Notes under the pieces: model-generated | The model's input: only the letters and a program-made list of their open reading frames with translations | The model's database searches: none | Told to the model about the DNA's origin: nothing | Made by a program: the position numbers and the translations under genes | Assembly: GCA_037833965.1 (NCBI GenBank) | Contig: AP031357.1 | Coordinates: 3,182,001 to 3,246,000 of the forward strand | Direction of reading: 5' to 3' | Source of the DNA: Marchantia polymorpha subsp. ruderalis | Taxonomy: Eukaryota; Streptophyta; Marchantiopsida; Marchantiales; Marchantiaceae | DNA length: 64,000 bases | Part shown: piece after piece, positions 1-64,000 of the stretch | Position numbering within the stretch: position 1 is the first letter of the stretch | Layout: every line of letters starts with the position of its first letter

Positions 1-3000
1 ATAAATCAGACGCGGCAACTTGGGAGAAGAAGAGTTCTCCAGTGCCCTCTCTAGGGAATGTGTGCGGATCATGAATCGGTTGTCAACCATATAGAGAGTA
101 TGTGTGTACATGCTGACTGACTTTTCAAACGAGACCTCAGTTCTGAGTACAATACTTTATAAAAGTTTTGTAAGTGAAGAAAAATTCCAGGACACCAGCG
201 GAAATCTTCTGACATGCAGCGATGTGCGAGTGCGAGTGGGTATTAAACAAAAGTCTAATTACGACTTTTGTTCGGAACTGTGAAGATTCGAGATGCGTGA
301 AAGCAGTTTGCTCTTGTCGGACGATTTGGAATGCAATCTCGAAATGTGGGCAGGATACTGGAACAAATCCTCGGGCATATGGCAACAAGCTATGATAAGA
401 ATATGGCCAAAGAGGACCTAATTCCGAGAGTTGGTATAGCACTATAGCAAGTTCAATGTTGCCCATTCTAATAACAGATCAGATCAGATTCCTTTAAACT
501 TTCTAAAGGAATATAAGCGTATAATCCTGTAAATTCTATTACCTGTATAAAGAAAATGTGTGCAGCTTGCACATACTGCGAAGGATTTACGAGAGAGAAG
601 ACATGCGCGTGAATGTAAGACACGAAGAATTGAAGCGTCCAGTATTTGAAGTAATTCATGACTACGATCAATCTTTATTGCAAATCATCTAAAAATTCCA
701 ACGATATCTTATGTCGGACAGATAATTTTTGGTCGAAAATATAGAATTCAAAATTGAAATAGCTTCCGGATTTGTAATATTCTATACTCGCTTTCTAGAC
801 AGTATTTTTCACTATTGTAAACATTAAATTGTGATCGTCGTCATGGACTTTGGTCGACGACAATCTTTCATCGTCAAAGTATTCAAATTCTTAGACTGGA
901 GATTGCTCTCAAGTTTCAGTTCTTCCATCAAACTTGAGGTTCAATGTGTTTCGTGTTCATCATTATTTTTCTCGTTACATTGTAGGACGGCGGAAGATAA
1001 GCAAGTTTTACGACAATCTGCTTTCCTGATAGGATGTTAAGTCTCGCTGCGACCGAAGCAGATGAATGATTAGTAATAGATAGGGTTTCTTACTTCCATT
1101 TACGCTGTCGATATGCTGTATACACACTCTAACAATGTACTAACTGCGATATAGCTGGAGATTCTTTCACATATGGTACAACTATCGAGCCAGGGAGTTA
1201 ATAGAGCCAGTCAGTGATCTCCATTGCTTCTCGATAATGTCTACATAAGTGAACTTTGGCCACTCTCTGCGGTAAGACGATATTTCTCTGTTCAAGAAGA
1301 GTCAGCCCCGTAGGTATCAGAGTTGCCTGTCTCGCAGGAGGCACTACCATCGAGTCTCACCGTGGATCTTGAGGTGTCAATCGACTGTACATCGATTGAC
1401 TACGCAGTAAAACCTTCAGAGTTGTTTTCCAGCTGTATAATGAAAGGCTCAGTTAGAATTTAAAGAAGTGGGCGAGTGCAAGATCTGAACATCTCTGTGA
1501 CGTGAAGCGATTGATGTAATGATTTAGGACTTGTTTGGTTGTGAGACAAGCGGCGCATATTTGATGGTTATATCCAGCCAAGTTTGGGCGTGGTATCAAA
1601 TCCAATCCGCTGTGGATAGTGTAAGCAACCGCAAGTCCATTACATGGTTCTGTCGACTTCTGTGAGTCGTCTGTATGCACCGACTCCTCTCATGAAATTT
1701 ACCTCCTTCCCGGGATGTTCTACCGCGCACAAATGTTCGTGCTAATTGACAGGACACTAGTTCTTACTAGGATGATCGTCAAATGTTGATGACGGATATT
1801 TGATACTCCAGATTTTTGTCCATGGACAATATCCCCTAGTTGTAACGGAATAATAAATGCATGTGAAGCCCACGAGATCTGGCCGACAAGAATTCGGATA
1901 CGAATTGAATTTGAGCATGGACGACTCACAAAGTCAGCGATACCACGAATGGCCAGCCTAGCATGGCAAGTCAACCGTCACTTGTTAGACCTGAAGATTG
2001 TCGTTGGACAATATTGATTAGAAATTTTGAAGTTTCAGTGTAAGTTCTTGATCTCAAGAGTCACAGGGGCTGTGGTTCACACCTCACACAAGATAAGGCC
2101 GGTGCTGTCAAATTTTGGTAAGTAGGACGAGGGACAAAGCCAGACGGGGATTTAGATTGCAAACTTGAGAGGTGTTCATAGAGAGGGATGCATGCGCAAT
2201 CCTAGACGACGGCATACTGAAGTGGTGACATTCTAATTTCTGCATTCTACTAGCCACACCGTTTCGACTGAGGTCTCAAATCATCGCACACAAAACAGAG
2301 CTCGCGTGGAGATATAGGGCTGGTTTCTATTGGCTGAACTCCAATCGTATACTGACCAGAGAAACTTACAGAAGGTGCATTGTTACAGCACTGCCTTGGC
2401 ACTCCGATGTCGTTCTTAAGTTTGGAAATCTGAGCCGAGAGCCTGGCAGTCTTCAATACCTTAAAGAATCTAAACCCTGTAAGGCCGTAAAGTCGTATTT
2501 ACCAGGCCAGGAGCCTCATAGGGACAATTAAGAGTGACGTACCAGCGAATACAGGAAGCGACTTTTTAGTCCAGCACGTTCCTCACGTCGGTGTTCAAAG
2601 AACTTACTCTCTCGTGGTGCACGCACAGAGCTCGTTAAGAAACAAATGTGCTAGGACTGGAGGACAACGACAGGGCATAGAATCGAAGCCATTCAAGCTT
2701 TTAGTTGCAGCATAGAATACAGAAACAGACCGTTGAATGAGCAGAAATCACGACTGTACTGAAAGAAAGACACCAGGCATAGAATCGACGCCATTCACTC
2801 TTCGGGAGATACAGAGTGAGTGAGAAATCAAGAGTCCTCGTTGCAACCGAAGATGACCAATGCCATTCCACAAACAGAGCAAAAGTCGCTGACAGAGTAC
2901 GGTTAGACGTTGAGGTCCTCCTTCTTAATATGAGAATTATGCAAATTTTGCGAATTTTCCAGCTTTGCTAGGCTGCAAGTAAGATACCGCATCTGCCTCT

Positions 3001-3999
3001 CCATTCTGTCTTCACCCTCCAGAAAGCCCTTTTCATATGTGGACTGAGGCGCTTGCCCTCATCAGTCCCTCTAATCAGTGGTCCAAGGAAGGAAGAATAC
3101 TCCATCTAATCTAATGCGAGCCTTGTTCATCCACCAGATCACACCTGTCTTTTTCGTTGACTTGAAGCAGAACACTACGACCTCAGGTTGACTGTCAGTT
3201 GAATGAACCTGGCCCTATATGCTAACTGCTTAAACCTGTTTGCTCAGGTGTGACAAATATAGAAGTTGCAGGTTCTCCAACAAGGAACAAGAATTAAATA
3301 GCCAAAAGATGCGAGGATCCCATCAAGACGTAAATGGATGAAACCAAAGGAGCAAGATGGAGCTGGGCCCCAGAAAGGTCCATTGGTTGACTGTCAGTTA
3401 AGTGAGTGTTCATTAGTTTAACTTGTTTGCTCAGCGGTGACAAGAATAGAAGTTTCAGGGGTGTAAAAGGAGTCCAGCACGTGGGTTTTCAGAGCAGTTA
3501 TTGTTCGCTTGAGATGTTTGGCCTCGAGGTCGGTCTTCATAGATGCGTTTATCTATTTCGGAATTCCAGATAGAAAGCAGTTTCTGATGAGTTCTCGGGG
3601 ACTAATCAGTAACTAAAACACTTCTCACTTGAATCCTTCTTGTGAACCATCTCCCAAGCTGCAACCCCATGCTACACACCCCCAGCTACCTTGTCTACCT
3701 CCAGCTTTCGTCTGGCTTGGGCAACCTTTCATGATATTGATATGTCTCTCGTCCCCATGTCGAGTGCGAAGAAAATGGTCGATGTTTTCTATGCGAATGT
3801 TTAGTTGCTATAAGAGATGGGGTTTTGAAATAATTTTGGACGGAGTTCCTTAGTTTGGAGAAAAGAGCATGATCTCTTCCGCATAAAGAGTTAAACCTCC
3901 CAATATTGTCACCTCTTACGTAAATTTCTCATTAGTGTCGTAAAATTCTAGAACCATTAGTTTGAACCATCCTCGAAGTAAGAAGCTTGCATCACAGAA
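1..3999. other. Intergenic DNA, no supported gene
   Basis: Both strands hold only short open stretches (mostly under 110 codons) without recognisable domains, coding bias or convincing splice structure. A short direct repeat sits at 2673-2695 and 2775-2797 (about 23 bp with few mismatches, 102 bp apart). I see no RNA gene or transposon end here. Confidence 0.6.
3186..3460. repeat. Diverged direct repeat pair, about 200 bp apart
   Basis: The stretch at about 3186-3271 recurs in degraded form at about 3384-3460. Both begin GGTTGACTGTCAGTT and later share GTTTGCTCAG, GTGACAA and ATAGAAGTT in the same order. It looks like an old local duplication; no coding or element identity is apparent. Confidence 0.6.
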
Positions 4000-4329
4000 C
4001 TATGAAGGCCTCTGAAGGTCTACAATTTCCAATAGCAAAATTATCGTACGGCAAGAGGTCTGCCGGAGCGTGGGCACAGTGACAGCGACTCGGGCGTATA
4101 TTAACGAACTAAAAGGTGGGGCAGGAGTGGTCTGAGAAACTGATATTGGTGCATAAGCAGGCACTCTGACTACCGGTAGATTCTTCACAGACTCATCGAC
4201 GTCGGCGAAAGGATTGACCTCGACGTTGATATCTGTCGAGGGAGGCGGAGCAGTTGTTTGTGAATCTGAGGATTCGAAATAGTCACCTACGGAAGAAGGC
4301 GGCGGGGGGCTTGTTCCAGTTAGTAAAAC
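4000..4329 (-). CDS. Possible coding exon, Pro/Ser/Thr-rich, unknown
   Basis: The minus strand is open for about 110 codons, from a TAA just upstream of 4329 down to the stop at 4000. The frame contains no ATG, so if real it is an internal or terminal exon rather than a whole gene. Its first half reads like a genuine protein linker: a Ser-Pro4-Ser-Ser run, an acidic Ser patch, Ala-Pro3, then a segment around VEVNPFADVDESV. The second half is less convincing. I see no clean GT donor and no family match. It could be a remnant of a decayed gene or chance. Confidence 0.22.
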   Translation of the reverse strand, partial: VLLTGTSPPPPSSVGDYFESSDSQTTAPPPSTDINVEVNPFADVDESVKNLPVVRVPAYAPISVSQTTPAPPFSSLIYARVAVTVPTLRQTSCRTIILLLEIVDLQRPS

Positions 4330-4859
4330 TTAATCACCACTAGTGCTTGCAACGGAATCCACAGCTGAGCATGCTCACCGCACACATCAGAAATATCGGG
4401 CTTCACTTCATGCAACCCATGCCAATGTCCTAATACGAGACAACGACCTTTGAGATGGAGACGAGTGTAAGTATTGAATGCAGACGAATGGAAGTGGATG
4501 CGATGATTGCAGAATCGAAGGACTTGGCTTATATTTTCCCAGATAGTGACTGAAGAAGCCGACCCTACGAAGATTAAGACACATACCGCTAGATTAATTA
4601 TGAGTCAATGAGCGAACACCTCGAGTGGAGATAAAGTGAGTACTGTATACGGAGTTTACGCAGGTTCTAATACAGGAGACTGTATTTTGTTCACTTCATG
4701 ATATCTCGTTTTCGATCATATCTTCTTCTTTTGTTTTCATTCAGTAAGGAGTGACGAAGTTATAACTTGCATAGATATATTGAGTACTAAAGAGACATGG
4801 TCTGCAACTCTGGTGTTCAGAGATTTGAATCAGGCAAAGAAGAGGGATCTTTGTTATTT
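4330..4859. other. Intergenic DNA, nothing recognised
   Basis: No open frame of note, no repeat unit and no transposon end are visible before the satellite array begins near 4860. Confidence 0.5.
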
Positions 4860-5672
4860 TGGCAAAATGAATAAAGTCAGATGCAATCGTGTCAATCAAG
4901 AAGGTGTTGCAATCCAAATCCCAGAATCGAAAATTACAAATAATTCTGATAGATGAAAAGGTTGTGAGAGTGGTCGCGTAATAGCCACGACTATAATTTG
5001 CTCCAACGGCCAGGCGAAACAGACCATAAACTATTTTTACGGAGCAAATGGTGGGCACGATAATATTTGGAATTATTTTTGAAGCAAAATGTATAGGGCC
5101 ATATGATACGGTGGCAATCAAGAAGGTGTTCAAAGCAAGTGGTAAAAAAATCAAGAATTACACCAATTCCGCCGAGTATATGGTGATTTGGAATTGTTTT
5201 CAAGGCGAAATGTATAGAGCCAAGTGAAACGATGATAATCAATAAGGTGTTGCAAAACAAGGGGAACAAGGATAAAAAATTACATATCATGATGGTAGAT
5301 AGAAATGGTACCAAGATTGGTCGCGTAATCACCATGACCATAGTGTGCCCCAACGGTTAGTACAATCATATCATAAGTTAGTTTGCGGAGCGAATGATGG
5401 GCACAAGATCAATTGAAATTAATCTTCAGATGAAATGTATAGAGAGAAAACTATAACGATGTCAACCAAGGAGCTGTTGCAAGACAAGCGATACAAGATT
5501 TTAAAATTACAAATAATATTGGTAGATGCAAATGATAAAGAAACTGGTCACGTTGTCACCATAATCATAGTTTGCCACAAAATCTTATACAAGCAAATTA
5601 AAAGTTATTTTGCGTGGGATGATGAACACAATAAACAATTTGGAATGGTTTTTAGGCAAAAATATAGATCTA

Positions 5673-7273
5673 CAGTGGAACCTTTGTATAAGGTACACCC
5701 TATTTGCTCCAAAATGTTTTGCGTTTGTACCTTATGACGTGGATGTAGCTTATATGTAGCTTATAGCCTTTAACACCCAAATTTAAAATAATGATGAGAT
5801 TACTTGGGTTTATTGAAAATACTGATCAATTGAAGATAGCTTAAGAGTTGAAAGATACAAAGACTGTATTGTAGATTTTATGCCCAACAAGTTCATCTCT
5901 TCTTTGAAGAGTGAGTTGGTTTTTGCAAAGGCGATCAGATCAGTTCCCATTTCTTTTGCCTGTGCACATGTCTGCATGCACATGCACTGTCTGCAATCAC
6001 AACGGCGATTTCCTCCACTTCTTCGTCAATGGCAGCGTCAATAAATTCTTCAACCAACTGTCCAATGAGGTTCTTTTGTTCTTGAATTTTGCTTTCAGGC
6101 AAATTCTCCTTAACAACAATCCTATAACTGTCAAGCTCAATCCTCTGCGCCAAAGAAACCAGCTTTTGTTCTTGTTGCAAAACCTCTGTCATGTCTTGTT
6201 GCTGTACAACTGCGGCTGATGTGAAACCGCATGTGATAAAACGTGTGTAAAGAATTCATCCATATCTTTCAAATAGATATTAAACAATGGATTTGTCATC
6301 CACGCTTTTGCACTATTTGAATACTTGGCCTTGAATTTGCTCATATCAACGCCCCTGAATGGTCGAGGATTCTTGGACTTTCCGATAATCAGTGGAGTCA
6401 GTTTCTCTCCCAAAGCAAAGCAAGTTAGAGCCACTGTGATCCTGTCTTTGTCTTGCTTTCCGCCTTTACATGATTGAGCGACGTGGTTCAATGTCAAATC
6501 TGGCAAGGCTCAAAAAAAAACTCGGTCTCATCCAAATTGAAGACGTTCTTGGAATCATATCCAGAAATTAACGACGTTAATGACGTTTTTCATTGAACAA
6601 CAACCTCTAGATCCATATTTCCAGATTCTCCACAAACCTTGTACAACCGAACATTGTTCTTTTGCTTTCACTTCTGCAGCTAGCTTTCAGAAGCTGTTGA
6701 CAACTCCTAGAAAATCTCGATTTGTTTTGCATTTTCCTGTAGAATCGGACCACTTATCAGATACCCACGCGCTCTCGTTGTTGCAAACCATCTCCATAAA
6801 ATGACATTAATGTCGCTCTGCTAAACTATTCTGGCCTTTGATAGCGCGCGATTGCTTTGTGCTTCTTGTAACAGAGATTCCTGTTTTCGCTTTGCAGCTT
6901 GAATGGTTCCTTTGGATAATGAAAAATTATCAGCTGTTTTCTTGACGCTGTGTCCATCGTCAAGGTATTTGATTATGGCAACTGTGGTGCTCAAACCAGC
7001 TTGCGTTTCTTCTTGTCAGGCATCACGTTCGACATCTTGAAGAACCCAATCTAGATGATGGAAACCCAAACAGAGGTTCCACTGTACCTTATATGGAACT
7101 GCGTAGCGACTCCACGGCCAGTCTGGGGTGTACTTTGCGTCCTAAAGAGAAGTGTACTTTTTATACAGAATTTTTACTTAGGAAAATCGGGGAGTTTGCT
7201 CATTAAAAAATATTCCGTACCATATATGGAGGTGTACCTTATATGGCATGTACCTTATACGGAGTTTCCACTA
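5673..7273 (-). mobile_element. Tigger/pogo-type DNA transposon, inactive
   Basis: The 1.6-kb insertion has imperfect terminal inverted repeats. The left end is CAGTGGAACCTTTGTATAAG; the right end, reverse complemented, is TAGTGGAAACTCCGTATAAG. It is flanked by TA on both sides (5671-5672 and 7274-7275), the usual pogo/Tc1 target duplication. Removing it and one TA restores a continuous satellite unit, which confirms the borders. The motif GTACCTTATA or close variants recurs several times near both ends (about 5690, 5734, 7081, 7218, 7233, 7249), which fits subterminal transposase-binding repeats. A second end-like copy, GGTTCCACTG followed by TA, lies near 7080, so the right end may be compound. 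Confidence 0.85.
5935..7035 (-). pseudogene. Broken Tigger/pogo transposase (CENP-B HTH plus DDE)
   Basis: Pieces in several minus-strand frames follow the order of a Tigger transposase. From an ATG at 7035 comes a Lys-rich start, then a Psq/CENP-B-type helix-turn-helix (KYLDDGHSVKKTADNFSLSK), then the second DNA-binding domain with LWRWF and the ISGPILQENAK motif. A GES segment follows, then NLDET with the first catalytic Asp, then the clear DDE_1 stretch LTPLIIGKSKNPRPF ... KAWMTNPLF at about 6270-6500. At least four stops or frameshifts separate the pieces. The block with the second catalytic Asp is missing. The distal acidic segment (about 5935-6192) sits in another frame. It cannot make an active enzyme. 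Confidence 0.85.
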
Positions 7274-8401
7274 TAGGTGAAACAATGGCAATCAAAAAGC
7301 TGATGCAAGACAAGCGATAAAAAAATATAAAATTGTAGATAATAACGATAGATGAAAATGATGTAAGATTAGTCACGTAATAATCACAATTATTAAATGA
7401 TCACAACAAACAGTCCAAGCAAACTATAAGTTATTTTGCGGAGCGGATGGTGGGCACAATAACATTTGAAATTTTTTTCCATACAAAATGTATAGAGACA
7501 AGTGTAATGGTGAAAATGATTATTATGTTGTAGAACAAAAATCATGAATTACATATAATGGTTGTAGACAAAAGTGATACCAAGATTGATCACCTAATTA
7601 TCACGATAATATGTGACTGCAATCAACAACATAAGCTATTTCACAAAACGGATGTGGGAATAAGTACATTTGAATTGATTTTGGGCAAAATGTATAAAGA
7701 CAAATGAAACGATGACAATCAAGGAGTTGTTGCACAATAACCGATACAAAAATCAAAAGTTATATATAATAATGGTAGATAAAAATTATACCAGACTTGT
7801 CACATAATCATCACGATCATAGTTTGCCAAATTGTTCAAGCCAAGTAGATCATAAGCTAAACGGTGGGCACAAAAACATTTGAAATCTTTTAATGCTACA
7901 GTGGATAGAAAAAGTTGAAACAATGGCAATCAAGCGATTATTGCACAACAAGCGGAACAAGAACCATTAATTACATATAATGATGATAGATAGAATTGAA
8001 AATGAAACTGGTCATGTGATAATCAAGTCTATAGTTTGCCTCAACCGTCAAAGCAAATCATCAACTATTTCATGTATCAGTTGATGGGCACAATGACATT
8101 TGGAATTGATTTTCTGGAAAATTATATAATGCAAGGTGAAATGGTGGCAATCAAAAAGGCATTGCATGAAATACGGTTCAACATTAAAAAATTGCAGCAT
8201 TTTGCGGAGCAGATTGTGGACGCAAGGACATTCGAACTTGTTTTTAAGTCAAATTTTATGAAGCAAAGTGAACGATAACAATGAAGGTGTTGCAGCAGAA
8301 GTGCTAGAAAATTCATAAGATATAGATGATGGTGGTAGGTGAAAATAATATCAATACTAATCACGTTATTATCACAATTATAGTTTGCCACAACTTCAAG
8401 T

Positions 8402-8647
8402 CAAAGCAGATTATAAATTATTTTCCGCAATGAATGATGAATACAACATTTGGTAATTTTTTAGGCAAAATGCATAGAGAAAAATTTAAAAATAATAGTG
8501 ATAGATGCAAACGTTACAGAGACAAGTCAAAGCAGATTATAAATTATTTTCCGCAATGAATGATGAACACAACATTTGGTAATTTTTTAGGCAAAATGCA
8601 TAGAGAAAGATTAAAAATAATAGTGATAGATGCAAATGTTACGAAGA
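8402..8647. repeat. Recent ~123-bp tandem duplication within the satellite
   Basis: About 8402-8525 and 8526-8647 are almost identical head-to-tail copies, each starting near GTCAAAGCAGATTATAAATT and running through CAAAATGCATAGAG. They match each other far better than ordinary satellite neighbours, so this is a later local duplication inside the old array. Confidence 0.75.
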
Positions 8648-10930
8648 CAAGTCACGTAATTGTCATGATCATAGATGGCCGCAACAACCAATCCAAACAA
8701 ACCATAAGCTACTATGCGGAGTGGATGATGGTCAATAATACATTTGAAATTGTTTTTGAACAAAATGTATAAAACTACGGTGAAACAATGGCAATCAAAA
8801 AGATGTTGCAGTACAAACGATACAAGAATAGAAAATTATAAATTATGATGGTAGATAAATGAGTCTGAGACATGTCAAGTAATCACCATAATCATGATTG
8901 TTCGCAACAATCAGTTTGAACAAACCATGAATTAGGATGCGGAGCAGATTATGCGCACAAAGATATTTGGAATTATTATATTTGTGGAATTATCATTTTC
9001 AATCATAGTAGATGAAAATGATATCAAGACAAGTGATGTATAGCATCCAAAATATAGTTTGCCACAATGGCTAGTCCAAGTAGATTATAGCTTAATTCGC
9101 AGAGTGGATACAGCGTGAAAGAACATTTTGACATATTTTTAAGGCTTGATAAATAGAACCAAGTGAAACAATATCAATCTAAAAGTTGATGTGCAATAAC
9201 ATGAAAATGAATCAATATATTACATATGATGATGGTATGTGAAAGTCACAAGATTCATCACTTAATCATCAAAATCATAGATGGCCACAATTTCTTGCGT
9301 AAACAAACCATAATCCAATATTATCCAATATTTATTTCGCTGAAAAAATATTGAATTCAAGAACATTTGGAATTGTTTTACTTGCAATATATATAAAGTT
9401 AGATGCAACAATGACAATCAATAAAATGTTGCAAAACAAGCGATACAAGAATAAAATTAATAGATAATTGTGGTAGATGAAAATGCTATCAAGACTGATC
9501 ACATAATCACCATGATCATAGTTAGCTACAACGACCAAGCGAATGATCGACACAAAGGACATTTGCAATTCTTTTAGTGTTGAAATGATGGCAACAAAAA
9601 GGTGTTACAAGATAAGTGATACAAGAATGATATATTACAGCTATTCTTTGCAGCGGATGATGGACACAAGAACATTTGAAAAATAATTTGAAGCAAAATG
9701 TATAGAGATTGTTGAAACGGTGGCAATCAAGAGAAGCATTACAAGAATCAAGAATTTCGGCCATTCTTGAAAGCGGATGGTGAACTCAAGTATATTCAAA
9801 ATTGTTTTATTATGCAAAATTTATAGAGTAATATGAAATGATGGAAATGTAGATCATGTTGCAAATTGTTGTAGTAGATGGAAATTGTATCACGAATGAT
9901 AGACAAAAGTAAATTTTTTCAAAAGACAAAATTTTTCAGCCAATTCAGATCATTGTAGTAGATGAAAATGATGCCTGAGACTGATAACGTAATTATCACA
10001 AATATAATTTGCCACAATGGCCAATCCAAGCAGACCATAACCTCTTTCTTCGAGCGGAAAGATAGGTGAAACAATCGCAATCAGAAAGATGTTTCACTTT
10101 TTGTTTCAAGAATAAATAAAAAGATGAAAAAGATTTCAAGATTGGTCACGTAATCACCACGACTATAATTTGCTCTAACGGCTAGGCCAAATAAAACATA
10201 AGATATTTGATGGAGCAAATGATGAACACAAGAACATTTGAATATATTTTTCAAGCAAAATGTATACATTCAGATGAAAAGGTGGCAATCAAGAAGATGT
10301 TGAAGGTAAAGTGGTACAAAAATCAAGAGTTATAGCTATTCCGCGGAAGAAGTTATGGTAAGCACAATAACATTTAAAATTAAGGTGGAATGTATACAGC
10401 CATGTGAAATGACGGCAATCAAGAAGTAGTTGCAGAGTAAGCTATACAAGAATAAAAAATTACATATAATTGTGATAGATAGAAATGAAGATGAGATTGA
10501 TCACGGAAGTACCACGATCATAGTTTGCCACAGTAGCTAGTCCAATCAAGTCATAAGTTATTGTGCAGAGTGGAAGATGGGCGAATGACATTTGAATGAT
10601 TTTTTCAGGTGAAAATGTACATATCAGGTGAAACGATGGTAACCAAAGAGGTGTTGCAAGCTAATAGGTACAAGATTCTAATATCACAAGTAATAGTGGT
10701 AGATGCAAATGATACCTAGACTTATCTCGTAATAACCAAGCATATCAAAAGCTATTATGTGGAGCAGATGGTGAACACAAGTACATTTGAAATCAATATT
10801 TAGTAGCAATATATAGATCTAAGTCAAACCATGACAATCAAGAAAATGTTGCAGGATAAGCGGTACGAGAATAATGAATTGCAAATAACGGTAGTAAATG
10901 AAAATGGCCACGTAATAGTCGCAATCATAT

Positions 10931-11295
10931 ATATATTTTTAAGTGTTTTTTAACTTGAATATTATCCATGAAATTATAAATAAGTAAAATTTAATGACGA
11001 TAATAAAATGATTTAACTTTGAAAAAGTTTTAAATGAGATTTGAAAGGCAAAAATGTTGATAAGTTTTCAGTGATAATAATATCGTAAGGTTGAAAAATT
11101 AAGTCTTGTGATACATAAAGAATAATTTAAAATTATAAACTTATTGTATAGAAGTGAAAATGACATGAAATTGCTTATAAAATACGGCATGAGCTGGTAG
11201 AAGTACTGTATTGCTATATTTTTGTTTTAAATATCTCGTTGTTTCCATTAACATACTATTAATTTGATCAATATATCATTTTGATAATAAAATAA
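10931..11295. other. AT-rich non-coding DNA flanking element L
   Basis: Very AT-rich, with no open frame or repeat landmark. Base composition matches the spacer at 31655-33053 and the DNA from 49835 on. This supports the view that these three stretches were neighbours before elements L and R inserted. Confidence 0.6.
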
Positions 11296-11300
11296 TGCGT

Positions 11301-12299
11301 TGTAATAACCCATCAAAGGCTAAAACTGCAGTTTAGCAGCAAAAAGGTCGAACCCACAGGGACAGAGGCAACACACAGAGTACAAAGTGTCACGTTTCAA
11401 CAGACTATTGAAGAGTTTGAATTCTCAGGCGACTGTCACTCCCAGAAATACTGCAAGTGCTCAATTTGGAGGTCACTCCGAGGACGCACAGTGCAGCGTA
11501 GTTCACCCCAACAAACACCTGAAACTGGAAAAACACAACTAAGAGGCCGATTAGGACCTCCACTCAAGATTCAGGGGGAAAGTTTCTCAAGAGTACATTC
11601 AGAGGATATGCAGGTAGTGTTCCCCAACTCCGGATTGTTAACTCTGACTGCTAGAGCAAAGCACCTGGGTTGGACTTCCTACTTCGGATGCGGTACCTTC
11701 GTCAAACCAAAGTCACTCTCACGCGGTGAACAACACACTCACCTTACAAAACGCGCAGAGAATACAGGAACCGAACTGAGAAACTCAACTGAGAAAAGAT
11801 CCAATATCACACTATAACAATCTATTGACGAGTTTGAATTCTCATGCACTAGTCATTTCCAGAAATATTGCGGAGGCTACCCCCGAAGGCGCGTCAAGCA
11901 GCCTACAACCTAAATTGTTAACCAAGGTTTACTCAAAGTAACAAAACTTCACTTTGGCATTCATGGGGAAAAATCCCGAAGGAGTACAAGCAAGAAAAAT
12001 CACCCGAAGGTGTAAGTCCGAAGTGCTCAAGTATCTAACCAGTCCACTAGCTCTGAACATTCAACAATCATTCCAAAGGTGTAAGTCCGAACTGCTCAAG
12101 TATCTAACCAGTACACTAGCTCTGAACATTCAGCCGAAGGTCTTCAGCTACAAAATGCGGTAACTTCGTCAAGTTGTAGCTCCTCTTGCGCGGTGACAGA
12201 ACTAAGTACACAAACGCGCAGAGAAAATGAGTTCCTGAACTGCACTTCCAAAACTGGAAAATCTCCAAGGCAAAACTCCTTGAATCACTTTATATCTTC
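11301..12299 (-). other. 3' noncoding region of element L with internal repeats
   Basis: Homologous to 13117-14133, 47278-48282 and 48823-49829. It contains a duplicated block (about 11405-11465 and 11815-11875, sharing GAGTTTGAATTCTCA and TTCCAGAAATA-type sequence) and a repeated unit with GGTGTAAGTCCGAA ... CTCAAGTATCTAACCAGT near 12010-12130. At the outer edge is TCGAACCCACAGGGACAGAG, the complement of a CCCTGTGGGTTCGA motif also seen near the 3' ends of some plant LTRs. Confidence 0.65.
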
Positions 12300-13116
12300 T
12301 AAATCCTAACTAACTAACACCTCATTCTACGCTACACTCCATGTCATCTGCTATGCCTCCTGTGCAAAGTACGACCGCGCACTACGCCTCTACCAGACCT
12401 GTCCTCTGCTCTACTGCGCAATCCCAGCCGCCGCAACACCGCGGTCACCTCTGCTTCGAGGTTTGCAATGGCGTCTCACGACCTCGCCAGGAAGGCATCT
12501 AACCGCTTCGCCACTTGCCGCCGGCTCCGACTGTCACCCGACATCAAGGCCGCCGCACGAATCTCTAACTCGCGCAAGGTGATTCTCTCCTGCGCAGCCA
12601 CTTCCCAACGAGTGTAACCTCTCAGACAGCGGTTCACTCGCTCTACCATCTCTTCTCGCGTGCGATTTGTCGCGCGCCGGTTGTCGCCTTCTACCTCTAC
12701 CAACTGCAGCTTTGCCTCCACACGCTGCGCTCTCAATTTGTCGCATTGCGATTGCAGGCGATGTAGAAACTCCTCATCTGCCTAGCGTGCGATCTGACAC
12801 TGCTCCAGCAACCGTGTCTGCTGCACGAGCTCCTCCGCCAAAGTGCTATTCTGAGCTCGCTTAGAATTGAGCTCCGCCTCGAACTTCTCCCGCTGCTTCT
12901 CAAATTCTCTTTGTGCCTCGGCCGCCTTGTCATCGCGTAGCTTGTTTACTGCCTTCTGGAGTTTCCGCGAGAGTGTGAGATGTCAGTGCAGGGCATCGTT
13001 CTTCAATTCCAACTCCCTGCACTTGTTGTCTAGGGAACTCAGTACACGATTCATCGCGACTTTGGTTCGCGTCCGATTCCGCACCAATTCGACGTAGGAT
13101 CCCCGATGGCGGGGAT
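12300..13116 (-). pseudogene. Element L coding region, C-terminal coiled-coil part (decayed)
   Basis: Reading down from 13116 the frame resumes directly after the nested element, with RGSYVELVR.RTRTK followed by a heptad-like Glu/Arg/Gln-rich coiled coil and the conserved LRGYTRWEVAAQE and SGDSRSRR motifs. It matches the intact coiled-coil frames at 14134-15309, 46297-47277 and 48288-48822. It is broken by at least three stops: a TGA just after the first third, a TAG where the other copies have CAG (Gln) in the QARQADE-type motif, and a TGA before the final helix. The exact 3' limit is approximate. Confidence 0.7.
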
Positions 13117-14133
13117 TGTAATAACCCACCAAAGGCTAAAACTGCAATATAGTGGTAGAAAGGTCGAATCCACAGGGACAAAGGCAACACACAGAGTACA
13201 AAGTGTCACATTTAACAGACTATTGAAGAGTTTGAATTCTCAGGCGACTGTCACTCCCAGAATTACTGCAAGTGTTCACTCGGAGCTCACTCGGAGGTCG
13301 CACAGTGCAGCGTAGTTCACTCAACACACACACACACACACACCTGAAACTATAGAAACACAACTCAGAGGTCGGTTATGATCTCTACTCAAGATTTCAG
13401 GGGGAAAGTCTCTCGTAAGTACACTCAGCGAATCTGCGGGTAGTGACTCCCAACTCCGGCTTTTACAACCCTTCCACTAGTTTCTGCTAGCACAGAGAAC
13501 CCGGATTGGACTTTCTACTTCAGATTGAAGTCACTCACACGCGGTGAACAACACACTCAACTCACAAAATGCGCAGAGAACACAGGTCCGAACTGAGAGG
13601 CTCAACTGAGAAACGATCCAGTAGCACACCATAACAGTCTATTGAAGAGTTTGAATTCTTAGGCACTTGTCATTCCCAGAAATACTACAGAGGTTGCCCT
13701 GAAGGCACCTGCTGCAGCGTAACCTGAATTACAACCAAGGCTTACTCGAAGTAGCAAAACTTCAGTTTGGCATTCAGGGGAAAAATCCCGAAGGAGTACA
13801 ATCAGGAACAATCACTCGAAAGTGTAAGGGGGAACTGTTCAAGTATCTAACTAGTCACTAGCTCTGAGCATCGGCAATCACCCGCAGGTGTAGATCCGAA
13901 CTACTCAAGTCTCTAACCAGTGTACTAGCTCTGAACATTCGGCCGAAGTCCTTCAGCTACAAAATGCGGATCGCCAAGTTGTAGCTCCTCTTGCGTGGTG
14001 ACAGAACTAAGGACACAAACACGCAGAGAAAATGAGTTATTGATTTGCACTTCCGAACTGGAAGAATTCCAAGGCAAGACGCCTTGAACTACTTTATACC
14101 TTCTAAGTCCTAACTAACACTACACTACATGCG
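13117..14133 (-). other. 3' noncoding region of L2 with TATA box and AC repeat
   Basis: About 1 kb between the coding stop and the 3' terminus. On the minus strand a TATA-like GGTATAAAGT lies near 14093-14102, about 35 bp beyond the stop codon. It carries the same duplicated block as the other copies (GAGTTTGAATTCTCAGG near 13228 and GAGTTTGAATTCTTAGG near 13647) and an (AC)n microsatellite at about 13322-13342. A TATA box just behind the ORF is what an LTR U3/R boundary would look like, but no internal retrotransposon domain accompanies it. Confidence 0.6.
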
Positions 14134-15309
14134 CTACGCGCCTGCACGGAACCACGCTACACTACACTCCATAGAACCCGTGCTTCGCCTTCTGCGCGAC
14201 GGACTGCCGCGCACTAACTCCCTACCCTGCCAATCTTCAGCTCGACTGCGCAGTCCTAGCCGCCGCAACACCGCAAAAACCTCTGTCTCGAGGGTGGCCA
14301 TGGCGTCCCGCGACTTTGACAGAAACGAATCTAACTTCTTCGCCACTCGCCGCCGGCTCCGACTGTCACCTGACACCAAGCTCGCCGCACGAAGCTCTAA
14401 CTCGCTCATTGTGAGTTTCTCTTGCACCGCCACTTCCCAGTGGGTGTAACCTCTGAGATAGTGGTTGACTCGCCTTGCCAACTCTTCCTTCGTGCGATCT
14501 GACTCCCGCCGGAGATCGTCTTCAACTACAACCAACTGCAATTGGGCCTCCACACGCTGCGCTCTCAATTCCCCGCACTCAGATTGCAGTTTGCGGATTA
14601 ATTCTTCATCCGCCTGCCGTGCGAGCTGACACTGCTCTAACAACCGTGTTTGTCGCACGAGCTCCTCTGACAAAATTTGATTCTGAACCTGCTCAGAATC
14701 CAGCTCCTCTACGAGCTTCGCCTTCTCCTTGGCGAACTCCTTTGCCGCCTCTTTGATCTTATCGTCCTTCGACTTGTCGAGGACCTTGTGCATCTTCCGA
14801 GTGAGATTAAGGTGGCCCCACAGGCACTCATACTTCTCCCGCACATCTTTAAGTTCCCTATCCAGACGGGCCAACAACTTGCTGGTGTGGACTTTAGTGC
14901 GAGTTTGCCTACGCACTAATTCGACGTAGGACCCAGGCTGGCGGGGGTCTGCATACTTCTCCACTTTCCGATCAAGGTACCTCAACAGAGGTACCACTTG
15001 CTTGCAGAGCGCCGCCGTCGGCGTGCCTGCCCTCAACTCCTGGTCCACTCTAGCTAATAGCTTGCTGGTGTGGACTTTAGTGCGAGTCCGCCTGCGCACT
15101 AACTCGATGTAAGATCCCGGCTGAAGTGGGTCGGCGAATTTATCGACTTTGCGATCCAAGTACCTCAGCAACGGAATCACCTGCTCAGAGAGCGCCGCCG
15201 CCGGCGCTCCAACAATTTCCTCCTCCTCCTCCTCGGTGTCCCCTGCTCCTGACATTTCTTCGGTGGAGCCTCCGTCGTCATCATCCGAGTGGAGAATTTC
15301 AGTCGCCAT
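14134..15309 (-). CDS. Chimeric coiled-coil protein at the left arm junction
   Basis: From the ATG at 15309 (MATEILHSDDDD) the frame codes for 391 aa. An acidic N-terminus with a long Glu run leads to the module VIPLLRYLDRKVDKF.DP ... LLARVDQELR. At 15030 the arm-derived part ends, and the same module follows again in diverged form (KQVVPLLRYLDRKVEKYADP ... LLARLDREL). A long coiled coil follows, then an Arg/Ser-rich tail. The tandem module is the scar of joining R-derived sequence to L2's own gene; the fusion happens to stay in frame. Other family copies have one module. An upstream TTG at 15402 is also open, but ATG is preferred. Function unknown; a structural Gag-like role is only a guess. 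Confidence 0.6.
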   Translation of the reverse strand: MATEILHSDDDDGGSTEEMSGAGDTEEEEEEIVGAPAAALSEQVIPLLRYLDRKVDKFADPLQPGSYIELVRRRTRTKVHTSKLLARVDQELRAGTPTAALCKQVVPLLRYLDRKVEKYADPRQPGSYVELVRRQTRTKVHTSKLLARLDRELKDVREKYECLWGHLNLTRKMHKVLDKSKDDKIKEAAKEFAKEKAKLVEELDSEQVQNQILSEELVRQTRLLEQCQLARQADEELIRKLQSECGELRAQRVEAQLQLVVVEDDLRRESDRTKEELARRVNHYLRGYTHWEVAVQEKLTMSELELRAASLVSGDSRSRRRVAKKLDSFLSKSRDAMATLETEVFAVLRRLGLRSRAEDWQGRELVRGSPSRRRRSTGSMECSVAWFRAGA

Positions 15310-16924
15310 TGATTGCGTCGGCGACTGACCCGAGTGGGGCTGCACGTCGTCGACGTGTGCTGCCTGCGAAGGCACGGCTGCAGCCTCGCTGCTCTTCGCC
15401 AAAATGTCTAAGGCGGTAGGCGAATGTGCCCGTGCTGCATCCCCGCCGCCCGCTCATTCTACTTCTGCACCGCTCGAGCTCCTTTCTCTCTCGGCAAACT
15501 CTAATCGCCCTCAATTCCAAATCACGCGCACTCACTTCTCCCTCAATCACCAAGAAATCCCCTGTGCGGCGACGTCGAGAATGTTTAGCAGCCAGCAGAT
15601 GGACGCGCGCAGCTCGCACAAGAGATTGGAATCGCGAATTCAAGAATGGGACGCTCTCCGCCGCTCGGTCGAAGGTCATGGTCGGCTCTTGCTCGTGGAG
15701 GACGTCTCACTTGATGGCCGCGCCGGCTCTACGCTGGAACGGTCTTCGCTCTCACGCGCGGCTTCACGCTCCGCCGTCGCCGATTAAACTCTCACGCTCG
15801 AATTGGCGGATTTGAACTCCGCGAGCGTACTACCCCGCGGACATGGGAGCGCAGCGCCGAAGGCGAGTTTTCCGCCTTGCGCGGTACACTTGTTCGTACC
15901 GCCCCTCAGCCAATCCCCTTCTGCCTCGACGCGTGTGTCCGCATGTCGGACAAAAGTTCAACTCCTGCCTGTGCGCAGGCAGACTCCTCGGCGGATTCTC
16001 CGCCGGCGCGGAACTTCATCCTCCTGTGCACAGGCGCTCGCCTGTGCGCAGGCGAATTCCGTCCGCGGCGTCGCGCTGGCGCGGAAGGCGTTGACCGTGG
16101 TCAGCCGTCTCCGTCCAGACTGTCCGTTCCTTGTCTCTTCGTCGGCGCTTCCGCCGCCGCAACTCCATCCGTCCAAGAGCGCATCCACCCGTCCCGTCCG
16201 CATGGTCCGTACGGATTTGATTATTCTGGCGGCTCCTTGCTCGTCCGCGGCGCTGTGCTAGCGCAGAAGGCGCCGTACACTTTCTACCTCACAAGGCGCA
16301 TTTCTAGGGCCCAAGGCGGATTTCCCGCCGACGCCGAAGCGCCTGTGCACAGGCGAACGCCTGTGCGTAGGCGGACTTCGCGCCTCCCCAAACCCTACTT
16401 CGCCTGTGCACAGGCGAACTTCCTTCGTCCGCGCATAGGGCAATTCTTGATCCCCCTTCCGCGTAGGCGTAATTCCCGCCGGTGGCGAACTCCTTCCGCC
16501 GAAGGCGAACGTCTACGTATCTTCCAATAGGGATAACTCCCTAAGTCCTCATCCGTTCCAAGCGTTCTTGGACTCGTTGGAATCAGTGCGTCGAGCTCTT
16601 TCCATCGAGCCCCTAACTTGGTCAAGGCGCCCGAGGGTTGACCTAAATATGAAGGATTTCCCTACCGCCGCGGACGCAACTTCCGAAGGCGGGTTTTGCG
16701 CCTTGCGCCGCAGGGATCCTAACTGCAGAGCTCGCAGGGAGGGTGGTGCCCATCCTTACTGCTGCACCCCAAATCCTAGATTCTACAAGATCCCTCGAGA
16801 ATCCCCGCGATCTTCCGGATTCACTCTGTTTTGATGCACCGAAGGCTATTTACATTGCTGCCAGGGTACAGTTTTTTCCAAAAATGTTTTAATTTCCGCA
16901 AAATTCCAAAAGTGGGGTACCACA
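15030..16924 (-). mobile_element. Truncated copy of the nested element Rn (within the left arm)
   Basis: Duplicate of 44682-46576. The minus-strand 5' terminus TGTGGTACCCCAC is at 16924, preceded by the copied duplication (GACAA on the plus strand, 16925-16929). It contains the whole 5' leader (to about 15466), the start of the internally deleted coding region, and stops at the arm junction 15030. The 3' end is absent, so this piece arrived by copying rather than insertion. Confidence 0.75.
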
Positions 16925-19262
16925 GACAAAATCCGCACTGGGCCTGCTCAGAAATTAGTGCTTCCGTGACCTTCACCTGCTCCTTGGTGAGCTCTTCTAG
17001 TTTCCCATCCCTCACCTTCTCGGAGTACTTGTAGAATTTCTGATTGAGTTTATACTGACCCCACAAGCATTCATGCTTCTCCTTCAATTCCCTCAACTCC
17101 TAGTCCACTCTAGCTAGTAGCTTGCTGGTGTGGACTTTAGTGCGAGTCCGCCTGCGCACTAACTCGATGTAAGATCCCGGCTGAAGTGGGTCGGCGTATT
17201 TATCGACTTTGCGATCCAAGTACCTCAGCAACGGAATCACCTGCTCAAAGAGCGCCGCCGCCGGCGCTCCAACAATTTCCTCCTCCTCCTCCTCGGTGTC
17301 CCCTGCTCCTGACATTTCTTCGGTGGAGCCTCCGTCGTCATCATCCGAGTGGAGAATTTCAGTCGCCATTGATTGCGTCGGCGACTGACCCGAGTGGGGC
17401 TGCACGTCGTCGACGTGTGCTGCCTTCGAAGGCACTGCTCCAACCTCGCTGCTCTTCGCCAAAATGTCTAAGGCGGTAGGCGAATGTGCCCGTGCTGCAT
17501 CCTCGCCACCCGCTTGTTGGTCGTCTACCATATCCTCTCTGCCGCCGACGTCCGCCGCCGAAGGCGATTGAGCGGAGGGTGGCTGCGCGGGGTTTGATTG
17601 CGCATCGCGCACCGAAATTTCATCCCGCGGACAGTCACTCCGCTCCTCCGCCTGTTGCTGCTCCCTCGATCGGTCCGCGGGGGCTGTGCTTGGCCTGTGC
17701 GCAGGCGCAAATGCCGGCGCCTTGTCCGCCGCAGACGTAGCGCCGCGGACGTCCATCGCCAAAGGCGACATGGCCGGGGGCCGCTCGCCCGATGTCCCTT
17801 GGCCCTGAGGTCCTACCGCCGAAGGCGCATCTACCGGCGGATTACCCGCCGATGGTGCGGCCTCCGCATGCTCCCTGCTCGTATCTCCTCGGCTCGAAGG
17901 CCCTGGCGCCGAAGGCGCAAATCGCGGCGCGTTGTGTGCCGGAGGGTCTGGCCCCGAAGGCCAGTGTCTCGTAGGCGGCTCTTCCGCCGGCTCCTTCCCC
18001 TTCCTACGTTGGAACGGGGGTGATTCCTGCCTGTGCACAGGCGGACTGCTTCTTCCCATGCGTAGGCGTAGGTCTACATCCGCTTGTGGTCGTCTGTCCG
18101 CGGAGGCTCGTCCGTCCGCGGAGGCTCACCCGTCCGCGGAGGCTCGCCTGTGCGCAAACGGAACACCTGTCCGCAACGCACGTGGTAACTCCGGAGGCCC
18201 TTGGCCCGTAGGCGGCCTCTCGTCCGTCGAGGCTGCAGCGTGGTCCGTTGCTCCTGCGGACGTCCGCGCTCCCTCGTTCTTCTCTGGCGACGCACTTCCT
18301 TTCTCCGTCGCAATCGTCGCCGTGTCCGCGCTGTTGGCTGGTAACACCAGTCTGCGCGCCTTCTGCTTCGGCCGGCTGTATGACTCGTACAACGGCCGTG
18401 GTCGAATGGGAGCAGAGGGTTCTTGATGCTGCTCCTCTTCGGACTCCTCTCTCCATCGCCGCTTCCGCGGCGCTCGTGCTGCAGGAGTGTTCCTCCCTTT
18501 GTTCCTCCGCCTTGACGGAGTAGAAGTCGGTGACTCCTCTGCATCAGTGTCGACCTCATTCTCCCGCACATACTTCCCGGGATGGTCGACGGACAACGGC
18601 GGAAAACGCGCAAGCTCCGCCGCTGTCAAACAATTCCGCTGTCGATAAAAATTGATGAGGAAAGGAGAGAGATGGTTTAGAGTTCCCCCCTTCTCCTCAA
18701 AAGCGTGCTGTCGCATCACCCTGTGCAGGATGCTCGCCCAGTGAATTGGAGTTCCCTCGATGACGCACTCCACAAAAGAGACCTGCCACAATGTGATGTA
18801 GCAGGCACGGTGTGGCTGCAGTAATTGCATCAGCGCCGTGGACAAAGTCCGGCAGAATCGATCCTTGTAATCGCGGGTCCTGTACCCATTCTTGGTAGAC
18901 CTCCCGGTCTTGAACAGCTCCACAAATTGCGCCTCTTCCTGCTTGGTCACCTTGATGCTCTCACTGTTGAAGAGGAGGTGCCCTGGCATGCCGGCACATC
19001 TCCCCAATGCCTGCGCCCAATCTTGGACTGTCCACCGATCAACATGCGGACGCAATCCGCGCGAGGGTGGTCCCTGTGGCTCTAGCCACTCGCGCACCAT
19101 ATCCGCACAGATGTAGTTCCATCCCCATAGCAGGAAATCGAGCTTTCTTGCTATCAAGCGCTCCTCGAAAGCGCGCAGCCCGTTCTGTGGTAGACGGAGC
19201 GGCAGCATCCGCAATCGGCCCGGTCTCGTCATTGCGTTCTTGGAGTTCGCCCGCCCGCTCAT
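16925..19262 (-). pseudogene. Left-arm copy of the element R long coding region
   Basis: Duplicate of 42344-44681, with the same in-frame TGA (18126-18128), the same TAG (17100-17102) and the same 1-nt deletion close to 16937. The N-terminal block (about 18640-19262) includes the motifs LDFLLWGWN, MVREWLEP, GYRTRDYKDRF, HWASILHRVMRQHA and LSPFLINFYRQRN. A long low-complexity Pro/Ser/Ala/Gly linker follows, then the acidic stretch and VIPLLRYLDRK module. The only coding difference noticed against the right arm is one Arg-to-Cys codon. Because the nonsense codons are shared, they predate the duplication. Confidence 0.75.
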
Positions 19263-19275
19263 TCTACTTCCGCTC

Positions 19276-20133
19276 TGCAACCTCCGGGCTGACTCTCACT
19301 CAGGTTTACCTCTGATGGCTTTGTGGTAGCGCATCATGGTTCTAGAAGACTAAGATTCATACTCTCACTCATGTCCCAAACACCTTCTCTTACAAACTCT
19401 CATGTATCACTCCAACTCACACACAACTCTCCTCACATCACCCTCTTCACATAAATGCAAACACACGTCGATACTCCAAGATACTCAAAAACTTCACTCC
19501 TTCATTACTGAAACAAGTCCTCACACATGACTCTCCAAACTTGCTTGAGAGGTGCTACTCTACCTCTCTATTTATACTACTTGAGAAGTTACCATAGTAA
19601 CATGTGGTAATTTCTCCTAACTTACTTTTACCTAGGTAAGTTTGACTAACCTTCTCTACGTGGCAACATGCCATTGGCCTACCTAAACCTTCTAGAAGCT
19701 TCCGGAATCCAAGGTTGAGGTGGCGACATGCCATTGGAAGCTTTTAAACTTCTACAAGCTTCCTAGCCACTAAGTCAACATTAGACTTAGTCTAGCCAAT
19801 CATCTTTCATACATTTAGTCAAACCAATCAAATCCAAGCTTCTAGTCAAATATCTAATCCCTTGGAATCTAGAACTTTTGTATAAGACAAAATAGAAGTG
19901 CTCACTCCTTGTAAAAGACAAAATAGAAGTGCTCACTCCATTCTTCTAGAACTCCGCTAATTACTCCGCCAACTATAGACATTGTAGCTAAACTTAGTCA
20001 TGACTAGATAAACTTAGTTATAACTAACTAGTTTAGTCATAACTAGCTAGTCTTAGCTATGCCTTGGCTAATCATCCTTATTCCCTTGACCACTTCTAAG
20101 ACTTAGTACATATGTGCAACACCCGGTCTTACA
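19276..20133 (-). repeat. 3' LTR of Gypsy copy 1
   Basis: 858 bp with TG...CA ends; TATA box TATAAATA at 19569-19576 on the minus strand. Matches 26277-27134 in length and sequence by eye. Next to it, 20134-20142, is the polypurine tract GGGGGTAAA (minus strand). Confidence 0.92.
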
Positions 20134-20156
20134 TTTACCCCCGGACTAAGATTTCA

Positions 20157-23100
20157 CTACGCCCTCGGAGTGAAAGAATCTGATCTTCGATGGAATAACT
20201 TCAACTTGTCGTGGTTGACTCGATCGAAGTGACGTCCTCCTAACTCCTTGATGTCATAAGTGAAATTTCCCCACACCTTCTCAACTATGAAAGGTCCAAA
20301 ATACTTAGGAAGAAACTTTTTCCTAGCTCTCTTGTATCTAATTGCATCAAAGAGCATCACCCAATCACCTTCCTTGAACGGCTTCAAGTTCTGGTTTCCA
20401 CTTCGTTTGTCGTGATACTTCTTCTGCAAGTGTTGAGCCCGCTCCACTCGTACCATGGCTAGTGCTCGAGCTTCCTCCAACTCCATCAATTGTTGTTGGC
20501 GAGACTTGATGGCTTCTGCTCCATTTGATTTCTTCAACCTTTGCTGGATTGTTGTGAATGTTGTCAAGTCAAACTGTATGGGAAGTTTTGACTCAACTCC
20601 ATACACCATCCGAAAAGGTGAGTATCCAGTAGATGTCTTCCATGTTGTGCGATACTCCCATAAGATAGCATGGAGCCTCTTGTCCCAATTGTGTTTACTC
20701 CCGTCCATGTCTGCATCCTTGGCCAACATCATACACAAAGTGTAGTTGGTCCGCTCCGCCAACCCATTAGCGTTAGGTTTGTAGGAAGTGGTCACTCGAG
20801 CCTTGATGGAAAAGTGCTCCAACATGGCTTGAATCATACTTCCCACAAATTCTCCTCCTCTATCTGATACTAACTCCAATGGACAACCAAATCGAGTAAT
20901 GATTCTCTCATATAAAAATCTACCAACCTCCTTCTCATTAGTAGATTTAAGTGGTCTTGCCTCTACCCACTTCGTAAGATAATCTGTAGCTATCACAATG
21001 AACTTATTCCCTCGAGGAGTAAGATTCAAAGGACCTACAAAATCTATTCCCCACTTTTCAAAAGGACCTAACACTGGTACAGAAATCATAGGAGGGGTTT
21101 TCATGGACTTTTTAGCAAAAGCTTGACACACATCACAACTTTTGCAATATTCCACACAATCCTTAAAAATACCCTTCCAATGATAACCAGCATCAAGAAT
21201 TTTGAAGGCAGTTACCTTCCCCGCAAAATGTCCTCCACATACTGCACCATCATGAAACTCCTTCATGAGTTGTAATGCCTCTCCTCTCCCAACCGCCCTT
21301 CGTAGAAGTCCGTCAGCTCCTTGATGAAAAAGTACCTTCTCCATGATCATATATGGTTGACATCTCTTCACTAATGCATTTTTCTCCCTTTGATGCATTC
21401 CTTGAGAAAACTCTCCTTTAGAGATGAAATCCCAAATTTCCTTGTACTCCTCCGGTACTGTTGTCACCGTGTCCATGACTAGCAAGTCCTCATCCGGAAA
21501 GGTGTCATCTACTGACTGATCTCCTCCATCATCATATGCTCTCGACATCAAATCCGCATTAGCATGCTTCTTTCCAGGTCTATCCTCAATGGTATAATCA
21601 AACTCTGCTAGTAGTAGCTTCCATCTAGCTATCCTCCCTTCAGCATTAGGCTTGTTGAAAATGTATTTCAAAGCCTTATGATCAGTCACTATAGTGAATC
21701 TCCCACCCAACAAATAATGTCGAAACTTCTTAAGTGAGAAGATTACAGCTAACGCCTCTCTCTCTGTCACTGAGTAGTTCTTCTCCGCTTGAACCATTTG
21801 TCTACTAGCATAGGCAATTGGATGATCATGCTTTTCATCATCTAATTGACTCAAGGTGCATCCTACAGCAATATTTGATGCATCTGTGTAGAGAATGAAA
21901 GGTTTACCCCAATCCGGTTTCGCCAAAATTGGAGCCGTCACCAACGCCTTCTTGAGAACTTCGAACGCCGTCTTTGCAGCTTCATCCTTGAAAATGAGTT
22001 CGTACTCCACTCCCTTCTTCATGTAATTTGTCAAGGCATGAGCTTTGTTGGAGAAGGACAAGATGAACCGTCGATAGTACCCCACCATACCAAGGAATTG
22101 CCTCAACTTGGTTAAAGTCGCCGGAAAAGGTAACTCCATGATCCGTGTCACCTTCTCTGGGTCCACCGCTATACCATTCTTGGAGATGATATGCCCCAAC
22201 AATAGGCCTTCCTCACATCCAAAAATGCATTTTTCTGGATTGAGTGAAGCCTTAGCTTCCTCCAGCCGTTGAAGTATTTTGATCAAATGATCAAAATGAT
22301 CCGCTTTCCTCCCGTAAACACAAAAATCATCTATGAAATCCCTTACAAACTTTCCAATGAAAGGTTCAAACACTCTATTCATGAACCTTTGAAAAGTGGC
22401 AGGAGCATTACATAGACCAAACGGCATCACTCTAAAAGCGAAGGTTCCCCATGGAGTAGTAAAAGTTGTTTTGAGTTGGTCTTCTAAGGCAATTTGGATT
22501 TGGTTATAGCCACTATAACCATCTCCAAAACTATACCACTCATGGCCAGCAACCTCCTCTAGAATCTCATCTATGAAAGGCAAGGGATAGTAGTCTTTCT
22601 TTGTGACAGCATTCAACTTTTTGTAATCTACGCACACTCGTAGCTTACCATTCTTCTTCTTCACTATCACAATTGGAGACACCCATTCAGAATTTTCTAC
22701 CTCGTAGATGAAGCCAGCCTCCTTGAGCTTGTCGATCTCCTCCTTCACCACAAGAGCCGTAGGTGGATTTATTCGGCGTTGCTTTTGCCGAATAGGACGA
22801 GCTTTCTCCTCCAACTCGATGCGATGAGTCTCCAACGTCACATGCTTAAGATCCTTGTAACTAAAGGCAAAAACATGAATATATTTGCGAAATATATCCA
22901 GAAACTTTGCCTTTTCCTCCTTGGTAACCTTGGGACCAAACCTGAGAGTGGACAGTCGTCGACACACCTCCTCTTCGCTCATCTCCACTTTGTCAGGATC
23001 TTTCTTCACTCCAGGCCTAGGCAACAACTCCATGGCAGCAATGACTTGTACTTGAACATTATCATCAGAAGAGTACTCCGATGATGTTTCTTGATCAGAA

Positions 23101-24923
23101 GTTGAGATGTCTGTGTCAACTTCTGAAAAGCTACCACTCTCTTCACTCTCAGATTCCCAATACTCGTCAGTTGGTCTATCTGAGTCAGTGGTGGATTCCC
23201 CTCCTCTCGTCAAAGGAACCTTAACTCGATGGTTCTTTGGGCCTATCCTCAAATAGCCCTTGTGCCATCGGTCCGTAGTCCTTACCGCCCTCAACCAAGG
23301 ACGTCCCAACAGCAAGTCGTAGCTAGCTTCCTTGAGAATTTGGAAGGAAAGCAAAGTTTGCACTCCCCTCACACTAACCACAACTTTGTCTACCACCCCC
23401 AGTGGTCTTACCTTCTGTTTGTTGGCCATACCAACAATTATGCTAGAAGGTCTAGAAGGTTGCATACCCAACTTCTGCATCAACCTCTCAGACATGGCAT
23501 TCACAGCCGATCCACCATCAACCAACACATCTGATACATCATGTCCATTGATCCTCACTTCGATCTTTGAAGCATGTGTACATACCTCCGAAGCAGCCGC
23601 ATCCACCACCCCAACTCCCACATTGGTCATGTGAGCCTTCCCCTTAGATTTCCGCTTCTTGGTCCTTGTGGAGATAAGACCTCCTCTTAACTCCTTCCGA
23701 ATGGCTGGATTCAAGGCAATCAGCTGACCAACTGTTATATTGGCCTTCTGATTTCCTACATCCTCCACCACGTCATACTTAGCTTGAGAAGATGAAATGG
23801 AAAAGTCATCCATGCCCAACTTCTTCCTTGGTACTCTTGGTTGACTCACTCCACTTGACCGTGTACTTCGACTTGGCGTGTCTTCCATGAAAATCGACTC
23901 GTCCGCAAATCGGGCCCGCTTCTTCTCATGAGCAAGGATATCCACTTTCGATTTTGAGCTCTCCCCTTTCTCAAAAGTGCATTGATGAGGGAATACATCA
24001 ATGGATGCTACTCCCTTATCCTTGGCTTGTTGCGTGGCCGGTGCATTGTTGTTGTGCCGAACTCCATCATGTTGTCGAGGGTTAGGACAATTCCTCTGAA
24101 AATGAGGACCTCCACAAGAAAAGCAAGAAACCGCAAAGTTTCCTGAAGGTGGATTTCCTCTTGGAGGATAATTTCCATACCCCCTAGAGCCTCCTACTAC
24201 GTTCTGATTCCTCTTCTCCCACAACTGTACTACATTGATCTTGAGATCTGCTAGAGTCTCCGTGATAGATTTCAACTCATTTTGAAAATCCACACTAGGA
24301 TTCGCTATCGTGGATGAAGTAGAAGTGTTTGAAACAATAGACCTTCCTACAACCGGTGGAGCTACTTCTCTAGCCACCAAGCTAGAATCATCATCTTCTA
24401 AGCTCTCCTCCATTCTAATAGCAATTCGAATGGCTTCAGCCTTAGAAGAGGGCTTCTCGTATCTCACCTTACTTCGAATCTCTGGTCTCAAACCTCCAAC
24501 GAAGTTCTTCATGAGCATCGCCCTTATCCCCACCATTGTAGCATCCACTTCGTCTCCGCCCTTCCTCAACACCACGTGGAATCTAGATTCCAACTTCTCG
24601 GTTCTCTCCACATAGGTCCTCACCTTCTCGTTCTCTCCTTGTTTCAAGAAGGTGACCTCACACATCAACTTTTCATAACTTTCACTGGGAAGAAAGTTTT
24701 CGATCAGGTTCTCCGTTAATGTCTCCCACGTGTCGTCCTCCGAATGCTCCCTCTTGTACTCCTTGTACCACTTGAGAGCAGAATCCTCCAAGAAATCCGG
24801 CAAAAGCATAGCCCACTCGTCTTTCTTCCTCTCATTGTTTCCTATGCAAGCCCTCTTGAAGTCCCTAACAAAAGCTTCTACATCCTCATTCTCCCTCCCA
24901 TAAAATACCGGAAGCTTCCCCAT
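20157..24923 (-). CDS. gag-pol: Gag-Pol polyprotein, Ty3/Gypsy copy 1 (1588 aa)
   Basis: Single intact frame identical in length to the copy at 36683-41449. Gag occupies roughly residues 1-300, with a zinc knuckle C267-C270-H274-C279 (one residue shorter than the usual CCHC spacing). The aspartic protease shows LVDGGS at 467-472. RT has VCVDYKKLNAV, FGDGYSGYNQI and the catalytic FIDDF (863-867). RNase H has YTDAS (D1014), TEREALAV (E1056) and VTDHKAL (D1081). Integrase has H1224/H1232/C1263/C1266 and D1294, D1354, E1390 (D-D-35-E), then a GPF-type C-terminal module; no chromodomain is seen. The start is ATG two codons inside an upstream TTG, right after an in-frame TAG. It looks capable of full function. 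Confidence 0.95.
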   Translation of the reverse strand: MGKLPVFYGRENEDVEAFVRDFKRACIGNNERKKDEWAMLLPDFLEDSALKWYKEYKREHSEDDTWETLTENLIENFLPSESYEKLMCEVTFLKQGENEKVRTYVERTEKLESRFHVVLRKGGDEVDATMVGIRAMLMKNFVGGLRPEIRSKVRYEKPSSKAEAIRIAIRMEESLEDDDSSLVAREVAPPVVGRSIVSNTSTSSTIANPSVDFQNELKSITETLADLKINVVQLWEKRNQNVVGGSRGYGNYPPRGNPPSGNFAVSCFSCGGPHFQRNCPNPRQHDGVRHNNNAPATQQAKDKGVASIDVFPHQCTFEKGESSKSKVDILAHEKKRARFADESIFMEDTPSRSTRSSGVSQPRVPRKKLGMDDFSISSSQAKYDVVEDVGNQKANITVGQLIALNPAIRKELRGGLISTRTKKRKSKGKAHMTNVGVGVVDAAASEVCTHASKIEVRINGHDVSDVLVDGGSAVNAMSERLMQKLGMQPSRPSSIIVGMANKQKVRPLGVVDKVVVSVRGVQTLLSFQILKEASYDLLLGRPWLRAVRTTDRWHKGYLRIGPKNHRVKVPLTRGGESTTDSDRPTDEYWESESEESGSFSEVDTDISTSDQETSSEYSSDDNVQVQVIAAMELLPRPGVKKDPDKVEMSEEEVCRRLSTLRFGPKVTKEEKAKFLDIFRKYIHVFAFSYKDLKHVTLETHRIELEEKARPIRQKQRRINPPTALVVKEEIDKLKEAGFIYEVENSEWVSPIVIVKKKNGKLRVCVDYKKLNAVTKKDYYPLPFIDEILEEVAGHEWYSFGDGYSGYNQIQIALEDQLKTTFTTPWGTFAFRVMPFGLCNAPATFQRFMNRVFEPFIGKFVRDFIDDFCVYGRKADHFDHLIKILQRLEEAKASLNPEKCIFGCEEGLLLGHIISKNGIAVDPEKVTRIMELPFPATLTKLRQFLGMVGYYRRFILSFSNKAHALTNYMKKGVEYELIFKDEAAKTAFEVLKKALVTAPILAKPDWGKPFILYTDASNIAVGCTLSQLDDEKHDHPIAYASRQMVQAEKNYSVTEREALAVIFSLKKFRHYLLGGRFTIVTDHKALKYIFNKPNAEGRIARWKLLLAEFDYTIEDRPGKKHANADLMSRAYDDGGDQSVDDTFPDEDLLVMDTVTTVPEEYKEIWDFISKGEFSQGMHQREKNALVKRCQPYMIMEKVLFHQGADGLLRRAVGRGEALQLMKEFHDGAVCGGHFAGKVTAFKILDAGYHWKGIFKDCVEYCKSCDVCQAFAKKSMKTPPMISVPVLGPFEKWGIDFVGPLNLTPRGNKFIVIATDYLTKWVEARPLKSTNEKEVGRFLYERIITRFGCPLELVSDRGGEFVGSMIQAMLEHFSIKARVTTSYKPNANGLAERTNYTLCMMLAKDADMDGSKHNWDKRLHAILWEYRTTWKTSTGYSPFRMVYGVESKLPIQFDLTTFTTIQQRLKKSNGAEAIKSRQQQLMELEEARALAMVRVERAQHLQKKYHDKRSGNQNLKPFKEGDWVMLFDAIRYKRARKKFLPKYFGPFIVEKVWGNFTYDIKELGGRHFDRVNHDKLKLFHRRSDSFTPRA

Positions 24924-25155
24924 TTCCAACTAATTTTTTTTTTTTTTTTTTTTTTTTTCTTTTCTATTGGAAATTTATATGGGGCTTCCTAATACAATAT
25001 AAACAACACTAACTCCATCCTTGAGTAATTCATCAAAGGAAACACAAAAGGAATTGGTTGTTCCAAGATAGCCAAAGCTCTCTCCTCTCCTAGGCATACG
25101 ATGAGTCTTACCCTCATCATCATCTTCTCCATCATTCGAATGATGATCTCCATCT

Positions 25156-25599
25156 TCAGTTGGAGCTTGAACCCGCTGAGGTCACTTTCTCTGTTTCAGC
25201 ACTTAGCTTGCCGTCAAACCCTTCCACAAGTGATTCCAGAAGTGCCTTCACTCCGCTGCATTCGTGTCCCGCTGGTAGCCCAATCACTCCGCAATTGTCA
25301 CAGAAGGTGGCGCTTTGGGATTCATGTGGCGATGATGGTCCCAAGTGAAGTTTCAAATCTCCCAAGTTCCTCTTGCTCCTCAATCTTCTATCTTTGTTCC
25401 GCAGGGAACAATTGACAACCTTATGGCCCTCCTCTCCACAATAAAAACAAGTTTCACGTTTGACTCTTGGAGATTGACTCACTACTCTTTCTTCAAACTC
25501 CACCTTGAATTCTCTTGTATTGGAGTCTAAAGACACTATAACATCCAAGCCTTGAGGTACTTTGGATAACCTAACCTTCCAACCTTCTTGTTCACTCAT
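25156..25599 (-). CDS. Extra zinc-knuckle ORF upstream of gag, Gypsy copy 1 (147 aa)
   Basis: A separate 147-aa protein between the 5' LTR and gag. It contains a canonical CCHC knuckle (C51-X2-C54-X4-H59-X4-C64) inside CFYCGEEGHKVVNC, and a second Cys/His cluster at C100, C103, H112 and C114. The N-terminal half, around VSLDSNTREFKVEFEERVV, could be a small beta domain. It is the same as the product at 36006-36449. Its position recalls the extra ORF before gag in Tat/Ogre-type plant elements, though I see no sequence similarity I can claim. RNA binding is the likely role. Confidence 0.8.
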   Translation of the reverse strand: MSEQEGWKVRLSKVPQGLDVIVSLDSNTREFKVEFEERVVSQSPRVKRETCFYCGEEGHKVVNCSLRNKDRRLRSKRNLGDLKLHLGPSSPHESQSATFCDNCGVIGLPAGHECSGVKALLESLVEGFDGKLSAETEKVTSAGSSSN

Positions 25600-26254
25600 T
25601 TTCCCATAAGGTAGAAACCACTCAAAAGACCTCTCCCAGAAACGCTATCTACTTGACGAAAACTGTGAATAAAGAAATCAAAAACTTTTGCTTTGTTATC
25701 TTGCTTTTGTACCCCCTCAACTTCAAATCAACATAACTTCGTCTCTAGACGTGATCTCTCAGTGAAATTTTGACTCAAACGTAGCTTATCTTCCAATACA
25801 CACTCGTACGAAGTTTCAAAGCCTAAATTGAAATACAGAAAAAGTAATCAACTCTGTACAAACTTTCCAGAGAGCAGACTTTTGATACCCGTGAAAACCC
25901 ACTCAACTTCTAACTCTCATATCTTTCTGTTAACACATGATCTGGACCTGAAACAAAAACGTAAATTTTCTCTATCTTTCACTCTAAAATCAATAAAAAC
26001 TTTGAAGAATACCTTCAAAAATACTTTTCAGTGTCTAAGATCACTTTTCTCTCAAAAAGACATGTTTACGTGAACAAAACATACAAAATCACTTCTAGGC
26101 TATCATATGAGACTATGGGATAAACAAATGGAATTTCGCTCTCAAGCACACTCTCCGCTCTTTCATTCCCCAATGTTAACACCAAGTGATCCCTCATGGA
26201 TACTTTCTCTCGAGCTAGAAATCGAATCCTAAACATTCCGCCTTCTAGATTGAG

Positions 26255-26272
26255 GTCCCGGCAACGGAACCA
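26255..26272 (-). other. Primer binding site, Gypsy copy 1
   Basis: TGGTTCCGTTGCCGGGAC lies a few bases inside the 5' LTR on the minus strand. It is complementary to a 3' end GTCCCGGCAACGGAA plus CCA, as in plant tRNA-Glu, by recollection of that tRNA's 3' end. Confidence 0.75.
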
Positions 26273-26276
26273 AAAA

Positions 26277-27134
26277 TGCAACCTCCGGGCTGACTCTCAC
26301 TCAGGTTTACCTCTGATGGCTTTGTGGTAGCGCATCATGGTTCTAGAAGACTAAGATTCATACTCTCACTCATGTCCCAAACACCTTCTCTTACAAACTC
26401 TCATGTATCACTCCAACTCACACACAACTCTCCTCACATCACCCTCTTCACATAAATGCAAACACACGTCGATACTCCAAGATACTCAAAAACTTCACTC
26501 CTTCATTACTGAAACAAGTCCTCACACATGACTCTCCAAACTTGCTTGAGAGGTGCTACTCTACCTCTCTATTTATACTACTTGAGAAGTTACCATAGTA
26601 ACATGTGGTAATTTCTCCTAACTTACTTTTACCTAGGTAAGTTTGACTAACCTTCTCTACGTGGCAACATGCCATTGGCCTACCTAAACCTTCTAGAAGC
26701 TTCCGGAATCCAAGGTTGAGGTGGCGACATGCCATTGGAAGCTTTTAAACTTCTACAAGCTTCCTAGCCACTAAGTCAACATTAGACTTAGTCTAGCCAA
26801 TCATCTTTCATACATTTAGTCAAACCAATCAAATCCAAGCTTCTAGTCAAATATCTAATCCCTTGGAATCTAGAACTTTTGTATAAGACAAAATAGAAGT
26901 GCTCACTCCTTGTAAAAGACAAAATAGAAGTGCTCACTCCATTCTTCTAGAACTCCGCTAATTACTCCGCCAACTATAGACATTGTAGCTAAACTTAGTC
27001 ATGACTAGATAAACTTAGTTATAACTAACTAGTTTAGTCATAACTAGCTAGTCTTAGCTATGCCTTGGCTAATCATCCTTATTCCCTTGACCACTTCTAA
27101 GACTTAGTACATATGTGCAACACCCGGTCTTACA
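26277..27134 (-). repeat. 5' LTR of Gypsy copy 1
   Basis: 858 bp, TG...CA ends, TATA box TATAAATA at 26570-26577 on the minus strand. Its outer end at 27134 is exactly the inner edge of the inverted-repeat arm, where it meets L2 sequence. Confidence 0.92.
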
Positions 27135-28658
27135 GTTCGTGCGGAAGGTGTCTGCGCGGATTGCAATTGTGCATCGCGCACACGTGTTTCCTCCTTCCGA
27201 TTGTCATCCCGCTCCTCCGTTAGGTCCTGCTCCTTCGATAGGTCTCGCACTGGAGGTGCCTCCGCCGAAGGCACAGCGCCGCAGGCGGTTGAGCCGAAGG
27301 CGGCTCGCCTGATGTCCCTTGGCCCGAAGGCCCTTCCGCCGAACGTGCACCTTCCGGCGGACTTCCCGCCAAGGGCGCGTTCCCCGCCGGCTCCCTACTT
27401 GCAACTCTGTGGCCCGAAGACCCTTACGCCGAAGGCGCACTTTCCGGCGGTCTCACCGCCGAAGGACCTTGCCCCGAAGGCCCTTGAGCCGAAGGCGGAT
27501 CTTCTGCCGGCTCCTTTCCTTTCCTGCGTTGCACCGGAGGCGACTGCGCCGAAGGCGTACGTGCCAAAAGCCCCAGCCCCGAAGGCGAGTCCGCGTACGG
27601 TACCCGAGGAGCTCTCCTATCCGTAGGCGGCACACTCATCCGTGCCGCGTGTTGTCTCTCTTGACCCGAAGGTCGTCTTGCTTCCGCCGAAGGCGTCCGT
27701 GCCTTCGGCGTAGGGAGGTCCGCTGACCCCTCTGCCGTCCGCGCATTCCCATCCTCCTCTGAGGATGGGGTCTCCTTCTCTCCGGCGGCCCGCGCTGTCT
27801 CCGCGCTACTTGCAGGCAATACAAGCCGGCGCGCTTTCTGCTTTCCCAGCGCCGAAGATGTCTGTCGGCGTATCTCCCTAAAGATGTCCGTCGGCGTGGG
27901 TGCATCGCCGAAGGCGCAGCGCCGAAAGCGGCTGTGCCAAAGGTGTTGACCGTGGTCAACGGATTTTGTCTTGTCTGTCGATTCCTCTTGTCCCTCCGCA
28001 GGCACTCACGCCGCTTGAGTTTTGTCCTGCCGAAGGCGCACCTGTCCGTTCCGCCGGAGGCGGACTGTACGGAGTCGCTACCCCCGAAGGCACTTACCTA
28101 ATCTTGATGCGCTGGCGCCGTAGGCGCCGTACGAAAAACTTCACCCCCGAAGGCGAACATCTAGGGCCGAAGTAGGACTTCCCGCCGAGGGGGAACTCTT
28201 TCTGCCGAAGGCGGATTCTTCGTATCTTCCTATAGTCACAGCTCCCTGAGTCCTCATCCGTTCTAGGCGTTATTGGGCTCGTTAGAACGAGCGTGTTGAG
28301 CTCTTTCCAACGAGACCCTAACCAAGTCAAGGCGTTGTGAATTGCATAAGCTCTGAGGGATTTCCCTAGAGCCAAAGGCGTACCGCCGAAGGCGGTACGC
28401 CTTTCCGCATAATTCCGCATAATTCCGCAGGGAATTATGCGCCTTGCGCCGAAGGAGAACTCAGAATTGATCGTTCAGGTCGGGGCGCCTGTTCCGGACA
28501 TTGCGCCCAACTTCTGGATACTACGAGATCACACGCAACCCGCGATTATCCATCTTCACTCTATTTAAATGTACCGATCACCATTTACACGGCTGCTGCG
28601 GTACTGTTTTCCAAAATTGTTTTAAATTCCGCATAAAAACAAAAAGTGGGTTACCACA
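27135..28658 (-). other. L2's own 5' leader and linker fragment
   Basis: Diverged relative of the R leader and linker. The leader runs from 28658 to about 27880 and shares the block around TCCTCATCCGTTC and AGAGCTC with 16530-16620. It then joins the coding linker (27424-28005) without the N-terminal coding block. It is dense in CGCCGAAGGCG palindromes and ends at the Gypsy LTR. Confidence 0.65.
27424..28005 (-). pseudogene. L2 coding fragment: linker region only
   Basis: A 193-codon open stretch whose upstream part derives from the leader. It then enters the family linker at GKQKARRLVLPASSAET, equal to PKQKARRLVLPANSADT in element R, followed by Pro/Ser/Ala/Gly-rich repeats (GPSGQGPSA type) and RRKGKEPAED. 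It stops at a TAA where R has a Pro codon, and is cut by the Gypsy insertion at 27135. The N-terminal globular part is missing. Confidence 0.6.
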
Positions 28659-30296
28659 GGGATCAGCGTACTTCGCCGCCTTGCGATCAAGGTACCGCAG
28701 TAGCGGTACGACCTGCTCGCACAATACTCTTGTCGACGTGCCTTGCACCGACTCCACTTTCTGCCCTTCCGAACTCGACTCGTCCTCTTCATCCTCTGAG
28801 TCGAGGATCTCTGTCGCCATAGAAAATCCTCGGCGATTCCTTGAAACTGGGTCGCGTGGATTCTGCTGCTACGACCGCCGCTCCACTCCCGGCCAAGATA
28901 TCCAATGCGGTGGGAGATCTGGCTTCTGGCAGGTCCGCTTCTCCTACCCGATCTGCTACCGCCGAAGGCGCATCGCCGAAAGCGACTGTGCGAAATGTAC
29001 ACGTGTCTCCTCCTTCCAGCCTTCGTCCTTGGCCGATTTCTCAAGTTGGGCCTGCGCTGAAGGCGCTTTCGTCGAAGGCGTCTGACCCGAAGTCCGCTGA
29101 GCCGAAGGCCTTTCAGCCGAACGCTCCTCCCCACTTTTCTTTTGCGCCAAAGGCTCTTGACCCGAAGTCGAGTCGTCGAACGGTACTCGCTCAGAGGCGA
29201 AGCACCTGTCTGTCGCCGGCACACTCGTCGGTGCCGCATTATGTCTTCCTTGGCCTGAAGGCCTTTTCGCTTCCTCCGAAGGCGTCCGTGCCTTCGATGC
29301 AGGGAGGTCCGCTGTCCTCTAGCTAGCTCGTGCACTCACATCCTCCCCCGAAGATGGCGTGTTTCTCCTCTCTGCGGCCCGTCCGGTGTCTGCGCTGCTT
29401 GCCGGTAGGACGAGCCTACGAGCCTTCTGCTTGGGACGGCTGCAGAGCTCCAGAATAGTTCGACTTTGGCTGGGAGCAGCAGCAGCGTCTTGCTGACTCT
29501 GCTCCGCCTCTCCATCCCACTTCCGCTTCCGCGGCATTCGTGCTGCGCGCGGTTCTTCCTCTGCTCTCGGTCGAGCTGGTGGCGTGCAGCCGGACGTCTC
29601 GTCCTAGTCGGTGTCGACTTCGACATCCTTCTTATACCTGCCCGGATTGCTGCGTGATAGCAAGGGAAACTGCACTCGCTCCGTGGCTGTCAAGCATCCC
29701 ATCGACCGATAGAAATTGATCAAGAAGGGGGAGAGGTGATTGATCGATCCCCCCTTCTCCTCCTGCGCGTGCTGTCTCATTGCCTTCTAGAGAATCCGAG
29801 CCCAATGGATCGGAGCTCTAGCCAACGCCAGCTCCACGAACCCCACCTGCCAAGAAGTCATGTAGGTGGTCTGGTGCGGCTACAAAATTTGGAGGAGTGC
29901 TACCGCGACATTCCTCCGCAAGCGATCCTTGTAATCACGGGTCTTGTACCCGTTCTTGCTCGACTTGCTGTGCTTGAATAAGGCCCCGAAGGAAATCTCT
30001 TTCTCCTTCGTGATCTGCACACTCTCACATTCAAAAAGAAGATGGTCCTCTTCTCCTGGGCACCTTCCCAACACTTGCTCCTAGTCGCTGACCTGCCATC
30101 TCTCCGGATGCGGTCGGAATCCACGCGGAGGTTGATTCCTCTCCCGCAGCCACTCGCGTACCATCTCCGGACATACCCAATTCCATCCCCATAGGAGGAA
30201 ATCGAGCCTCACCGCAGTCAGCTCGCGCTGGAATGCGCGCAGACCAATCTGCGGCACTTTCAGCGGAACCATCCGCAGTTGGGTGGACCGGGCCAT
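28659..30296 (-). pseudogene. Element L long coding region, N-terminal and middle part (decayed)
   Basis: From the ATG at 30296 the frame follows the R protein: LDFLLWGWN, MVREWL, then NGYKTRDYKDRL, WQVGFVE, IHWARIL, MRQHAQEEKGG, HLSPFLINFYR, KARRLVLPASSADT, MATEILDSEDEEDE and VVPLLRYLDRKAAKYADP. It is broken by at least five stops, mostly TAG: after QVSD, in LLQIL*PHQ (Gln in R), after ARIL, after VDTD and after ARAS. These positions make it clearly older than the R copies. The frame is cut at 28659 by L2 and resumes at 13116. Confidence 0.75.
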
Positions 30297-31649
30297 CGAA
30301 CTTCTTGCAAGTTCCTGCACACTTCTTCTTTCTGTCTTCGCGAACTTTCTTGCTTCTCTCTGCGAGTCAAGAGCTCGAGCAAACTCGCTGTGATTGCTCT
30401 CTACACTCCTTGCACACTCTCGCAATCTCTCCGTGCAAGTTCTCCGCGAGCTTACTGCAATTGCACACTCTCCTCACACTTAGCGATCACTCCGCAAGTC
30501 CGCCGTAAATTCTCCACAGGATTTCCGCAAGATTCTACTTCGGCGCACTCGATTGCTGCGCGCTCCCATCACTCCGCACCCTCAGACTTCTCTCCGCAAG
30601 ATTGCTGCGAATCAGGTGAATGCAAAATCAAAAATGAAAGAGTGAGAGCGCGGCGAGGTCTTCCCTTCCTTCAGCGATCAAGATTGCCCAACGTTCAACA
30701 CTTGGACTGGCCGCAGCTGGCTTAAATGCGATGCCGGCGCGGAGGCGTAACGGCCCAATTCGCACGCTCGAATTCACGCTCCGCCGTTGCGCGGACTCCC
30801 ACGCGTGTACGTTCGATCTTGACTCCGCCGTTTTCCGCCGAAGCTGTTCTCCGCTCGCGTATTGCCGAAGGCGCTCCGCCGAAGGCATCTACCGCCTAAG
30901 GCGCTCGTGGCGAAGACACGTCCTCCGCGACTCCTTTGTCCTTTCTGCTTTTGCCGAAGGCGTCCCACCAAGGACGTTGCGGCGAAGCTTCTTGCTCCGT
31001 CCGGTTTCTCTTTCACGTCCTACGCATCGCCGAAGGCGTTGCGCCGAAAGCGCATTGCCGAAGGCGTACGGCTGAAGGCGCGCGATCGAATTCACTGCAT
31101 CTCGCCGTCGTTTGTGTTGTTTCTTCTTCCGCCGAAGGCGCTCTCACCGTAGGTGCCTGTCCTTCCGCCAAAGGTGCATGTCTCCACCGAAGGTGCTCTG
31201 CCGAAGGCGAAGTTCTGACCTTCCGCCGAAGACGAAACCTAACATAAAAAATGCTTGCGCCGAAGGCGCTCAGGCGAAGGAGTCTATCGCCGAAGGCGTT
31301 CCGCCGAAGGCGCTTTCCATCGACGAAGGCGCATCCGTCCCAAGCCTCGTATGTCTTCAGCAAAAGCTCTTCTGTAGGGGTCTGAGCCGAAGACGCTCTC
31401 TCTTCCTTGCGCCGAAGGCGCTTCGCCGAAGACCCCTCAAAAAGAAAGCTTTTGCCAAAGGCGCTCCCCTCAGTAGGAACCGTCCGTTCCGGCCAAGGCG
31501 TCTGTCGTCAACATTGCGCCCAACTCGATGATTCTCCGTGATCCGTGATCTTCCATTTTTACTCTATTTTAGTGTACGGATTACTGCTACGTTACTTGTT
31601 TTCCACTGATGTTTAAATTCCGCACAAAAACAAAAAGTGGGTTACCACA
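30297..31649 (-). other. 5' leader of element L, palindrome-rich
   Basis: About 1.35 kb from the 5' terminus (31649) to the start codon. It contains dozens of CGCCGAAGGCG-type inverted repeats, especially at 30840-31520. A TATA-like TAAAATAGAG occurs about 75-80 bp inside the terminus on the minus strand. Plus-strand open frames here are by-products of the GC-rich repeats. Confidence 0.6.
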
Positions 31650-31654
31650 TGCGT

Positions 31655-33053
31655 CAAATGCCATCATTTTTCAGAAATTTATTAGTTTCTTTGTTTTTTT
31701 TACAATGCAATTTGAAATGTAATAGTTTAATTATTTTTACAATATTAATGATTTCAATCCAAACATATCTGAATCCATCAATATTTCTATTATCATGCAG
31801 TATCCAAAGACTAACCAAAGACAAATATTTTAAATGTAATGACTGAGTATTTTATTTAATCTTGATCAAATTGTTAAATTTATTAATATATTTTTGAACT
31901 TTATAAGGTCTTCATCGTCATTAATTTTTATTCACATTGATGAAAACAATTTGACCAATGAAGATTTTTCAGCTAGTTTTTTTAGGTTTTGTGGAGATTC
32001 AAATATCTATTTATGACATTTTTATAAAATCAAGATTATAACAAGAATATTAGATATACATGAATTTGGAAATTTGGAACCTTTTTTCTTCAGATATAAC
32101 ATTCTAAAATTGAAGAAAAAAAAATGTATTGACAAATTTTTACAAGTATTGACGTTTTTGTAAAATAAAAATTTGTTATCTAGAAACCTTTATCTTGAAA
32201 AAAATATAAAATTAAAATTATTTGAAAAAAAATAATTTTAATGTCACTGATTTATTTTTAAAACATAAAATTCCATTGAATACTTATTATCATCAGCATA
32301 CACCACTATTAATTTTTTTTTTTACAAAAGTGTTGAAAAATAATTTTGTTTGAGATTATTGATAATGTTGATAAAAAATGTTGCTAAAATTTTGAAATAT
32401 CATATAAATTGAGGTCATAATTTGACCTCATAATTGAAGTAATAATGATTGAAAAAAATTTCAAATATCAAAACTCTGAATTTTTTTAATGCATTTAAAT
32501 ATAAATTTTATCAAATCTGAAGTTTTAATTATAATCTTAAACTTGAATAATAGAAGCTGCAGGAATTTTGGGATGAATTTTTTATCATTTGAATAGACTA
32601 CACATGAAATTGTTCATTATTACACGGAATCATCAATTTTATGTTGAATTCTATCTTCTCTTTTACAAACTATATATCATTTAATGAATTAATTTTAACA
32701 TTATTCTATAATGATGATGTCTTTAAATACTGTACCTTTTAAATTTTTCAAATTTTTTATCATTTTTGTAAAAAAAAATCTTAGATATTGTGATGCAATA
32801 ATCTCACATGTTTTTGGGTATGTATCTTTTTAGTATTTGTTTTATTTTTTTAATTAAAAAAATTCCTAATTTCATATTCTTAAAATTACATTCATAATGA
32901 TACTATGTTTATTTAATTAAATAAATATACTTCATATAATTCAAAATCATCAAAATATTTGATTAATGAATTCCATTAAAAAAATATATGAATTTGACCA
33001 AAAATTATGAAGTCCAAGAATGAAATTATCATTAAGTTCAAAAGATTTATTGA
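31655..33053. other. AT-rich spacer between elements L and R
   Basis: 1.4 kb of very AT-rich DNA without a credible gene. It begins and ends with the target duplications of L (TGCGT) and R (ACTCG), so it is original host DNA separating two insertions. L and R point away from each other across it. Confidence 0.75.
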
Positions 33054-33058
33054 ACTCG

Positions 33059-34470
33059 TGTGGTACCCCACTTTTGGTAATTTTGAGGAAATTAAAACAT
33101 TTTTGGAAAACTGTACCTTGGCAGCAATGTAAATAGCCTTCGGTGCATCAAAACAGAGTGAATTCGGAAGATCGCGGAGATTCTCGAGGGATCTCGTAGA
33201 ATCTAGGAGTTGGGTGCAACAGTAAGGACGGGCACCACCCTCCCTGCGAGCTCTGCAGTTAGGATCCCTACGGCGCAAGGCGCAAAACCCGCCTTCGGAG
33301 CTGCGTCCGCGGCGGTAGGGAAATCCTTCATATTTAGGTCAACCCCCGGACGCCTTGACTTAGCTAGGGTCTCGTTGGAAAGAGCTCGACGCACTGATTC
33401 CAACTAGCCCAAGAACGCCAACAGCGGATAAGGACTCCGGGAGTTATGAAGGTTGTAAGATACTCAGCTCTTCGCCTGCGCACAGGCGGAGAAGTTTTGT
33501 CCTATGCGCGGACGAAGGAAGTTCGCCTGCGCACAGGCGAAATAGGGTTTGAGGTAGGCGCGAAGTTCGCCTACGCACAGGCGTCCGCCTGTGCACAGGC
33601 GCTTCGGCGTCGGCGGGAAATCCGCCTTGGGCCCTAGAAATGCGCCTTGTGAGGTAGAAATTGTACGGCGCCTTCTGCGCCAGCGCAGCGCCGCGGACGA
33701 GCAAATCCCAGAATAGTAAAATCCGTACGGACCGTACGGACGGGACGGATGGATGCGCTCTTGGACGGACGGAGTTGCGGCGGCGGAAGCGCCGACGAAG
33801 AGACAAGGAACGGACAGTCTGGAGGGAGACGGTTGACCGCGGTCAACGCCTTCCGCGCCAGCGCATCGCCGCGGACGGACTTCGCCTGCGCACAGGCGAG
33901 CGCCTGTGCACAGGAGGATGAAGTTCCGCGCCGGCGGAGAATCCGCCGAGGAGTCCGCTTGCGCGCAGGCGGGAGTTGAACTTTTGTCCGACATGCGGAC
34001 ACACGCGTCGAGGCAGAAGAGGATTGGCTGAGGAGCGGTACGAACGAGTGTACCGCGCAAGGCGGAAAACCCGCCTTCGGCGCTGTGCACCCATGTCCGC
34101 GGTGTAGTACGCTCACGGAGTTCAAATTCGCCAATTCGAGCGTGAGAGTTTAATCGGCGACGGCGGAGCGTGAAGCCGCGCGTGAGAGAGGAGACCGTTT
34201 CAGCGTAGAGCGGGCGCGGCCATCAATTGAGACGTCCTCCACGAGCAAGAGCCGACCATGACCTTCGATAGGGCGGCGGAGAGCGTCCCATTCTTGAATT
34301 CGCGATTCCATTCTCTAGTGCGAGCTGCGCGCGTCCATCTGCTGGCTGCTAAGCATTCTCGACATCGCCGCGCAGAGGATTTCTTGGTGATCGAGGGAGA
34401 AGTGAGTGCGCGTGATTTGGAATTGAGGGCAATTAGAGTTTGCCGAGGAAGAAAGGAGCTCGAGCGGAGC
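33059..34470 (+). other. 5' leader of element R, palindrome-rich
   Basis: Homologous to 44682-46140 (about 1.46 kb). Contains CGCCTGTGCACAGGCG-type palindromes (for example near 33586), CCTGCGCACAGGCG variants and CGCCTTCGGCG. The leader is cut by Gypsy copy 2 just before the start codon. Confidence 0.7.
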
Positions 34471-35328
34471 TGTAAGACCGGGTGTTGCACATATGTACTA
34501 AGTCTTAGAAGTGGTCAAGGGAATAAGGATGATTAGCCAAGGCATAGCTAAGACTAGCTAGTTATGACTAAACTAGTTAGTTATAACTAAGTTTATCTAG
34601 TCATGACTAAGTTTAGCTACAATGTCTATAGTTGGCGGAGTAATTAGCGGAGTTCTAGAAGAATGGAGTGAGCACTTCTATTTTGTCTTTTACAAGGAGT
34701 GAGCACTTCTATTTTGTCTTATACAAAAGTTCTAGATTCCAAGGGATTAGATATTTGACTAGAAGCTTGGATTTGATTGGTTTGACTAAATGTATGAAAG
34801 ATGATTGGCTAGACTAAGTCTAATGTTGACTTAGTGGCTAGGAAGCTTGTAGAAGTTTAAAAGCTTCCAATGGCATGTCGCCACCTCAACCTTGGATTCC
34901 GGAAGCTTCTAGAAGGTTTAGGTAGGCCAATGGCATGTTGCCACGTAGAGAAGGTTAGTCAAACTTACCTAGGTAAAAGTAAGTTAGGAGAAATTACCAC
35001 ATGTTACTATGGTAACTTCTCAAGTAGTATAAATAGAGAGGTAGAGTAGCACCTCTCAAGCAAGTTTGGAGAGTCATGTGTGAGGACTTGTTTCAGTAAT
35101 GAAGGAGTGAAGTTTTTGAGTATCTTGGAGTATCGACGTGTGTTTGCATTTATGTGAAGAGGGTGATGTGAGGAGAGTTGTGTGTGAGTTGGAGTGATAC
35201 ATGAGAGTTTGTAAGAGAAGGTGTTTGGGACATGAGTGAGAGTATGAATCTTAGTCTTCTAGAACCATGATGCGCTACCACAAAGCCATCAGAGGTAAAC
35301 CTGAGTGAGAGTCAGCCCGGAGGTTGCA
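34471..35328 (+). repeat. 5' LTR of Gypsy copy 2
   Basis: 858 bp, TG...CA. It has a head-to-tail repeat around GTGAGCACTTCTATTTTGTC near 34668-34730, a doubled CCAATGGCATGT.GCCAC motif (about 34866 and 34927), and a run of TAGTTATGACTAA / TAGTTATAACTAA variants near 34550-34615 that may act as U3 enhancer repeats. Confidence 0.93.
35028..35035 (+). promoter_or_regulatory. TATA box in the 5' LTR of Gypsy copy 2
   Basis: TATAAATA about 300 bp before the LTR end, the probable core promoter of the retrotransposon. The matching site in the 3' LTR is 42030-42037. Confidence 0.75.
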
Positions 35329-35332
35329 TTTT

Positions 35333-35350
35333 TGGTTCCGTTGCCGGGAC
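35333..35350 (+). other. Primer binding site, Gypsy copy 2
   Basis: TGGTTCCGTTGCCGGGAC, four bases after the LTR. It is complementary to a tRNA 3' end GTCCCGGCAACGGAA-CCA, the plant tRNA-Glu type (family knowledge, not searched). Confidence 0.75.
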
Positions 35351-36005
35351 CTCAATCTAGAAGGCGGAATGTTTAGGATTCGATTTCTAGCTCGAGAGAA
35401 AGTATCCATGAGGGATCACTTGGTGTTAACATTGGGGAATGAAAGAGCGGAGAGTGTGCTTGAGAGCGAAATTCCATTTGTTTATCCCATAGTCTCATAT
35501 GATAGCCTAGAAGTGATTTTGTATGTTTTGTTCACGTAAACATGTCTTTTTGAGAGAAAAGTGATCTTAGACACCGAAAAGTATTTTTGAAGGTATTCTT
35601 CAAAGTTTTTATTGATTTTAGAGTGAAAGATAGAGAAAATTTACGTTTTTGTTTCAGGTCCAGATCATGTGTTAACAGAAAGATATGAGAGTTAGAAGTT
35701 GAGTGGGTTTTCACGGGTATCAAAAGTCTGCTCTCTGGAAAGTTTGTACAGAGTTGATTACTTTTTCTGTATTTCAATTTAGGCTTTGAAACTTCGTACG
35801 AGTGTGTATTGGAAGATAAGCTACGTTTGAGTCAAAATTTCACTGAGAGATCACGTCTAGAGACGAAGTTATGTTGATTTGAAGTTGAGGGGGTACAAAA
35901 GCAAGATAACAAAGCAAAAGTTTTTGATTTCTTTATTCACAGTTTTCGTCAAGTAGATAGCGTTTCTGGGAGAGGTCTTTTGAGTGGTTTCTACCTTATG
36001 GGAAA
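35351..36005 (+). other. Gypsy copy 2 leader with a small ORF
   Basis: A 56-codon frame from ATG 35369 to 35539 starts just after the primer site. It has no recognised domain and may be a chance or upstream ORF. Splice-acceptor-like TTTTTGTTTCAG (near 35647) and TTCTGTATTTCAATTTAG (near 35780) occur downstream, so leader splicing is possible but unproven. Confidence 0.4.
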
Positions 36006-36449
36006 ATGAGTGAACAAGAAGGTTGGAAGGTTAGGTTATCCAAAGTACCTCAAGGCTTGGATGTTATAGTGTCTTTAGACTCCAATACAAGAGAATTCAA
36101 GGTGGAGTTTGAAGAAAGAGTAGTGAGTCAATCTCCAAGAGTCAAACGTGAAACTTGTTTTTATTGTGGAGAGGAGGGCCATAAGGTTGTCAATTGTTCC
36201 CTGCGGAACAAAGATAGAAGATTGAGGAGCAAGAGGAACTTGGGAGATTTGAAACTTCACTTGGGACCATCATCGCCACATGAATCCCAAAGCGCCACCT
36301 TCTGTGACAATTGCGGAGTGATTGGGCTACCAGCGGGACACGAATGCAGCGGAGTGAAGGCACTTCTGGAATCACTTGTGGAAGGGTTTGACGGCAAGCT
36401 AAGTGCTGAAACAGAGAAAGTGACCTCAGCGGGTTCAAGCTCCAACTGA
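36006..36449 (+). CDS. Extra zinc-knuckle ORF upstream of gag, Gypsy copy 2 (147 aa)
   Basis: Same protein as 25156-25599: a CCHC knuckle at residues 51-64 and a second C-X2-C-X8-H-X-C cluster at 100-114, with a Ser-rich tail. The start ATG at 36006 follows GGAAA. It is an independent ORF: its stop at 36447-36449 is about 230 bp before gag, with an intervening poly(A) tract near 36645-36671. Two identical copies with an open frame suggest the ORF is maintained. A nucleic-acid chaperone or packaging accessory role is inferred from the knuckles only. Confidence 0.8.
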   Translation: MSEQEGWKVRLSKVPQGLDVIVSLDSNTREFKVEFEERVVSQSPRVKRETCFYCGEEGHKVVNCSLRNKDRRLRSKRNLGDLKLHLGPSSPHESQSATFCDNCGVIGLPAGHECSGVKALLESLVEGFDGKLSAETEKVTSAGSSSN

Positions 36450-36644
36450 AGATGGAGATCATCATTCGAATGATGGAGAAGATGATGATGAGGGTAAGAC
36501 TCATCGTATGCCTAGGAGAGGAGAGAGCTTTGGCTATCTTGGAACAACCAATTCCTTTTGTGTTTCCTTTGATGAATTACTCAAGGATGGAGTTAGTGTT
36601 GTTTATATTGTATTAGGAAGCCCCATATAAATTTCCAATAGAAA

Positions 36645-36671
36645 AGAAAAAAAAAAAAAAAAAAAAAAAAA
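36645..36671 (+). repeat. Internal poly(A) tract just upstream of gag
   Basis: A run of roughly 27-30 A residues ends 12 bases before the Gag start codon; the opposite-strand copy (T-tract near 24934-24960) differs by one base. It lies between ORF1 and gag rather than at the element end. Confidence 0.85.
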
Positions 36672-36682
36672 ATTAGTTGGAA

Positions 36683-39600
36683 ATGGGGAAGCTTCCGGTA
36701 TTTTATGGGAGGGAGAATGAGGATGTAGAAGCTTTTGTTAGGGACTTCAAGAGGGCTTGCATAGGAAACAATGAGAGGAAGAAAGACGAGTGGGCTATGC
36801 TTTTGCCGGATTTCTTGGAGGATTCTGCTCTCAAGTGGTACAAGGAGTACAAGAGGGAGCATTCGGAGGACGACACGTGGGAGACATTAACGGAGAACCT
36901 GATCGAAAACTTTCTTCCCAGTGAAAGTTATGAAAAGTTGATGTGTGAGGTCACCTTCTTGAAACAAGGAGAGAACGAGAAGGTGAGGACCTATGTGGAG
37001 AGAACCGAGAAGTTGGAATCTAGATTCCACGTGGTGTTGAGGAAGGGCGGAGACGAAGTGGATGCTACAATGGTGGGGATAAGGGCGATGCTCATGAAGA
37101 ACTTCGTTGGAGGTTTGAGACCAGAGATTCGAAGTAAGGTGAGATACGAGAAGCCCTCTTCTAAGGCTGAAGCCATTCGAATTGCTATTAGAATGGAGGA
37201 GAGCTTAGAAGATGATGATTCTAGCTTGGTGGCTAGAGAAGTAGCTCCACCGGTTGTAGGAAGGTCTATTGTTTCAAACACTTCTACTTCATCCACGATA
37301 GCGAATCCTAGTGTGGATTTTCAAAATGAGTTGAAATCTATCACGGAGACTCTAGCAGATCTCAAGATCAATGTAGTACAGTTGTGGGAGAAGAGGAATC
37401 AGAACGTAGTAGGAGGCTCTAGGGGGTATGGAAATTATCCTCCAAGAGGAAATCCACCTTCAGGAAACTTTGCGGTTTCTTGCTTTTCTTGTGGAGGTCC
37501 TCATTTTCAGAGGAATTGTCCTAACCCTCGACAACATGATGGAGTTCGGCACAACAACAATGCACCGGCCACGCAACAAGCCAAGGATAAGGGAGTAGCA
37601 TCCATTGATGTATTCCCTCATCAATGCACTTTTGAGAAAGGGGAGAGCTCAAAATCGAAAGTGGATATCCTTGCTCATGAGAAGAAGCGGGCCCGATTTG
37701 CGGACGAGTCGATTTTCATGGAAGACACGCCAAGTCGAAGTACACGGTCAAGTGGAGTGAGTCAACCAAGAGTACCAAGGAAGAAGTTGGGCATGGATGA
37801 CTTTTCCATTTCATCTTCTCAAGCTAAGTATGACGTGGTGGAGGATGTAGGAAATCAGAAGGCCAATATAACAGTTGGTCAGCTGATTGCCTTGAATCCA
37901 GCCATTCGGAAGGAGTTAAGAGGAGGTCTTATCTCCACAAGGACCAAGAAGCGGAAATCTAAGGGGAAGGCTCACATGACCAATGTGGGAGTTGGGGTGG
38001 TGGATGCGGCTGCTTCGGAGGTATGTACACATGCTTCAAAGATCGAAGTGAGGATCAATGGACATGATGTATCAGATGTGTTGGTTGATGGTGGATCGGC
38101 TGTGAATGCCATGTCTGAGAGGTTGATGCAGAAGTTGGGTATGCAACCTTCTAGACCTTCTAGCATAATTGTTGGTATGGCCAACAAACAGAAGGTAAGA
38201 CCACTGGGGGTGGTAGACAAAGTTGTGGTTAGTGTGAGGGGAGTGCAAACTTTGCTTTCCTTCCAAATTCTCAAGGAAGCTAGCTACGACTTGCTGTTGG
38301 GACGTCCTTGGTTGAGGGCGGTAAGGACTACGGACCGATGGCACAAGGGCTATTTGAGGATAGGCCCAAAGAACCATCGAGTTAAGGTTCCTTTGACGAG
38401 AGGAGGGGAATCCACCACTGACTCAGATAGACCAACTGACGAGTATTGGGAATCTGAGAGTGAAGAGAGTGGTAGCTTTTCAGAAGTTGACACAGACATC
38501 TCAACTTCTGATCAAGAAACATCATCGGAGTACTCTTCTGATGATAATGTTCAAGTACAAGTCATTGCTGCCATGGAGTTGTTGCCTAGGCCTGGAGTGA
38601 AGAAAGATCCTGACAAAGTGGAGATGAGCGAAGAGGAGGTGTGTCGACGACTGTCCACTCTCAGGTTTGGTCCCAAGGTTACCAAGGAGGAAAAGGCAAA
38701 GTTTCTGGATATATTTCGCAAATATATTCATGTTTTTGCCTTTAGTTACAAGGATCTTAAGCATGTGACGTTGGAGACTCATCGCATCGAGTTGGAGGAG
38801 AAAGCTCGTCCTATTCGGCAAAAGCAACGCCGAATAAATCCACCTACGGCTCTTGTGGTGAAGGAGGAGATCGACAAGCTCAAGGAGGCTGGCTTCATCT
38901 ACGAGGTAGAAAATTCTGAATGGGTGTCTCCAATTGTGATAGTGAAGAAGAAGAATGGTAAGCTACGAGTGTGCGTAGATTACAAAAAGTTGAATGCTGT
39001 CACAAAGAAAGACTACTATCCCTTGCCTTTCATAGATGAGATTCTAGAGGAGGTTGCTGGCCATGAGTGGTATAGTTTTGGAGATGGTTATAGTGGCTAT
39101 AACCAAATCCAAATTGCCTTAGAAGACCAACTCAAAACAACTTTTACTACTCCATGGGGAACCTTCGCTTTTAGAGTGATGCCGTTTGGTCTATGTAATG
39201 CTCCTGCCACTTTTCAAAGGTTCATGAATAGAGTGTTTGAACCTTTCATTGGAAAGTTTGTAAGGGATTTCATAGATGATTTTTGTGTTTACGGGAGGAA
39301 AGCGGATCATTTTGATCATTTGATCAAAATACTTCAACGGCTGGAGGAAGCTAAGGCTTCACTCAATCCAGAAAAATGCATTTTTGGATGTGAGGAAGGC
39401 CTATTGTTGGGGCATATCATCTCCAAGAATGGTATAGCGGTGGACCCAGAGAAGGTGACACGGATCATGGAGTTACCTTTTCCGGCGACTTTAACCAAGT
39501 TGAGGCAATTCCTTGGTATGGTGGGGTACTATCGACGGTTCATCTTGTCCTTCTCCAACAAAGCTCATGCCTTGACAAATTACATGAAGAAGGGAGTGGA

Positions 39601-41449
39601 GTACGAACTCATTTTCAAGGATGAAGCTGCAAAGACGGCGTTCGAAGTTCTCAAGAAGGCGTTGGTGACGGCTCCAATTTTGGCGAAACCGGATTGGGGT
39701 AAACCTTTCATTCTCTACACAGATGCATCAAATATTGCTGTAGGATGCACCTTGAGTCAATTAGATGATGAAAAGCATGATCATCCAATTGCCTATGCTA
39801 GTAGACAAATGGTTCAAGCGGAGAAGAACTACTCAGTGACAGAGAGAGAGGCGTTAGCTGTAATCTTCTCACTTAAGAAGTTTCGACATTATTTGTTGGG
39901 TGGGAGATTCACTATAGTGACTGATCATAAGGCTTTGAAATACATTTTCAACAAGCCTAATGCTGAAGGGAGGATAGCTAGATGGAAGCTACTACTAGCA
40001 GAGTTTGATTATACCATTGAGGATAGACCTGGAAAGAAGCATGCTAATGCGGATTTGATGTCGAGAGCATATGATGATGGAGGAGATCAGTCAGTAGATG
40101 ACACCTTTCCGGATGAGGACTTGCTAGTCATGGACACGGTGACAACAGTACCGGAGGAGTACAAGGAAATTTGGGATTTCATCTCTAAAGGAGAGTTTTC
40201 TCAAGGAATGCATCAAAGGGAGAAAAATGCATTAGTGAAGAGATGTCAACCATATATGATCATGGAGAAGGTACTTTTTCATCAAGGAGCTGACGGACTT
40301 CTACGAAGGGCGGTTGGGAGAGGAGAGGCATTACAACTCATGAAGGAGTTTCATGATGGTGCAGTATGTGGAGGACATTTTGCGGGGAAGGTAACTGCCT
40401 TCAAAATTCTTGATGCTGGTTATCATTGGAAGGGTATTTTTAAGGATTGTGTGGAATATTGCAAAAGTTGTGATGTGTGTCAAGCTTTTGCTAAAAAGTC
40501 CATGAAAACCCCTCCTATGATTTCTGTACCAGTGTTAGGTCCTTTTGAAAAGTGGGGAATAGATTTTGTAGGTCCTTTGAATCTTACTCCTCGAGGGAAT
40601 AAGTTCATTGTGATAGCTACAGATTATCTTACGAAGTGGGTAGAGGCAAGACCACTTAAATCTACTAATGAGAAGGAGGTTGGTAGATTTTTATATGAGA
40701 GAATCATTACTCGATTTGGTTGTCCATTGGAGTTAGTATCAGATAGAGGAGGAGAATTTGTGGGAAGTATGATTCAAGCCATGTTGGAGCACTTTTCCAT
40801 CAAGGCTCGAGTGACCACTTCCTACAAACCTAACGCTAATGGGTTGGCGGAGCGGACCAACTACACTTTGTGTATGATGTTGGCCAAGGATGCAGACATG
40901 GACGGGAGTAAACACAATTGGGACAAGAGGCTCCATGCTATCTTATGGGAGTATCGCACAACATGGAAGACATCTACTGGATACTCACCTTTTCGGATGG
41001 TGTATGGAGTTGAGTCAAAACTTCCCATACAGTTTGACTTGACAACATTCACAACAATCCAGCAAAGGTTGAAGAAATCAAATGGAGCAGAAGCCATCAA
41101 GTCTCGCCAACAACAATTGATGGAGTTGGAGGAAGCTCGAGCACTAGCCATGGTACGAGTGGAGCGGGCTCAACACTTGCAGAAGAAGTATCACGACAAA
41201 CGAAGTGGAAACCAGAACTTGAAGCCGTTCAAGGAAGGTGATTGGGTGATGCTCTTTGATGCAATTAGATACAAGAGAGCTAGGAAAAAGTTTCTTCCTA
41301 AGTATTTTGGACCTTTCATAGTTGAGAAGGTGTGGGGAAATTTCACTTATGACATCAAGGAGTTAGGAGGACGTCACTTCGATCGAGTCAACCACGACAA
41401 GTTGAAGTTATTCCATCGAAGATCAGATTCTTTCACTCCGAGGGCGTAG
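36683..41449 (+). CDS. gag-pol: Gag-Pol polyprotein, Ty3/Gypsy copy 2 (1588 aa)
   Basis: Intact single frame. Order: Gag capsid-like region with WYKEY near residue 53, a CCHC-type knuckle 267-279 (spacing X2, X3, X4), protease LVDGGS (467-472) and later LLGRPWL, RT with FIDDF (863-867), RNase H D1014/E1056/D1081, and integrase with an HHCC zinc site (1224-1266) and catalytic D1294, D1354, E1390 within GIDFVGP, VSDRGGEF and GLAERTN. It ends about 25 bp before the polypurine tract. Two variants stand out: DGGS in place of the usual D-T/S-G at the protease active site, and Phe in place of Tyr before IDD in RT. It reads the same as copy 1 over its whole length. Confidence 0.96.
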   Translation: MGKLPVFYGRENEDVEAFVRDFKRACIGNNERKKDEWAMLLPDFLEDSALKWYKEYKREHSEDDTWETLTENLIENFLPSESYEKLMCEVTFLKQGENEKVRTYVERTEKLESRFHVVLRKGGDEVDATMVGIRAMLMKNFVGGLRPEIRSKVRYEKPSSKAEAIRIAIRMEESLEDDDSSLVAREVAPPVVGRSIVSNTSTSSTIANPSVDFQNELKSITETLADLKINVVQLWEKRNQNVVGGSRGYGNYPPRGNPPSGNFAVSCFSCGGPHFQRNCPNPRQHDGVRHNNNAPATQQAKDKGVASIDVFPHQCTFEKGESSKSKVDILAHEKKRARFADESIFMEDTPSRSTRSSGVSQPRVPRKKLGMDDFSISSSQAKYDVVEDVGNQKANITVGQLIALNPAIRKELRGGLISTRTKKRKSKGKAHMTNVGVGVVDAAASEVCTHASKIEVRINGHDVSDVLVDGGSAVNAMSERLMQKLGMQPSRPSSIIVGMANKQKVRPLGVVDKVVVSVRGVQTLLSFQILKEASYDLLLGRPWLRAVRTTDRWHKGYLRIGPKNHRVKVPLTRGGESTTDSDRPTDEYWESESEESGSFSEVDTDISTSDQETSSEYSSDDNVQVQVIAAMELLPRPGVKKDPDKVEMSEEEVCRRLSTLRFGPKVTKEEKAKFLDIFRKYIHVFAFSYKDLKHVTLETHRIELEEKARPIRQKQRRINPPTALVVKEEIDKLKEAGFIYEVENSEWVSPIVIVKKKNGKLRVCVDYKKLNAVTKKDYYPLPFIDEILEEVAGHEWYSFGDGYSGYNQIQIALEDQLKTTFTTPWGTFAFRVMPFGLCNAPATFQRFMNRVFEPFIGKFVRDFIDDFCVYGRKADHFDHLIKILQRLEEAKASLNPEKCIFGCEEGLLLGHIISKNGIAVDPEKVTRIMELPFPATLTKLRQFLGMVGYYRRFILSFSNKAHALTNYMKKGVEYELIFKDEAAKTAFEVLKKALVTAPILAKPDWGKPFILYTDASNIAVGCTLSQLDDEKHDHPIAYASRQMVQAEKNYSVTEREALAVIFSLKKFRHYLLGGRFTIVTDHKALKYIFNKPNAEGRIARWKLLLAEFDYTIEDRPGKKHANADLMSRAYDDGGDQSVDDTFPDEDLLVMDTVTTVPEEYKEIWDFISKGEFSQGMHQREKNALVKRCQPYMIMEKVLFHQGADGLLRRAVGRGEALQLMKEFHDGAVCGGHFAGKVTAFKILDAGYHWKGIFKDCVEYCKSCDVCQAFAKKSMKTPPMISVPVLGPFEKWGIDFVGPLNLTPRGNKFIVIATDYLTKWVEARPLKSTNEKEVGRFLYERIITRFGCPLELVSDRGGEFVGSMIQAMLEHFSIKARVTTSYKPNANGLAERTNYTLCMMLAKDADMDGSKHNWDKRLHAILWEYRTTWKTSTGYSPFRMVYGVESKLPIQFDLTTFTTIQQRLKKSNGAEAIKSRQQQLMELEEARALAMVRVERAQHLQKKYHDKRSGNQNLKPFKEGDWVMLFDAIRYKRARKKFLPKYFGPFIVEKVWGNFTYDIKELGGRHFDRVNHDKLKLFHRRSDSFTPRA

Positions 41450-41463
41450 TGAAATCTTAGTCC

Positions 41464-41472
41464 GGGGGTAAA
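41464..41472 (+). other. Polypurine tract, Gypsy copy 2
   Basis: GGGGGTAAA lies directly before the 3' LTR, the expected site for plus-strand DNA priming. Confidence 0.7.
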
Positions 41473-42330
41473 TGTAAGACCGGGTGTTGCACATATGTAC
41501 TAAGTCTTAGAAGTGGTCAAGGGAATAAGGATGATTAGCCAAGGCATAGCTAAGACTAGCTAGTTATGACTAAACTAGTTAGTTATAACTAAGTTTATCT
41601 AGTCATGACTAAGTTTAGCTACAATGTCTATAGTTGGCGGAGTAATTAGCGGAGTTCTAGAAGAATGGAGTGAGCACTTCTATTTTGTCTTTTACAAGGA
41701 GTGAGCACTTCTATTTTGTCTTATACAAAAGTTCTAGATTCCAAGGGATTAGATATTTGACTAGAAGCTTGGATTTGATTGGTTTGACTAAATGTATGAA
41801 AGATGATTGGCTAGACTAAGTCTAATGTTGACTTAGTGGCTAGGAAGCTTGTAGAAGTTTAAAAGCTTCCAATGGCATGTCGCCACCTCAACCTTGGATT
41901 CCGGAAGCTTCTAGAAGGTTTAGGTAGGCCAATGGCATGTTGCCACGTAGAGAAGGTTAGTCAAACTTACCTAGGTAAAAGTAAGTTAGGAGAAATTACC
42001 ACATGTTACTATGGTAACTTCTCAAGTAGTATAAATAGAGAGGTAGAGTAGCACCTCTCAAGCAAGTTTGGAGAGTCATGTGTGAGGACTTGTTTCAGTA
42101 ATGAAGGAGTGAAGTTTTTGAGTATCTTGGAGTATCGACGTGTGTTTGCATTTATGTGAAGAGGGTGATGTGAGGAGAGTTGTGTGTGAGTTGGAGTGAT
42201 ACATGAGAGTTTGTAAGAGAAGGTGTTTGGGACATGAGTGAGAGTATGAATCTTAGTCTTCTAGAACCATGATGCGCTACCACAAAGCCATCAGAGGTAA
42301 ACCTGAGTGAGAGTCAGCCCGGAGGTTGCA
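41473..42330 (+). repeat. 3' LTR of Gypsy copy 2
   Basis: 858 bp, matching 34471-35328 by eye, followed by the target duplication GAGC at 42331-42334. Confidence 0.93.
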
Positions 42331-42343
42331 GAGCGGAAGTAGA

Positions 42344-44681
42344 ATGAGCGGGCGGGCGAACTCCAAGAACGCAATGACGAGACCGGGCCGATTGCGGATG
42401 CTGCCGCTCCGTCTACCACAGAACGGGCTGCGCGCTTTCGAGGAGCGCTTGATAGCAAGAAAGCTCGATTTCCTGCTATGGGGATGGAACTACATCTGTG
42501 CGGATATGGTGCGCGAGTGGCTAGAGCCACAGGGACCACCCTCGCGCGGATTGCGTCCGCATGTTGATCGGTGGACAGTCCAAGATTGGGCGCAGGCATT
42601 GGGGAGATGTGCCGGCATGCCAGGGCACCTCCTCTTCAACAGTGAGAGCATCAAGGTGACCAAGCAGGAAGAGGCGCAATTTGTGGAGCTGTTCAAGACC
42701 GGGAGGTCTACCAAGAATGGGTACAGGACCCGCGATTACAAGGATCGATTCCGCCGGACTTTGTCCACGGCGCTGATGCAATTACTGCAGCCACACCGTG
42801 CCTGCTACATCACATTGTGGCAGGTCTCTTTTGTGGAGTGCGTCATCGAGGGAACTCCAATTCACTGGGCGAGCATCCTGCACAGGGTGATGCGACAGCA
42901 CGCTTTTGAGGAGAAGGGGGGAACTCTAAACCATCTCTCTCCTTTCCTCATCAATTTTTATCGACAGCGGAATTGTTTGACAGCGGCGGAGCTTGCGCGT
43001 TTTCCGCCGTTGTCCGTCGACCATCCCGGGAAGTATGTGCGGGAGAATGAGGTCGACACTGATGCAGAGGAGTCACCGACTTCTACTCCGTCAAGGCGGA
43101 GGAACAAAGGGAGGAACACTCCTGCAGCACGAGCGCCGCGGAAGCGGCGATGGAGAGAGGAGTCCGAAGAGGAGCAGCATCAAGAACCCTCTGCTCCCAT
43201 TCGACCACGGCCGTTGTACGAGTCATACAGCCGGCCGAAGCAGAAGGCGCGCAGACTGGTGTTACCAGCCAACAGCGCGGACACGGCGACGATTGCGACG
43301 GAGAAAGGAAGTGCGTCGCCAGAGAAGAACGAGGGAGCGCGGACGTCCGCAGGAGCAACGGACCACGCTGCAGCCTCGACGGACGAGAGGCCGCCTACGG
43401 GCCAAGGGCCTCCGGAGTTACCACGTGCGTTGCGGACAGGTGTTCCGTTTGCGCACAGGCGAGCCTCCGCGGACGGGTGAGCCTCCGCGGACGGACGAGC
43501 CTCCGCGGACAGACGACCACAAGCGGATGTAGACCTACGCCTACGCATGGGAAGAAGCAGTCCGCCTGTGCACAGGCAGGAATCACCCCCGTTCCAACGT
43601 AGGAAGGGGAAGGAGCCGGCGGAAGAGCCGCCTACGAGACACTGGCCTTCGGGGCCAGACCCTCCGGCACACAACGCGCCGCGATTTGCGCCTTCGGCGC
43701 CAGGGCCTTCGAGCCGAGGAGATACGAGCAGGGAGCATGCGGAGGCCGCACCATCGGCGGGTAATCCGCCGGTAGATGCGCCTTCGGCGGTAGGACCTCA
43801 GGGCCAAGGGACATCGGGCGAGCGGCCCCCGGCCATGTCGCCTTTGGCGATGGACGTCCGCGGCGCTACGTCTGCGGCGGACAAGGCGCCGGCATTTGCG
43901 CCTGCGCACAGGCCAAGCACAGCCCCCGCGGACCGATCGAGGGAGCAGCAACAGGCGGAGGAGCGGAGTGACTGTCCGCGGGATGAAATTTCGGTGCGCG
44001 ATGCGCAATCAAACCCCGCGCAGCCACCCTCCGCTCAATCGCCTTCGGCGGCGGACGTCGGCGGCAGAGAGGATATGGTAGACGACCAACAAGCGGGTGG
44101 CGAGGATGCAGCACGGGCACATTCGCCTACCGCCTTAGACATTTTGGCGAAGAGCAGCGAGGTTGGAGCAGTGCCTTCGAAGGCAGCACACGTCGACGAC
44201 GTGCAGCCCCACTCGGGTCAGTCGCCGACGCAATCAATGGCGACTGAAATTCTCCACTCGGATGATGACGACGGAGGCTCCACCGAAGAAATGTCAGGAG
44301 CAGGGGACACCGAGGAGGAGGAGGAGGAAATTGTTGGAGCGCCGGCGGCGGCGCTCTTTGAGCAGGTGATTCCGTTGCTGAGGTACTTGGATCGCAAAGT
44401 CGATAAATACGCCGACCCACTTCAGCCGGGATCTTACATCGAGTTAGTGCGCAGGCGGACTCGCACTAAAGTCCACACCAGCAAGCTACTAGCTAGAGTG
44501 GACTAGGAGTTGAGGGAATTGAAGGAGAAGCATGAATGCTTGTGGGGTCAGTATAAACTCAATCAGAAATTCTACAAGTACTCCGAGAAGGTGAGGGATG
44601 GGAAACTAGAAGAGCTCACCAAGGAGCAGGTGAAGGTCACGGAAGCACTAATTTCTGAGCAGGCCCAGTGCGGATTTTGTC
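42344..44681 (+). pseudogene. Element R long coding region, N-terminal and middle part
   Basis: From the ATG at 42344 one frame runs to the nested insertion at 44681 with only three lesions: TGA at 43478-43480, TAG at 44504-44506, and a 1-nt deletion near 44670. N-terminal block (about 1-230): LDFLLWGWN, MVREWL, RTRDYKDRF, HWASILHRVMRQHA, LSPFLINFYRQRN. Then a basic RKRRW patch, a long Pro/Ser/Ala/Gly/Thr linker with SADGR- and PSAxGP-type repeats, an acidic DDDD...EEEEEE segment, the VIPLLRYLDRK module and the start of the coiled coil. The frame continues at 48288. The layout recalls plant transposon-associated proteins (globular domain plus coiled coil), but I cannot name a family. Confidence 0.7.
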
Positions 44682-46296
44682 TGTGGTACCCCACTTTTGG
44701 AATTTTGCGGAAATTAAAACATTTTTGGAAAAAACTGTACCCTGGCAGCAATGTAAATAGCCTTCGGTGCATCAAAACAGAGTGAATCCGGAAGATCGCG
44801 GGGATTCTCGAGGGATCTTGTAGAATCTAGGATTTGGGGTGCAGCAGTAAGGATGGGCACCACCCTCCCTGCGAGCTCTGCAGTTAGGATCCCTGCGGCG
44901 CAAGGCGCAAAACCCGCCTTCGGAAGTTGCGTCCGCGGCGGTAGGGAAATCCTTCATATTTAGGTCAACCCTCGGGCGCCTTGACCAAGTTAGGGGCTCG
45001 ATGGAAAGAGCTCGACGCACTGATTCCAACGAGTCCAAGAACGCTTGGAACGGATGAGGACTTAGGGAGTTATCCCTATTGGAAGATACGTAGACGTTCG
45101 CCTTCGGCGGAAGGAGTTCGCCACCGGCGGGAATTACGCCTACGCGGAAGGGGGATCAAGAATTGCCCTATGCGCGGACGAAGGAAGTTCGCCTGTGCAC
45201 AGGCGAAGTAGGGTTTGGGGAGGCGCGAAGTCCGCCTACGCACAGGCGTTCGCCTGTGCACAGGCGCTTCGGCGTCGGCGGGAAATCCGCCTTGGGCCCT
45301 AGAAATGCGCCTTGTGAGGTAGAAAGTGTACGGCGCCTTCTGCGCTAGCACAGCGCCGCGGACGAGCAAGGAGCCGCCAGAATAATCAAATCCGTACGGA
45401 CCATGCGGACGGGACGGGTGGATGCGCTCTTGGACGGATGGAGTTGCGGCGGCGGAAGCGCCGACGAAGAGACAAGGAACGGACAGTCTGGACGGAGACG
45501 GCTGACCACGGTCAACGCCTTCCGCGCCAGCGCGACGCCGCGGACGGAATTCGCCTGCGCACAGGCGAGCGCCTGTGCACAGGAGGATGAAGTTCCGCGC
45601 CGGCGGAGAATCCGCCGAGGAGTCTGCCTGCGCACAGGCAGGAGTTGAACTTTTGTCCGACATGCGGACACACGCGTCGAGGCAGAAGGGGATTGGCTGA
45701 GGGGCGGTACGAACAAGTGTACCGCGCAAGGCGGAAAACTCGCCTTCGGCGCTGCGCTCCCATGTCCGCGGGGTAGTACGCTCGCGGAGTTCAAATCCGC
45801 CAATTCGAGCGTGAGAGTTTAATCGGCGACGGCGGAGCGTGAAGCCGCGCGTGAGAGCGAAGACCGTTCCAGCGTAGAGCCGGCGCGGCCATCAAGTGAG
45901 ACGTCCTCCACGAGCAAGAGCCGACCATGACCTTCGACCGAGCGGCGGAGAGCGTCCCATTCTTGAATTCGCGATTCCAATCTCTTGTGCGAGCTGCGCG
46001 CGTCCATCTGCTGGCTGCTAAACATTCTCGACGTCGCCGCACAGGGGATTTCTTGGTGATTGAGGGAGAAGTGAGTGCGCGTGATTTGGAATTGAGGGCG
46101 ATTAGAGTTTGCCGAGAGAGAAAGGAGCTCGAGCGGTGCAGAAGTAGAATGAGCGGGCGGCGGGGATGCAGCACGGGCACATTCGCCTACCGCCTTAGAC
46201 ATTTTGGCGAAGAGCAGCGAGGCTGCAGCCGTGCCTTCGCAGGCAGCACACGTCGACGACGTGCAGCCCCACTCGGGTCAGTCGCCGACGCAATCA

Positions 46297-47277
46297 ATGG
46301 CGACTGAAATTCTCCACTCGGATGATGACGACGGAGGCTCCACCGAAGAAATGTCAGGAGCAGGGGACACCGAGGAGGAGGAGGAGGAAATTGTTGGAGC
46401 GCCGGCGGCGGCGCTCTCTGAGCAGGTGATTCCGTTGCTGAGGTACTTGGATCGCAAAGTCGATAAATACGCCGACCCACTTCAGCCGGGATCTTACATC
46501 GAGTTAGTGCGCAGGCGGACTCGCACTAAAGTCCACACCAGCAAGCTATTAGCTAGAGTGGACCAGGAGTTGAGGGAATTGAAGGAGAAGCATGAATGCT
46601 TGTGGGGTCAGTATAAACTTAATCAGAAATTCTACAAGTACTCCGAGAAGGTGAGGGATGGGAAACTGGAAGAGCTCACCAAGGAGCAGGTGAAGGTCAC
46701 AGAAGCGCTAATTTCTGAGCAGGCCCAGAATCGGATTTTGTCAGAGGAGCTCGTGCGACAGACGCGGTTGTTGGAACAGTGTCAGCTCGCACGGCAGGCG
46801 GATGAGGATGTAATCCGCAGGCTACAGTCAGAGTGTGGCGAATTGAGAGCGCAACGTGCTGAGGCCGAATCGCAATTAGTGATAGCTGAAGAGGATCGCA
46901 GGAAGGAGGCAGATCGCACAAAGGTGGAGACGGCGAGGCGTGTCGCCCACTGTCTCAAGGGCTACGCCCACTGGGAAGTGGCGGCGCAGGAGAAACTCAC
47001 ACTGCGTGAGTTTGAACTTCGCGCAGCTGGGTTGTTGTCAGGCGACAGTAGGAGTCGGCGGAAGGTAGCAAAGAAGCTCGATGCTTTTCTGTCGAGGGCG
47101 CAGGATACCATGTCCGCCCTCGAAGTGGAGGTGTCCGCGGCGTTGCAACGATTGGGGCTGCGCAGTCGAGCGGAAGACTGGCAGGGTAGGGAGTTAGTGC
47201 GCGGCAGTCCGTCGCGCAGGAGACGTAGCACAGGTTCCGCGGAGTGTAGTGTAGCGTGGTCCCGTGCAGGCGTGTAG
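46297..47277 (+). CDS. Coiled-coil protein of element Rn (326 aa)
   Basis: Intact frame from MATEILHSDDDD to the TAG at 47275. It has an acidic N-terminus with six consecutive Glu, the module VIPLLRYLDRKVDKYADP ... TRTKVHTSKLLARVDQEL, then about 150 residues of coiled coil rich in Glu, Arg, Gln and Leu. The motifs LKGYAHWEVAAQEKL, SGDSRSRRKVAKKLDAFL and an Arg/Ser-rich tail follow. The element's original start codon (46149) is out of frame with it because of the internal deletion, so translation would have to begin at 46297 or be lost. It is the best-preserved full coiled-coil copy not involved in the arm junction. Confidence 0.6.
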   Translation: MATEILHSDDDDGGSTEEMSGAGDTEEEEEEIVGAPAAALSEQVIPLLRYLDRKVDKYADPLQPGSYIELVRRRTRTKVHTSKLLARVDQELRELKEKHECLWGQYKLNQKFYKYSEKVRDGKLEELTKEQVKVTEALISEQAQNRILSEELVRQTRLLEQCQLARQADEDVIRRLQSECGELRAQRAEAESQLVIAEEDRRKEADRTKVETARRVAHCLKGYAHWEVAAQEKLTLREFELRAAGLLSGDSRSRRKVAKKLDAFLSRAQDTMSALEVEVSAALQRLGLRSRAEDWQGRELVRGSPSRRRRSTGSAECSVAWSRAGV

Positions 47278-48282
47278 CATAGTGCAGTGTAGTGTTAGGT
47301 AGGACTTAGAAGGTATAAAATATTTCCATGCGTTTTGCCTGGGGTTCTTTCCCATCAGAAGTGCAGATCAGGAACCCATTTCCTTTGCGTGTTTGTGTCC
47401 TTGAGCTCTGTCACCACGCACGAGGAGTTACAACTTAGCGTTCCGCATTTTGTAGCTGAAGGCCTGCGGCCGAATGTTCAGAGCTAGTACATTGGTTAGA
47501 GACTTGAGTAGTTCGGAACTGCACCTGCGGGTGACTGCCGATGCTCAGAGCCAGTGACTAGTTAGATACTTGAACAGTTTCGCCCCTACACCTTCGAGTG
47601 TTTCTTTCTGATTGTACTCCTTTGGGATTTTTCCCCTGAATGCCAAAGTGAAGTTTTGCTACTTCGTGTAAGCCTTGGTTGTAAATTCAGGTTACGCTGC
47701 AGCAGGTGCCTTGAGGGTAACCCCTGTAGTATTTCTGGGAATGACAAGTGCCTGAGAATTCAAACTCTTCAATAGACTGTTGTTGTGTTACAGGAATGTT
47801 TCACAGTGAGTCCTTCAGTGCGGACCTGTGTTCTCTGCGCGTTTTGTGAGTTGAGAGTGTTGTTCACCGCGTATGAGTGACTTCGATCCGAAGTAGGCAG
47901 TCCAAACCGGGTTTCCTACGCTAGCAGCAAGCTAGTGGAAGCGTTGTAAAAACCGGAGTTGGAAGTCACTACCCGCAGCTTCGCTGAGTGTACTCTTGAG
48001 AGACTTCCCCCCTGAAATCTTGAGTAGAGGTCCTAACGGATCTCTGGGTTGTGTTTCTGTAGTTTCAGGTGTGTGTGTGTGTGTGTACGCTGCACTGTGC
48101 GACCTCCGAGTGCGCTCCGAGTGGACACTTGCAGTATTTCTGGGAGTGACAGTCGCCTGAGAATTCAAACTCATCAATAGTCTGTTAAACGTGACACTTT
48201 GTACCCTGTGTGTTCCTCTGTCCCTGTGGGTTCGACCTTTCTACCACTATATTGCAGTTTTAGCCTTTAGTGGGTTATTACA
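47278..48282 (+). other. 3' noncoding region of Rn, TATA box plus duplicated block
   Basis: A TATA-like GGTATAAAATA lies near 47309-47319, about 35 bp past the stop. Two related blocks follow (about 47725-47785 and 48130-48190: GTATTTCTGGGA.TGACA ... GAGAATTCAAACTC.TCAATAG), then a (TG)n run near 48068-48086 and CCCTGTGGGTTCGACC near 48219-48234 before the terminus. It is nearly identical to 48823-49829. Confidence 0.7.
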
Positions 48283-48287
48283 TTGTC

Positions 48288-48822
48288 AGAGGAGCTCGTG
48301 CGACAGACGCGGTTGTTAGAGCAGTGTCAGCTCGCACAACAGGCGGATGAGGATGTAATCCGCAGGCTACAGTCAGAGTGTGGCGAATTGAGAGCGCAAC
48401 GTGCTGAGGCCGAATCGCAATTAGTGGTAATTGAAGAGGATCGCAGGCGGGAGGCAGATCGCACAAAGGTGGAGACGGCGAGGCGTGTCGCCCACTGTCT
48501 CAAGGGCTACGCCCACTGGGAAGTGGCGGCGCAGGAGAAACTCACACTGCGTGAGTTTGAACTTCGCGCAGCCGGGTTGTTGTCAGGCGACAGTAGGAGT
48601 TGGCGGAAGGTAGCAAAGAAGCTCGACGCTTTTCTGTCGAAGGCGCGGGATACCATGTCCGCCCTCGAAGTGGAGGTGTCTGCGGCGTTGCAGCGATTGG
48701 GACTGCGCAGTCGAGCGGAAGACTGGCAGGGTAGGGAGTTAGTGCGCGGCAGTCCGTCGCGCAGGAGACGTAGCACAGGTTCCGCGGAGTGTAGTGTAGC
48801 GTGGTTCCATGCAGGCGTGTAG
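48288..48822 (+). pseudogene. Element R coding region, C-terminal coiled-coil part
   Basis: Continuation of the frame cut at 44681: EELVRQTRLLEQCQLA...QADEDVIRRLQSECGELRAQ, LKGYAHWEVAAQEKL, SGDSRSW, the final helix and the Arg/Ser-rich tail, ending in TAG at 48820-48822. This part is open by itself. It is separated from the N-terminal part by Rn and, in the older state, by the lesions listed for 42344-44681. With those discounted, the parent protein would have been about 957 aa. Confidence 0.7.
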
Positions 48823-49829
48823 CGTAGTGCAGTGTAGTTCTAGTTAGGACTTAGAAGGTATAAAATAGTTCCAGGCGTTTTGCCTGGGGTTCTTTCCCAA
48901 TTTCGGAAGTGCAGATCAGGAACTCATTTTCTCTGCGTGTTTGTGTCCTTAGTTCTGTCACCACGCAAGAGGAGCTACCACTTGGCGTTCCGCATTTTGT
49001 AGCTGAAGGCCTTCGGCCGAATGTTCAGAGCTAGTACATTGGATAGAGACTTGAGTAGTTCGGATCTACACCTGCGGGTGATTGCCGATGCTCAGAGCCA
49101 GTGACTAGTTAGATACTTGAATAGTTTCGCCCCTATACCTTCGAGTGTTTGTTTCTGATTGTACTCCGTTGGGATTTTTCCCCTGAATGCCAAAGTGAAG
49201 TTTTGTTACTTCGTGTAAGCCTTGGTTGTAAATTCAGGTTACGCTGCAGCAGGTGCCTTTGGGGTAACCCCTGTAGTATTTCTGGGAATGACAAGTGCCG
49301 GAGAATTCAAACTCTTCAATAGACTGTTGTTGTGTTACTGGAATGTTTCTCAGTGAGTCCTTCAGTGCGGACCTGTGTTCTCTGCGCGTTTTGTGAGTTG
49401 AGAGTGTTGTTCACCGCGTATGAGTGACTTCGATCCGAAGTAGGCAGTCCAAACCGGGTTTCCTACGCTAGCAGCAAGCTAGTGGAAGCGTTGTAAAAAC
49501 CGGAGTTGGAAGTCACTACCCGCAGCTTCGCTGAGTGTACTCTTGAGAGACTTCCCCCCTGAAATCTTGAGTAGAGGTCCTAACGGATCTCTGGGTTGTG
49601 TTTCTGTAGTTTCAGGTGTGTGTGTGTGTGTGTACGCTGCACTGTGCGACCTCCGAGTGCGCTCCGAGTGGACACTTGCAGTATTTCTGGGAGTGACAGT
49701 CGCCTGAGAATTCAAACTCCTCAATAGTCTGTTAAACGTGACACTTTGTACCCTGTGTGTTCCTCTGTCCCTGTGGGTTCGACCTTTCTACCACTATATT
49801 GCAGTTTTAGCCTTTAGTGGGTTATTACA
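48823..49829 (+). other. 3' noncoding region of element R
   Basis: Same layout as 47278-48282: TATA-like GGTATAAAATA about 35 bp after the stop (near 48857), duplicated GAATTCAAACTC blocks, a (TG)n tract near 49615-49633, CCCTGTGGGTTCGACC near 49768, then the terminus at 49829 and the ACTCG duplication. Confidence 0.7.
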
Positions 49830-49834
49830 ACTCG

Positions 49835-52391
49835 TATATAGAATATGACTTTAAATATGTATATCAAAGTTTGATCTTCTAAGATTTTGAAATTAATATT
49901 AAGTCCTTGTGAAGCAAAGTCATACATGTTTAACTTGATAGTAATATCAATATTGATATTATATTTCTTTAAAAATTAAAACAACTTGTAACATTCAATA
50001 AGTAATATTAAGGTTTATCAGATTTGAATAAGGAGGTATAATTTCCCTAAAATATATGTTAATTTACCTTTTTTTTCCAAATTATTAAACATAACATCCA
50101 AAACAGAAAAAATATTCATATTTTGAGATTACTTAAGATTAATTTTTTTCAATCTCTTTATAAATGATTCGGTCAATTTTAATTCTAAAGATGCATATGG
50201 ACAATATTCATCAAATTTTTCAAAATTTTGCAACAATTCTGACGTTTTAATCAATATTAGATGCAAAAAATCATTTATATTTGAATGAATTTTTTTGGAA
50301 CTTATTTTATGGCTTTACAAGGATTTTTTATTTTCTAGATTCATCTAAGGGTGTAGACGTAAAGTGTTCAATTGAATTTTATACGTCATACATTATTGAA
50401 GAAATTGTTTCTCATCATACTTCATTTGTATGTTTCAACTTTGTAACTTAAAAAAATTTCTATTAAGGATTTTGATAAGATTTCATGTATTAATCATTTT
50501 TTCCAAACTTAATAATCTATTTATCAAAGTCATATCTTTCTTTCAAGAATTTTCAATTATTATTCTTGATATCATGAAATAATATTCACATTATCGATTG
50601 TATGACAAATAAAGAAGATTTTTTTTTTACCAAAACTTATCATATATCGGCGATATAATATCGCCAATCATTGTTTCGATGTGTATGTTTTATGCAAGGT
50701 CTTATTGCTACTTATGCCTTCGTGATATAAGAATACAATTTCCGAAGCAGTTTGACGATTTTTTTAAATCATAGCTTAACTTTGAGAGGTGTCAAATTCT
50801 AGCTATGTTATCTGGAAAAATTATTTTCTGCTAATCAGATGATACTTGAAAAACATATCTTCATGTGGAAGTGGATGTAAGAACATGCTTGATCGAGTTC
50901 AACCATGTTGATAATGATGCAGAGTAGCCACTATCATCAAAGGACCATAGATGATGATCATAGTTGTCTAATTAGGTTCATATTTGATTAAAATTGATTT
51001 TTTGAAAAGCTTCTGACACTTTTTACACAACATAAATGTGTAGCATTACGATTTCATCTTGACTCTAAGTTAATCAATACGTGGTACAAAAGAAATCATG
51101 CTTGTAAATGCAACGACATCTTCAACACATGGTTGAAAATTTTAGAAAGTGCTGTCTATTTTAATCGTGCGTGTGTGAGCATGTTTGGATGTACAAATCG
51201 TACTTTTGACGCGATGTCTCCATGCATGGGACTGACTGCTGCTAAATGGTGTGGTCCAGCTCCCTTCCAGCCACATAAGTGGATGCTCGACCTTCATAGC
51301 CAGTCTAGCATGAACTATACTTAGGTACTTAGCACGGGGGTTCTCATCCCAGATTTTAGGAAATCATACAATGAAGACGGTCTCGTTAAGATGACACGAC
51401 AAAGTTCGATTCTCCTTCCAATGCTGCCTTCCAGACAACATTCGAATCTGCTGTCTGTTTAGTATAAGGTCATGACTTTGTTAATCATGCCATACAACTA
51501 GTACAACGTTGTCTCGAGCATCTGTCTTTGGCTGTAGGATAAGGCTTATGACTTGCTCCAGTTAACGTGATCCATTCAGAGCCGAATTCCATTGAATGCT
51601 TTGTGGTGTTCTTTACTTTGTAGACAGATGTAATTACCGAAGGGGACATGCACGTACAAGTAGAGAATTTTTCATTGCCAATGTGCTAAATGTTCATTGG
51701 CATTCACTTTGATACCTTGAAAATTTCTTTCCTCAGTGAGGAAGTTCGCTGATAAGTTTCGTCAACGAACTCAAAGCTCAGAGCAGAGTAATCCTTCCTT
51801 CTAGCGAAACATTTCAGTCGTCTATACTGGAAGCTTGCTCCGAGCTCCCTGAGAATCTTAAGTGCATGAAGAAGTAAACGTTTCGAGGTGCATTTCAGCA
51901 GAATATCACCATCCTCACTTACCACTCTGCACCACAACTTGAACCCACGATTAGGAGCGGAATACAAATACCAGCATCTCGTAACTGGCACACCAGGAAG
52001 TAAGTGCAACAGGTCCTATCAGCTGCCTCGAGCCAGTGAAATTGTGAACATCGAGCTCGGAAATCTGTGACGACGTCTCAAGCCGAAGATAAGGAGAAAA
52101 GAGACTTATACTTCAGGCCACTCAACATTACGTTGTTACTTCTACTCGTCAAGGCGAGTTAAGTTTGCTGGAACCTCGTGGCCCAGAATGCGAGAAATGC
52201 GAGGAGTGGTAACCCTCCACTTCCAGGACTGAAAATCGTTCATGCGGTGTTCCGTGATTTTAGAAGGGCATACAAACCGTTTGCGTTGTCATGGGGTTGC
52301 ACTTGATCTCCCGCCACAAAGTCGCCTCTATCCGCATGCTTGAGCTTGAACCTTGACGAGGATGTCAGCTGTCAAGAGGGCAGAGACATTC
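49835..52391. other. Intergenic DNA, AT-rich then mixed, no supported gene
   Basis: 49835-50900 is AT-rich and featureless apart from a 17-bp inverted repeat, GGCGATATAATATCGCC, near 50649. From 51100 on composition is more balanced, with scattered short frames on both strands, none with a domain or clear start context. Confidence 0.55.
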
Positions 52392-52399
52392 TATAAAAA
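52392..52399 (+). promoter_or_regulatory. TATA box, possible upstream promoter of the 53092 gene
   Basis: CTATAAAAAGGCCC is a textbook plant TATA context. If used for the gene at 53092, the leader would be about 670 nt. A leader intron from AAAG/GTAATT (near 52578) to ACTTGCAG (near 53026) could shorten it. A weaker TATAATA (52979-52985) is the simpler alternative. Confidence 0.5.
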
Positions 52400-52978
52400 G
52401 GCCCACTGTGCAACTCGTTTATGTTCCAGCTCTGTCTGCACTTATGAGAAATTTATGAGAGCAAACTCGCAGTCGCAATCAAGGACACACGCATTTGTCC
52501 ACATTTCATGACTCTGATTCTGTCTGCAGCTGTAGCTTCATCTTGCATGCTACAAACTGAATTACCTTCACATCCCCAAAGGTAATTATAAACTTGAGCG
52601 AGCTCGAAGGGGAGAATCTTTGTGTGGGGACCAGACGCTATAAGGAGATGGTGATTAGTAACTGACTAAAAACTGGGTCTCGTCAGGCTGCCAGATTTGG
52701 TATCTCACTGTCTCCAAACTATTTTCGAAGAAATGCGTTTCGAAGTTGCAGTAACGAGACACCGGAGAACTCTTGAGTGAGTCCAAAACTGTTTAAGCTT
52801 TGCTTGAAATTTTGGCCGCGCGAGCGAGACTGATCACTGGTCACCTTGTACTTACAGCTCGACGCTTGTCAGAGAAATCTCGAGTTCGTGCACCTGATCT
52901 ATGGGCATGAGATCTGGCCCAGGCAGATAGCGTGATCCAGTGACAAGGGCATGCAGACGACAGAGAGTGTTGTGCGAG

Positions 52979-52985
52979 TATAATA
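52979..52985 (+). promoter_or_regulatory. TATA-like box close to the 53092 gene
   Basis: GTATAATAGAG is about 110 bp upstream of the start codon, giving a leader of roughly 80 nt without splicing. Which of this and the 52392 box is used cannot be told from sequence. Confidence 0.45.
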
Positions 52986-53091
52986 GAGCACGGGGCACAT
53001 CTGTCTCTCCACACATCGACTTGCAGCGAGCCTGGAGAGTGGGTGGGGGGTGGGGTTTCTGCGAGTCTCGTCCGAATCACCGGCCACCGAA

Positions 53092-53757
53092 ATGGCCTCG
53101 AGGACGATGGGTTGCGTGCAGCTTTTTGTTCTGATCTTTCTGGCATCGGCCGTGTTGAGTGCAGCGTTCCCGAAGGAGAAGAAGGAGAAGCCAGGACTTC
53201 CCAAGTACGAGGCTCCGGAGCACAAGAAACCAGCTTTCGAAAAGCCGAGGCACGAACACCCGAAAGCTGAAACTCCCAAGTACGAAGTTCCGAAATTCGA
53301 TTTGCCCAAGCACGAGAAGGAGAAGGTGAAGAAGCCCGTGTTCGGGTTCCCGAAATTCGACTTGAAGAAGCCGAAGCACGAGAAGCCGGGATACAAAAAG
53401 CGAAAACCGGAGCACCCGAAATTCGAGCTTCCCAAACACGAAGCGCCCGAGTACAAGAAGCCAGAGTACAAGAAGCCGAAGTTCGAGGTTCCGAAGCACG
53501 AGAAGCCGAAATTCGTCGTGCCGAAATTCGAGAAGCCGAAGTACAAGAAACCCGAGTTCGATCTACCCAAGTTCGAAGTCCCGAAATTTGAGCTGCCGAA
53601 GCACGAGAAGCCAGGCCACAAGAAATGGAAAGCCGACCACCCCAAGTTCGACTTCCCCAAAGTGGATGTGCCCAAATACGAGCACCCGAAATTTGACCTT
53701 CCCAAACCCGAGGTCCCCAAATACGAGCACCCCGGCTACGACAAGCCCAAGCACTAG
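53092..53757 (+). CDS. Secreted Lys/Pro-rich repetitive wall-type protein (221 aa)
   Basis: The ATG at 53092 (ACCGAAATGG context) opens a signal peptide, with a basic start, a hydrophobic core LFVLIFLASAVL and cleavage likely after SAA near residue 25. The rest is a repeat of short blocks such as PKYEVPKFDLPKHEK, PKFEVPKFELPKHEKP and PKYEHP: Pro-Lys, an aromatic or His residue, Glu/Asp, then a hydrophobic or Lys, with Pro-Lys recurring about every five residues. There is no Cys and no other domain. Strong charge and Tyr/His content suit an extracellular protein that binds or cross-links wall polymers. It belongs with repetitive proline-rich cell wall proteins in style; exact family unknown. 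A GTG-started extension to 53050 is possible but would bury the signal peptide. Confidence 0.85.
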   Translation: MASRTMGCVQLFVLIFLASAVLSAAFPKEKKEKPGLPKYEAPEHKKPAFEKPRHEHPKAETPKYEVPKFDLPKHEKEKVKKPVFGFPKFDLKKPKHEKPGYKKRKPEHPKFELPKHEAPEYKKPEYKKPKFEVPKHEKPKFVVPKFEKPKYKKPEFDLPKFEVPKFELPKHEKPGHKKWKADHPKFDFPKVDVPKYEHPKFDLPKPEVPKYEHPGYDKPKH

Positions 53758-56265
53758 AGAGCCACACAACAACATGACAGCTGCTACTTCAAGAGGTTAT
53801 GACTTTCCCGAGCGCTTGGAGGTCTCAGCATGCAATTAGCACTTACCGTCAAATCTGTGTCCGGCAGCAGTCATTTTGATGGTGTACTTCGTCACTGCAG
53901 GTTGACGCCTTTGAAGAAGGTGGGGACGAAGGACACCAAAGTCCCAGTACTGTAGTGAAAGCTTCACATTTAGACTCGACTACTGTATTTTAGTGGAAGC
54001 CTCGTTCGGAGTTGAACGTCGTCCTTCATCAGATCAGACGGTAGCAGATGTCTGTAGTTCGGAGCATCTCAAAGTATATAAATTTTTCCTCTCGGTCCAT
54101 GTACTCTACATTTAATCCATTTTCTTAAATACGGTGTCATTTATTAGCCACTGCCGTGATATGCAGCCTCGTCTCTTGTTGTGGGTGGTGACTTTGCCAA
54201 GTTTTTCCCGTCTTCCATGCGTCGGAGCTTTCCTTTCTGTGTAACAAATATGTAAGTGATTTTCTAATCTACCGACGCGAAATTTGCACAAGGTGCAGCA
54301 AGACGTGCATATCCCACTGACAGTATATGTCTCTATGATGTCATTCTACTAAAATGATGAAGATAATAAAACACTGTGAAAAAGATTACTGTAAAAGTCT
54401 TCTCCATCGATAAAAATAAAATAAAAAATAAATAAAGAATATATAAAAATATATCACAGTGAATGAAAAAGAAAATATTGAAAGAAAAAGACACTGTAAA
54501 ACTTATTGTATGAATATGAACATTAAATACTTTGGAAAAATTATACAATTGAACATGTACACTTGCAATAATATATGTTACACTGTTTATTATAAAATTT
54601 GTCTATTCCAAAAAAGCCAATTGCTACTTTGACATTTATATAATGGAAATGTAAACTCTCCTACTTTACCCCCTCAGCCTCTACACTAAATCGAATCCGC
54701 CTTCTAAATAAATATGGGAAAAAATTGAAGATACTACTGCCAATAGCCTCCATACGAAGTCTGACCAAACACGACATTTTCAGGCTTAAACACCTCTCGT
54801 TTATATTTTGGTGGAAATATTATGGCATTCATGATATTATTGTGGTCGAAGTCATACATCAGCTTGGTCACGTCAGTATGTACATGTTAATATATAGGTG
54901 AAAAATATAGCGCTGAGTGGTGGTGAAGAGTGTAGTAAGACTGGTGATGGACCCTCGAGTAGGCCAGTGACGAGTATGTATGTATATGGTGGCATGCAAA
55001 TATTATTCATGCCACCAGCATGAGCAGGATTCCAACCACAATTTATCCAGAGCTGTATGCACTCCTGCGTGACTTCGGGCCCGGATGGTGACGATGGGGC
55101 TAGCGCAATCCATGATTGACCTAGAGCTCATTTGGAATATTTGTGTATAAGCTCAATCTTTTCGTATAAGGTGTAAGATCAGTATAAGATCACTCTCAGT
55201 CTGAGCGTGAGCTTATTCTCTACCATTCTCAGATTTCGAGGATCCTCCCCGGTGTCTGGCGGCAGCCCACAGCTGTATTTTGACGAAAAAATGTCAACTG
55301 GGGATAAGACAGAGACACGCGAATAACTTGCTTCCGTGCTGTTCTCGATTTTTTCCTCATCCACAGGCGATTTGAGTGACAGGTCAACTGTTCTGACGCC
55401 ATTGTCAGGTGTTTGAAAAACCGATGTTCGAATATCATGGTCTGACGAGTTCGTCTACGAATAAATCAATGAGTTTATTTCAAGTCCACGAAAAGCGGGA
55501 AGGGTGATGGGACACAAGAGCAATTTCAGCAAAACCCCAGAGATTCATCTACTTGAACACGAAGATCACGACCAGATGTACGAACCAAGAGGTAGTAATT
55601 TTGTTTCAAACTTTCAACAAACCAGGGTTACTCTACTTCATTATTCAATGGGAAGAACTTACTGCCCCTCAACAGTTAACCTGTGGTCGAGCCCGATCGC
55701 AATGTATCACCTCACAAAGCATCACCTCACATGTAATGCGCACAGTCATACCAGCTGATCGTCGATCATGCTTCAAATCTGACCAGAACATTTGAAAGTT
55801 GAGACTCTTAATAGACTGATGATGAATCATTTTCTAGGTTTTATTTGCAAATTAGATCTATTACAGTGTTTGTTGTTCCTTCCTGTAATATTCGTGTTTC
55901 ACTTCGACGAGTTTTGTTCAATTGAAGATGATGTACAAGGAGTTGCAGTGAATGAGTTTGCAGATTTGGCCCTTGCTGCATTTACAATAACCTCAGAATG
56001 CCCTTATAGCTTATACTCCATTCCCCTTGCACTTGTTTCCATTTCTCGAAACCTAAAACTAAGGATTTATGTTTCTAACTAAATGTTAGCATGAATTTGC
56101 TTTCACAGAATGCTTGCATAGAGACTGAGAAAGGTCCACTTCTTGCAAGCAATGATGAATTTGTACTGTAAGTCCATAGTGCTTGTTAAGTAGAAAAGAG
56201 TTGGAAGAACTCAACAGGTGATGGTTTTTCATCCACATGGGTAATGTAACGTGAATGTAACTTGA
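53758..56265. other. 3' flank of the 53092 gene and intergenic DNA
   Basis: The first few hundred bases probably include the transcript's 3' end; no single polyadenylation site stands out. Around 54330-54620 the DNA is AT-rich. Short frames at 55504-56082 (plus strand, up to 96 codons) show no domain or signal peptide and are not called. Confidence 0.5.
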
Positions 56266-56297
56266 TTTATTGCATGGCGTTAACGCCATGCAATAAA
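56266..56297. repeat. Perfect 32-bp palindrome with AATAAA in both directions
   Basis: TTTATTGCATGGCGTT followed by its exact complement AACGCCATGCAATAAA, centred between 56281 and 56282 with no loop. Each half ends in AATAAA on its own strand, so the site could form a cruciform or hairpin and offer a polyadenylation hexamer to transcripts from either side. Confidence 0.9.
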
Positions 56298-56690
56298 ATA
56301 AGTACTGATGAATGTCAAAATCTATAAATTATCTGAGTTGAAAGCTTCTCTAAATTATATTTAGCAGAAATGGCCTTTTTAGTGAAATAAACTTAAAAAC
56401 TCATTACTGGTTAGCATTGACTGTTAACTTGGTATTGCAGCTTCTTAAAGCACATCCTTCACTATAGTATACATTCTGTTTTCCGCAGCTCTCCCATATT
56501 CCCTTTCAGAATATCATTTGGTCTATCATCATATAGACGACCAAAACTATATCCCAAATAAAATCTTGCATTTTTTACTGGTTGTATACACAGAGTCAAA
56601 ATATTATCAAATGAGCGGATAAAAGAAAACACCAAAAAAAGTTGACCAAAACTTGGCTCTGGGCCTAGCCTCCAAAGTTTTTTGCAATAT

Positions 56691-56757
56691 TGAAAACCTG
56701 GCTTCCTCTAGGAAATTTGAAGATAAAGGATAAAAATATAATGTGGATTGGTTTCTA
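56691..56757 (+). repeat. 67-bp inverted repeat, left copy
   Basis: Exact reverse complement of 60113-60179, running from TGAAAACCTGGCTTCC to GATTGGTTTCTA. The copies are 3.36 kb apart and enclose the LTP-like gene. Flanking bases differ immediately on both sides. Confidence 0.9.
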
Positions 56758-59323
56758 GGCCAAATTCTACTAGAGAATTGCATAAGTTTCTCTATCTTCG
56801 GTTTTGAATAAAGTAAAATTAGAATATCTGGTAAAGGTATGATTTCTGAACATATGTATTCAGTGCATTGTGTCGACTTAAATTAGATACTGGAAGCAAA
56901 TTGCAAAGTAAAAAAATGCTCCTCAGTGCGAACCTTGATATCATTCTTGTATTTGTTTCAGCTCTCCTGACCAAGTTAGCTTAATGATTCTTTACAAGAG
57001 ACTGTGGAACGGTTATACCGTATCAGTCATACCTGAGGGATGTGTCACTAGCACTTAATACTACGTGCCAAAATGTGCTTTATCCTGGCAATTTTTTACA
57101 TTATCTCTGTGATTGGAAGTCCCCACTTCAGAAACTCAGGTCTCTCCTGGAAATGCTACACACTCCCTTCCTTTACCTTGTAGCGTTCCCGTACTTTTGG
57201 ACCTACTTGTATCCAGCCAGGTCGTAAACGTTACTAGATGGATGGGATACTTGGAAGTAAGTTGACATCAACACTATGCTTTTTACTCGATTTCAAGAAA
57301 AAACTCTTTACTCCTTGACTTTTATTTTATATAGATATACAGACACGTACGTGTGTCTTCATCAAAATTTTCGTTATTTCATGCCATACTTGAACCTCTC
57401 CTTCGTAATTCTCGAGTGTTAGTTGCGTAGTCCAAGATCAGGTCATAACAACAGCCACTTGTATGGTCATAATATTCACCCCTACCGTGGAACAAAATGT
57501 TAGGAATGTTTCTTTGTAGAAAAAATTGGCCGGCGTCTATTTCATTTCCATTTGGCGGAACTGGCTAATGAGAGCCATGTATGATGAACTCAGGTAGGGG
57601 TGGAATTAAATGCTGATGATTGTATGTACTATGAACGTAGGCAGTGGTGAATTCTGATGCAAGTGAAGGGTATGTCATATGAGTTAGCCCATGGTGGATC
57701 TAGTAATGTAATGATGAGTAATGAGGTGTATTCAGTAAGAAATTAGGAAGTGATAACATCTGAAGGCAGTGAGGTTTATGAAAACTGAACTGAGAATGTT
57801 TTGGAGTCTGGTGCTAATGAATAAAGAGAAAGAGCACAGTGAAGTACCAAGGCAAAATCCATCCTAGCTCCAGGTTTTGGCCAAACACTGGCAAAATCTG
57901 ACTAAAAAATGTTTGAGGAAAGATGTATCGTTTCAGCGATGACTTTGAATTATGGAATACGTAGATTTATCACAGCTGAACAGTGCGATGTCCGGTTCTG
58001 CCCTCAAATCTCTATTTTATGAACGCCCTCACTTGGAAAAACGAAGGAATCTGAGAGATAATTTGCACACCATGCATCACCATCTGTCAGTGTAGTTGAT
58101 GCACCTATATTAATGTCTTTTATATTATTGTTGGAGCTTTTCTTTGTGGTGTCTTTTATTCCATGGCCTTTTAATGTTTTCAGGCTTGCACCTCAATACA
58201 ATATGCAAATTCAACAGTCTTGAATGAAAAGTCAACAATTTCTTTACTTCATAAAATATCAATAGAACTGATTGGCATAAAACTGAAGCGGCAACTGAGA
58301 GTTTCTCCTTGTTATTAAGCTCTTTTTGTTTTCTACTTAGCTCGTCCGATATCAAGTTCTTTTCAGATTATGCTCTGGTAAAATGTTTTTCAGCAGATCT
58401 GTTTCATGTTCGCAGGAGGTTATAACACGAGATAGAATGATGCATTTGAAGGTCCATTTAGACGGAAAGGCTGATTGACTGCGACTTGATTTTCGCATTA
58501 TTTCTGACTCTTCAAGAAGCAGTTTATGTGGGCTGTAGGTAATGCCAAAATCATTTTCTTCCTGTTGTTCCAAGCATCGACCGCTCTAAAATTTTAACTT
58601 TCCTGAAAATTTATGCCAAATGATGCTCAATTCATTCAACATGACGTTAACAACTTATGAAAAAATAGTTTCAGAAGGACATCTTTATAGATCGTAATTG
58701 TAGTCTTTATCTCCTACTACAGCCATATAACTAGGCGCTGGTTTGACTCACTTGACTATTGGAAGATTTGGGGCAACTTTTCCAACAGTGAAGATTGAGC
58801 AATCAAGATGTTATTACCATGTCTCAGTGTCCAAGAATACCAGCTAGGTGTGAATAGCTGAAGGTCAGACGATTGCACTTTGAAACTGCGCATGAAGACG
58901 AGAAGACAGGCAAGCAGATCCCCTAGACCTGAGTTTGATCGAAAACTTCTGGTGTGTAAGGTGGATTCTTCCTGGCTGTACGCAATCGTCACAAACAATT
59001 TTGGTCATCAACTTCATCATCGAGAGTAAACCAACCAGATACCCCGAATGTAATCAGTGACACTTATGAACTACCGGACTGCAAACTTCTCCTCAGGTAG
59101 TCCAGATCAGAGTGTTGAAGATAAGACGATGCATGAGACTGGAGTCACAAGTTCCGAGTAGAGAGAGAAATGAAGGTGCACACCTAATTAAGAGGAACAG
59201 ATGAATATTACGATATTCTGATAACGAACGATTTTTGGTTCTCTTTGCCTGAAGCAGAATCTCAGAGACGCAAAACGATGGGATTCACTTACCCTTTGCT
59301 CCAGGGCTTGAAAATTAAATACG
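56758..59323. other. Intergenic DNA, nothing recognised
   Basis: No frame above about 80 codons, no repeat landmark and no transposon end seen between the left inverted-repeat copy and the LTP-like gene. Confidence 0.5.
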
Positions 59324-59668
59324 TCAGAAGGGGCAATTGAGGCCTCTTTCATTTTCAGCGCAGTTCATGAACAGCGAGTCCCATTTAGGAAACGTCACGT
59401 TTCCAGATTTTTCCCAGATCCTCTGACAGATGCAAATGTCTTGAACATCGTACATAGCGCCTAATGCATAGCAGCATTTAGCAGATCCTACACCTGTATT
59501 GACTTCAGATTCGTTACACTTCGCCAGCATCTCGTCAATGTATTCATCCGGAGTGTCACACTGTGGTGGATAATCCTCCTGATCTTGTGCATGTGCATAC
59601 AGCACGGAAAAAACTGCTACTGCAACTATCAGATTGAACCCAAGGCTAGAGTACGAGAATCTGGCCAT
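59324..59668 (-). CDS. Lipid-transfer-type eight-cysteine secreted protein (114 aa)
   Basis: The ATG at 59668 opens a signal peptide (core NLIVAVAVFSVLYA, cleavage probably after HA near residue 27). The mature part has the eight-cysteine plan of plant LTP/2S-albumin/hydrophobin-like proteins: C37-X13-C51-X13-C65C66-X12-C79-X-C81-X21-C103-X8-C112. The CC and CXC pairs are the diagnostic features. Two N-glycosylation sequons are present (N52-E-S, N90-V-T). In the family the four disulfides form a helical bundle around a lipid-binding cavity, and the protein acts in the apoplast. The residue between the CXC cysteines is Ile, hydrophobic as in many type-2-like members. The mature chain is short, with no C-terminal GPI-type hydrophobic tail. 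It appears intronless. Neighbouring genes give no functional hint. Confidence 0.85.
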   Translation of the reverse strand: MARFSYSSLGFNLIVAVAVFSVLYAHAQDQEDYPPQCDTPDEYIDEMLAKCNESEVNTGVGSAKCCYALGAMYDVQDICICQRIWEKSGNVTFPKWDSLFMNCAENERGLNCPF

Positions 59669-59742
59669 CTTCGACTGATTGGAAAGGTAATGTCTGCAAA
59701 CTTGAGAGGTGAGGAGATGCTGAGAAATATGATTCCTGTGCG

Positions 59743-59750
59743 AATTTATA
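59743..59750 (-). promoter_or_regulatory. TATA box of the LTP-like gene
   Basis: On the minus strand CTATAAATTCG lies about 75 bp upstream of the ATG, predicting a transcript start near 59715 and a leader of roughly 45 nt. Confidence 0.6.
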
Positions 59751-60112
59751 GTTTGAGGGGAAAAGATTTTTGTCTGCAGTGGCAGGAGAGTCCAGATAAT
59801 TTCGTGTGAGAATATGCGTTCTGCCTTGGGCGACAGTCCATGTCAGAATCCTCCACGTTTGTGACAAGTTTGATTCACGTGGAAGGGCAGGAACGCTTCT
59901 AGCCCTGAGAGAGTAGCAGGCGATTATGTATCGTTGACTTCTACCCTTCTTGAACTCACACAGGTTTCTACAGTGTTGTTTCGAGTCTCGAGTTGTCTAT
60001 TTGTGATATTTGATGATCTGAGTCAAAGCTCAAGAAATAAGAGCATGTTTAAAGCACTGAGAATTTCCGTATAATGACAATTGTATACAATTTACAATGA
60101 CAATTTTTGGTG

Positions 60113-60179
60113 TAGAAACCAATCCACATTATATTTTTATCCTTTATCTTCAAATTTCCTAGAGGAAGCCAGGTTTTCA
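60113..60179 (-). repeat. 67-bp inverted repeat, right copy
   Basis: Partner of 56691-56757. On the plus strand it begins TAGAAACCAATCCACATTAT. Downstream, at 60181-60196, TTCCACACTCGTGGAA is itself a short inverted repeat not shared with the left copy. Confidence 0.9.
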
Positions 60180-60196
60180 TTCCACACTCGTGGAAT

Positions 60197-63069
60197 GTGC
60201 CACAATTTGAAGCTAAGGACCGGAAAGGAAGACACCTTCGTGTTAGGGTCATTAAGTTTTTTGAAAGTCTAACCTTACTGCTTGAAGCAAGACAACATCC
60301 GTTCTCCAGATCGCTAAACAGATCAACTGTCTGCGTACGGAAATTGACCTCAAAATTCATTTCGTCTCAGCCTACAAGAATCATTCCTTTGGGGAATAAT
60401 TCTTCTAATTTTAGTCCAGTTTGGTGCTAAATCAGTTGAAACACTAATATAAACCATATTAATAGCTGATCTTACTCTCACCATATTACTTAGCTGAAGT
60501 CTCAACTAGAAGACTTTTGAAAGTACGTGCTGGTACTGTAGTAAAGCAATCGCACGCTCGATATGGACGTGTAAGCTGCTAAACCTCTCAAGAGTAGGCG
60601 TAGAAAAATCTAGTTACTCTAGCATGCAAAGGTGACCGATTTGCCACTTTAAGTTGGATCTGATCATTCAGGTCACGATCTGCAAGGTTTCCAAGTGAGA
60701 CAGCACGTTGCACGCCAGAGTCAGTACGGTAATTATCCAGCACCATAAGCAATATGTAATGTGGCAAACAGAGTTAGCAATACCTTTGTTCACCAGTTTG
60801 GATTTCCTCATATTCTTCAGACATAACGGTGAAGGCCGTGAGCGACCGATCCAAATCTTTACTTGGTAGCTTGCTGATATGAATCAGATGTGCAGCTTGT
60901 GGAAACTGTCACTTCAGAATTATTTGGTTTCTTGTACCTGCTTGTATTCCGAGATATGCTTCTGAAGAGACCCGCCACCTTATGATCTGAGTGATATCCA
61001 CTATTTATAAATCATAGGCCACGTTACCCACTGACAATCTAAATATACCAGTTTTCAAGTGGGGTGATTCGCTTTCATTCTCTTGAGATTCTCTTCAGGA
61101 TCTGATCTCCCTGCTTTTGTCAAGCTCAGGAATTATGAGCCTCAGACTTCTGAAATCACCATACCGAAGTCAACTTTGGGTAAGAACATAAATGAAGAGA
61201 TGATTCTGAACAGTTACGCAGCCATGTAATGATTCCGATATCAAGAGTACAAAAATAAATTAAGGTTGTATTCCGGAACAAAACGTGCTAATTGTACCAG
61301 TGAAAGAAAGTGTGCAAACTGACCTTGTAGTAATATCGAGACCACTACGTGCGGTGTTCTACAGAAATTCCATATGTGTCTTTCTGGTCGATGATACTGA
61401 TGGCGAAACGAGGGGCTCAGCTGACGATGGTTTCAGAAATATGCTATTTCAGTACTTGCTACCAACATACCATGAGCCAGACATGACAAGAAGTCTCGAG
61501 ACAGACCTCGTGCACATTACCCACAAACTATTCATCTCCCTGCTAGATATTCAGCTCGTCCTCAATTAACATCTGCATGAAAACATGGACGTTGACCCGT
61601 GACAACAAGACACTGATGCAGCCGCCGACTGAGTACACAATGAGTGCTGCCGCCTTTCCCAGAGAAAGCTGCATTGCCAGACTTCATCAAACTTGGCATG
61701 CATTTCCGGTCATGGTTCAGTCAAACGTGAATATTTGTCACAGACGGAGACAAATGGTTACGACTAGTCAGATTTACGACAGGTTGGCCTGCGCAGCCCT
61801 GCCAAGAGGCGACACAAGATCAGGCAGATTTGTCATTCTATTCGAGACGATTGCTATATATCCGGTATAACAAGTCAGGGGTACGGCGAGTTAACCACAA
61901 ACAAATTGACTTGCAGATCGATGGGACAGTCGCGCATTCTGATCTCAGTTTATAGAGAGAATAGATCACAGCAGCAGTCTTCATCCATCTCGAGTTAGAA
62001 ACGAGTCTCACAAGTTTGTCTATCACTTGAAGAGTTGGGACGCAGATTGGCATACAGAGTCCAAAACATCCTCTCTTCTGCTGCACAAATTAAAAAATCC
62101 GTCAGAGCTCACGGAAAATTTAGATGCCAAGGCAGACCTATGAGATGCACACAACGCGTCTCTTCTCTCCTCTCACAGCTTCCTCGAGAGAGCCATTCTT
62201 CGACTGCACGTCCGATCTTTAACCCTTAATCTCGACATGCCTTTCCATTTTATGTATCCACGGCCTCCTGGCACTTAATCGCCTGCAATTCGATCTTCCG
62301 TGCCATTTCCGCTGATCATGAGACTCAGCGCTCATATCGTGAAGAGTGCTTGAGAATGCTATTGAAAAGGTCCAGGTTTCATTACAACTGAGCGTCGTTT
62401 GCTTACAGGTCAAAGGCATCAGCAGCCCAAGTCGAGGCCGGCCATGCTCGGCAAAAGAACTGGAAATGAAAAAAAATTGCGTTCCGATTATTTCCGATCG
62501 CGATGGGATCGGACTGCGTTGCGGATGGAGACCAGATCCCCCAGGCTCGGGTGGATCCCAAGGACTATGGATTCTTTCTTCATTGACAGCGATGGCCACT
62601 GGCGTCGCACATGTGCAGTATTACTTGTTACACGTTCATGTGAAACAGATAGAGATCTAGCGGAAGTAGCGAAGAGTCGGAGACTAATATTTTTTTACAG
62701 CTTCAGGGCCAAGCTTCAGTTCAAGCCTCGAGTTTCATGTTCCAACCTCTCAACTCTCTGCCCCGGCATCAACGAAATATTCTGCTCGGGTGAGTGCTCT
62801 GCTCTGTTCCATCCCCCACCGAAACTGAGCCAAAACAGCACGGACTCCATGCCTAGTTCTATTTCAAGGTGCTTCAGATTGTTGGTCTGTGTTCATCAAG
62901 CGGAATCGAATTGTTAAGACTTGAATGTATCTTTCGACGAGTACCTGTTTCTATTTGTGAGCATTGGAAACGGATTAGGCGCATTATCTGCGAACGGATC
63001 GTGCTCTGGTGATGGGGATTTTCCGTCGACATTAATCGAAGATGGATCGGAGGTAACCCGGAGTTCTAT
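60197..63069. other. Intergenic DNA, no supported gene
   Basis: Several plus-strand frames of 77-172 codons exist (60197-60430, 61285-61569, 62399-62917) but none shows a domain, signal peptide or consistent coding character. Confidence 0.5.
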
Positions 63070-63082
63070 CCCCCCCCCCCCC
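63070..63082 (+). repeat. C homopolymer, 13 nt
   Basis: Run of 13 C between TTCTAT and GGAAGT. Length may be unreliable in sequencing. Confidence 0.9.
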
Positions 63083-64000
63083 GGAAGTCCTCTCCCTTAC
63101 GTTTCGCGTGCACAGCGAGAAGGATGCGAAGAGCCCATCAACCCGTGCAAGGCCTGAACGAAACGGGTGGCAGGGCCTAGCCGCTCCACCTACTCTGTAG
63201 GTCTATCTCTCCCTCGCCTCCGTATAATTCGTTCCAGGCTCTCTTCTGTCCCTTTGTCTCGTTGCTAGTTGACTTTACCGCTACGACTTTGACCCACATT
63301 GCCCCGTTGCATCTTCAACGCACTAAAGGCCAGAGATACTTGAATTTGTGATAAGATTCATTTGCACTTTACAGACTTCATATTTCTTTGCTAGAGTGAG
63401 AATTCTATTCCTGAAAGTTGTCACTCCAGACGTTTAGGAATGAAAGATCGTTATAGTGAAGATCATATCATTTCGAGGTTTAAATAAATATATTTCATTC
63501 ATGTTAAGGTAAAATTATTATTTTGTCTTTTTATCAAAATGATTCAAATTATTAACAATATATTACTAATATTCCTATTTCTAAATTGATTGTTTAATCT
63601 CTTAGTGAAATAAAATTTCAACTAAATTTTAGTAGATTAAAAATTAATTCTGTCTTAACAGAATTTATAAGCTTGACAACTAATCTCAAATAAAACATTA
63701 TATGAATTTGAGTGATAAGATCAGTGAAATAATGAAGATGTCACCAATCATATGACGATTGTTAAATCAGATATCAACGAGCATGAAATAGCCAACAGTT
63801 AGGTCAGATTTGTAGTTATCATCACTTGCACTTCCATTTGAATTACGTCATGTTAGAGAAAAATTAGTCCTAAAAATAAGATGTGAATAATGATAAGTAT
63901 TATATAGTTTATAAACATTTATGAAATATGAATTATAAACAAAAATTATTATTTTTACATGATATATAGATATTCAAAGTTTTTTCATGTTTTGATGTTT
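63083..64000. other. Intergenic DNA becoming AT-rich, nothing recognised
   Basis: Balanced composition to about 63450, then strongly AT-rich to the window end. No gene or element border seen. Confidence 0.5.

What the first reader, a model, noticed from the sequence alone, without database searches (positions are those of the whole stretch)
11301..49829. Undescribed element family: 13-bp inverted ends, 5-bp target duplications, one long coiled-coil gene, no visible transposition enzyme
Four copies (L, L2, R, Rn) share the same ends: 5' TGTGGTA(A/C)CCCAC at 31649, 28658, 33059 and 44682; 3' GTGGGTTATTACA-type at 11301, 13117, 49829 and 48282. Each pair is bounded by its own perfect 5-bp repeat (TGCGT, GGGAT, ACTCG, TTGTC), so the borders are secure. 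The deduced unit is leader, one gene of about 957 codons, 3' region. No RT, integrase, DDE or other enzyme motif is visible in it. It is either a non-autonomous element moved by a retroviral-type integrase, a new TIR element, or an outsized solo LTR carrying its own gene.
Basis: partly seen in the sequence, partly recalled or inferred. Interest (0 to 1): 0.88.

Follow-up and report, generated by a model that had tools for sequence, protein, structure and literature searches.

The report
Liverwort retrotransposon with gene-bearing LTRs
The mysterious "element" is the unusually long end-repeat of an abundant retrotransposon in a liverwort genome, and it is notable because this repeat, normally non-coding, carries a large gene that shows signs of being preserved by natural selection.

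Summary
The four units are real: correct ends, four of four perfect 5-bp duplications. They are not a new transposon class but solo LTRs of a Ty3/gypsy retrotransposon, in a genome matching Marchantia polymorpha Tak-2 v7.1. Elsewhere the same 5.3-5.4-kb unit flanks a 5.8-kb gag-pro-pol region as direct repeats. Five of eight such full-length elements tested have perfect 5-bp duplications outside both LTRs. What stays unusual is the gene. An ORF of 1,029-1,040 codons in intact copies ends just before the TATA box shared by 17 of 18 copies, so it appears to lie wholly in U3, much like MMTV sag. It looks constrained: median dN/dS 0.33, 0.14 in the N-terminal domain, about 1.1 in the two wrong frames. 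Homologues found were Marchantia proteins named as hypothetical (27 of 30) or unnamed. Function is unknown; my best guess is a nuclear accessory or regulatory protein. I saw no plant precedent in the listings and passages I could search.

The parts
33059..49829 (+). Solo LTR R (segments 33059-34470, 42331-44681, 48283-49829), interrupted by a gypsy element and by Rn; TSD ACTCG
44682..48282 (+). Solo LTR Rn, nested in R; internally deleted; TSD TTGTC
13117..28658 (-). Solo LTR L2 (older), nested in L; its middle holds a 12-kb copy of R-side sequence; TSD GGGAT
11301..31649 (-). Solo LTR L (older; about 66-78% identical DNA to the other units in matching parts); TSD TGCGT
34258..34470 (+). R: first 71 codons of the LTR gene, before the gypsy insertion
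42332..44681 (+). R: N-terminal domain and middle of the LTR gene; in-frame stops at 43478-43480 and 44504-44506
48288..48822 (+). R: C-terminal part of the LTR gene, after Rn
   Evidence: (read by eye)
46153..47277 (+). Rn: ORF over the C-terminal part of the LTR gene
47314..47319 (+). TATA box of Rn, 969 bp from the LTR 3' end; the U3/R boundary is inferred to lie just downstream
48859..48864 (+). TATA box of R
   Evidence: read by eye
34471..42330 (+). Different nested Ty3/gypsy element: 858-bp identical LTRs, one 1590-aa gag-pol ORF, 4-bp repeat GAGC on both sides

Best explanation
The unit is the LTR of a Ty3/gypsy retrotransposon in a genome that is very probably Marchantia polymorpha. 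Shown here: LTR of mostly 5.3-5.4 kb with TGT..ACA ends and 5-bp target duplications; full elements LTR - PBS-like - gag-pro - TAG - pol - PPT - LTR of about 16.5 kb; a gene of 1,029-1,040 codons inside the LTR whose stop codon begins 36-37 bp before the GGTATAAA motif shared by nearly all copies; a substitution pattern typical of coding constraint. Inferred: transcription starts just after that TATA box, so about 4.4 kb of the LTR is U3 and about 0.95 kb is R-U5. The gene is then the 3'-most ORF of the genomic RNA, downstream of pol and PPT (the sag/nef position). Reverse transcription copies it into both LTRs. LTR-LTR recombination removes gag-pol and leaves solo LTRs like the four in this window, each carrying a copy or remnant of the gene. 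Most likely role (weakest step, about 0.35): a nuclear accessory or regulatory protein of the element, with a helical N-terminal domain, basic NLS-like motifs and a C-terminal coiled coil, perhaps activating the LTR or countering silencing. I put the LTR identity at about 0.97 and the U3 placement at about 0.85.
For: LTR identity: shared PBS-like downstream flank and shared purine-rich upstream flank. gag, CCHC, protease, RT, RNase H and integrase between two units that are 99.83% identical. 727 LTR-PBS and 748 PPT-LTR junctions, reversed-pattern controls 0. 31 of 64 PBS junctions examined have a PPT-LTR junction 5.7-5.9 kb downstream on the same strand, 0 of 64 on the opposite strand. Perfect 5-bp duplications around the complete element in 5 of 8 tested, which is 5 of the 6 with both ends found, against 0 of 30 mismatched pairings. 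U3 placement: TATA box 962-984 bp from the 3' end in 17 of 18 copies, and the 3' ~1 kb conserved at 0.90-0.98 against 0.77-0.92 upstream in 14 copies; stop codon 36-37 bp before GGTATAAA in the four intact copies. Gene: median dN/dS 0.33 over 251 of 496 possible pairs, wrong frames 1.10 and 1.11, residues 81-330 0.138, residues 761-1040 0.238, against gag 0.11-0.20 in 6 pairs and pol 0.065 in 1 pair.
Against: No transcript data, so the R/U5 boundary and any mRNA for the gene are inferred. A second TATAAA, inside the ORF, recurs in 4 of 18 copies, and L042 lacks the main one. The PBS-like sequence starts 22-23 nt from the LTR end, further than the 0-5 bp that a plant survey looked for. Of 8 full-length candidates, 2 had one or both ends not found and 1 had unlike flanks; L049-L063-L048 also has unlike outer flanks; of the 18 paired units L055 fits neither class. 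29 of 64 PBS junctions have no PPT-LTR partner within 12 kb, and some of the 31 are copies of one another in the chromosome-U repeat. Most sampled copies of the gene are broken: an ORF over 1,000 codons in 4 of 18 units, two of them near-identical. dN/dS pairs are not independent and include degenerate copies. The functional guess rests on sequence features; no informative family or fold match was found.
Confidence: 0.93

Rival explanations
1. A TIR DNA transposon or non-autonomous element moved in trans by a retroviral-type integrase, with the gag-pol copies being chance nestings.
For: 13-bp imperfect inverted ends, 5-bp duplications around single units, no enzyme in the unit.
Against: Direct-repeat pairs around gag-pol at a near-constant 5.8-kb spacing, 31 of 64 against 0 of 64 on the opposite strand; 5-bp duplications outside the pair in 5 of 8; PBS-like and PPT sequences abutting the units.
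Confidence: 0.02
2. The LTR ORF is a passenger: a captured fragment or chance ORF without function, kept open by composition or recent spread.
For: Most sampled copies are broken; no homologue of known function; Pro/Ser-rich middle with weaker constraint (0.588).
Against: dN/dS 0.33 overall and 0.138 in residues 81-330 at median dS 0.28, while the other two frames give about 1.1. The N-terminal value is like that of gag.
Confidence: 0.06
3. On origin only: the gene is a former 3' extra ORF of an Athila/Tat-type element that became part of the LTR when the PPT moved upstream of it.
For: It would follow pol and PPT directly; pol ends about 20 bp before the PPT. Related plant elements carry an env-like or other ORF after pol (PMC1142308 and PMC6317226, passages).
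Against: No homology to a Pfam family of such ORFs was seen; no strongly hydrophobic stretch. It is compatible with the main account.
Confidence: 0.4
4. The LTR protein is a structural or assembly partner of Gag rather than a nuclear regulator.
For: Probable coiled coil and basic stretches.
Against: No gag-like Pfam match; NLS-like basic motifs are among the conserved positions. Neither role was tested.
Confidence: 0.2

Closest known systems
Mouse mammary tumour virus sag gene (and MMTV-like endogenous retroviruses with sag in solo LTRs)
   Same: Most of the gene lies in U3 of the LTR, hence in both LTRs and in solo LTRs (PMC4667437, passages).
   Different: Plant Ty3/gypsy element; no match to a known protein family; about 1,040 codons; no env; no promoter for the gene identified.
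[not shown]
   Same: Ty3/gypsy in Marchantia without an additional RNase H.
   Different: No LTR-encoded gene is mentioned in what I read; clade membership was not tested here by a tree.
Plant OTA elements (Athila, Ogre, Retand) with extra ORFs and LTRs up to about 5 kb (PMC6317226, passages)
   Same: Very long LTRs, extra ORF, 5-bp duplications.
   Different: [quoted passage not shown] the passages do not say whether any lies inside an LTR, so a precedent in its supplements is not excluded. Here the ORF is inside the LTR and the internal region is almost pure gag-pol.
Retrosat2/RIRE3/RIRE8 of rice with ORF0 (PMC3485330, passages)
   Same: LTRs of about 3 kb plus an extra ORF of unknown function.
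   Different: [quoted passage not shown] similarity to the present protein was not tested.

Membership tests
LTR retrotransposon (solo LTRs in the window) | Direct repeats of the unit around an internal region | tested here: met
LTR retrotransposon (solo LTRs in the window) | Target-site duplication outside the LTR pair | tested here: met
   5 of 8 perfect
LTR retrotransposon (solo LTRs in the window) | PBS complementary to a tRNA directly after the 5' LTR | tested here: inconclusive
   PBS-like TGGCGCCGCTGCCGGGGA recurs but starts 22-23 nt from the LTR end; its likeness to the tRNA-Asp type is recalled, no tRNA was compared
LTR retrotransposon (solo LTRs in the window) | Polypurine tract directly before the 3' LTR | tested here: met
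Ty3/gypsy superfamily | gag, protease, RT, RNase H, then integrase | tested here: met
   the protease match is just below its Pfam cut-off
Tat lineage (angiosperm type) | Additional archaeal-type RNase H | tested here: not met
   [not shown]
[not shown]
   no labelled reference set was at hand
Retrovirus-like element with env | Membrane-spanning envelope-type protein | tested here: not met
   highest 19-residue hydropathy means 1.09, 1.14 and 1.35 in P0001-P0003
TIR DNA transposon | Own or related transposase with the same ends | tested here: inconclusive
   none seen in the unit; no dedicated search for a transposase-bearing relative was run
MMTV sag | Homologous protein | tested here: not met
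   no such Pfam match in the members scanned, no PDB match

The most novel reading that the evidence does not exclude
A plant retrotransposon family has placed a large gene for a nuclear regulatory (anti-silencing or trans-activating) protein in U3, convergent with retroviral sag/nef-type genes. An insertion can then keep a complete gene cassette even after gag-pol is lost as a solo LTR, so that thousands of LTRs form a dispersed gene family able to act in trans.
Probability: 0.35. Interest if true: 0.8.

Novelty: new variant of a known kind. Interest (0 to 1): 0.6.

Why it matters
LTRs are ordinarily non-coding (PMC4667437, passage). A constrained gene of about 1,040 codons in the LTR of a very abundant plant retrotransposon would be, as far as the listings of my searches reach, the first such case in plants. 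It would show that a sag-like arrangement can arise outside retroviruses, make solo LTRs gene carriers, and explain a set of 'hypothetical proteins' of Marchantia. In a model liverwort, whether an LTR-borne protein helps its element escape silencing becomes directly testable.

Tried and rejected
Rejected: new TIR element, non-autonomous element, chance repeat. Not answered, then dropped: an iMet-type PBS pattern; the real flank was read instead. Not supported: self-priming; the longest complement of spacer plus PBS in the L045 LTR is 8 bp and 260 of 300 shuffles reach that; L051 has a 10-bp match that was not put to shuffles. Led nowhere: two AlphaFold models of the N-terminal domain, mean pLDDT 41.4 and 52.6; a Foldseek PDB search whose best E is 2.4; Pfam and PDB sequence searches of the protein. 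The gene was not traced outside Marchantia: 30 profile hits, 27 named M. polymorpha and 3 unnamed, with only 7,990 candidates scored and a length filter. pol by contrast has Riccia sorocarpa relatives at 42-76% identity among the 120 of 6,461 hits shown. A genome-wide count of intact gene copies could not be run. In one search the loose pattern counted L031 as internal; by eye it is not, so 3 of 30 3' ends (L033, L034, L037) run into an internal region. Dropped before counting: 245 of 496 pairs with 300 codons or fewer; for the domain values also pairs with dS of 0.1 or less or under about 60% of the codons.
Full report
WHAT WAS CLAIMED AND WHAT IS THERE. BLAST of the window against itself shows the nesting. 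R is 33059-34470, 42331-44681 and 48283-49829. It is interrupted by a 7.86-kb Ty3/gypsy element with 858-bp identical LTRs (34471-42330) and by Rn (44682-48282). On the other strand L2 lies inside L. A 12,110-bp stretch is shared by both sides in inverted orientation at 99.96%, so the inner part of the L2 side is a recent copy of R-side sequence.

WHERE IT IS. The window lies in a 241,466,482-base assembly of 9 contigs. MpTak2_v7.1 of Marchantia polymorpha has 9 sequences and 241,484,302 bp (PMC13078153, passages), some 18 kb more. Protein hits to the unit's gene are all M. polymorpha where named. The species is inferred with high confidence; the exact assembly is probable.

COPY NUMBER. The exact 19-base 5' end (TGTGGTAMCCCACTTTTGG) occurs 3,020 times, the exact 20-base 3' end 3,456 times and the TATA motif 3,142 times. 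Each reversed-pattern control is 0. These are exact-match counts.

THE UNIT IS AN LTR. I fetched 20 stretches around end pairs. In 18 paired units (L039-L056), 6 have perfect 5-bp duplications and L041 has 4 of 5. Of the other 11, 10 have a shared sequence outside and L055 has neither. The 3' end is followed by TAAGAAGCCGACAACTTCTTTTTGGCGCCGCTGCCGGGGA or a close variant in L044, L049-L052 and L054; L053 shares only its first part. The 5' end is preceded by ...CACAATTGAGGAGGGG(A/G)GCA in L039, L046, L048, L053 and L054. Between L054 and L053 lies a 5,796-bp region (L060) with two long ORFs in one frame, 943 and 946 codons, parted by a single stop. Pfam gives Retrotrans_gag 1.1e-12, zinc knuckles and an aspartyl-protease match (7.7e-05, just below its cut-off) for the first, and RVT_1 8.5e-27, RNase H domains, integrase zinc-binding and integrase core for the second. 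The two flanking units are 99.83% identical. Another pair, L049-L063-L048, has 95.3% identical LTRs and outer flanks that do not match; I take it as a recombinant. Genome-wide there are 727 LTR-PBS junctions and 748 PPT-LTR junctions. Of 64 PBS junctions I examined (of 100 listed, of 727), 35 have a PPT-LTR junction within 12 kb on the same strand, 31 of them at 5.7-5.9 kb, against 0 on the opposite strand; 29 have none. A few of the 31 are copies of each other in the repeated region of C1. For 8 plus-strand pairs that I picked from the lists I fetched only the outer ends. 5 have perfect 5-bp duplications (TCTCC, CTGCT, GCGCC, ATATA, AGCGG), 1 has unlike flanks, and in 2 one or both ends were not found where expected; 0 of 30 mismatched pairings agree.

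THE GENE APPEARS TO LIE IN U3. In 17 of 18 copies a TATAAA box sits 962-984 bp from the LTR 3' end, in the context GAAGGTATAAA; L042 lacks it, and a second TATAAA inside the ORF recurs in 4 of 18 (L045, L048, L056, Rn). Mean pairwise identity over 14 copies is 0.90-0.98 downstream of about position 4,400 and 0.77-0.92 upstream, as expected if R-U5 starts there. Of 7 loci examined the gene start was found in 6, and 4 of these are intact (L045, L048, L053, L054): the ORF runs from position 1,246-1,248 for 1,029-1,040 codons, and its stop codon begins 36-37 bp before GGTATAAA. None of the 18 copies has TATAAA in the first 1.2 kb, so a separate promoter for the gene is not evident. Pol ends some 20 bp before the PPT, and gag starts some 60 bp after the start of the PBS-like sequence. 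The internal region is therefore almost pure gag-pro-pol and the extra gene sits in the LTR.

THE GENE LOOKS CONSTRAINED. Nei-Gojobori comparison of 32 rows from 19 of the 20 loci (L043 gave none) and the window, 251 of 496 pairs with more than 300 codons, gives median dN/dS 0.330 in frame, and 1.10 and 1.11 in the other two frames. By part: residues 1-80 0.572, 81-330 0.138, 331-520 0.375, 521-760 0.588, 761-1040 0.238. Gag gives 0.114-0.195 in 6 pairs and pol 0.065 in 1 pair, after which that script stopped. The pairs are not independent, L053/L054 are near-identical, and the two window arms are near-duplicates. Among 18 paired units 4 have an ORF over 1,000 codons, so most sampled copies are broken.

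THE PROTEIN. The first search gave 4 hits and the profile search 30: 27 named M. polymorpha hypothetical proteins and 3 unnamed. In Pfam no family is matched by more than 2 of 31 members, best E 1.9e-4 to an extensin model; that table shows no cut-offs (six members). There is no PDB match. Across six members, invariant positions include basic motifs in the linker (KR, and RPKQKAR type) and a block at the start of the coiled-coil part. No stretch is strongly hydrophobic (highest 19-residue mean 1.09 in P0001, 1.35 in P0003). The coiled coil is judged from a simple heptad count. The N-terminal domain is predicted mostly helical at low confidence (pLDDT 52.6, pTM 0.47), and Foldseek finds nothing (best E 2.4). 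The nuclear-regulator reading rests on these features and on analogy; it is inference.

GAG-POL EXPRESSION. The stop between the ORFs is TAG followed by CAATTA in L060 and L063, and by CATTTA in the diverged L067. With the stop left open in a pattern that fixes CAATTA, 499 junctions match and the 100 listed all have TAG. TAG CAA TTA is, from recall, the classic leaky context of plant viruses. Programmed readthrough is likely but untested.

AN ODDITY. The PBS-like sequence starts 22-23 nt after the LTR end, and a 6-bp hairpin can form in the spacer. A plant survey looked for TGG within 0-5 bp (PMC6317226), and Diaspora's PBS begins 5 bp after its LTR (PMC1142308, passages). How strong-stop DNA and end processing cope with this is unexplained.

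WHAT IS KNOWN. LTRs are 'ordinarily non-coding'; in MMTV most of sag lies in U3, and sag copies were mostly found as solo LTRs (PMC4667437, passages). Tat lineages without the extra RNase H exist in both Marchantia genomes studied (PMC10508981, section 5). Plant OTA elements have extra ORFs and LTRs up to about 5 kb; extra ORFs are placed there only relative to the polyprotein, so an LTR location is not excluded by what I read (PMC6317226, passages). Seven text searches showed no plant LTR-encoded gene in their listings; several listings were capped (for example 15 of 184 papers), and subscription papers and supplements were not searched.

VERDICT. Observation confirmed; interpretation partly supported. 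It is a Ty3/gypsy retrotransposon, so a new variant of a known kind, with a coding LTR as the surprising feature.

Noticed in passing
window 15030-27138 (-) and 34467-46576 (+): 12,110-bp inverted duplication at 99.96% identity. One boundary coincides with the 5' terminus of the nested gypsy element, the other lies inside LTR coding homology, and no matching 5-bp repeat was seen around it. This suggests break-induced replication or conversion between two copies of that gypsy element.
   Followed up: partly
C2:31351085-31384686, C3:20847407-20880732, C4:10351167-10373596: Junctions repeat at constant spacing of 11.1-11.2 kb, which suggests head-to-tail arrays (LTR-internal)n of the same element. 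The L061-L054-L060-L053 array was read directly.
   Followed up: partly
L060 around 2978-2982 (-) and 499 genomic places: In-frame TAG between gag-pro and pol; the 100 listed of 499 matches all keep TAG before CAATTA.
   Followed up: partly
LTR-PBS junctions, e.g. L060 end: 22-23-nt spacer with a possible 6-bp hairpin between LTR and PBS-like sequence.
   Followed up: partly
window 4861-10906: Many direct degenerate repeats (mostly 65-77% identity) in AT-rich DNA beside L; not identified.
   Followed up: no
window 53190-53740: 15-, 30- and 45-bp tandem repeats with open frames on both strands.
   Followed up: no
G000 C1 about 2.2-3.3 Mb: End-pattern places recur in the same order three times, roughly 340-410 kb apart; this agrees with the triplicated region reported on chromosome U.
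   Followed up: no
NCBI proteins AXG93_* (27 of P0003-P0006 and P0009-P0034): Proteins annotated as M. polymorpha hypothetical proteins are relatives of the LTR gene, so probably transposon genes counted as host genes; their genomic context was not examined.
   Followed up: partly
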